NCBI RefSeq assembly: GCF_000003815.2
Contig: NC_049997.1
Span: 17,008,984 to 17,072,983 of the forward strand
Reading direction: 5' to 3'
Source: Branchiostoma floridae
Lineage: Eukaryota > Chordata > Leptocardii > Amphioxiformes > Branchiostomatidae
DNA: 64,000 nt
The position numbers and the translations under genes are program-made. Numbering within the stretch: position 1 is the stretch's first letter; every line of letters begins with the position of its first letter. Positions 1 to 64,000 of this stretch are shown here, one piece after another. Below the pieces are notes generated by a model that was given only the letters and a program-made list of their open reading frames with translations, was not told where the DNA came from and did not search any database.

Positions 1-110
1 CCTCCCCCCAGGCCAGGGAATGCCAAAAAAGCCCAGTCTGGATAGGCTAGGGTTAGCAAACAATCTGTTAACAAATGTAGACTTCTGTATCTCTATCGGA
101 AGAAGCTCAC

Positions 111-2883
111 CTCCAGAACAAGTACGTCTGGTCTCCCTTCCTTAGAGGCTGCGTACATCTCAGACTCTTTAAACTGTAGTACAACATAGGTGCCGTCTGT
201 AGGTGGTATGCTTTTGTAGGAGTACATTTGTACGATCGCTGAAAGGGACGATGAAATACACGAAATGAGTGAATAAGTTCAAATTAAAGTAGAATTAAAA
301 CATAATGTCAGATTTTGGCCCTAAAATTGAATTTGTTCTCGAGAATCAAAGGGCTTTGCAAGAACAAAACTTTTATTTTAGGTGAATGACATGTACAACA
401 CTTTTTTTAGCATTATTTTGCATCATTATTTGCTATTTTTGATCTTTAGGAATTGTGCAAAAAACTGCACAATGTCCGCTAGTTTCTAATACCATTTCAA
501 AATAGACCCTCCTTGTGTAAACAGCAACATACTGTACACTGGTAGGTTTCTTGTGATCGACTTATTATGTAGGCACACTCCAGGCTCGCTAGATATGATA
601 GAAAAATACTACTTTCTATTGCGCAATGAATATTACACATCGTATCAAAAGCTGTGCATAGCTGTATAGGAGATAACATTTCTTCAGACAGAAGAGGAAA
701 TATGTGCCTGTATCAGACTTGCCCTTACTTTCGTCCTTGTTCCTGGGCGTCACGTTTGGAGTCCGGTACACCTTTTTCCCGGGTTCTCCATTATCCTTCA
801 AGTGTTGAATAAGGGTCCCTTTGTATGTTCCGTACTGGTTATTTATCTGTGATACTGCAGTACTGTCAAACTGAATCGTCTGAAAATTGAAAGGGTTATA
901 TCATCAGAACAAGACCAAAAGATCACATTTCCTAATCATCTCATCATATCACTTCATGCAATACACTAATCCGTCAAATCCAAATGGCGCCACCCTTCCC
1001 GTCATACACCGCAAACAAAATGGCAGCGCCCAAACTGCCAACAAAAACAGTACAGGTTTAGCTGCGCAAACCTGTAACTGTAACTGGAACTGGCTATTGT
1101 TGACGTGATGAGTCGAGTTTGACAGGGGATGTGACTACATTAAGGCAAACTGTTAGCTTCAAATGATACACTTCAATAGGAATCTATCTACACTTTGAAG
1201 TAGTTCTTTATCTGATTTTCTTCTTTGCTATCAAAATGTATCGCCTGAAAAGAAAAACTATTTATAAAATTAGAGTTCTGCGACCTCATACCTCCATGAA
1301 GTAGGATAAATGCAAATGATATACCCACTTGGATAATTTATGCATGGTGATGTTCACCTTCAACAAACATATGTCAAAAGTACAAAGTTCCCATCATTTA
1401 TCATGAAGCGTTTTTAACATTTTTTTTTATTAATCATGCAAATGAGTTCCTTATTTGTATGTTTGCTATCTGTTTATTTTCTACCTGTCATGATTTGAAT
1501 GTGTCACATATATTGATGTACAGTTACGGAAAACATTATCATACAATTCCCTCATTTCTTATGCAAATCAAGTCCTCATTTGCATAACATGAAAATTATT
1601 GTGTGCATATTTGCCTGAGCTACCTGCATGCTTTCTTCGGTTATACTCTTTGGAATCTTTTGACTAGAATGTCCCTGAAGCTCCAAATTCAATTTTTACG
1701 TCTTTGCAATTGACTAGGCTACCTGCATACCACAAAATCATAAAAATCCGTTATTCCTTTCTTAGGTAGTCAAGCTCGACCAATATCCGATGATGGATGT
1801 ACTTTACATGCTGTCTCATCTTTTGACACAGGCTTACAGCTTCAAGTAATGGACTAACACGAACTCAATCCACACTGAACTATGAACTTAAGGAATTACA
1901 GAGTTAATAACAACTATATGCCCGTGGGCTAAAGATAAGATCTATACATGCAGTGCAGGCCACGTGTCTTGCACTCAAAGTTTTGTTCGCTCGCACGCAC
2001 ACAAACACACACACACAAACACATAGAGTGGGTTCACACGTGCGTATATATCTAAAGCTAAGGGCACAACCCGCCGTACGTGCTGTCCGTACGTTTTTTT
2101 GGGGGGGGGAGGCCTTGTCCGCTACGTATTTCTGAAAGCGTTCAGGCTGACAGGGCAGGCGCGTTGCCCGTACTGGCACGCACGGGGGGCGAATCCGCAG
2201 CCCGATGGCACACAAAGTTTTGCCTGTACGTAAAGTTATACGGTGAATCCTGGTGCTCCAAATTCCGTCGAGTTCGCACGGAGGCGGTACTAACCACTTA
2301 CGGATCCCAAAAGATTGCCCACGTTTTAACACGTAGACAGCACGTATTTGCGCGTACGGCGGGTTGTGCCCTCAGCTTAAATCCGTGTGAGGTCTGTCTC
2401 GAATTCGTAATCTTTACCAGGCTCCACAGGTGGCTGGGAAATAGTAGCAATTGTACAAATTTAGACAGATAGCATGCCAGAGGAGTTAGCTGGCCGAGGA
2501 GCATGATTTGGGACCCAACTTAAATCGTCTGGCGCGTTGTCTGTCTATATATAACGTTAGCTATATTTGTCCAGTTTCTACTATTTTTTCAGCGACCTGT
2601 GGAGCCTTGTACGGGCTAAGTATTCCATGGTGGCTTCATACTTAGTACTTTAATATATACACACGTGTGAACTCACCCAAAGACTCACACTCACGCCTCA
2701 CACACACTAACACTAACACTCGCCTGTGCACTCACACACACACACACGCACGTACACAAACAGATCTAGACATACACACACAAACACACACAAACACACA
2801 CACACACACACACAAATCAAACATGTCGACAAGCGACCAGGTCATATGAAACTTACTTTTTGCTCCTCGCCCCCTGCTGCCAT
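111..2883 (-). CDS. IL-1-like beta-trefoil family, copy A (partial, exons 1-3)
   Basis: This is the leftmost copy of a four-gene tandem family; exons 4-5 lie beyond the left edge. Exon 1 is 2883-2857 (MAAGGEEQK, donor GTAAGT, phase 0). Exon 2 is 879-729 (50 codons, starts TIQFD, phase 1 donor GTAAGG). Exon 3 is 238-111 (42 codons, contains GTYVVLQF and ends VLVLE, phase 0 donor GTGAGC). Exon 2 has NGEPGKKVYRT, shared with the other copies as NG-P-----RT. Exon 1 was chosen because its phase, its place beside the intron-1 CA repeat and the TATA-like sequence upstream all match the paralogues. It lacks the Met-Gly-Asn start of C and D, so exon 1 is the least certain part. There is no signal peptide. 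Function is inferred only: an IL-1-like cytokine fold, see the copy B entry. Confidence 0.62.
1985..2023. repeat. (CA)n-rich microsatellite, copy A intron 1
   Basis: A short run of CACA and CACAAA units. It abuts the inverted-repeat element starting near 2031. Confidence 0.8.
2031..2393. mobile_element. MITE-like element with about 60-bp terminal inverted repeats
   Basis: The left end (ggttcacacg, then aagggcacaacccgccgtac) is the reverse complement of the right end (gtacggcgggttgtgccctc, then cgtgtgag). The interior has no convincing coding sequence. It sits in intron 1 of copy A. Confidence 0.7.
2680..2816. repeat. (CA)n microsatellite beside exon 1 of copy A
   Basis: A long alternating CA tract broken by CTCA and CAAA variants. 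It lies just inside intron 1, 40 bp from the exon 1 donor. Copies B, C and D have equivalent tracts at the same relative place. Confidence 0.9.
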
Positions 2884-2990
2884 GTTCAATGTAGGTTGTG
2901 CTGCACAACTGATAGTCCACGTCAGTTCAGGCCAAAAGTCAGTACAGAAATGTGCGACCAAGACCCCCACACCCTTTACACATCACTCCC

Positions 2991-2998
2991 TTTACATA
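2991..2998 (-). promoter_or_regulatory. TATA-like box of copy A
   Basis: On the minus strand the sequence TATGTAAAGGGAGTGAT aligns with TATATAAAGGAAGTGAT upstream of copy D. It lies about 110 bp upstream of the proposed ATG at 2883, the same distance as in copies C and D. It is a weaker match to the TATA consensus than in the paralogues. Confidence 0.4.
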
Positions 2999-3069
2999 CC
3001 AAAGGGATGATGGCAATGATGCCTGCGGCCAAGTAGCATCAACTTGTAGCACCGCCCCTCGACCTGGTC

Positions 3070-3235
3070 TTGTGTGTGTGTTTATGTGTGCGTGTGTATA
3101 TTTAAATTATGTGTGTATGTATGCGTCTATGTACGGTTGTGTGTGTGTCTGTGTCTGCGTGTGTCTGTGTCTGTCCGTCTGTGTTTGTGTGTGTGTGTTC
3201 GTGTGTGTGTGGGGGGGGGGTGGATTTGTACGTGT
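3070..3235. repeat. (GT)n-rich microsatellite upstream of copy A
   Basis: GT, GTCT and GTAT units end in a G-run near 3211-3220. Open frames across it are low-complexity artefacts. Confidence 0.9.
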
Positions 3236-3334
3236 GTGTATGTAGTTGATATGCATTATTTTTGTGTTGTTGTGTCATAACATGAATGAACACTATCTAT
3301 CAGTATAGAAATATTATCTACATGTTTGGTAAGG

Positions 3335-3530
3335 TAGGCACATAGCCTTTTCAAGGCCGTAGGAGCAGTGGGTTGTTATCCATTGTGTCTAGGGCAGGGC
3401 ATTAGAGGACAGAGCCCAACCCTCCAACCACCTTTAATCTTCCCAACTTAAGTTGGGTAGCGTTACCAATTACCCCTGGTTATTTTTACACCTGGATGGA
3501 GAGAAGAAGTGTCTTTCCTAAAGGCAAAAG
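3335..3530. repeat. SINE-like fragment (body only)
   Basis: Shares the blocks gttgttatcc, gtgtctaggg, agcccaaccctcc and tttacacctgg with the fuller SINE at 34,385-34,627. The tRNA-like head is missing here. Confidence 0.55.
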
Positions 3531-3979
3531 ATCGGTAACATATTGAGTTACTGATGTAAAAGTTTAATTGCAATTTTTACTATCTCTTCATGTGACTTTT
3601 GTGTTTTGTAAGTTGTATCTTTCTACCCTGTTGTAGATCTGTGTCAGTTTCTACCGTCCTAGGTTCTCGAGTCTACAGTATTGTTCCTCAGATATGTGTG
3701 CTCAACTTCTCATGATCTCTACATTGTTACACGCTCCTCCACAGCGTCGAAATAAATTGTCTTATTCCACTGAATATTCGTGTGTGACTCTTTTATGCAA
3801 TACACTACATGGTACATCTTGTTTTTTTTTTCACCCATCTTGTTTTTTTTCGTAGGTTATATTCGCAAAGACAGCCCTGGGACAGAGAACGTATTTTTGT
3901 GCGCGAAGCATGCTGGGAGGTCTAGTGTCCTGGATACGTGACTTGTTGTGTGGATCGAAGGTGTGCTCAACTGTGATTA

Positions 3980-4514
3980 GGCCACAGCAAGTAAATTTTA
4001 TGGATGACATCAGCGCGCGCATTAATTTTCGCCTGATTTCAGAATAAAAAACAAGATTTTTTTTCTTCTGCAGGTTGGTCAACATGACGATAAAGTACCA
4101 AAATGAGGAAATATATTGTGTTGTAGATATANNNNNNNNNNNNNNNNNNNNNNNNNNNNNNNNNNNNNNNNNNNNNNNNNNNNNNNNNNNNNNNNNNNNN
4201 NNNNNNNNNNNNNNNNNNNNNNNNNNNNNNNNNNNNNNNNNNNNNNNNNNNNNNNNNNNNNNNNNNNNNNNACACTAGTGTCACTTTAACCACACCAGTA
4301 CATGTCTTACATACAGGAATGAATGCCTTGTTGGCTCTGATACCATGATTTGTCCCTTTAATTCTTTTTACAACAGTTATCACAACTTTATGGTGCCTAT
4401 TTTTGAAAATGTAGCCATCTTGTTTTTTTTCACCCATCTTGTTTTTTTTCGCCCTATCGCACTATTTTTGCAGTCCGCAGAGGATGTCATCCATAAAATT
4501 TACTTGCCGTGGCC
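3980..4514. mobile_element. TTA-flanked MITE, family 1 (contains gap)
   Basis: The ends are ggccacagcaagtaaatttt and its near-perfect reverse complement ending aaatttacttgccgtggcc. Both continue inward with tggatgacatc/gatgtcatcca. Both ends are flanked by TTA (3977-3979 and 4515-4517), which looks like a target-site duplication. The interior includes the N gap. The same ends recur at 33,910, 49,022 and 50,725. Confidence 0.85.
4132..4271. other. Assembly gap (140 N)
   Basis: A run of N inside the family 1 MITE. The true length is unknown. Confidence 0.99.
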
Positions 4515-6147
4515 TTAACAAGACTTGTGATGATTGGGCGATGGGGAGGGGGGCTGTCTAAATGTTTTACAGACAGGTGTGTTTGTTTGTGTGCGTGCTA
4601 CAGATGAATAAACTCTATTCTTCGACAGTTGTACACAGTACAATGTATTAGCAACCATGACAAAGTAACCAATACATTAATACTAGTCTATTCTAAAGTC
4701 TACAGGAATGTGAACGTAAATGGTGTTTTGACATTATGTAATTTCAGTCCGTTACAGTCTCTCTTTTTTCAAGGCTCTTGTATTGGCCTAAGTACGCACG
4801 ATGGATAACAAGTCTGACACTGAACCTGCCCTGAAGTTCCAAAACAAGCCGCTAGGGGGCCCAAACCTGTCTACCACTACCACTCAAAAATCATAGCCGC
4901 AGCATGTTCAGAACTCCAGATATCCAACCCGGAAGTTCCACTGCAGTACCATAACAACCGCTAGGAGGCCCAAGATCTAATCGTTTTCAGGTCTTATCAA
5001 GACCTACACACACACACCAAATAGCAATACAATTCATGCAGGCGCTCTTGAGTTATGGTGGTCTTCTACAAACAGGCACACATACACACAAACGCTTCTT
5101 GGTGAAGGTAACTAGCGAACCGCAACAAAACGCGAGTGTACTGTATAAAGTCATACCAAGGACATAATATATTCTCAACCAGACTACCCTTTGTATAATA
5201 GCTAGTAGTAGCAGTCAGACAGCTACGTGACTACTGGAGGCACAATTTATCCAAGTCAGTGGTCTAGAAACTGAGTCATTAGAAAGTATACTAATGGTAT
5301 TCAACATATTCCCACTACCTAGGGTGTGAATGTGATTTTTATGTGAACTTAACGGAGAAACATCTAGAAATGCTTCAAGATGTGACTGCAGTGAAAATAT
5401 ATGTGAAAGGGACAAATTACAATGTTAGAGAAATGTGAAGCATAGAATGTGATGCAGATAAACATCCAACCTCAATCTGAACTTTTGCCCTTTCCCTATT
5501 TGCTCATTGTATAATTGTCTGCGACAACGTCCACCTTTCTGTCATTTAAACATTTCCCTCCAATATTTGGTACTATTTTGCAATTATGTGTTATTCACAT
5601 TTCATAATTTCACGAAACATTCCATATCATCCCTTTCGCATAAGTAAAATTTTGTTACATTGCTAAAAGTTGTTACCCCATATCAAATTCACATAAAGGT
5701 CACATTTACGCCCATGGCAGTGTTCACAGACTTTTAGCAGCGCTGGCTTTTTTTAGGGGGGAGGGGGGTGCTCTGATTTGCGATTTTCAGCATGAGGTAA
5801 ATTTCTGCAGTCCCTCTGGTTCTCTAATGCTCCCATTGTTGAAAATACCCATGTTGAAAATTTCAGATCTGCCCTACCAGCCCCCCTCCCCAATACGAAT
5901 TAGCTAGCGCCCCTGAAAGTCTGAGGAGGAAGCTACGACAGAAGTCTATCGGGGATCCTAACCATATTGACGTGGAAGAGAAATAACACAAGAACTTATT
6001 ATTTATTGCAAGAGTTGATAACACCAACGAATCACCTAGATTCAAAAGTTAACGTTGTTCAGTATAGAGTATGTGCTGAAACCTCTTCCCACCAATGTTC
6101 AACCATGTCCATACTGGCTCTACGTTTGTTTGTGCCATGCTTCGGTG

Positions 6148-6247
6148 NNNNNNNNNNNNNNNNNNNNNNNNNNNNNNNNNNNNNNNNNNNNNNNNNNNNN
6201 NNNNNNNNNNNNNNNNNNNNNNNNNNNNNNNNNNNNNNNNNNNNNNN
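6148..6247. other. Assembly gap (100 N)
   Basis: A run of exactly 100 N, probably a placeholder length. Confidence 0.99.
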
Positions 6248-6779
6248 TGATAGCACATGAAAGGGGGTTGTCACAGTTTGTGATTTTACACGATGTAGGG
6301 TAAATGTGCTCAACATAGAATGAATGTTACCAGAATGATTTCCGTAATTTCATTGCGAACTTGCAATCTTAGACAAGTAAAGAAACAAGAGTTAGGAGAC
6401 CTTATACCTTCATGAGATATCTTGATGGCGGAAATGACCTGGGCACTTACATGATCTCTACATTGTTATGTACATCTTAACTAACTTTGACATGTCACAA
6501 GTATGAAATTACTATGATTCTTCACTTTGATGAATTACGGAACATTTGCATTAATAATGCACATTAAGCCCAAATGTGCTTAATTAGTATATGTTAAAGT
6601 CCCAGATGTTATAAGTTAGATAATTATGTTACATGCACATGTACTCATGTGCCATTAATATTCTATTATGGAAAATGACGTCGACATTTTATTCGTTAAG
6701 CTGTACTTCCGGGATTTGGAGCTATTTCCGGAGACCGTGGATTGTTGAATTCCGCGGCGCGGAATTCATCGCTATACCG

Positions 6780-7630
6780 ATGAAATCCGCGCCACTTCGG
6801 TCGCTAATACTAGCGACTGGTCGCGGACTTCATCACGCTAGACTGATGAAACCCGCGCCACTTCGGCCACTAATACTAGCGACTGGTCGCGGACTTCATC
6901 ACGCTATACCGATGAAACCCGCGCCACTTCGGTCACTAATACTAGCGACTGGTCGCGGACTTCATCACGCTATACCGATGAAATCCGCGCCACCTCGGCC
7001 GCTATTACTAGCGTTTGGTCGCGGACTTCATCACGCTAGACTGATGAAACCCGCACCACTTCGGCCACTAATACTAGCGACTGGTCGCGGACTTCATCAC
7101 GCTAGCGTGATGAAACCCGCGCCACTTCGGTCACTAATACTAGCGTCTGGTCGCGGACTTCATCACGCTATACCGATGAAACCCGCGCCACTTCGGTCAC
7201 TAATACTAGCGACTGGTCGCGGACTTCATCACGCTATACCGATGAAATCCGCGCCACCTCGGCCGCTATTACTAGCGTTTGGTCGCGGACTTCATCACGC
7301 TAGACTGATGAAACCCGCGCCACTTCGGCCACTAATACTAGCGTCTGGTCGCGGACTTCATCACGCTAGACTGATGAAACCCGCGCCACTTCGGCCACTA
7401 ATACTAGCGACTGGTCGCGGACTTCATCACGCTAGCGTGATGAAACCCGCGCCACTTCGGTCACTAATACTAGCGTCTGGTCGCGGACTTCATCACGCTA
7501 TACCGATGAAATCCGCGTCACTTCGGCCGCTATTACTAGCGTTTGGTCGCGGACTTCATCACGCTAGACTGATGAAACCCGCGCCACTTCAGCCACTAAT
7601 ACTAGCGTCTGGTCGCGGACTTCATCACGC
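6780..7630. repeat. 66-bp tandem array, 13 units (left arm)
   Basis: Each unit runs from ATGAAA(T/C)CCGCG to CACGCTAT. It is an imperfect dyad: GATGAAATCCGCG near one end pairs with CGCGGACTTCATC near the other. In one frame all 13 units are open and give a 22-residue repeat (MKPAPLRPLILATGRGLHHA plus two residues). That is automatic for a stop-free 66-bp unit. The array is preceded by gagaccgtggattgttgaat and an EcoRI/SacII-like palindrome. The same flank occurs, inverted, at the right array. Confidence 0.93.
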
Positions 7631-7971
7631 TGTGTGACGGGCATATTTTTAAGAAAATACTTTCACGTTTCTATAGTAGGTTTTATATTTATTGCAGAAT
7701 ATAAGGTAGTATGTCTTCTTAGCATTAACGAATATTTTGTTTACCTCATACCAGGTGATAACGGTTTTTTAGTTCTTCATTAACTAGCTCTACCGGAGTT
7801 TCAAAATATTGCAAAGAGTAGAGTAAGTTAGAGCCTGTAGTTATCAATATTTATTCAGGTCAATGAAAATAATTTCACCACACTTCGACTTATCAACAAG
7901 TTGATAAATCGATCAGACACTGTTGATACGCATGTCTAAAAAACAAAATAATTGCACTACATTATCTTTGA

Positions 7972-8400
7972 GTTGATAAGTACAATGTTGATACACATGA
8001 AAAAAAACTCACTACAGTCAACATCTTGAAGTTGATAAGTACAATGTTGAAACACATGAAAAAAACTTAACTACACTCAACATCTTGAAGTTGATAAGTA
8101 CAATGTTGATACACATGAAAAAAAACTTACTACACTCAACATCTTTGAGTTGATAAGTACAATGTTGATACACATGAAAAAAACTCACTACACTCAACAT
8201 CTTGAAGTTGATTAGTACAATGATGATATACATGAAAAAAACCCAACTTACTACACTCAACATCTTTGAGTACAATGTTGATACACATGAAAAAAACTCA
8301 CTACAGTCAACATCTTGAAGTTGATAAGTACGATGTTGAAACACATGAAAAAAAACTTACTACACTCAACATCTTTGAGTTGATAAGTACAATGTTGATA
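7972..8400. repeat. About 59-bp tandem array, 7-8 units
   Basis: The unit contains gttgataagtacaatgttga, then tacacatgaaaaaaa and ctcaacatctt. One unit is shortened near 8266. Confidence 0.9.
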
Positions 8401-8835
8401 CGGTATATAAATTGGTTGGGGAGGAGGCCCGCATCCTTCTCTCTGTAAAAAATGTCTGCATACCCTGCACCGCCGGCCATAGAGCAGGACTTTTTTTTCT
8501 GCTCGCGGTATATAAATTGGTTGGGGAGAAGGCCCGCATCCTTCTCTCTGTAAAAAATGTCTGCATACCCTGCACCGCCGGCCATAGAGCAGGACTTTTT
8601 TTCTGCTCGCGGTATATAAATTGGTTGGGGAGAAGGCCCGCATCCTTCTCTCTGTAAAAAATGTCTGCATACCCTGCACCGCCGGCCATAGAGCAGGACT
8701 TTTTTTCTGCTCGCGGTATATAAATTGGTTGGGGAGAAGGCCCGCATCCTTCTCTCTGTAAAAAAATGTCTGCATACCCTGCACCGCCGGCCATAGAGCA
8801 GGACTTTTTTTCTGCTCGCGGTATATAAATTTGGT
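8400..8835. repeat. About 105-bp tandem array, just over 4 units
   Basis: The unit begins cggtatataaattggttggg and ends with aggac, a T-run and ctgctcg. Units are nearly identical, so the array is young or homogenised. Long minus-strand frames here are products of the repeat. Confidence 0.93.
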
Positions 8836-8953
8836 TTGGGAGATGTGTTTGATGTGTAAGAATAATAGTAAGATTCTCCTATATGCCCTGCCACTTGTTA
8901 CCCTGTGATTTTATATATTTGTCAACTGTGTTAAATATGCTATTACTGTGTTA

Positions 8954-10165
8954 GAGCATGTTTTCTTTATAAATTTGTCAGCTGTATAACTGTAACCGCA
9001 CTGACTAGCTAGAGCATGTTTTCTTTATAAATTTGTCAGCTGTATAACTGTGTCACTTACACTGACTAGCTAGAGCATGTTTTCTTTATAAATTTGTCAG
9101 CTGTATAACTGTGTAACTTACACTGACTAGCTAGAGCATGTTTTCTTTATAAATTTGTCAGCTGTATAACTGTGTCACTTACACTGACTAGCTATAGCAT
9201 GTTTTCTTTATAAATTTGTCAGCTGTATAACTGTGTAACTTACACTGACTAGCTATAGCATGTTTTCTTTATAAATTTGTCAGCTGTATAACTGTAACCG
9301 CACTGACTAGCTAGAGCATGTTTTCTTTATAAATTTGTCAGCTGTATAACTGTGTAACTTACACTGACTAGCTAGAGCATGTTTTCTTTATAAATTTGTC
9401 AGCTGTATAACTAACTACACTGACTAGCTAGAGCATGTTTTCTTTATAAATTTGTCAGCTGTATATTTATATAACTGTGTAACTGACACTGACTAGCTAG
9501 AGCATGTTTTCTTTATAAATTTGTCAGCTGTATAACTGTGTAACTACACTGACTAGCTAGAGCATGTTTTCTTTATAAATTTGTCAGCTGTATATTTATA
9601 TAACTGTGTAACTGACACTGACTAGCTAGAGCATGTTTTCTTTATAAATTTGTCAGCTGTATAACTGTGTAACTACACTAACTGACACTGACTAGCTAGA
9701 GCATGTTTTCTTTATAAATTTGTCAGCTGTATAACTAACTACACTGACTAGCTAGAGCATGTTTTCTTTATAAATTTGTCAGCTGTATAACTGTGTAACT
9801 TACACTGACTAGCTAGAGCATGTTTTCTTTATAAATTTGTCAGCTGTATAACTAACTACACTGACTAGCTAGAGCATGTTTTCTTTATAAATTTGTCAGC
9901 TGTATATTTATATAACTGTGTAACTGACACTGACTAGCTAGAGCATGTTTTCTTTATAAATTTGTCAGCTGTATAACTGTGTAACTACACTGACTTGCTA
10001 GAGCATGTTTTCTTTATAAATTTGTCAGCTGTATATTTATATAACTGTGTAACTGACACTGACTAGCTAGAGCATGTTTTCTTTACAAATTTGTCAGCTG
10101 TATAACTGTGTAACTTACACTGACTAGGTAGAGCTAGAGCATGTTTTATTTAATAATTTGTCAGC
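8954..10165. repeat. About 61-bp tandem array, about 20 units
   Basis: The unit contains agagcatgttttctttataa, tttgtcagctgtataact and actgactagct. Length variants alternate (with and without tatttatataac), giving a higher-order pattern near 9,430-10,060. Confidence 0.93.
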
Positions 10166-10596
10166 TGTATACTATTACAGTTGCCAGATACCGACATTGA
10201 TTTTGTACAGTACTACTGCTTGTCATTCTGCTTGTGTGATGTATTTTCCTGAAAACTTCACCAGTTCACTATGCTTTTTAGTGTCCTAAGTACCATTGAA
10301 TAAACTAATGACTTGCCTTCACACAAACATTGATTGAGTCTTGCAACAACTGTAACGTTACTGAGTAACCTTTTATTCTAGAGCCCTTGGGCAAGAACGG
10401 TAGGCGGTTCTTGAACACCACTGTTACAAATGACAAGCGGCGAAGATCATTATATTCATTACGGGTTCATATACATTTCATAGCACACACAGCAGCCAAA
10501 TCATTACTAGTACTGTAACATGAGTAATGCGTTGGCGGCATAATTCCCTTGCCGGCTACCGACTTGTACTTTGATATATAGTGATAACCAGGGCAT

Positions 10597-10625
10597 GTTG
10601 TTGTTGTTGTTGTTGTTGTTGTTGT
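10597..10625. repeat. (TTG)n microsatellite
   Basis: About ten consecutive TTG units. Confidence 0.9.
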
Positions 10626-10974
10626 CCTCGTTTAACGTCTATTATTTCGCTAGACGTGGTCTCTTGGTGCTGAGTAACACATGGTTCGCTTTTGAGTCAA
10701 TAGTCTCTCTTGGTTTTTAACTCTTGGTTCCTTGTGCTTGAGAGTTGCTGGGCATGTTCAGTCAGGCAATAATATTTTTAGCTCAGCATAGTTTGATTCA
10801 TTATAGGCGTATGTAAGAATTCAGAGGGGGTTTAAACCCCACTGTTACACGTAATTAATTCATTATGTCTACTACGGTATACATTTTTGCGCAATTGGTT
10901 AACATGTAATACGGCAAACTTTACGGAAAATTATCAATTCTATTCCTCCATATATTATCAACAAACTTGAACAG

Positions 10975-11910
10975 AGCATGGCGTCGCTAACAATACAGAA
11001 ATACAATATACAATACTCAAAGTCCCTATTTTCAAAACAATGCGCAACAAACAGGGCTAACACGCAACAAACATATTGGATTCCTCAACATTTTAGCATG
11101 GCGTCGCTAACAATACAGAACTCAAAGTCCCTATTTTCAAAACATTGGGCAACAAACAGGGCTAACACGCAACAAACATATTGGTTTCCTCAACATTTTA
11201 CCGTCTTGCTCACAACTTTTTAGCAGAAGAATTGCGGCATGTTTACAGGAAATTCTGTTCGTGAACACAGAGATGCTGAGACTCAACTGGTGAAAATGTC
11301 CTTGACTTGCATATGGAACAATGGAACAAAATGGCGCCCCAGCTATCCCGTCAGACATTGCGATATGTAGCGGTAAACTTGACTGATTTTTCACAGAACT
11401 GTCTCTATTCGGATTTCCGTCAGCTTATTTCAACAGCACACAACAGGCCAAATTGACAACATATTGAATCCCTTAACATTTTCCCGTGTCATTTACAACC
11501 TTTTAGCAGAGGATATCGGCGTATTTACAGGACATATTGTTCGCAAACACAACACGAAAGTGGGAAATGGCGCACAAGCTATCCCGTTAGTCATTGCGAT
11601 ATTTAGCGGTAAATTTAACTGTATTTTTTTTTCTCTGCGATTACAACTTCACAACAATTAATTCAACAACACACAACAAACAGGCCAAATTGACAGCATA
11701 TTGAATCCCTAAACATTTTCCATGTCATTTACAACCTTTTACCAGAAGATATCGGTGTATTTACAGGATATATTGTTCGCGAACACACGAAAATAGAACA
11801 ATAGAACAATATGATTGGGGAAATGGCGCCTCGCCCAAGCTATCCCGTCAGTCATTGCGATATTTAGCGGTAAATTTAACTGTAATTTTTTCTCTCTACG
11901 ATTACAACTT
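10975..11910. repeat. Degenerate tandem duplications
   Basis: Two copies of a block beginning agcatggcgtcgctaacaat (10,976 and 11,096) are followed by two longer copies sharing ggccaaattgac, catattgaatccct, gatatcgg and tcattgcgatatttagcggt. Confidence 0.8.
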
Positions 11911-12142
11911 CACAACAATTAATGAGTAGCTTCATGTTTAGTCCGATTCAAGTCAATGACCTGATATAATGTGCAACGCTTTGAAAGAAATATTCTGATG
12001 GATTACAAAATTCAACCTAACATTTTATCATATTAGAGCTCTAAATTTGATTGTTGAAAATTACAGCTTCGCGCAAAAATCAGCTCCAAAACTAGAGGTT
12101 TGCATCGAAGGCAATGTAGGTCCAAATGCCAAGTGAAGAAGA

Positions 12143-12700
12143 TCGACCAAACGCTAGTATCAGCGACCGAAGTGACGCGGGTTTCATCGGTCTTGCGTGA
12201 TGAAGTCCGCGACCAGTCGCTAGTATTAGTGACCGAAGTGGCGCGGGTTTCATCAGTCTAGCGTGATGAAGTCCGCGACCAGACGCTAGTATTAGTGACC
12301 GAAGTGGCGCGGGTTTCATCTGTCAAGCGTGATGAAGTCCGCGACCAGACGCTAGTATTAGTGACCGAAGTGGCGCGGGTTTCATCACGCTAGTATTAGC
12401 GACCGAAGTGGCGCGGATTTCATCGGTATAGCGTGATGAAGTCCGCGACCAAACGCTAGTATTAGCGGCCGAAGTGGCGCGGATTTCATCGGTATAGCGT
12501 GATGAAGTCCGCGACCAAACGCTAGTATTAGCGACCGAAGTGGCGCGGATTTCATCGGTATAGCGTGATGAAGTCCGCGACCAAACGCTAGTATTAGCGA
12601 CCGAAGTGGCGCGGATTTCATCGGTATAGCGTGATGAAGTCCGCGACCAAACGCTAGTATTAGCGACCGAAGTGGCGCGGATTTCATCGGTATAGCGATG
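12143..12700. repeat. 66-bp tandem array, about 8 units (right arm, inverted)
   Basis: Same unit as 6780-7630 but on the opposite strand. It overlaps the end of the copy C last exon: the reading frame enters the array and stops there. Confidence 0.93.
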
Positions 12701-15700
12701 AATTCCGCGGCGCGGAATTCAACAATCCACGGTCTCCGGATATACCTGGGATTTGACATTCGTCAGTTGCAGTCTGTTCACCAGCGCCTCCTGGCGGCAC
12801 TGATGGGAAATTGATCTCGTCCGCAGAAAGCACTTTAAACAGCTGTGCATCCATTGATGTTCCATTTCCTACGAAAAGAATTAAAACCAATATGAATTTT
12901 GTGGCGCATCTTTTGTAAATCATTAGAGGGGTTATGGAAAACCAAAGGGACCAGTGATGCTGTCAATAATTTGCTCCATATCAAGTCGTAAAGGCAGGCG
13001 ACAGCGTTTTTTACATTTCAATGAGAAATTTAAAAATTAGTTACTTTTGGTTCAAGTTACTCTAGTTACTCTAGTTACTTTTGGTTTAAGTAAGGACATA
13101 ACACAAGCGCACATTGTTAATTAATTAGCCGGTAGGTTTGCATGTACGCTAGCCTGGAGTCCAGATAACCACAACCAGGCCTTCCTACGGGGTGCGGGGA
13201 TGGTAGAATTCGGCACAAAAGAGGTCATGTGCCAAATGTGGCAGTGCAACGCGCCGAAAGGATTCAGCGTGTAGTGCGGTGTGTCTGGCAACCATGCTAC
13301 ATACTCGTATACACGCAATGCTTCACCAAAAGTGAAACACAAAACCTTTAGAAGTGCCTGTAGTAGCTTCGTTCCTGAGTTCAGTGCCCTTCTCTTTGTC
13401 CTCAAACACGGTGATAACGCGAGAGGATCCGAGCTTCTGTGAGGCAAACACAGACTGATACCGCATGTCGGACGAATTCTGATGTGGTTTCTGCAGGAAC
13501 ACTCGTGGATCGTCAGTTGCCGTGATTTTTTGTGCATCTTTCGGTTTAAACTTTTTCGGTTTCTGCAGCTGTCGGCAAAATCATAAACACGTCAGGGAAC
13601 ATGCTGCATTTAGGTGGTTTGTCTTTGGTTTTTGTAAACACTTGAAACCTCACGAAAAGTATATATGAATTTTAAATATCAACATTTATCTATTTATTTA
13701 GTATACGTTTCTTTGAAATGGGTCAACAGTCTGGACAAAAAAAAAACGCCTGCTTTAATTTGTGAAAGGAGTGAAGGCCTCAGATACCAAGGCACATTAA
13801 CCTTATCTTACTTGGGACGGGGGCAGTGCGCCGACTTTCGACGAACTTTGACCCGGTGCTGACGTCACATGTGCTAAAAAAACATGCCTGTTTACAGCAC
13901 TCGGTAGAATGGTAAAAAATTGCGATGAGTGAAATTTGTGTTTTTCCGCAATGCAATAAACAAACTCTGCTGAATTTTCATGCTAATGTATTTTTATCAG
14001 TTTATTGCCGAGTTTCATATTTGTCTCTATCTGTTGTAACTCACCCGCAGTTTTTTAGTTTTCTTGGTAGCTAAGTACATTCCGGACGACTTGAACTGCA
14101 GTACAACATAGGTGCCACCGCCTGCTGGTGGTATAGTGCTGTAGGAGTACACTGTCACTGTCGCTGAAAGGAACAATGAAATACAAGATTAAAATCGTTA
14201 CAGACATAATTTCTTGAATAAAGTCTTGACTTTTATTGTGTAAGAGAAACTCAGTGACCGGGCTTTTTGCGCATCCTGGAGGGGGGAGGGGGGGGATTTG
14301 GTGGTTGAGGCTCTACTCCTAGCTGTAACTACTTAATATTTACTCATGTTATGACCAACGAATTTTCACAGTATAGCTTAAGTGTAAACGTATAAGGACA
14401 ACTTTGGTTTGGCTATTACGTCATTATGACGTCATGTATGTGATTTTATTAGCTGAAACCATATAAACGAGTACCGCAAAACTCAAAAAGACTTTTGTTG
14501 CCAATGGCAACAGCGGCGTAAAAATGACATAGGAAGATGACACCATATATCAGTTGGAATCTGCCAACTCAGATGTAATTGATGTATAACTAGAGTTCCA
14601 TAAAACACATACCTTCGCCAACTAATCAACGCTTATTATGGGGAGTGCCTTTATCAAAGACTTTAAGGTCATGGACTATAAAAATACATCTCAAAACACA
14701 ACCTTCTTGGCAAAGTTAAAAATAGAATAATGGACATTGTCTGTCATTGTACTGTGTTAAAAAATCATGACCCCGCCACTTGACTTGTTAAAAAAAATAA
14801 ACACCAAACAGCTGTTGATCTGACCTACTATTCCCTGGAAAGGAGAGACAGTGTCCCTGAATAGAGGTCAATCCATTTAGATAGAAAAATTACCATTATC
14901 TATGTAAATGACTCCTTTATTTGCATAAAGAAGATATCATCATGTTAATCTTCATCTAAGGTACCTGTATCCCAAAAATTATAAATATCTACCAGTCCCC
15001 GCACGGTTATCCTCTTAAGTTATGAACAAAAAGTCCCACTGCAGTTGAAAACAAGCCACCAGAGGGCCCAAACTTGCACGACTTACTCCCTGCCCAAAAA
15101 CGTATCCACTACTAAAAAATCGTAAACCTGGCACTTGACGAAAATTTTACCACCAACTTTGAACCTCCGCTGCAGTACCGTAACTCGTCGCTAGGCCTAT
15201 TGTCGAATTCGACCCTCAATTTCTCAACCCCCACATTACTACCAAAACTCATGCAAAATGATCCACAGCGTCTCGAGTTATCTTGTTCGCAAACACAAAG
15301 GCAAACACCCTCGCCTCGCTGCAGCGCCGGCGGAAAGTGCCAGGTTAACCATTTTTGAACAGGACCTTTGTTTTTGTAACTGCTACTTGATTCAGCATGA
15401 TGACCTAAAAACTATGTCGTTAGAACCTGTTGTCAGTAACCCGATGCCATGGCAACACGAAAATTATGAACTTGCATGCATATCATGAAATTGTTGCCAA
15501 CCTGATTCTAGGAAAAGTCACCAACCTAGAAATCAGCACCACAACACATCGAGGACCAAAGGCACAAAACCAGAGAGTCCAGCTGCAGTACCAAGGTCAT
15601 CAACAGGAGCCCCGAAACCAGTCAACAACCCACGTGACAGAGATAATTATAAAAATCCATCTATCGGTTTTTCAGATATGTCCCTGGACACAAAAAAACA

Positions 15701-16634
15701 TGTTCTTGTGTGTCTTGGAATTGTACATTTTTCAATGAGACAATAGCAGTTGATCAACCACAGAAGGGTACTCACCTCAATTAGCTGTATCATAGGCAAT
15801 ACTCTCCAGTTTGACAAATTTATGTCAGAAAAGTGGCCACACAAAAACTGTGGGCGAAATTGTACATAACAGGGGACTGATTTCTTCCGACGGATATTGA
15901 AACGTGAGATTTTCCCTTACTTCTGTCGTTGCTTTGTTCTGTCAGGAACACCTGTCTTTTGGGGTCTCCATTTTCTTTGTATTTCTGCATAAGGGTACCA
16001 TTGTACGGTTGGTTCGGATTCTTTATCTGCCGTTCTTCTTTCTTATCAAACTGTAGCTGTACCGTCTGAAAAAAAAGATTGGAAAAGATTGATAATCAAA
16101 AGTTAACGGTACCTTGTAACAGCTATATAATTGACAGGATAGGGAGTAGGGTACAGCGGATGTAGCATAATATAAATAAGCTGTGGCATCACATAGAAAA
16201 GATCTGCTAGGACATTACAGGTGATTCATAAGTTTCCTGTCTTCTCAAGAAATAAGGTGCATGCAATTTGAAGACGACACACAGTAACGGTCAATGAGAG
16301 AGAAGGGAAAAAAACATGGGCTGCGACCTGAAATTTGTGGGTCAACTAGCTATGCCGAAACACACACAAACACACACACACACATTTCCACACATCCACC
16401 CACATACACGCAGACACAAACACACATACACACACGCGCGCGCAGACACAAACACACACACGCACACAAACACACACACACGCGCGCGCACGCACACACA
16501 AACAAACACGAGCACACACACAAGTACCCATGAACACACAAGCACACACTCAAAGACATAAAAGAGGCCAAGTAAAGTCAAGAGCCTCTTACCTCTGTTG
16601 ACTCTACGGCATAGTTGGAATAGCAATTCCCCAT
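12684..16634 (-). CDS. IL-1-like beta-trefoil family, copy C (five exons)
   Basis: Exons: 16634-16593 ([14 protein letters not shown], phase 0), 16065-15921 (48 codons, phase 1), 14163-14045 (39 codons, contains GTYVVLQF, phase 0), 13562-13346 (72 codons, contains RVFLQKP and VITVF, phase 1) and 12868-12684. About 237 residues, no signal peptide. The start MGNCYS fits an N-myristoylation motif with a nearby palmitoylatable Cys. Two oddities appear. The exon 4 donor is GTTTTG, a poor splice site, chosen because it keeps phase 1 as in B and D; read-through would stop ten codons later. The last exon, after [10 protein letters not shown], runs through the array flank and ends inside the 66-bp repeat, so its C-terminus has been replaced. 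It is likely expressed if the donor works. Family and role are inferred as for copy B. Confidence 0.68.
16360..16545. repeat. (CA)n microsatellite in copy C intron 1
   Basis: CA and CGCG-containing alternating purine-pyrimidine tract, 50 bp from the exon 1 donor. Low-complexity open frames on both strands come from this tract. Confidence 0.93.
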
Positions 16635-16734
16635 GACACAAGACTGTGCTGCAAACTTGTTTGTAACCTTCTCAGCTCAAAACAACGTTCGGCACGGAAA
16701 TGCTGGATTAAGACGGTCTCTTTATGTATCTTCT

Positions 16735-16744
16735 CCTTTATATA
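16735..16744 (-). promoter_or_regulatory. TATA box of copy C
   Basis: TATATAAAGG on the minus strand, about 100 bp upstream of the ATG at 16634. The same motif and spacing occur at copy D. A TGACGT half-site (CRE-like) near 16,843 is also shared with copy D. Confidence 0.6.
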
Positions 16745-16971
16745 CTGACCTTAAAATAGCAACAGGTAGGAATGGCGTCGGTCAGGTACACATTATATCA
16801 ACCATCCGACCAGAACTGATCGAGGACGTCTAGAACCTTGGGAAATGACGTACTTCAAGGACGGCACACAACGTAACTGCTTGAGGCACACTTAAATCCG
16901 AGCCACTACGACTGATCTAGAATGTGCACGTGAACAAACTCTTTCTCCAAGCAGATAGTACGGTGACCTAA

Positions 16972-17208
16972 AGGTGGTGTCTCACTGCACTTGGGGCACT
17001 GGTGCGGCACTGCGGGGTTCTAAAGATACTCAACGAATTTTGCAGATAAAGAACGAATTCTTATACGTTTTGTTGTCTTCTAAGTCATAAGTTTAAGTAT
17101 TACGCAATATCTAGATTATAAAGCATCGGTGAAAATAGCGTAACAATGCCACAGTGAACGAACCCCGCAGTGCCGCACCGGTGCCACAAGTGCGCTGAGA
17201 TACCACCT
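16972..17208. mobile_element. 237-bp MITE upstream of copy C
   Basis: The ends aggtggtgtctcactgcact and agtgcgctgagataccacct are inverted copies. The dyad continues with ggcactggtgcggcactgcg against cgcagtgccgcaccggtgcc. The matching place upstream of copy D (near 25,215) lacks it, so it inserted after the duplication or was lost from D. Confidence 0.85.
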
Positions 17209-18835
17209 GACGATAGTATCAAAAGCTGACCAATGAGTGAAGCTGGGCAATGAAGTGGACATCACTCGTTGGGCGGCTAGACTCCTCGGCCAGCTTATGA
17301 TACTATCTTATGCCACCGTACCACTTTGAGATTACTGAGTCTTTGTTGTATGGCTTTTTCTTTCTAAACGGTGCACACACGCCCTAGGCCAAAACAGCTG
17401 CCATGTTGGGGTGGGGGGCTAGTCTGTCCTTATATGACCCAAAACACCGGATTTGGTCTTGCAACGTCTCGAGCTTTCTATAAAACGACACTTTCCTGTA
17501 TAACATCAAATCTCCTCTGCATGTAGTCCCATTTAGTTCTTTAATAGTCCTCATCTTGACTGTAGGTACTTTTTATCACCTGATATTTTGCATCACTTGC
17601 ACCAAGGACGTTATACCTGGTCACATATTGTCGAGACCCCCCCCCCCCTTCAAATCACAGCCACAAATGTGTGCTATCGCTGAAACGGCTTGAAGTTGAA
17701 CTTAGTCTTACATCCTATAGCATTCCGTATAGTTCTCTTAAAGATAGATTATCACTATTACTCTTGGCTTTATGAGGGGTCGGGAATATTGTCCTTCAGA
17801 TGAGCACTAGTGTGCGCAACTATTTCAACATAAGATAGTATTAGATGAGCGGGGTGGGGAGGGGGGTTGTCTGAATGTTTAGCAAATAGGTGTAGACAAC
17901 CGAAGCCGAACACGAGCCTGAGGTGTTGTTTGCGGTAAGACCAAGGACACTAACAAAGATATTTTCTACTGTCCTTGATCAGACTGCCTTTTGTCGTGTA
18001 CGTATATACACATGTGTACCTGCAAGGTAACTTTTGATCCGATTCACTGATCTACGAAGTGATAAAGTTGATGTTTGAAGGTTAGACTTGTGGTAATCAA
18101 CAGAACGTGTATCAGGGCCATACCGATCAAAAAGACCTGAAATCAGACCATTCCATATTGTGAGAAGCAAAAGCTAATGAAAACCGCTGTTAGATTGGTT
18201 TTTATTATAAACACCTATAACATAATCATAGCAACATCTTAAAAAGCTCTTTGACTAACAGTGTGTACTAACTTCAGAATCTGTATTTACTACTCGAATA
18301 CCCCAATTCCTCCCCTAATGTGTACATACACAATTCCCACAAAGCATTGCCAACAAAAAATTCCCTATGCATTCATGTTTGCAGTAAATTCTATTGGCTC
18401 CGCCCTTGTGGCCTCGCGAGAAATACAAGTATAGTGCAGGTATTCATTCCACCTGTATTCAACCCAGAATAGATGGTCTAGCGGGTTAATAAAAAGCTTC
18501 CCAAGCTTATGAACTTAAGTTATGAGCATATTTTGTTTGAATTTCTGTCAAAAGGTCTACGTTGTTCAAAATATAGAGAGAGCACTGAGAACTATCTCAA
18601 CAAAAAGTAAACATTGTCACGGTGGTACACGCATGCTACGGTAAGTACCAAACTGAGTGAGCCGCACCCAAACAGTTGTCTATTGAGTATTGTCAGACCA
18701 AGGACTTTTTTTTCTGACAGACTACCCTTTTGTCCGATAGCGCGCGATATTATCAATCACTCAAGACTGCCTGGGGCACACTTAAATCGGAGTCACTGGT
18801 CTAGAATGCCTAGTCTAAGACACCTGTTCATTCTA

Positions 18836-19186
18836 AACGGATGAGACACACAAACGCATCAAATTTTTCCCGTTTTTAAAGACAACTTTTCAATCATTCT
18901 GTACATTGTGCAAAGTAGCTGCAAAATAATTTTTAAAAATACGCCATAAATTGTAACAAAATATCGGAAATGTATAGTAATGTCGTAGAACGCCAAAGTC
19001 ATCTGGAAAAAGGACAAAAGGAAACAAAAAATGTATTGTTCACTTTACCATTCTTTGTGTGTTCAGTCATTTGGTCAACTATCTTTACCACTTAGATCTA
19101 AGGAGGCAACAACGTCTTTTTCTAACCTTTTTTTCTAATACTCGCATAATTTGTTTGGGTTCCCAGAGGATGTCATCCATATATAA
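18836..19186. mobile_element. Degenerate family 1 MITE
   Basis: The left end resembles tggatgacatccatgcgcgc with decay. The right end is aggatgtcatccatatata. The interior (gcaaagtagctgcaaaat, tacgccataaattg) is shared with 25,948-26,250 and 50,725-51,069. Confidence 0.5.
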
Positions 19187-19406
19187 ATGACTAAACATTG
19201 CTCGTAATCTCGAAGTTTGTCCTTACATGACGCCAAACTAACCTTAAATGGCCCTGACATGCAACCTCAGCAACTTCACAGTATCTATCCGCGACCCCCG
19301 TAGTTGTATGATTGTTGTGCAATCAAGTTCTTATTATAGGCGAGGCTCGGGTGATTACCGTAGAATCGTCGTCTGATCGATTTTCGCCAAATGTGACAGG
19401 GGTATA

Positions 19407-19695
19407 AGAAGCTCTGAGGAAGATGTCTTATAGGCATCCAAACGTCAGCAGGTAATATCAACTTGCTGTGTCAAAGAAAACTCTACTATTCTATCCATAT
19501 CACGGCACTATTGCTGTTTCTGACACTTCAATTCCTGCTACACTACTACGCTAGCTTGTGGATGTTCTGAGCAACACAACGAAGACCACTCAGTTGCGCC
19601 CTCCTCGATATACCTGTAAAGAGCAACGGTAGAAAGTTTTGCATGCACTTTGTATATGGATCGCTAGAGGACGCTGCTGCGTGGTCCGAAAAATG
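19407..19695. repeat. Interspersed repeat, copy 1 of a pair
   Basis: Shares aagctctgaggaa, catccaaacgtcagcaggta, ctcagttgcgccctcct and tatggatcgctag with 20,449-20,720. It is of unknown class and possibly the tail of a retroelement. Confidence 0.7.
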
Positions 19696-20448
19696 ACTGT
19701 ATACTGATAGAAGACTGGGCAAGGGGCACCTTTCCCTATTTCAATCCCTTGGTCATTCATTCATTTATTCAATCAATTAAACAACCATTCCTTTCTTGAC
19801 TTGCTTGTTCGCGTATTCATTTATTCATAGATACTTCCAAATGCAGTCACAAAAACACTAATAGGCTTCCACTAAGTACAATCCATATTATCTTGCTTTA
19901 AATCTTTTATAGACGTACATGTATTTGAAATTGCTTCTGCTACAAAGTTTATATTCAATAACACGTAATATTGACACGAAATTACCATACAATACATAAA
20001 AAAAATGAAACAGGTTTCTATTTAAAATATAGTTTAAACACATGATTTGTATTTTTGAATCCAGGTCACTATGAGTTTAACGAGTTTTTGTTAAAATCCA
20101 ATCGTTTCATTTTGTAATGACATGACACACACCGATTTCAATCACTCAATAGTCTGATAAAAGGACAAGAATACAATACACGATAACTTTAATAATGTGA
20201 TATGATCACAGCTTTTTTAGGACTCGATGTAATTTGTATCTCTGTTATTTTTTATCTGACCCTTACCTCCCTCATCACGTCAAGAAAAGGCGGCCTGCAG
20301 GCCGATTTGAACTTCTCATGAATAAATAAAGTTTTAAACATGTCAGAGTCTATGTTTTTCCAGTTGTCAGTAGTCCTGTAGAGTTATGTTTACACAACCA
20401 GTTAATATTACCCTCTGACGAGAAACGAGAAGCAAAACTCCAGTTAGA

Positions 20449-20720
20449 AGCTCTGAGGAAAATGTCTGATAGGTATCCGAACGTCAGCAGGTAATATCAA
20501 CTGATTGTCTCAAAGAGAACTCTACTAACAGTCCACGGCATTAATGCTGTTTTTGACACTTCATTTCCTGCTACGCTATTACGATGTGTTAGTTTGCCAA
20601 CCCAAAGAACACCACTCAGTTGCGCCCTCCTGCGATATGTATGTAAAGAGCAAAGATAGAAAGTTGAGTATGCACTTCGGATATGGATCGCTAGACGACG
20701 CGGCTGCGTGGTCTGAAAAT
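20449..20720. repeat. Interspersed repeat, copy 2 of a pair
   Basis: Direct repeat of 19,407-19,695, about 1.04 kb away. The intervening AT-rich DNA has no recognisable gene. Confidence 0.7.
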
Positions 20721-21219
20721 CAGATTTCGGAAAACCGTTTTTTCTAAAAACAAACTTGAACTTTTCTGCGCAATTACGATTGCGTTAATGGCTACTACCC
20801 GATTTCTAGAACATCTTGATATAAAATGTCCAAAGAAAACCTTTGAAATTTCCGTTAAGCTCTCCGGCTATTTCCTTATTCCATGTCTTTCCACCATATT
20901 TCTAGGTTATGAAGTAAAAGTGTTAGAGGAGCAAGTAACATAAAGCTAGAAGCTTGATTTGTTGCTAAGATTCCACTATCACATCTCTGAAGTATATATG
21001 CAGGTCTGTGACGTTAGAAAACAGTTCAATCATTCGGCCATTATTTGAAAGAAAGTCAAAACATTAGAGATAAAAAAAAGAGAAGCCATGGCTGAGATAT
21101 AACATAATCTAACAGCGATCTCGACGTAGTGAGAGTATAAAAAAAAACAGGTATTTATAGTTTAAGGACATGGAGTTTGTTCTCTTATTCCTCATCGAGC
21201 GACGATTTTTATAGATGAT

Positions 21220-24200
21220 TCAGTCGTGAAGTTGTACTTCCTCGTCTGGGCATTCGTCAAAGTGTTCGGAACCGCTCTCGGTCGGAACGTTTTCAGTTTG
21301 AAACCGCTGTGATTCCAATATTGCCCGCTTTCCTGTGAAAAGATTAAAAACGAAAGCATAATTCAATTTGTCAAGCTCACAGTTGCTTTGGGCCAATCTC
21401 TATACCAATTCTTTCAGCAAATAAGGAATGCATGATATCTGTACCATAAAACAAGATTCTTTTTACAAACCTAACATGTTTGCTGATAATCAACTTTTAC
21501 TATTCATAACGTATCACATATATGATGGACAATCCCTTTCTTATTCACCGATCACTCACTCATCCTCTTGCACGTGGTGCATCACCGATCACACACATCA
21601 AACTTAACTGGTAGGTAGATACACCCGAACTCCTGATGTATTTAATTTGTGACAGGAACTACATGTATGTAGAAAATTATCTCTTTGTTCTGGAGCACTC
21701 ATTGTACAAATAGTAAACATCATACACGTAAAACAAAATATACACAAAAGAATGACTTTTTGAAATATCTAACGTAACCATCTAACTACGATGTTTTGGA
21801 AAGCTCTACGCTCGTGTACATGTTTTCAGATTAAGAGGAAGACGAAAACTTGTAGATAAGAGTAAGACACAGCATATTTTTCTTATTACCTTATGCTGCA
21901 TTTAGCAAATAATTGTCATCATTATACAATAATCCTCATTGTTTATCATTGCTTCTCATTGCTTAATGTCTCTTGCTATTTTTTTCTTTAAGATATTTTC
22001 GATGTTGTACACATGTATACACAGTACGGGGCCTCACAACTTCAACAGCGGCTATAAGTAAGATACTAATATTCAAGATTAGTACCTTCTATCGTCAGTC
22101 TAGCGGCCCTTTTGGTGTTCTTGAACAGGGTGATGACAAGTGCTTTGTCTTTCTGGCCTTGATTTTGCTTTGAGGCGACACACGAGGCGTACACGACGTC
22201 TGACGAACCAGGCTGACTCGGTTTCATCAGGAACACTCGCCGGTCGGCAGTTGTCGTGATGTCTTCGGCATCTTCCGGATCAAACTCTTCCGGATCCTGC
22301 ATGTACAACCAAAATAACAGACATGTAAGAGGGATGGGGCATGGTGAATCTAGGACATACTGTTTTTACTAGCATCCTCTTTGCACTTGAAAACTGATGT
22401 GAGCGTGCGAAAAAACAAACATTGTATCAAAAAAGGTTCTTCTTCTTGAACTCCGGGACCGAAACCCCCTTCCACCTTACTAATACCTATTTATATACAA
22501 AATGTATAGGCAGAAATTGTTTGCACCAAAATATCTTTGCGTTAATATAACGCAAACATTTCAAAGAGGTCATACTAAGAACTGTTTCACACCAGCCCAA
22601 CCAACTATTCTGTCCATATAATTAAGGACTCTAGTAGCACTTTTCATTGGTTATAGATATAGACCAAATTGCAAATACAATGGAGAACATACAGGTGATC
22701 TTGATAGATATTAATCTGTAACACAATGGTCAGTATGCTTTACTGTATTTGTAAGTTCACTTGCACCAAATATGAAATATTTTATGTGTACGGAGTAAAT
22801 TTGAGACATAGTCGACGACATAAAGTATCAACTTTTCGATATTTGTCAATTTGCAAATTCATATACGATTTGCAGTATTTTTTTTCGAAACGGATAAAAA
22901 TTGATGCATATAATAAAGTTTTCCTTAGCTTATTTGTTATCTCTTGAAAAAAATACGAGCTCCTCGAAAAAAGTACATGAAAATGTAAGTAACTGTCTAC
23001 TAGTTTATTAGTCTAACGAATCTGTTGCTGCTGCTCACCTCTAGAGTAAGCACACGCGGTTTTCCTTCCTTGCTGGCAACGTACATTTCAGAATCTTTAA
23101 ACTGCAGTACAACATAGGTGCCGTCCACTGGTGGTATACTGGTGTAGGGGTACATGTGCACGATCGCTGAAATGATGAATGGAAGATCATTTCATAATGA
23201 AGTAATGATCATGGTTAGTTAAATACAGTTGTCTAATATAACAAATGGATAATCATTCATATTCAAAAATTGAAGTTAAAACTTTACAATTCCATACTAT
23301 GATTTGTATCTTTGGCTGACGTGTGTTTGGGGGATCGGAACAATAATTGATACTGGTAAACAATCTACTGCTTGTTGTTTGGTGATGATTTTAAACTGAA
23401 GTCTGAGCTAGTGGTATCACGTCACAGTAGTGTCTAGTTTTCTAAATTATGTCACGGAAATTTCAACGCAAACATATTTTAGTACAAGAGTGTGAAAACT
23501 CAAACCTTCATGAAATATTTCGTTTTGTGATGGTCCGTATGGTTTGTTGTGGGGTTGATATGGTTTGACGTTTGGCAAAATTATTCTATCATTGTTCTTA
23601 TAACTATGGTAAACGGTGAGATCCAAACTTACACCTTTTTATGTGTTCATTTTATTTCCTATTGTTACACATGCAACTGGCACATATCCCTAAAGTGTAT
23701 ATAATGGTTCATTCCATACAGATGTGACAGGGATGGTCACAGTTACTCTAATATATTTTTTAAACAACCACAAGGCTGCAACAAGCTGATATATAACTTA
23801 CCCCCAAAACATAAAAAAACAGAATCAATACATGCATTTTTCATGCAGGTAATAAATGAAAATGCATGTGATAGCATAGCGACCCTTATTCTTCCAGGAG
23901 AAGTGAAAATTTCTGACACTTCCCTTTACCGTCGTCCTCAATCCCATTCGTCAAGTGTTCAGTCCGGAACACTCTTTCTCCGGGATCTCCGTTAGGCCAA
24001 TGCTGAAGAAGGACGGCGGGTACTGGTTCTTTATTAGTTGTTCTACTTTACCGTTGCTATCAAACTGTATGGCCTGTAAACGTGGGGAAAAGTTAGAGAG
24101 GATCTACATAAACGTACACATTTTATACGGCCTTCACACAGAAACCGACTCAGCAGGAACCAAGCAGAACCAGTCGGGGTAAATTATTTGCCAAATTTGT

Positions 24201-24663
24201 GCCACATCCACACGCACACGTCCAAGCACGCGCGCACGCACACACACGGCACCCCCAAAAAATAGTTGCAAGTGGCCCCAACTCACCACTTACTTCCTGC
24301 AACAAGAGATATTTACCCACATAAAATAACCACCATAGCATGTCCAGAAAACGAGATATCAAAATTGGAAGTTACATGGCAGTGCCTTAATAGAAAAGCC
24401 GCACGGGGGCTTTGTAGTCACACGAACACAAAACACACACACACACACGCACACGCGCGCGCGCACAGCCAGACAGACACACATACACACACACAAAACA
24501 CACCTACACACACATACACAAACACACAAACACATACACACACGATCTATCATTGTCAATTGTACATGAAGATGTCTCTACGAACACACAGTCACACACA
24601 CCACGCACACACACACACACACCACACACACATACACACACAAACACAGTCACACACACCACG

Positions 24664-24716
<53 letters not shown>

Positions 24717-24877
24717 ACACACACACACACACACCACACACATACACACACAAACACACACGCCAAACAACCAAGCAAACTAGCGATCAAGACTATAAAG
24801 GCATTTACATGTGGCACCGATGCACCGACGACCTCTGTGTCTCCTCGTCCATGGCATGTTCGCAAGCAATTCCCCAT
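21220..24877 (-). pseudogene. IL-1-like beta-trefoil family, copy D (frameshift in exon 2)
   Basis: Exons: 24877-24809 (MGNCLRTCHG start, 23 codons, donor GTAAAT), 24073-23930, 23166-23039 (42 codons, ends VLTLE), 22296-22086 (70 codons, starts DPEEFDPEDAED, contains RVFLMKP) and 21332-21220 (ends in the acidic tail DECPDEEVQLHD, then stop). Splice phases match B and C. Exon 2 starts in frame (AIQFD...IKNQY), then shifts. The family-like continuation QHWPNGDPGERVFRTEH is in another frame, and the first frame meets a stop at its ACT TGA. Compared with copy A about 10 bases are missing at the shift. Either this copy is a recent pseudogene or the assembly has a local deletion. All other exons are intact and the C-terminal exon is clean, so decay is recent if real. 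Confidence 0.65.
24205..24766. repeat. (CA)n microsatellites in copy D intron 1
   Basis: Several long CA tracts with CACG and CACC interruptions, ending 40 bp from the exon 1 donor. All overlapping open frames are low-complexity. Confidence 0.93.
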
Positions 24878-24970
24878 GGCACAAGCCGGTGCTGCAAACT
24901 TTCTCAGCTCAGAACAAAATTCGACACGGAAATGCTGGATTAAGACTGACAGTCTCTGGATGTATCACTT

Positions 24971-24980
24971 CCTTTATATA
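24971..24980 (-). promoter_or_regulatory. TATA box of copy D
   Basis: TATATAAAGG on the minus strand, about 100 bp upstream of the ATG at 24877. The surrounding 300 bp are clearly homologous to the copy C upstream region, including ttctccaagcagatagtacg-like and tgacgtac blocks. Confidence 0.6.
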
Positions 24981-25296
24981 CTGAGCTTAAAATAAAGCAA
25001 GTGGGAATGGCGCCAGTACACATTATATCTACCAACAGACCAGAACTGATCCGGAACGTCGCTGTAGAACGTTGTAAAATGACGTACCTCAAGGAAACAA
25101 GAGAATAGAATGCTCTTTGTCCGGCATACTACGTGACTGCTTGAGGCATACTTTGATTCGAGTCACTGATCTAGAATTTGAACAAACTTTGTCTCCAAGC
25201 AGATAGTACGGTGGCCTAAGCTACTAGCTAGTATCAAAAGCTTAGCAAGGAGTGAAGCCGACCTATATATATATGACCCACCTTCAAAATTTATAT

Positions 25297-25376
25297 TTGT
25301 GTGTGTGTCTGTGTGTGTTTGTGTGTGTGTCTGTGTGTGTGTGTGTGTGTATGTATGTGTGTATATGTGTGTGTCC
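25297..25376. repeat. (GT)n microsatellite
   Basis: GT and GTCT units upstream of copy D. Confidence 0.9.
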
Positions 25377-25412
25377 TGATTGGAACCTGATATCCCTACC
25401 TGTGCCAGAGGA

Positions 25413-25712
25413 ACTCTACTCTACTCTACTCTACTCTACTCTACTCTACTCTACTCTACTCTACTCTACTCTACTCTACTCTACTCTACTCTACTCTGCT
25501 CTACTCTTCTCTCTACTCTACTCTACTCTACTCTTCTCTACTCTCTACTCTACTCTACTCTTCTCTACTCTACTCTACTCTACTTTATTCTACTCTACTC
25601 TTCTCTACTCTCTACTCTCTACTCTACTCTACTCTACTCTTCTCTACTCTACTCTACTCTACTCTACTCTACTCTACTCTTCTCTTTTCTACTCTACTCT
25701 ACTCTTCTCTAA
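25413..25712. repeat. (CTCTA)n pentanucleotide satellite, about 300 bp
   Basis: About sixty units of CTCTA with CTCTT and CTCTCTA variants. Because 5 is not a multiple of 3, open frames reading YSTLL are artefacts. Confidence 0.97.
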
Positions 25713-25947
25713 TCTATTCATTTTCATGGTGGTGTATACATATATTTGTGAACGGTAAATACCAAACCGGTAAATACCAAAACTGCAGCCAAACAGTTGA
25801 TGTAATGTTTTCTGACAGCCTACCTTTTGTCCCATAGCGCGGATAGTAGCAGTCACTCCAAACCGCCTGAGGCATACTTTACCCGGAGTCACTGATCCAG
25901 AATGCGATACAAAACTGAGTCTTTGTGGTAAGGCACTTGTTCATTCT

Positions 25948-26250
25948 AAATGGATGACACCCACGAACGCATCAATTTTCGTCCTTTTGTAAAAGCGACT
26001 TTTCGATAATACTGTACATCGTGCAAAGCAGCTGCAAAATGACTGAAAAATACGCCATAAATTGCAACAAAGTATCGGAAGGATAGGAATGCCGTAGAAT
26101 GCAATAGTCAATCTAAAAGTGGAAAAGGTAAAAGAACAAAAATGAAACATCTATTGTTTGATTTAAGTTACTCTGTGTGTTGACTTATCTCGTAACTTTG
26201 TTGACCACTTAGATTTCAGGTTTCTAGGTTTTAGATTTCCGGTGGATGTC
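25948..26250. mobile_element. Degenerate family 1 MITE
   Basis: Left end atggatgacacccacgaacg, right end ggtggatgtca. The interior shares gtgcaaagcagctgcaaaat and tacgccataaattgcaac with 18,836-19,186. A further interior-only fragment lies at about 26,690-26,860. Confidence 0.5.
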
Positions 26251-27169
26251 AGGAGACAACGCTTTTACTACTTTTGGTCATAAATTTTTAATCCTAGCCA
26301 GATTTCCACTACATGTATTTACCTCGATGAACATGAAATGTCATGAAGGTTATATTTTCACTAGCGTTCGTCTGTGAACAAGATAACTCAAGAACGGCTG
26401 AATGGATTGGTTTCATACTTGATGTGCTGGCGGGGTGTGATAAAAGCTGGAAATGATTAGATTTTGGGCCCCCTAGTGGCTTCCCTTGATACGACAGTGT
26501 AGTCAGTTAAGACGGTACTGTAGCCATGGTACCAAAACAGACTTTTTTTATTATACACTCAGTTAATATGTGTGTTTAGTTGTACTGTAAGTAGCTGCTA
26601 TAACGTTACATGTAGACCTTACGAAAGTCGCTGTACTTTTGTCGTGTCTCAATAAAGAATTTGTTATCTGTTAATCGCACAAAGCAGAATGAGTAAACGT
26701 ATGTCATAAATTGTGTAATGATACCAGAATACGGATGCAGATGTCGTAGAATGCCGAAGTCAATTAAAAAAAGATCAAAGACGAAGATGTGAAAAAGCCA
26801 AAATATTTATTTCCGCCACACACTACTCTATGTGGGTTTTTTCACAATTGTTCAACCTTCCTGTTTACTAATAGGTTAATGAATAAAAGCAACCTTTTCC
26901 AAGCTTTGTTTGCACGTTTGCAATAGAAAAATCACCATGTTTTTTCTTAATCTCCGAACTGTTTGAAACAATAGCAAGTATGTTTCAAACTTTTCATCTG
27001 TCGAGACAATACATTGCATTGATCATAAATAAAGCATGCCCCTTGTTCTCAAAATTTGACGAAGTAGACGTTTAAAATTTTTTAAAGCAGGATCATTTTA
27101 GTCCTAAGTTATGTCATTACAACTTAGACATGCCTCATCCTATGAAAGTAACGATAGTCAATCGCGGAG

Positions 27170-30100
27170 CTATTCTTGCTGGTCTGGACATTGCTCCGAC
27201 TGTTCGTCAGCGCCTTCTTGCGGTTTGAATGGGAACGGCACAACCTCCAGATAATCGCCCGTCGTCTCACCCTCAGGCCTCCCCTTTGCACGACGCAGTA
27301 CCGGGAAGTCAAGTTGGTAGAGTTGTGATTCGACCGCTGTCTCGGTACCTGTAAAGAAAGAAAGAAGAAAAAATTATCAAATGATGTGCAAAGGAAATCA
27401 TTATAATTCAACGTTCGCGATTTCAAAACCTAGGCAGCTTAAATGTTGATGTCAGAGTCGCGTTGCACAGTCGGAGGTGGAAAAATCGGAATACGAGTTA
27501 AGTGCCTCATTAAATCATTTTTAAAACCCTCTTTTTCTCTATAATTTTGCACGGATCCTGGAGGCTTTTGAATTGGAAGGAATTCGAACAGGTTATATAT
27601 ATAAGGTATAATTATAAGCTTCCCCTGTTTGGTGAAAATTTGTTCAGTACAGCAGTGTAGTTAGCGTGAGGACAGAGTTGTTGGGTCCTGTGGACAAATG
27701 CAGTTTAAAACTTGGGGCAAAACCAAAAGTGAGGTTTGTTTCATATAGCGAGCTTTTGTCAGAATTTGAGCAGAATAACCCCTGTTTTCTTTTAAGTATG
27801 AAGCAAATCTATGTAAATTTCTGCTGGAGAAGAATTTCTAAGATTAAAACATGGGATAGCACTTCCCTGAGGCCTTGTTTCGCTGTATTCTAACATGCTT
27901 TCATATGCGCATGGCTGCAGTACCGTCAAGGATTACTAGTCGGCGCTTCAGTACCGCCGAGTTGCTAGATACGGAATTGCTACGTTCGACTCGTTAACCA
28001 CCAAAAGTCACTCCGAATGTTTAACTTCAGCACCAATATTGTAAACGATTCCAAAATATAAAAACATAACTTCCTGGAATAAGTAGTCCCCAATAACAAC
28101 ATAAAATTTTCACTAGAACAAATTTTGTCACCTGCTTGTGAACATTTTTTTCACCGACATAAATGACACTACATCACGAACCTGTCTGTATTTGCTGTTG
28201 CCGATACATATTTCTAGTTTCACCTCCTTCTATTCCCAGCTTCTAGTTTTAGCACCGATACTAGTAGTAATCAAATCAGTTAAATCACGATAATATAAGG
28301 TCTTTCACAGAGCTTACTACGCATGTGTGGGCGACGGGAATCCTGGGTAGTATGTCAAAGGTTAAGGCCCATCAAACGTAAACAGCCTCGGCTCGCCTTG
28401 TTATATTTCAGCCATACCATAGGTATGGTGAAATATATTGTATTCGTAATGTTTCTTTCTTTCTCCTGTCAAATCTTCGGAACACGGTATCTCCGTTGTT
28501 CCTGAACCGATTGACTTGAAATTTGACACAAGGGTAGAGTGGGCCAATACCCCCAGACGTTTTTTTTTCATTTTTTTCATATCTGCCTTTAAAATGATTT
28601 TATTAAGGTTTTTTGGTCATCTTAAGACCAAAACTGTATATTTGGGCCCCCTGTACCCTGGTATTATAACCGAATGAGCTGAAATTTGTCACAGATGTGC
28701 CTTGATAATTCCTCCATATAAATTCAATACCACTTTTGGTGTACAGTATAACGAAATGCTTATTTTTGCGATTTTTTGGTCATTTTTTTACCAAAAAAGG
28801 ACACTTTTGGCTCCTGTACCTTGGATTTAGATCCGGATGACCTGAAATTTAGTATAGGAGTGCCCTAGACATATGCGCACATGGATTCATTAACAGTTGA
28901 GGCATACAGTACAACAAAATGCTTAATTTTGCGATTATTTGGCCATTTTATGACCAAAAAGTACACTTTTGGCTCTTGTGCTCTGGTTTTAAAACCAAAT
29001 GACCTAAATTTTGGTAAAATGGTGCACTAGATATTTATTCAAATGACACATGTATAATTTTTGTCATAGACTACGTCAAAATGATAGATTTGGGGATTTT
29101 TTTGTCATTTTCCAATAGCCACAGGGGTCAATGACCTTAAGGTCGTTGACCCCAGCTGCAGATTGCACCTTCTGGCATATATGTCTACCTACCTACCTAC
29201 CTAGTTTAATCTAATTAGATAGGTAACCAATCACTTAGCCTGAATCTATATCCTAAAGAGGGGGGGGGGTGACAGCCAATCAGCGAGTCCGGTGTTATCT
29301 GGAAGAGTCCATTCTTACACGGAGGGGTTCATTTTTTTTTTAAATTCATCCTCGGACTGGTGAAGTCTTTCAGTGGGTGTATTTTTGGACAGGTCTATTT
29401 TGCAGTTTTACAGAAGGTGTGCTGGAAGAGTCTATTCTCGCACGGAGGGGGGATTTTTTTTAATTCATATTTTGGACTTTGGTGAGTTCTAGTTTGTCAA
29501 AGTCCTTCAGCAGGGTTATATTTGGACTGGTCTAATTTGCAATTTTAAATGGGTGTGCTGGAAGAGTCCATTCTTGCATGGAGGGGGGATTTTTTACAAA
29601 TCCATTGGCTTTTTTTAAAATCCATTTTTGGGACTTCAGTGATTATGTCAAAGTCCTATTTTAGCGGATGTATTTTTGGACTGCTCTACTTTACATGGAA
29701 GAGTCCATTTTTTGCACACGGAAGGTTTTTTTTTCAAATTCAGTTTGGACGGGTGATGATTCAAAATTCACTTTTTAGTGGAAGTGTTTTTAGACTGGTC
29801 TATTATACCTTTTCATGCACTGGGACCTTTTTTGCTAAATTCAATTTTGGATTTGGTTTCTTATTCAAAAGGCCAAGGTTTCAGTGGGAGTATTTCTGGA
29901 CTGGTCTATTGTGCAAATTCACATAGGGTGCACTGGAGTCCATTCTTGAACGGGGGAATTTTGTAAGATTCATTTTTGGGTTAAACCGTCATTAGTAAAA
30001 GTGATTTTTCAAATGGGTGATTTTGAAATAGTCTATTGTTGCATGGGGAGGGAGATGGCTGAAATATGCTGTATTTGCTCTCAAGCAAATGTCGGCCTTT

Positions 30101-32914
30101 CTAGTTTAGATTTGCGTAACAATCGACAATGTCCGGAACGTAATGGCACCAGCAAAATGGCGGGATGTTAACGTTCATGGGGCCTTTACCTTTGACATTT
30201 TACCCAGAATTCCTGCCCCCTGCACATGTGTAGCAAACTCTGCGAAATAGCCTATTACCACACCTTTGTCCTCCAGTTCAGCGACTCTTCGAATGTTCTG
30301 AAACACGGTGATCACGTGACGAAACGAGCCTCGCGAGGCGAACACGAGATCTCGCGAACCAAGCTGATTGGGCTTCATCAGGAACACTCGGCGGTCGGCA
30401 GTTGTCGTGATGTCTTCGGCATTTCCTGGATTCCAGCCTCGTTTCTGTCAGAAAAAAATGTAACAAACGTTTGATATGTGTTGATAAAGACCCTTTTTCC
30501 TAATTTCCAGGCAGATTTACCAGAGGCATAAAATATATGTTCTCCAAGCATAGGTTGGGTCGCGGAGATAGTAGTGGTAGGGATGTTTATTGGCTCGCTT
30601 CCCTCGGTAAAAATCCCGGCCACTACTATCTCCGCAAACCAAACCCTGCCTGGAGAATACATTTAACAAAGTATCAAAGCTGTCCACGGAGCATAGCAAA
30701 TGAGCGTCCGTTAGTTAATGAACTCACTCGTAAATCTACATGGAGATTACCCTTTTCCGTCGTTTAGTTCAATTTCCTTTTCGATTTGTGATCATCAACA
30801 TAATTGATTCTATGATTCAATCTCCACCAAGCCTTCGCATCCCTAGTCCGTGGTTGTGCAAATTTCTCAAAATATATGCTACCTTATTGGCCAGTAGATC
30901 GATTTAATCTATCCTCAGAAGGGTCCTTTTAAAACAAGTCTTACTCTATGATTGCCAACATCTCAGGCCCTATACATCAGGGCCCTCCAGCCATCACTGA
31001 ACAGAGACGGTGGGCGTTCTAAACTTCCTGACACGTTTGGCCAATTGCTGACGTCACATATCCACAGATCACGTGTTAATAAGATCACGTGTCTGTAACT
31101 CTCGCTAGTTTACGTTGTTAAGTGATTGGTCATCAGTATTGGTCCCGAAAAAGACAGTGGTCGCTGAAAATTTTATCCGTTCATACTTTTGTGTTGGCAT
31201 TGTACTATTACGCCTGGCAGATCATTCTCCCTATAGTTAATCTAAACTTTCTATGATTTCTTTCCTATATCTGTTTGTTCGTTCGTTTATTTTCAAAAGC
31301 CTGGGTGGCCTATTCAGTTTCGACAAACTGTTTTTCAATAGGGCCCAGTTACACATATACATACAAGGAAATAAAAAAAAAAAACATATTACAGAGAAAA
31401 TAAATAGAATATACACATCGGAACATTTAAGTACAAATGAGACATGAAAGTTGTGACTTACCCTCAGAATAAGCTTGCCTGGTTGATTTTTGTGGGCGGC
31501 GAAGTACTTTTCGGACTGTTGAAACTGCAGCACAACGTAGGTCCCGTCTACAGGCGACGCACACGTGTAGGTGTACACTAGTACAATCACTGGGAAAGGA
31601 GAAATGAAATGCAAGAATAGAAATTAATTCACAGTTCGTTAGCTAGCTCTTTTTCGGCTCAAATTGCTAAGCATATACAAATGGAACATCTATCTATAAG
31701 AATATGTACTCCTTGAAACGCCGCTCTGCATAGGTCAATTGAACTGCAGTTGGCTCATCCTGAGAGGAACTTGCGAAAGAAGCTTAAGTAAAGGTGGAAA
31801 ACACTCATAATCCAAATCATACAGTCTTAAAACTGACATGTTCCCACAGTGTACGCTTAGATATCTGCCACGTGCTATTTCTATCTTACTTCAAGAATTC
31901 AGTCTGGTGTCATAGTCCGCCAAATAAACAAACAAACCAGGTGGGTCGGGAAAAAAATAAACGCTTTCACAGAGGTTACCGCGCAGGCGCTGGTGAGAGG
32001 AACTCTGGGTATAATATGTCAATTTGAAAAGTTGAAGGCCCCAGAAAGCAGACATTCCGCTATATTCCAGGCGTCATTACGTTCCGAACATTGTTACAGA
32101 AATCAAAACAATGGTAAAGACTGTTTACGTCTGAGGGCATTCAACTTTCACATATTACCCAGAGTTCCTCTCACCCGCGCGTGCGTGGTAACCTCTGTGA
32201 AAGGGCTCATAATGCGCTCAGCTGCAAACTTACCTTTGTGCTTGTTTTCAGGCGTCACGTGTTCAGTCCGGACCACCTGTCCTGCGGCTCTTCCGTTCTG
32301 CCCCACTTTCTCAATAAGGAAACCCTCGTACCCAGGGAACGGGTTCTTTAACAGCCGTGTTTCTACCGTATCAAACTGAATCGTCTGAAAAAAAGAGGTA
32401 TAACGCTAGTTGACCTTTATCCGTGGGGTAACATAAATTCGCACACAAACACACACACAAGCATCACACACAGACACAGACACACACAGACACATGCACA
32501 CCATGCACACACATACACACACAAGCACACGCACGCACACACACATACACACACCCGCGCACACGCACACAAACGCGCGCACGCACGCACATTTCACTTC
32601 ATTCATTACGAAACCTTTTAGCCCAACTGGGCTAATATTCCAATGTTCACAACATTTCTAAACTACATGACGGGTTACATTTACATTTACATTTACACAC
32701 GCAAACACGCACACACACACACAAACATACACACACACACAGAAACAAACACAAAAACACAAAACAAGCACACATACTCAAACACACAAAGTCCTTCGCC
32801 TGATATTTGACGTTGCACGACACTTACTTGAGGAGTTGGGAGCGGTGATGACCCCCGGCTCCGCTCTCCGCCCTCTTCCACCATGTCCACACCGTGAGAA
32901 AGTTTGCTCCCCAT
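27170..32914 (-). CDS. IL-1-like beta-trefoil family, copy B (five exons, intact)
   Basis: Exons: 32914-32828 (29 codons, MGSKLSHGVDM start), 32384-32234 (50), 31589-31462 (42), 30444-30264 (60) and 27348-27170 (58 plus stop). The total is 241 residues, phases 0-1-0-1, all GT-AG. There is no signal peptide; MGSKLS fits an N-myristoylation motif. Strand-like blocks run [28 protein letters not shown], then RVFLMKP, LVFAS, HVITVFQN and ESQLYQLDF. This order matches the IL-1 C-terminal half, where the strand leading to T-L-Q-L-E ends an exon and R-F-V-F, F-E-S-A and F-T-M-Q-F follow. Known of that family: cytokines with a beta-trefoil fold, usually leaderless and released unconventionally. The role here is inference; FGF-like or other trefoils remain possible. 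Intron 4 carries a 2-kb element starting at the exon 4 donor, and the last exon is longer than in D. Confidence 0.72.
28290..30262. mobile_element. Inverted-repeat element with expanded tandem repeats inside, copy B intron 4
   Basis: About 100-bp ends are inverted copies. The left end has aaggtctttcacagagctta and gggaatcctgggtagtatgt. The right end, reverse-complemented, gives ttcgcagagtttgctacaca and ggaattctgggtaaaatgtc. It belongs to the same family as 31,965-32,202 and 56,245-56,473, which are only about 235 bp. The interior holds two tandem families: about 120-bp units with ggtcattttatgaccaaaa (28,480-29,150) and about 100-bp units with ggaagagtccattcttgcat (29,300-30,050). Confidence 0.75.
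30539..30660. mobile_element. 122-bp palindromic MITE, copy B intron 3
   Basis: The left arm contains gttctccaagca and gcggagatagtagtgg. The right arm is ccactactatctccgc, then ctgcctggagaata. Arms are long and the loop is short. Confidence 0.8.
31965..32202. mobile_element. MITE of the same family as 56,245-56,473, copy B intron 2
   Basis: The ends tttcacagaggttacc and ggtaacctctgtgaaa are inverted. The arms continue with gagaggaactctgggtata against acccagagttcctctc. The interior shares aaatcaaaacaatggt with the 56-kb copy. Confidence 0.85.
32440..32785. repeat. (CA)n microsatellites, copy B intron 1
   Basis: Two CA tracts (32,440-32,590 and 32,695-32,785) lie between exon 2 and exon 1, the same relative place as in the other copies. 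A half-copy of the 35,629 MITE end lies beside it near 32,407. Confidence 0.93.
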
Positions 32915-33063
32915 GACACAAGCTAGCACTTCACACGTGTTCTTTCTCGTTAGCAAAGATTTATCGAAGACTGCTATTACAGCAGAAGACTAACCCGGAA
33001 AATGGAAGACTGCAACGAAATGGGGCGTGTGAAATGTGAGATGTAGCACCAAGACTCTTGCCC

Positions 33064-33071
33064 CATTTATA
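33064..33071 (-). promoter_or_regulatory. TATA box of copy B
   Basis: TATAAATG on the minus strand, about 150 bp upstream of the ATG at 32914. A nearby gctattttaag block is shared with the copy C upstream region. Confidence 0.5.
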
Positions 33072-33909
33072 CACTTCCTAAAGGAAGTCTTAAAATAGCA
33101 ACTAGGGGGATGACATCATATCCAAGGAAGCACCGCTCGAGAAAACTTATTTCCTTATAAACCGTATTTCTCGGAAGTGGTAATCTTGGCTTCAAGTCAA
33201 TTGCCCTGGCGTGACTCAGTAGGCGTTTGAATCGTTACTAAGGAACGCGCCCCCAAGTAATACGTAACTCTTTCGGCATATCACTGACAAAAGAGCTAGA
33301 GAACAATATAACGCTTGTTTACAGTGCACTATAATACTAAGTAGTTAATTTCTTAGAGATCGATTTATGTGTGCTAAAGGGCTCAAGTAGGTTTGCTGGC
33401 GTTCGTCACCAAACGTGCCTCCGAGGTCATGACCCAGTGGTGCCATTTGGAAACGATCCAAGACAAGCAGAGGTTTGGGTGGGGGTTATGTTCTTGCAGT
33501 GGTCGTAATTTCTTTCTTTGCTCTTACTGAGACCCTTACTAATCGTTAAAATTGCAATACTTAGAGAGTATCAAATGTTCCAAAACCGGATGCAAAACAA
33601 TAACAATGAGCTGGCTCCTTACATAGGCTTGGACATTAGCTCAGACGGACAGAACAGTACAGTACTGTATCATTTTGCTGATGTCACTGATGACGCGGTA
33701 CCCACCCGCAGTCCAAATATGGATTGATCCATCTTTTGTGCCTATACGCCCACGGCATTATGGGAAGGGGAGAGCCCAGAAGCCTGACCGCGAAAACCAC
33801 CGGAAGTACCCATGACCTAAGTCTTCTCCATTTAACTTTCACTTAGTAGCTTTGAACAAACTCGTTCTATTGACATTCTGGCCGTTCAGTTTTTGGTAAA
33901 GGTAAGTTA

Positions 33910-34375
33910 GGCCACGGCAATAAAATTTATGGAAGACATCAGCACGCTCATTAATTTTTAGCTGATTTCAGAAAAAAAAATCGTCTTCGGGGATGGTCAG
34001 ACAGACCAATATGCAAACATGTTGTGTTGTAGCTTTTTAATAACCATACTTGTACAGTAGAAGTAACAATAGAGAGGTAGCCATGACTGTAGTTTCAGAA
34101 GTCAAACTTGTTGGACAGTTGTAAGAGTGGCACCAATATGGAAGCCATGAATGTAGTTGCCAGCTTGGCAAGTGATACCGGTGTACCACACCAGCATTAC
34201 CTTTACCACACTAGTTCACCTCTACGGAATTAATGTTAGTTGTGATGCCACATTCTGTCACTTCAAATCATGTTACGATGGTTATATGGTGTCTATTTTG
34301 AAAATTCATTTATATATTTATATTATTTTTGCACCCTATATAGGATGTCATCCATAAAATGTACTTGTTGTGGCC
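33910..34375. mobile_element. TTA-flanked MITE, family 1
   Basis: Ends ggccacggcaataaaattta and aaaatgtacttgttgtggcc are inverted. TTA flanks both sides (33,907-33,909 and 34,376-34,378). The interior is shared in part with 4,280-4,440 (acaccagcattacctttacc-like, accacactag). Confidence 0.85.
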
Positions 34376-34384
34376 TTACTACTA

Positions 34385-34627
34385 AAATATAAAGGTATAG
34401 TGAGTTGTTATCCGCTGTGTCTAGGGCACGGTATTTGAAGGCGGAGCCCAACCCTCTCCTCCCACTGCCTTTACCACCCCCACCGAAAACAGGTGCCCAT
34501 TTTACACCTGGGTGGAGTGAGTGAGTAAAGTCGTGTTGAGTGCATTTCCTATTTATAGCATGACAGGGTATTCAAACTCAGGACCCTGTGATAGGAGTCT
34601 GGGGCAAACACACTGACCGCCACACAT
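34385..34627 (-). mobile_element. tRNA-derived SINE
   Basis: On the minus strand the head reads tggcggtcagtg (box A-like). About 35 bp later comes gagtttgaataccc (box B-like). The body is shared with 3,335-3,530. This order, polymerase III boxes then body, is typical of a tRNA-headed SINE. Confidence 0.6.
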
Positions 34628-35628
34628 GGTCGGGAGCTTGAGAAACGTTACGGTTTACTGCTTTTGTCTTTCAGTGTATTTGCTTGGAGATAGGCAACTA
34701 CAAGACGTGCATATTGTTATCTTATTCACTGAATTAGAATGTATTGAAAACCGGCGGGTCTATAAAGTGTGGGCAGTGATAATCATTCTGATTTTCAGAA
34801 CCACCTGTAGTGGGGAAGGTTTCCAATGAGATGAAAAAAATATGACAAAAGCCATTCATTGACATGATCTCACCAACATTTAATCACCTAGATTCAAAAA
34901 GTCAATGTTCAATAAAGGGTACCGACAGACCTCTTCGCATCCCAATCATAAAAACTCATCCTGGATACATTTGTACTTCTAAAAAAGACTAGAAATAACT
35001 GTAAATAGTGATATCTTTTGGTGCTAGTGTATTAGACAAATATGTATGCATGCTTGTCAAACAACAGGCAATAATTGTCGCCAGGAACACCGACTTCTTC
35101 ATACATTATATTACATGCTGTGATACATACTTTTAACTAGAAACTCCTGTGCAGCCTCGTTTAGGTGCATGACCTTGGATGACCCCGGAAAATCCAAGAT
35201 GGCCACCGTAACTGGAAATGACTCTATTGGTACGTGGTTACAAGGCAGGATATTAGATAGTCTTAATATAATTCTTTCTGAACATTACAAAGTACATAAA
35301 GAACAAAACGGTGTCCATAACTGCATATGCATGTCCGTAACCATGACATAAGAATATGCCCAAATATGAAAGGATATAAATTGTGAAAAAGAACATCATA
35401 TACTAAATGATACATGTACATCGGTGCTATATTCTATTTCTTGGTACGTATCTTCTGATATATTTTTCAGAAGTGTAAAGTTCGTTTAAATTTCGACAAG
35501 GTAAAGTTAAGGTTTTGTAAATAATTCCCCTTTTGGGTATCATTGTTGAAAAGAACAAAACTGTAAAAATGAAAAATCTTAGCGCAGAATAAAAAATATA
35601 TAATCTGTGTTGATCATGAATGTCGATG

Positions 35629-35844
35629 CTAGTTCACCATTATCATCAGGGTAACCTATATCCGTTGTTTCTAAAAGCAGTGTATTGAGGGATATACAGT
35701 TGACGGACCGTGGTTTCTGATTGCAATATTTTCCAAATGTTGAAGTTTGAAAACACAAAACCACCATCCGTCAATTTGATCTGTCTAAATACCATAGCGT
35801 CAATACAGCGGATATAGGTTACCCCGCGGATAAAGGTGAACTAG
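35629..35844. mobile_element. 216-bp MITE just 3' of the PAN-PEBP gene
   Basis: The ends ctagttcaccattatcatca and taaaggtgaactag are inverted. The dyad continues gggtaacctatatccg against cggatataggttacc. It lies 80 bp beyond the stop codon and may be in the 3' UTR. Confidence 0.8.
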
Positions 35845-35925
35845 CGTTACATGTAGATAATCGGACACACCCCTCTAACAATGTTAGTATAGTCCTAAAA
35901 CTTATAAGTAGCATTTTCTTAGTCC

Positions 35926-38900
35926 CTACTTCTTCCTATTGGTCGCTAGTTGGTCATACACTTTCGGGACCCACTTATCCCATTCTGCCTCGAAATAGTT
36001 TCCCGCCACGGGATTTCCAAGCTCGTATTTTTCTGCAAACGCCTGAACTTTCCACAACCCCCTGCCCCTAGCCGCTATACTCGTCTGCCTCGGTTCGTCA
36101 AAATCCAGCATTTTCGTCTGTTTGTACACAAGAATGACGTAACGATGTAACCCCGTGCCTACCGGGGGGATGGGGCTGATGTATTCGGAAATGACGTCAC
36201 CTCTGGTGACGTCATTTCCGGGAATGTTACCCACAAGCCAGTGCTTCCACTGGCTGTAGCGTGGGTCCGCCCTGCTAGGCGAGTCCGGGTCTATCATGAC
36301 CAACGTGTACAACTGACCATCTTTGACCGGCCACGTGACCTTTGGTTCGTTCTTTGTGTCCGTGGGGGTCAAAGTTTTACCAAAACTGACCCTGACGTCA
36401 TCAAACTTCACTTCCGCTTTCTCCTTCGGAGGGTTGTCCAGTACATCCGGTATGATGCCGGCTTCTTTGAACTTTGAGGCAACCCTGTTGTTGTCTTCTT
36501 TCCCATTTCTCTTCTTACCCTTCCCACCTTTCCTTCTTCCTTCTTTTCTTTTCTTCCCTTTCTCTCGCTTCTTGCCTCCTTTCTTTTTCTTGTCTTCTTT
36601 AGAGGGTTCGTTGTTTGCTGTAGGGGTTGGGGTGGTTGTTGTGACTATCTCAGGTTTTTGTATCTCTTTACCTGGCGTTGTCAACTCCGTTGCAGGTGTG
36701 GTCACGTCTGTGTCGTCTAATTCTTCTTCTTTATCTCCTTGTTTCCTCAGAAAACTCTCTTCATCCTGACGATTTCTGTCTTTCCCTCGGTTTCTTCCCT
36801 TTCCGCCCTTCCCTCTGTTCTTGCCACCACCCCTTCGTTCGCCACTCTCGGCTTTCTTTTCGGGTTTGCTCGGGTCCACTCGGTTCGGCTCGGACTTTGC
36901 ACGAGCGACCGAAGATTCCTCTCCCTTCGGCTTCACGAGTTGTGGCTTTAGTTCTGCAGGAATGAAATGTTAACACTTATATATAGAGAATGATTACTGC
37001 AAAAATGACACCACAAATGTTAGTACAGTTACTGTTAAGAATTGAACAATGGAGTAAAATATGCAGTGCAAAATCTATTTGCTAGGTGTCACTTCTGAAC
37101 AGTGATAAAAACAGGTGCATGTACATGTACATGTACATGTACATGTACCAGCTTACTTTCATCTTGGCGTAGCAACTCGTCGAACTGAACAATGGAATGA
37201 AATATGCAGTAAAAAATCTATTCACCTGGTGTCGCTTCTGTACAGCGATGAAAACAGGTGAACATGTACCAGCTAATCCTCACCTTCGCGTAACTCGTAA
37301 AAGTCTGAGCTTGCCTCCAGCCGAAGTCGAAGCCCTACTGTGTAAGAGTTCCCCTTCTTCAGGAGGCACATCTTACGGACTTTGACGTACTCGAACGACA
37401 AGCAGTCGGCCCGGCCCTTCTCCATGCAGCGGGCGGCGCACTCTGACGGAGTCTCCGCCTGTAGGGACGTTTCCATACCGTCCTTCACGGTAGCAGCGAC
37501 CCCTGGCGTCCAGATGAATTGCTTCATCGCAGCTAAATGTAGAGAAGACAATAACATGGAAGGAAGGTAGCGTCATTTGTGCTGACAAAACGCTGAACGG
37601 CAGAGGTGATCAATAAAAGTACAGGTTTGACTGTATATCAATGGCCAGGCGGTCCTTATGTAGAAGCGGTCACTAGTGACTGGTTTGAGTGTATATCAAT
37701 GGCCAGGTGGTCCTTGTGTAGAGGTGGTCACTTGAACAGGCTTGACTGTATATCAATGCCCAGGTGGTTCTTATGTAGAGGTGATCACTTGTACAGGTTT
37801 GACTACACATATATCAATGGCCAGGTGGTCCTTATGTAGAGGTGGTCACTAGTACAGGTTTGACGGTATATCAATGACCGGGTGGTTCTTATGTAGAGGT
37901 GGTCACTTTTACAGATTTGACTGAATGTGTATATCAATGTCCAGATGGTCCTTTTGTAGAGGCAGTCACTTTTACAGATTTGACTGAATGTGTATATCAA
38001 TGTCCAGATGGTCCTTATGTAGAGGTGGTCACTTTTACAGATTTGACTGTATATCAATGACCTGGTGGTCCTTTAATAATATGTAGAGGCGGTCACTTTT
38101 ACAGATTTGACTGAATGTGTATATCAATGTCCAGATGGTCCTTATGTAGAGGTGGTCACTTTTATAGGTTTGACTGACTATTTATGTCAATGTCCAGGTT
38201 GTCCTATTGTAAAGGTGGTCAACGTACAGGTTTCAGACGTTTCACCGTAATTCTAAAAGAAACGCGTTACTAAACTTACCATCATCCTTTGCTTCGCCAT
38301 TTTGCCTTTTCACCCTGTCCAGACTCGGTTCAACTCGGCCAATAACGGCAGCTCCAGCTTCTAAGGAAAATATAATAAAATAGATAAAACACATCATACA
38401 ATATGTAGTTTGAAAGATAGAGGATCACTAGGAGTATTGACTAACACATACACATTTTGACGATGCCTAATCTTTAAAAAAATCTAAGCACTCCTTATGT
38501 CAAAAGATAACCCCAGAAATTCTCTAGTTCCAATTTTGTGTTGTTATCCTAACATGCAAAGAAAAACTGCAAAACACCCCCCCCCCCCACAAAACGCGCA
38601 AAATGTACTCGCCCTCCATAGACGTTTCCCGCCAATTCCAGCTGTGAAAACTCCGCAACCGGAAAAGATTTCTTGATACCACTTTTCCCTGTCGACCCCT
38701 TGTCGTCTGACTACAACTCAAGATTAATGTCTTCCCCAACAAAATAAAGACGGCGCTGCATGGCGTCTTGACCTTAAGTCTCCTTTCCTTAGGAACCCAA
38801 TCTTTCTTCTTCTTGTACGGTGCATGGTTTTCTTTAACTTTAGACGATATTTGACAGTACTAATCTACTACTAGTATCTCCTTGCATTTCCGTGGAAATA

Positions 38901-41900
38901 GGACAAAACGCAGGATACTACTTTAGGAAAGGTTTAAAAATAACTTGTGGTTTTTAGATCTCGTGTTATGGACAGGATATGGTCATTATTTTGATAGATG
39001 GTGGAAGACAGGTCTTGGGGCCAAGAGTAAGAGCTGTAAGTTTGGGCCCCCTAGCGGTTATTTGGAACTGCAAGGGACAATTTTGTTCAGACTTTGAAAG
39101 AGTGCACGGATTGTCATGCGTTTTTGCATCAAGTTTGTCGGTTTTTTTTAATTATTTGCTTGTTTGTTTATTTGAAATTTGAATTATTCTAGATCACATT
39201 GGAGGAATATGTACCAATATACTAGGAATCTTAGAAAATCCGGAAAGAAAGCTAAAAAATAAAATGAAACAAATTTCTGTTACTAAACAGCGGAATGCCA
39301 ATATTACTAGACGATCCCTTGAACAATATGCTGCTCCTACGACTGACCCATAACTGATGAGACGATCCCTGATGACTCCGTTGGAATGATACGACCCTGT
39401 TGAAAACCCATCATAGTTTGTTTACAAAACATTCACCCAGTCCATTATGACGGAGGGGTCAACAAATATGTCACCCTACAAACCCACTCAGAACAGTTTA
39501 GTCAACAACTACGGCATGCTTTGTTGTAGTGTCTGTTTGTTTGGCTACCTTGTAAACTGTGTTTGTGTGTTGGGCTATCACATCGTTCCTTGTTTTCAAG
39601 AATATGGGCTAGAAACGCCTTATACCGCTATGCCTGTGACTATAGCCTAGAGATGGGTATCGGTACAACGTACCAGTACAAAACCTTTTTTTTCTTGTTG
39701 GACCGGTCCGGAAAAAAAGGACCTGAAAAAAATCAGCGGACCGGATTAATTTTGGGAAAATGAACAGATACCGACTGACATTCACGTGTTTTGAGGCTTG
39801 CCGGCGTTCTATGAGGTCTTCTATATCTGTCCTGTCCGGCCCAAGAAAATAACAAGAGCGAAGTAGAGGAGAGTTGGTAGTCATTTTTACCAAGTTTCTA
39901 CAGTCAACACAAGTTTAATAACAGGGGCATTAGTCTTGTTTACACTTTTGGAAGGACTTGGTCTTCCTTTCTTTCAACGTAAAGGCGTTGTCGAGAACCT
40001 CCGTACATACCCTCCTTGAGATTAAAGGTAAATTTTCTACCAGAATTTGAGAACGTCTCCGACCTAGACAGGAAGAAAATGATTAATGTTGTGCGACATG
40101 TCAGGGAGTAAGGTATGTATTCAAAACTCTACTCCCGAAGATTCACTAACACAGCATAGTATACGTATAAACAGCGAAGATAAAGTCGTTGTGTTCAACT
40201 AGATGCTTTTCGACAACCATTATTGTTGTGCGTCTCCCCGTGAAGTTTTGCGTGCAGTCTGAACAAAGAACTCTCTGTCTAACAAACTCCGACCCCCGTG
40301 TATATAATACGCAGCTACGATTCCAACAATGTTTGTCCAAACAAAAGAGTCTATAAATTCCGCGAGTAATTTGTTTAGAGTCCGTGGGTTGGCATACACG
40401 GTTGGATGGTGACAACAGTTCAAGAGTAGAATGCTCTCCAAGCAGAAGGTCGGCTCCTACTGTTTTTGACAAGTTTTAAGAGACAAAAACGTCTAAGAAA
40501 TCGTCACAAAAGAGCCAAATATCTGCTTGGATATTAGGTGTCATATGTTCGGTAGTTATCGTAATATCTTTTCATTTGAAGTGTTAATGTCACCAAAATT
40601 CAGCATTTCGTGATGACATATAGTCATGATTTTATTATACAATGAATATGGACGATTGTGCCAAATATGCACCTTTCTGATGTTTATTGAACATCGAATC
40701 TTGCAAATTGTACTTCCAGGTCTTGATTCCTGCCACCATATCATCACGTTAACTTCAGCCATAGTAAGGCCTGCGTCGCACTGAGTCAGGCGAACACCGG
40801 CCGAAGTTTTAGATCATTTGGAGCTCGCCGAATTTCAAAATCGCCCGAGCGTCGACCGTAATTTTCGCTAAAATTTGTCTACATAGCTGGTTGTGATACT
40901 TGCCCCACAGCATTCTTTTGAGGAGCAGAAAAGCAAACAAAACGTTGTCGTAGGACACAAAACGCAAGGGAAACAGGTCAGAGAAAACATTGAAGAAAGC
41001 AAAAACACCTGACATTTTCACTTCCCAACATCTGCTTGCAATTGGACTGCATGCAATTAGTCTATCTGCTGTACACGTGGGTATACATGCAGACTAGTGC
41101 TGACATTTGCTTTGTTGTGTGAAAGTTGACTGGCCCTTTTGTTTTCTTACTTCTCAACTTAATCCGGAGAAATCCCTGGCTTACGTTCAGTCAAAACCCT
41201 TAAAAGTCCGCCTTTAGGTGTTTCGATAACCCCTGCTACCCTCAAACAATACATAAAGGGGAACAAGAGGGTGTTGACATATTTTATCTAATCTGGTTTT
41301 CGAGCGTCTTGCAAACAGAAAACACATAGACGTTTTCAATTCCAGCTACAGTTCTGTACCAAAAGAGGGCAAGTGTAAAATGTCAGAGTTTACAGAACCA
41401 AGGCCTGTAAAGCATTGGACAAGAATATAAACAAAATATGCGGTGCCGTTTCTTATAACTTTTTTGTTAAAATATTTACTCCAGACAATATATACTAGAG
41501 GGAAAACAAGGGGGTGTTGACATATTTTGTCTAATCTGGTTTTCGCTATACTCGAGCGTTTTGAGAACACGAAACACACAGACGTTTTCAATTTCAGCTA
41601 CTGTTCGATACCAAGAGAGGGCACGTGTATAATGTCCGAGTTTACAAGACCAAGGTCTGGAAAGGATTGGACGAGATTAGATAAAAACCTGCGATGTCGT
41701 TTTTTCAAACTTTCTTGTTAAAATATTGACTCCAGTCAATATACAGAGGCGAAAAAAGGGTGTTGACATATGCATATTTTGTCTAATCTGGTACCCCTTA
41801 CCAGTACGCCAACATGACGCTAATGCATATGCAGAATTTTCGCGGTTGTTTCATGTTCGCCGTTTTAGCGTTGCCAATTCACCGCGAACTTAAAACCACC

Positions 41901-44900
41901 GCGAACATTTTTCCATGGCAGTAAGAGACTACCGTAGATCGCGAGCTGTTCCCTGGCCGGTTATATTCCTCTCTATTTGTTCCATTTCTACGATTTTCCA
42001 GCGATCCGGAGTCTGGTAGAGACTAAGAGACTACAGTGCATGGTACTACCGCGAACTTAAAACCACCGCGAACACACAACAGTTCTTTTCCCACTACCGC
42101 GAATTTAAATCCCCGCGAGTACTATAGTATATAATCGCAAAGATCCTTTTCTAATGCTATAGACAAACCTCTTTGGCAGTTTGAGTCAGATAAAAACTAT
42201 TACTGTACGACACAGAGGTTGACCATATACAAACGACTAGCAAAAGAGTTGCCAGTAGCAGCTGCAGTAAATCGGTCTGTTGAAAAGCAACAGGGAGCCC
42301 GTGACAGATTCAATGCTACAAGGCTAATTATTTGAGACGATTCGAACGTAAAGAAAATCCAGAACACGTTTCGCCGGACATAAACAGTTTATCACTGAGC
42401 CATACCGTACTCCATCCCCCTCTCTAGCAAAAACAACCCGCCCCCCTCGCCAAAGAAAAATAAAAGCTTGAAGAAGTCTGCGAAGGAGGTACTACATTTA
42501 TCCCAGGCACATTTCTGTCCCAATGCCTTAGGAGCTTTTTAGTTAGGCTATAGGTTAGGCTAACTTCACATATCTAAAAAGGGGCCCGGCCGGGCAGTTT
42601 GGGAGAACGAAATGCACGATATAACACGTTCGTTAAAGGACATTAAAAACACAAACGGACCAAAAATAATTCAACAGCATAAATTTCATTTTAGTGTTTC
42701 AACAAACACCCCAGTCGTGCCCCGGGTAGGAAATGTGACATAGGCCTTACTTACGCCAGCTGGATGATTTCTCGTTTGTGACTTTGCCATCTGGATAAGC
42801 TTTTAATAACAAGGCCAAAGAAGCGTACGATAAGGTCTAAGAAACAATTTCGCTGCGAGAGTCTACAGTAGAATACCAGAAAGCAAATTAACGATGGTAT
42901 AATCAGAAACAGACATCTAACATGCCGGTAGCTGGAAGTACGCTGGACTGAATTACAATGTTTCTAAATCTAGACTTCAGTATACTAGTACACACTGGAC
43001 CCTAAGCCGAAACATCTGCTACAAGACATAAACCTTTGGGGAAGAACTGTATTCTACTTCTGTTCAACGTTTCTAAATCTAGACTTATCGTTTCTAAATC
43101 TAGACTTAAGTTGTATTGATTAAACCCGGTCGAAAGCCAAAATATATGCTACAACACAAAAAATCCTTTGAGGATATTTTTTTCTTCTGTATTTTCTTCT
43201 GTTCAATGTTTCTAAAGCTAGAACTAAGAGCTACATGTATACCAAAACATTCACTAAAACACAAAAAAACCTTGAAAAATCTTGAAAGATTTAGCTAAGT
43301 GCAGTATTTACTTCTGATAGCTTACTTTGACTTGATTCTATTAAATGTACACTTTCAAGATTATGTACTCCTGATCTTTAAGCAAAGACATCTGCTAGAA
43401 GACAAAAATATTTACGGAAAAACTTTATACTTCTGTTCGATGTTTCTAAATCTGTACCCCCTAGCTGAACCAAACGTTCATTTAATCCTGGGAGAAAAAA
43501 GTCTGTATTTACTTCTAGATCTGTTCACTTACTTTGATGTGATTCTACATCTAGAATTTCAAGAGTATGCAACCCAGATCCTATACTAAGCCAAAACATC
43601 TGCCAGAACACGGCGTTTTTTGAGGAAAACTGTATACTTCTTCTGTTCAAAATCTAGACCCAAGAGCTGTACCAAAACATTTTCTATAATTTCACAAAAA
43701 CCTCGAAAAAAAGAACTTATTTACTGTATTTTTTCGCTTACTTTGACGTGATTCTAAATCTTGTAATGCTTTCAAAAGTACAACATCTGGTAGAACACAT
43801 AATCCTTTGGGGAAAATTTGTATTTTTCTTCTGTCAACCTTTTCTAGATATTGACCAAGGAGCTGGACCAAAACATTCACTATTTGAAACCTTTTTGCTA
43901 GAACATTAGAAATAACGTCGGATGAAAAATGCTGTATTTCCTCTGTTCGTTCACTTTGACGTGTGTGTGCTTCCGTTTAACATGCGGTACACTAATTAAC
44001 GATGTGTAGTGTGGGATATATGTGGTTTGGGGTTTTGTTGACGTAGTCTTTAGCAGGTCTGGGATATATCTTGCCGTTCTTTTATGTGACTGACCGATCA
44101 TATAGGAAGCAGCATGGAACCGACAGGCATCATGAGGATGTGAGAATTTCGTGGAAAAAGACTCGCCATTTTACATTTGGCACCGAATCGATTCTCAGAG
44201 ACTCTAAAGGATAGAATCTCTCGTAGATTAGGATAGAACCTTTCTGTAGTATAGACTGTGTACTATCATGACTTATCCCACTGGACTACATCAAATTGCG
44301 CTAAAACATTGCGACAACATTATATATTGCGAATTTGGGGCGATTTTCCTTGCGGTCACATGCGATATTTGCGTACAGGGAAGCTCAAATGCTTTGCAAA
44401 TCGCACTGTGTGCCACTGGATCAAAGAAACTATTTCCATTTGTAAAATTGAGAATCTTAAAAAAATGTATGAGAAATTTTCGCAATTTCAGGTAAAAGCT
44501 TGCGCCGACCATTTTGCGAAATGAATGCCTGGTGCAAATTAGCACAAACAGGCTCGGTCCTAGCTACAGGACACTGAATCTCGTTTGATTGTAGACAACA
44601 AAACCTAACGAGGATAGTTTCCAGGCTAGAATCTTAGACATCAGCAACATTCATTCTAGACATTTCTGCGGCCACGCTCTTTCACAATCTACCAGTCTTT
44701 GACAATCTACCCTATCGAGTTTCGGCAATTGTTAGGCAAAAGTCGTCCGGTCATATTTTCCAGACACACAAAAATCCTACCGCTGAAAAACAAGTCTTAG
44801 AGGATTGACCTCATTTTACACTCTGAATGTTGTTAGGATTATAGTAAGATAAGGGTTAAACCCTGGGGCACGTGGCATCAAAATAAGACACGAGATGGTA

Positions 44901-47900
44901 TTGTATTTCGTTCTACGTACGTTACCAACAGAGATTCAAGTATTAAACGAACCAAATCTCTAGTTTTTCCACTCTCTAAAAGAAAGTTTCGTTTGTAAAC
45001 CTTCTAGGAGCGCAATATGTTTATTTTTCAGTGACATATTTGCGCGGATTTGCCGTTTTTCGGAATAATGAATTAATGAAGACCTTCGTTGTACATTTTA
45101 CCTTCGCCAAGAAGATCATGTTTTGGTAATGTCTGTGCGTACATGTGCATAGATACTTCGAGAAAGCCTGAATGGATTGTATTGATATTTCGTATGTTGG
45201 TAGGTATTTTGGGCCCCCTAGCGACTTATTACAATACCGTTGTAAAACTCGCAGTTTTGATATCTTGATGGTTTCTGGATGTATATAACTCATAGAGCAG
45301 AGAATAAGTGGTGTAGGTTTGGGCCCCCTAGCGACTTTTTGGCCCCCCTAGCGGTTTCAGACTTTGAAAGAAAATAACTAAAGAAGGGGTTGACGGATTG
45401 TAATGATTTTTGTTACTGTCTTTTCCTAGTCTCTACCAGACTATCGGCTATTATAGGAAGAATAATTTGGCAGGGGAGTTTTGCTACCAGAAAATTGGTC
45501 GGCCGCGCAACTTTCCATGGTGGGGTGGTACGGAAAGAAAACATCCCCCCAACCTCTGCTTGGAGAGAAGCATTTAATTATACAATAGTCAGTCTCAGTA
45601 CACTACAGGAAAACTTTGAAAAAGGGACCGATCGCGAATCATTTGTTTTTTAGTCTCTAAAAAGCTTCTTACCGTACATGCCGTAAGAAAGAATTGCGGA
45701 CGAACAAGGTACTTAATGTCCAATCGTTAATACCGTATATACATTTTATCCTGTGTCTTGTCACTGCACGAATCAGAGCATGACGACTTCATTCAATCAC
45801 CATACATAAAAGCTGCGCATTCCCTCACAAAAATAAGATTCTTAATCATAAACCAACATAGAAAATTATTTGGATGTGTTAGAGTGCCAAATATGTATAC
45901 GCAAACTGATAGGAAAATTCGACCGAAACGTTAGGAATGCTTATACGTCTATTTCTAGGCGTGTTTCTTAAAAATAACGACTGTTTTATATCTAAAAGAA
46001 GTCCACAGATGTAGTAGATTTCACTAAGGTCATTGACCCCGATCTGTACAATGTAATCCCACATAATACCCACACTGACCACACATACGTACAAGTTTGA
46101 TAAACTTCCCTCTAAAACCACAATCTTGCTTGTGAATATATATGGAGGAATGCAGTCCTGTCTGAGTAGCGTCCTTCTGAGTGGAACAATGTTAAGGTAG
46201 TTAGAATGTGTGTAATTAAAGTCCATTTCTAAGCAGACGTTTTGTTCCGGTCCCTTTTGTATGTCTTTTATGTGGTGCCGTTTTTGTCCTGGTTTTGTTC
46301 ACCATTGATAAGGGTGGACACGCTGTGTGTGTGGTCAGTCAATTCTCCAAACATTACGGACAAGGAATAGGAAGGGTCAGTGCCTGGTCAGCAAACATTG
46401 TAGTTTTGACAACGTTCGGCTATGGCAGTTTCCACAACTTTATCTGAGCTACTTCAGCAAATACTATTACGTATGTTTGTGACTTTATGACATTCAATTT
46501 ACACCTCTGTGTGTCTGGAGTCTATCAACCCAAGGAGCTTTTACAACAACCCGCTGATAAAACGTTATTTACGAACTAATTAGTAGCTAATGAACCTCCC
46601 GTGGGATCTGACGACATGCAATCGTCGACTGGGCCGTTGGCAAAATGCCTGTCGGTGGTTTGGTATTCATTATTCTTCGCAATCAGTCAAAAGAAACTGG
46701 TATTCAGGTTGAAGTCTTTATCTTCACGCATAACTTATTTTTGTCGTATGGCGGGCCACCATGTGGTGAAGTTGTTAGTCTTCGTATGGGCGTTGTGAAT
46801 AGAGTTAGCTTTAGTAGAGTTTCATTCTATACTGTTCAGCACTATTTGTTTGTTTGTCTGCTTTCATGTTACCTGCAATTAACCCTCGGGCACTCACTCA
46901 CTCACTCGAGGGTCTGCATGGGGGGTCCTGACAACGCTTTACGCTAAATTCGGGACGGTCGACAACGCTTTACGTTAAATTCACGAAGGCAGGCAACGTT
47001 TTACGCTAAATTCAGACAGGCTGACAACGGTTTACGCTAAATTCTGGAAGGCTGGCAACACTCGACAGAGGCGGGGGCGTGCTCCGCAAGAAAGATTGAA
47101 ATTTTGACTCTCTGAAACACTATTCCCTGCATTTTGAAGGGAAATTTTCGCTGGCAAACAAAGCTAAGTTAAATGGCATATCTAATTAAAGAGTCCCAGG
47201 GGTTCAGCGTAAGGTTATGAGGGTGACGCCAGCCAACTTATTTTTGCCACGTCGAGCGCCGAAGGAAAGTCCGGGAAAATTTTGAAATCCTGCCCCCCTG
47301 AAACGCCAGTTTTTTTGGCTATTATAGAAAACTAAGTGAAATTACATTTCTGTCAGTAAAAAATGTGTTTGAGGTTGACACGTCACATCCCCCAGCCATG
47401 ATACATATTTTTACGAAGTCGATGACCGAAGGTGAATAGAGTGGCAAAGGAGATCCGGCTAAATTTTGAAATCTTGACCCTCTATAAAACGATATTTTGT
47501 GCATTTTGATGGGCAAATTTCTATTAGCAAAAAAGATCTTTGAGGTTGACACACATCCCCAACACATTTTCAGAATTTCGAGTTCCAAAGGCGCGAGGCG
47601 GCACAAGGAGGACCATGGAAATTTTGAAATCTTGACCCTCTAAAATGATATTTCCTGCATTCTGATGGGCAAATTTTGCTGGAAGACTAAGCTAACTTCA
47701 ATGACATTTCTATTTGCAAAAAAAAAGAAGATTTTTGAGGGTATATACCATATTTTTACCATGTCGATGACCGAAGGTGAAAGGAGTCGCAAGTGAGGTC
47801 CGGCGAAATTTTGAAATCTTGATCCTCTGAAACGCAATTTCCTGTGTTTTGAAGGACTAAATTTACTGGTAGACTGCGTTTCGACTTACGAAATTTGGGA

Positions 47901-48505
47901 GGCCAGGCTACGATTTACGGGTAATTTTTAGGCTTAATTACGCTTTACGAGAAATTTTTAGGCTAGATTACGCCTTACGTGAAATACACTGGCTACGCTT
48001 TACGGTAAATTTTCCATCCTCACTACGAATTACGTGAAATGAAATAGCTTACCCTACGAATTACGGGAATTAAAAAGGCCTGCCTACGCCTTACGGAAAA
48101 GAGCATGCAGACCCTCTCACTCATCTACCCTCGGGCAAGAATTTGCAATTTGAATAAACTTTGTATTTCAGCGAATGCCGAATTGCACTATTTGTTTGTC
48201 TCTTTCCATGTTAACCTGCAATTAGCTCTCGGGCACGAATTTGCAATATAAACTTTGTATTTCAGCGAATGCCGAATTACAAGGACACCGAATAAAAACT
48301 ATAGCCTACGGTAATAAGATTTGAGTTCACCAAAAAGCTGTTAAAGCCAAACAGTATAAACAGTTTAGCTTTCCTTTCAACACAGTAGTCTATTCAACGC
48401 TTCCAATGGGTATAAACTATGCATTCTCGCAGACCTAATTCACTTACCTGAACAGAAAGCCCACAACAGTAGCGCAACAGACAGAAACAAAGTCTTGGCC
48501 AACAT
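35926..48505 (-). CDS. Secreted PAN/apple plus PEBP-domain protein (four exons, 471 residues)
   Basis: Exons: 48505-48448 (signal peptide MLAKTLFLSVALLLWAFCS), 38360-38280, 37532-37284 and 36953-35926. All junctions are phase 1 and GT-AG. Residues 20-46 contain RVKR (35-38), a furin-type site. Residues 48-129 form a PAN/apple domain with cysteines 78, 82, 90 and 102. Residues 136 to about 286 are a very basic, low-complexity linker rich in Lys, Arg and Gly with a Thr/Pro block. Residues about 290-465 are a phosphatidylethanolamine-binding domain, with DPDSP (351-355), HWLVGNIPG (367-375) and GLHRY (397-401), the family ligand-pocket motifs. PEBP domains bind phospholipid head groups or small anions; PAN domains bind protein or glycan. 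Secretion is supported by the leader. The joint role is unknown. Intron 1 is about 10 kb and repeat-filled. Confidence 0.88.
37606..38230. repeat. About 60-bp minisatellite in PAN-PEBP intron 2
   Basis: About ten diverged units containing acaggtttgactgtatatca, atggccaggtggtcctt and gtagaggtggtcact. A variant with gactgaatgtgtatat recurs, giving a mixed higher-order array. Confidence 0.92.
41271..41795. repeat. About 245-bp tandem duplication in PAN-PEBP intron 1
   Basis: gtgttgacatattttrtcta starts at 41,271 and 41,514, with a third truncated start near 41,760. Units share ttctgtaccaaa-like, gagggca and gttaaaatattt blocks. Confidence 0.85.
41815..42125. repeat. Interspersed repeat with the cgcgaacttaaaaccacc motif
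   Basis: gaacttaaaaccaccgcgaa occurs twice here, and again at 48,818-49,013 and in diverged form at 61,980-62,095. The blocks gttcgcc and gagactacagtgcatggt are also shared. Probably a MITE-like element. Confidence 0.7.
42960..43880. repeat. Diverged about 150-bp tandem repeats in PAN-PEBP intron 1
   Basis: Recurring blocks tttctaaatctagact, aaacatctgctacaa, cctttggggaa and tacttctgttcaa. About six units, strongly diverged. Confidence 0.75.
46880..48145. mobile_element. Inverted-repeat element with internal short repeats
   Basis: The left end cactcgagggtctgcatg is inverted against the right end catgcagaccctctcactca. Just inside the left end are about five 30-bp units with acaacgctttacgctaaatt. 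Inside the right end similar units (ctacgctttacggtaaattt) recur, and the middle has about 200-bp units with ttgaaatcttgaccctct. It lies in intron 1 of the PAN-PEBP gene. Confidence 0.65.
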
Positions 48506-48817
48506 TGTCCAGCCACTAGATCGCCTTCCCAACCCAACTTAAAGCGGGGACGGTGACAAAATGGCTATCCAAAGAGAAAAGCGTCCGCAAATCGTCGGCA
48601 AATTGTCCCGGGAGAGAGCGTTTAGGGTGACTAGGCCACAGTAGCGACCGACTATGTGACTGACTGGGACAGCTGTGCACTAAAGGTGCTGTGCGAAATC
48701 GGAAACATGACGTCACATCACGTGACACAAATGTAGGCATCCGATTGGTTGTCAAGTTTCCTGACTGTGATTGGTTTTTTGAATAATTTAACAGCAGGTG
48801 AGGCTAAGAGCGTGAGG

Positions 48818-49013
48818 TACTGTAAATGCAGAAACTTTCGCGGTGGTTTAATGTTCGCCGATTTCGCCGTGGCCGCTTCACCGTGAACTTAAAACCACCG
48901 CGAACCTTTTTTAGGGCAGTTACAGACTACAGAGCATGGTGCTACCGCGAACTTGAAACCACCGCGAAAAGTCGTTTTTTTCCGCTACCGCTAAATCAAA
49001 TGCTTTTACAGTA
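48818..49013. mobile_element. 196-bp MITE with tactgtaaatgca ends
   Basis: The ends tactgtaaatgca and tgcttttacagta are imperfect inverted repeats. The interior has gaacttaaaaccaccgcgaa. It abuts the family 1 MITE starting at 49,022. Confidence 0.75.
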
Positions 49014-49021
49014 TACTGTAA

Positions 49022-49465
49022 GGCCAGAGCAAGTGGATTTTATGGATGGCATCACAGCACTCATTAATTTTCATCTGACTTTGAAAAAAATCAAAGAAAT
49101 TTTTGTGCTCCTCCGGAGATAGTGGACTTGACGACAAAGTACAAAGATGGGAAAATATATAGTGAGGAACATGTACTGTTGCAGAAGTTAAGCTAGGCGT
49201 TATTTCGATTGTAAGAGTGGACCCAATATGTAGTCATGCATATGACTGTAGTTGTCAACTTGATAAATCTACCACACTAGTGTCCCTTTGTGCACCTCTT
49301 GAATCCAGAAATAAAAGAATTGTTTGCTGTGATACCACGTTTCGTAGCTTCAATTCTTGTTACAATGTTTATGGGGTCTATTTTAAAAATGTGATTGTGA
49401 ATCTCATTGAATTTGGAGTCTACAGAAGATGTCATCCATAGATTTTACTTAGGCTGCAGATGGCC
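49022..49465. mobile_element. Family 1 MITE
   Basis: Ends aggccagagcaagtggattt and gattttacttaggctgcaga-tggcc, with tggatggcatc and gatgtcatcca as internal mirrors. The most decayed of the clear copies. Confidence 0.75.
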
Positions 49466-49681
49466 AAACCTTTCGAGTTGTTTACAAAATTGTGCTTGGA
49501 GAAAGTCCACGGGACTTGTTTACTAAATATTGTTATACAAGAGACGTTTATTGACACAACAAAAAGTACAGTGAATTTCGTACTGTAAACTACAAACTAC
49601 AAACATAGAAATACAAGATAAATAGTAAAATTCTACTTACTAAGCAATAAAGGCTAAGAAAATTAAATCTGTAATATCTTA

Positions 49682-50205
49682 TTGCAATCAGATATGGTTA
49701 ATCGTGTGTTGTCTTTTCTAAACCTATACAACTTTCTGTCTAAGACAGGCGCCGCCAAACTGACCATGCCAATGCCTAGGGCTCTGAGCTTTTGGCTTAG
49801 TCCGTTTGGCCAAGGAGGTTTTATTCATTTTATCACTAATTGTTCTTTTTATGATGATATAAGAAACCAACTATTTATGAGTGTATCCAAAATACACGCT
49901 TACTTTCCAACTATTCCTGACAATGAAAAATCAATCCTACTACTAAAATCAAAGAACCCACACATTATAAAAGAAGTGGGTAAATTCGTCTTCCACTGCC
50001 TAAAGAGAAGAAGTCTAACCCAACAAAACCAGTATAATGTACACTAGCATAGCATAGTCATCATAGAATCAAGGAGGTTATATATATAATTATATTCAGA
50101 TATAACCTCCTTGATAGAATGTAGTACCTAGCACCTTTGTATTTTCCTTATTTTACATGTTGTTTGTACCTGCAATTAGCCCTCGGGCAAGAATTTGCAA
50201 TAAAC
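49682..50205 (+). mobile_element. 3' end of a non-LTR retrotransposon (truncated)
   Basis: The frame 49,682-50,047 gives a peptide with GFIHFITNCSFYDDIRNQLF, then NDNEKSILLL and IIKEVGKFVFHCLKRR. This is the pattern seen after the reverse transcriptase domain in L2/CR1-type ORF2 tails. The 3' tail has a perfect hairpin (atcaaggaggttata at 50,068 against tataacctccttgat at 50,101). It ends with tagccctcgggcaagaattt and gcaataaa. The reverse transcriptase core is absent, so this is a dead 5'-truncated insertion. Confidence 0.75.
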
Positions 50206-50281
50206 ATATTATTAAAACCTCCTTGGTTTGGCGGCGCCTGAACCCCACTGTTACACCATGAATCACATGACATGTGAAATC

Positions 50282-50473
50282 CTAGCCTCCATAGCAGGCT
50301 CTCTATGACCCTTTTCCGTGTTTTTTTTTTTTTTTTTGCCCATAATACACTTTTGCTGGTCATGTCTTTTTGTACGGGCCAATGGTCAAGCGACCCAGCA
50401 CAAAAAGACATGGCCAGCAAAAGTGCATTGAGCCAAAAAAGTCGGTCCCCGGGGAGTCTGCTATGGAGGCTAG
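50282..50473. mobile_element. 192-bp hairpin MITE
   Basis: The ends ctagcctccatagcaggctc and gagtctgctatggaggctag are inverted. The inner arms acttttgctggtcatgtctt and aagacatggccagcaaaagt also pair, so nearly the whole element can fold on itself. Confidence 0.88.
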
Positions 50474-50724
50474 TGAAATCCCTGGTTTCCTAGTCTGGGA
50501 AGACACATCTACTCAGTGCTTGTCTTGATAGATAGGATTGAAGAGAATGTCGTTTTGTTAAGCCTAGCTACAGACTGATTTGACAGACAGAAAATCCCAG
50601 CGATGGCAGAGGAATTGCCTAAGGCTAAGCTATTGTTATAGTTTTCCTGTGTAGACCGTGTTCTTCTAGACACTGGCTTTAGGGCTATCGTTTCTTTTAG
50701 GGAATACTGTGTTTGCATTTACAT

Positions 50725-51069
50725 AAGACCGTTTTGATTTTATTATATGGATGACATCCATGCGCGCATTAATTTCCGGCCGTTTTATGAAAAAAAAGTT
50801 TTCAACCACATTGAAGAACGTACAAAGTAGCTGCAAAGTGAGCAAATATTTGTTGTAAATTCCAAGGTCAAGAAGAAGGTCAAAGATCATCTATCTTTCA
50901 GTTTACCGTAATCTGTGTGATCAGTCAATTGTTCAATTTTTTAGACAGCTTAGATTTGCATAATGAAGTCAACTTTTTTAGGTCAAACTTTATTTTTTTG
51001 TTCGCACGCTAGCCTCAGTTTTGGGGTCCCTGAAAGGGTGTCATCCATATAATCAAATCGCAGTGGCCT
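50725..51069. mobile_element. Family 1 MITE
   Basis: Left end aagaccgttttgattttatt then atatggatgacatcc. Right end gggtgtcatccatataatca then gcagtggcct. The interior (acaaagtagctgcaaagtg) links the clear family 1 copies to the decayed ones at 18,836 and 25,948. Confidence 0.75.
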
Positions 51070-51662
51070 AGATTATTGTATGGTATCACAGGACGGTTGA
51101 AGTAGCTTGGTCTTTGAAACAGCAAGAATGACCACGCTCGTGACTGAAAAGAAAAACACTTTTTTTTTGCCAGAGGATGACTTAGTCACTGCTTGAAATA
51201 AAATAAAAAGAACCGTATTCAACGTTATTCTATAAGTTCAGTTCTCATATAAACTGCCGGCAACGTCTATTATCATATGATACTTTTAGCATACGAAGCG
51301 CACTTCTAAACAGAGTGGAAACTGTCGACAAAACTTTTCGTTAAACCGGTAATTTATGAATATAAGATGAATGAGTCACCGACATCAACCAATCCGAGCA
51401 GGTCTTTCATTTCACCTTGGCGGGATTTACGCATCCCTAACTTTCAATTAGGTTGTCTTTCGTGAATTTGCAGGTGCCTCATAAAATTTACTGTTGTAAA
51501 ATAAAATTGCTAATGCTCATATTTGTGCTATTTATGATATAAGTATCAACATTTGAAATAATAAATTTCTAATAACCCTATTTAGTGATGAAACCATCCC
51601 GTACGGCTTGCATTAAGTCATTGAAATACAAAGGCAGTATTTATTTTACCTCGGCCTACTAA

Positions 51663-63688
<12,026 letters not shown>

Positions 63689-64000
63689 GTACAGTAACAT
63701 TGGCATCACAAGTTTTTTGGTAGAAATGCCCTTGCAATAGATTTCTGCTCTTTCTGATCTTCAAGGACAATGTGTGAAAGTGAGTATAGGTTCTTTGAAA
63801 AGGGACAAAGCTAAAGACATTTACTACTTCTATATGACTGAAGGTACCAAACTAAAGACTAAAAGAGTAGTAAAAAGTAAAGACTGTACATACTGTACTT
63901 TTTTGTACATTATACTGTACATCAGTTTACTGTACAAATGTACTAAAGGGATGGTAGATGTACATGTACATACTGTACTTCTACTACATGTAAATAGATA

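Follow-up and report, generated by a model that had tools for sequence, protein, structure and literature searches.

Does the amphioxus genome hold relatives of the vertebrate IL-1 superfamily? The question is raised by a stretch of 64,000 nucleotides (the window, C19:17008984-17072983), in which an earlier note, made from the letters, had read a tandem family of leaderless, IL-1-like beta-trefoil proteins. That note took IL-1 ligands to be not established outside the vertebrates, and a 2022 review agrees: in an excerpt of it, the receptors of IL-1 predate the ligands, and no IL-1-like gene outside the vertebrates is known (PMC9020223). Within the open-licence literature, no amphioxus or other invertebrate IL-1-like family appeared in the titles or abstract openings among the matches listed.

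The window holds four minus-strand copies (A, B, C and D) of one gene family. The four paralogues with a common exon set, as first proposed, are real, and their exon phases are constant. Judged by splice sites and by agreement among copies, the full gene would comprise five coding exons, e0 to e4 (Table 1), with the start codon in e0, the stop in e4, and phases of 0, 1, 0 and 1 at the ends of e0, e1, e2 and e3, respectively. Across the five inferred exons, copies D and B are open from ATG to stop and encode 241 and 235 amino acids; e2 is 128 nt long in A, C and D and 119 nt in B. Copy C, intact from e2 to e4, is probably a pseudogene because the frame of its e1 is broken and the donor of its e0-like stretch is poor. 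Since the end of e4 in copy B overlaps a minisatellite, the last residues of that copy may be a recent change. Of seven motif patterns from the earlier note, the family shows six, all on the minus strand; the seventh, K-Y-x-A-x-K, is absent (copy D reads KYFAAHK). The motif of the last strand, given there as ESQxFQ, varies across the family as [ED][SA]Qx[FY].

Table 1. Exons of the four window copies. Positions are those of the window; strand assignments in the protein are putative.
Feature	Position	Strand	Remark
Copy D e0, MGSKLSHGVDMVEEGGERSRGSSPLPTPQ	32828..32914	-	N-myristoylation-type start, donor gtaagt; similarity to copy F, no MG filter
Copy D e1, putative strands 1-3	32234..32384	-	
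Copy D e2, putative strands 4-7	31462..31589	-	128 nt, begins in phase 1 and ends in phase 0; exon 3 of human IL1RN is its counterpart in the alignment
Copy D e3, putative strands 8-11	30264..30444	-	
Copy D e4 and stop, putative strand 12 and C-terminal tail	27170..27348	-	
Copy B e0, 14 residues	16593..16634	-	scan requiring MG
Copy B e1	15921..16065	-	
Copy B e2	14045..14163	-	
Copy B e3	13346..13562	-	
Copy B e4 and stop	12684..12868	-	end overlapping minisatellite at 12387-12709
Copy C e0-like stretch, MGNCLRTCHGRGDTE	24833..24877	-	poor donor (gtcgtc)
Copy C e1	23921..24073	-	broken frame
Copy C e2	23039..23166	-	
Copy C e3	22086..22296	-	
Copy C e4 and stop	21220..21332	-	
Copy A e1	729..879	-	
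Copy A e2	111..238	-	e3 and e4 beyond the window edge (L019, L021)

Several other features lie around these exons. Two related 66-bp minisatellite arrays of opposite senses occupy 6758-7631 and 12144-12709, with a long open frame running through the first, and an ACTCT pentanucleotide array of 61 copies is found at 25413-25716. Upstream of e1 of copy A, a weak e1-like stub (FQAIHFDSKEENQIKNYF, minus strand, 1197-1250, E 0.02 to 0.2) is perhaps a decayed exon duplicate. Upstream of two copies there is a short, conserved, non-coding-looking exon with common splice sites (L017, 8595-8478; L018, 7213-7099), possibly a 5' UTR exon. ATTTA occurs 0 to 2 times in the 800 nt that follow the stop codons of copies B, C and D. 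Ig_NUP210 domains 2, 3 and 4 are encoded on the plus strand at 57470-57763, 59057-59347 and 61545-61802, which confirms the flanking NUP210 gene of the earlier reading. On the minus strand, at 35926-36969 and 37273-37572, a PEBP-domain frame whose N-terminal part is rich in Lys lies beside a PAN domain.

The tandem arrangement was borne out, and the array extends far beyond the window. In the 513 Mb genome (431 contigs) there are at least 17 distinct places for exon e3, 15 of them within 0.4 Mb of contig C19 and one each on C17 and C352. This count comes from an exon-profile search over fetched loci, in which 18 e3 rows were obtained at E<1e-5 with one place represented twice; it includes partial and broken places, and the profiles themselves derive from members of this family. 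With e3 as the query, 14 places were found at E<=0.1, of which C19 holds 12 and C17 and C352 one each. The e2 exon of copy D gave at least 12 places at E<=1e-3, 11 on C19 (16.64-17.04 Mb) and one on C17, a lower bound in that copy B was missed by this query. The e3 place on C352, a small contig, could be an unplaced duplicate. Outside the window, stops were seen in e1 of the L016 copy and in e3 of one L012 copy. Pairwise dN/dS was below 1 in all 78 pairs among 13 copies, a set that includes partial and probably dead ones, with point estimates ranging from 0.28 to 0.98; these values fit fast-evolving but constrained proteins.

The first exon, e0, encodes an N-myristoylation motif, MGxxxS, in six copies whose donors are clean, namely D, B, F, L, N and O. 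An initial scan compared candidate first exons between 10 copies with no motif required and yielded nine pairs, three of which have the start MG[SN][KR]xS in common (D-F, where F lies on C17, F-L and F-N). The other six pairs, B-C among them, were taken as repeats or left unassigned. A second scan, in which MG was required, added B, C, K and O, and further MG frames were set aside. Of the resulting eight candidates, the same six copies combine a gtaa donor with a fit to a PROSITE-type myristoylation pattern, which C and K do not. In the remaining copies e0 was not found by these scans. Judged by eye, e0 of the six is short and polar and is without a hydrophobic leader, so that the word leaderless fits the copies in which this exon was found. 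Because the MGxxxS start recurs in six copies with clean donors, the family members look like lipid-anchored, leaderless proteins, and we consider lipid modification of the protein likely.

The same features are the starting point of the main rival explanation, that these are myristoylated intracellular beta-trefoils resembling hisactophilin, which would switch between membrane and cytosol and bind cytoskeleton or lipid, with no secreted ligand. The likeness to IL-1 would then be one of fold only, or an old homology without the function. Hisactophilin is rich in histidine, whereas histidine makes up only 0 to 2.3% of the 13 family rows; a His-rich trefoil with a myristoylated Gly was thus not found among them, the MG motif of the six copies notwithstanding. 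The MGxxxS start itself and the lack of an evident leader peptide in the family speak for this explanation, and hisactophilin is indeed a trefoil that is N-myristoylated and has a myristoyl switch (PMC3625163, in excerpt). With the introns described below, which point to the IL-1 lineage, also standing against it, we think the hisactophilin-like explanation unlikely.

Family libraries did not recognise the proteins. The Pfam IL1 profile (PF00340) matched 0/8 and 0/13 members, and its genome-wide search gave no matches, the control being equally silent. No trefoil was present among the PDB profile matches. A PROSITE-type IL-1 signature (F-x-S...T) was found in 0/13 family rows, and of the human members 4/9 pass and 5/9 fail; the form of the signature printed in PMC7144542, in the excerpt used, fits 0/9 human members. 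The only matches from the Pfam and NCBIfam scans were weak and were read as chance: DUF7022 in 1/8 members (E 0.0018; 18.9 bits, the cut-off being 27), YjzC in 1/13 (E 0.0009) and, each in a single member, Inhibitor_I42 (E 0.14 and 0.19), DUF4019 (E 0.16) and three NCBIfam models (E 0.08 to 0.12). Viral and prokaryote contigs were also searched for relatives, each set with a single peptide pattern; there were 2 matching stretches in the former and 10 in the latter, none of them confirmed. On the receptor side, five matches to the Pfam profile Ig_6 were seen, each of them below its cut-off. Two AlphaFold models, made from the four window sequences only, were unusable, with mean pLDDT of 33.4 and 37.5 and pTM of 0.28 and 0.37, so that the support asked for in the earlier note, a trefoil model with IL-1 or IL-18 as top structural neighbour, was not obtained. 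The silence of the libraries and of the PDB profiles on any trefoil, and the poor models, speak for a second rival explanation, in which the family would be a beta-rich immune or membrane protein specific to amphioxus and of some other fold, its strand order and introns resembling those of IL-1 by coincidence. This second rival is also improbable in our view, for reasons that lie in the intron positions.

The family was compared with the IL-1 superfamily by HHalign, using 13 copies against nine human members. The local score was 19.49 (E 0.027, probability 1.8%), a value reached by 0/150 column shuffles (best 19.48) and 3/120 block shuffles; the global score of the same alignment was reached by 1/120 block shuffles. 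In a revised alignment, with junction letters changed in two rows and e1 of copy C left out, the local score was 20.78 (E 0.017, probability 2.7%), which 0/100 column and 0/100 block shuffles reached, and the global score of 9.15 was reached by 2/100 block shuffles. A looser alignment of the family with IL-1 scored 17.95, with 1/100 shuffles higher. Along the global path, RRVFLMKP is aligned with KRFAFIRSD and DLVFAS falls on the TSFESA region, while VITVF, VAEL and ESQLYQL lie opposite FLCTA, PVSL and TKFYFQ, respectively. Confidence in the alignment is low outside e2, and e1 is poorly aligned. We regard the IL-1 profile score as borderline and suggestive only, and its borderline nature is a further point for a fold other than the trefoil. 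Internal repeats were not seen in HHalign self-comparisons of either the family or human IL-1.

The FGF family also belongs to the trefoil class, and a divergent FGF or lectin-type trefoil was considered as a third alternative. Such a protein would be possible as a general fold class and nothing more. Against an alignment of four FGF rows, the family scored 11.75, at the level of its shuffles (mean 11.88, top 20.96), and 11.91 with the revised rows, so that no profile similarity to FGF was apparent with this small alignment. An FGF or lectin profile match had been named in the earlier note as an outcome that would count against its reading; no such match was obtained in the Pfam scans of the members. 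This alternative is disfavoured, and we hold it to be very improbable.

The strongest evidence for a relationship with IL-1, in our estimation, is the intron match to human IL1RN. The positions of the IL1RN introns can be taken from the variants described in the excerpt of PMC11026629. A donor variant at c.318+2 places the donor of intron 3 at c.318, ie at codon 106 (mature E81) in phase 0. Skipping of exon 3 gives p.Glu69Glyfs, and intron 2 therefore lies in codon 69 (mature E44) in phase 1. Precursor numbers were taken as the mature number plus 25, in agreement with I40, Q54, E77 and Q119 of the same source. In the HHalign path, the phase-1 intron of the family (split codon V51) aligns to IL1RN K45, one residue from E44, and the phase-0 intron falls exactly after E81, with no residue of difference. 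Thus two of the three introns inside the domain match IL1RN introns 2 and 3 in both phase (1 and 0) and position, a feature of membership that was set post hoc. The alignment used letters only and was made without knowledge of the IL1RN intron positions, although the exon limits of IL-1beta were known beforehand. In 40 jackknife runs the position of the phase-0 intron was kept in 40 and that of the phase-1 intron in 39, and both positions hold in the alignment with revised junction letters.

When three introns were placed at random, both matches in phase arose in 0.03% of trials within one residue and in 0.16% within three; the first figure (about 3 in 10,000) belongs to a post hoc criterion and a simple null model. 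A coincidence at this level, in a stable alignment, argues against a protein of another fold. Some other IL-1 genes agree, as far as the excerpts of their sources go. IL-36Ra has the same phase, c.115 being phase 1 in codon 39 (PMC5376573); IL-1beta has intron phases of 2,0,1,1,0, the last two being 1 and 0, and its last three exons carry all 12 strands (PMC4880838); and exons 4 to 6 of IL-37 are predicted to encode the trefoil (PMC10623001). The correspondence is not complete. A third IL1RN intron, near codon 40 in the excerpt of PMC11026629, is without a family counterpart at that place; the family intron before e1 is phase 0, where IL-1beta has a phase-1 intron ahead of its trefoil exons (PMC4880838, in excerpt); and the e3|e4 intron is extra.

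The IL-1-like reading with which we began is partly supported: the order of the putative strands agrees with the IL-1 family, as do two introns inside the domain, but no profile library recognises IL-1 in these proteins. With no library match and a match in introns, gene structure makes it probable that the family belongs to the IL-1 superfamily, which the fold does not yet prove. Homology to that superfamily and a trefoil fold, taken jointly, would seem rather more probable than the contrary, judged from the letters. As the best explanation overall we lean, by no great measure, towards a myristoylated, leaderless danger signal of the IL-1 superfamily. The family would share an ancestor with the vertebrate superfamily and would have expanded in its own lineage, and its exons e1 to e4 would together encode a putative 12-strand beta-trefoil. 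The protein, which has no evident signal peptide, would be synthesised in the cytosol, and N-myristoylation at Gly2 would hold it at the inner face of the membrane, perhaps aided in some copies, such as B, by palmitoylation at a nearby Cys. Release would most likely occur by membrane damage or through gasdermin-type pores, and the released trefoil would bind an Ig-TIR receptor as a danger signal. An amphioxus gasdermin has already been characterised (PMC10155998, in excerpt), and invertebrates are reported to have IL-1R-like genes that encode Ig and signalling domains, according to the excerpt of PMC9020223. We put forward release and receptor signalling tentatively. The widest form of the proposal, that the IL-1 superfamily predates the vertebrates and that the cephalochordate array consists of true IL-1 relatives serving as N-myristoylated, membrane-tethered danger signals, is a possibility that we hold to be less likely than not.

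If the relationship with IL-1 is true, the origin of the ligands moves back before the vertebrates, and the old invertebrate IL-1 receptors gain a candidate partner. Leaderless cytokines would also be linked to lipid anchoring, which could be an ancestral or alternative way of keeping such a cytokine inside the cell until damage occurs. The hypothesis is directly testable in amphioxus, an animal with a characterised gasdermin (PMC10155998, in excerpt).

Compared to known systems, the amphioxus family is like the FGF family in its presumptive trefoil class, and its profile score against FGF is not above shuffles. With hisactophilin of Dictyostelium it would have in common a small, N-myristoylated trefoil, if both the trefoil and the lipid are right; the amphioxus proteins are not His-rich and their introns are IL-1-like. 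The likeness to the vertebrate IL-1 superfamily (IL-1beta, IL-1Ra, IL-36Ra, IL-18 and IL-33) extends to the putative strand order, the lack of an evident signal peptide (IL-1Ra excepted, PMC10623001, in excerpt), the phase 1 and phase 0 introns at two IL1RN places, a domain laid out over the last exons, and the tandem cluster. The amphioxus family differs in having no detectable IL-1 profile or signature and in its start, which is of the MG type where the IL-1 proteins have a long prodomain. It also has an additional phase-1 intron ahead of the last strand and a C-terminal tail, and a single genome holds at least 17 places for exon 3.
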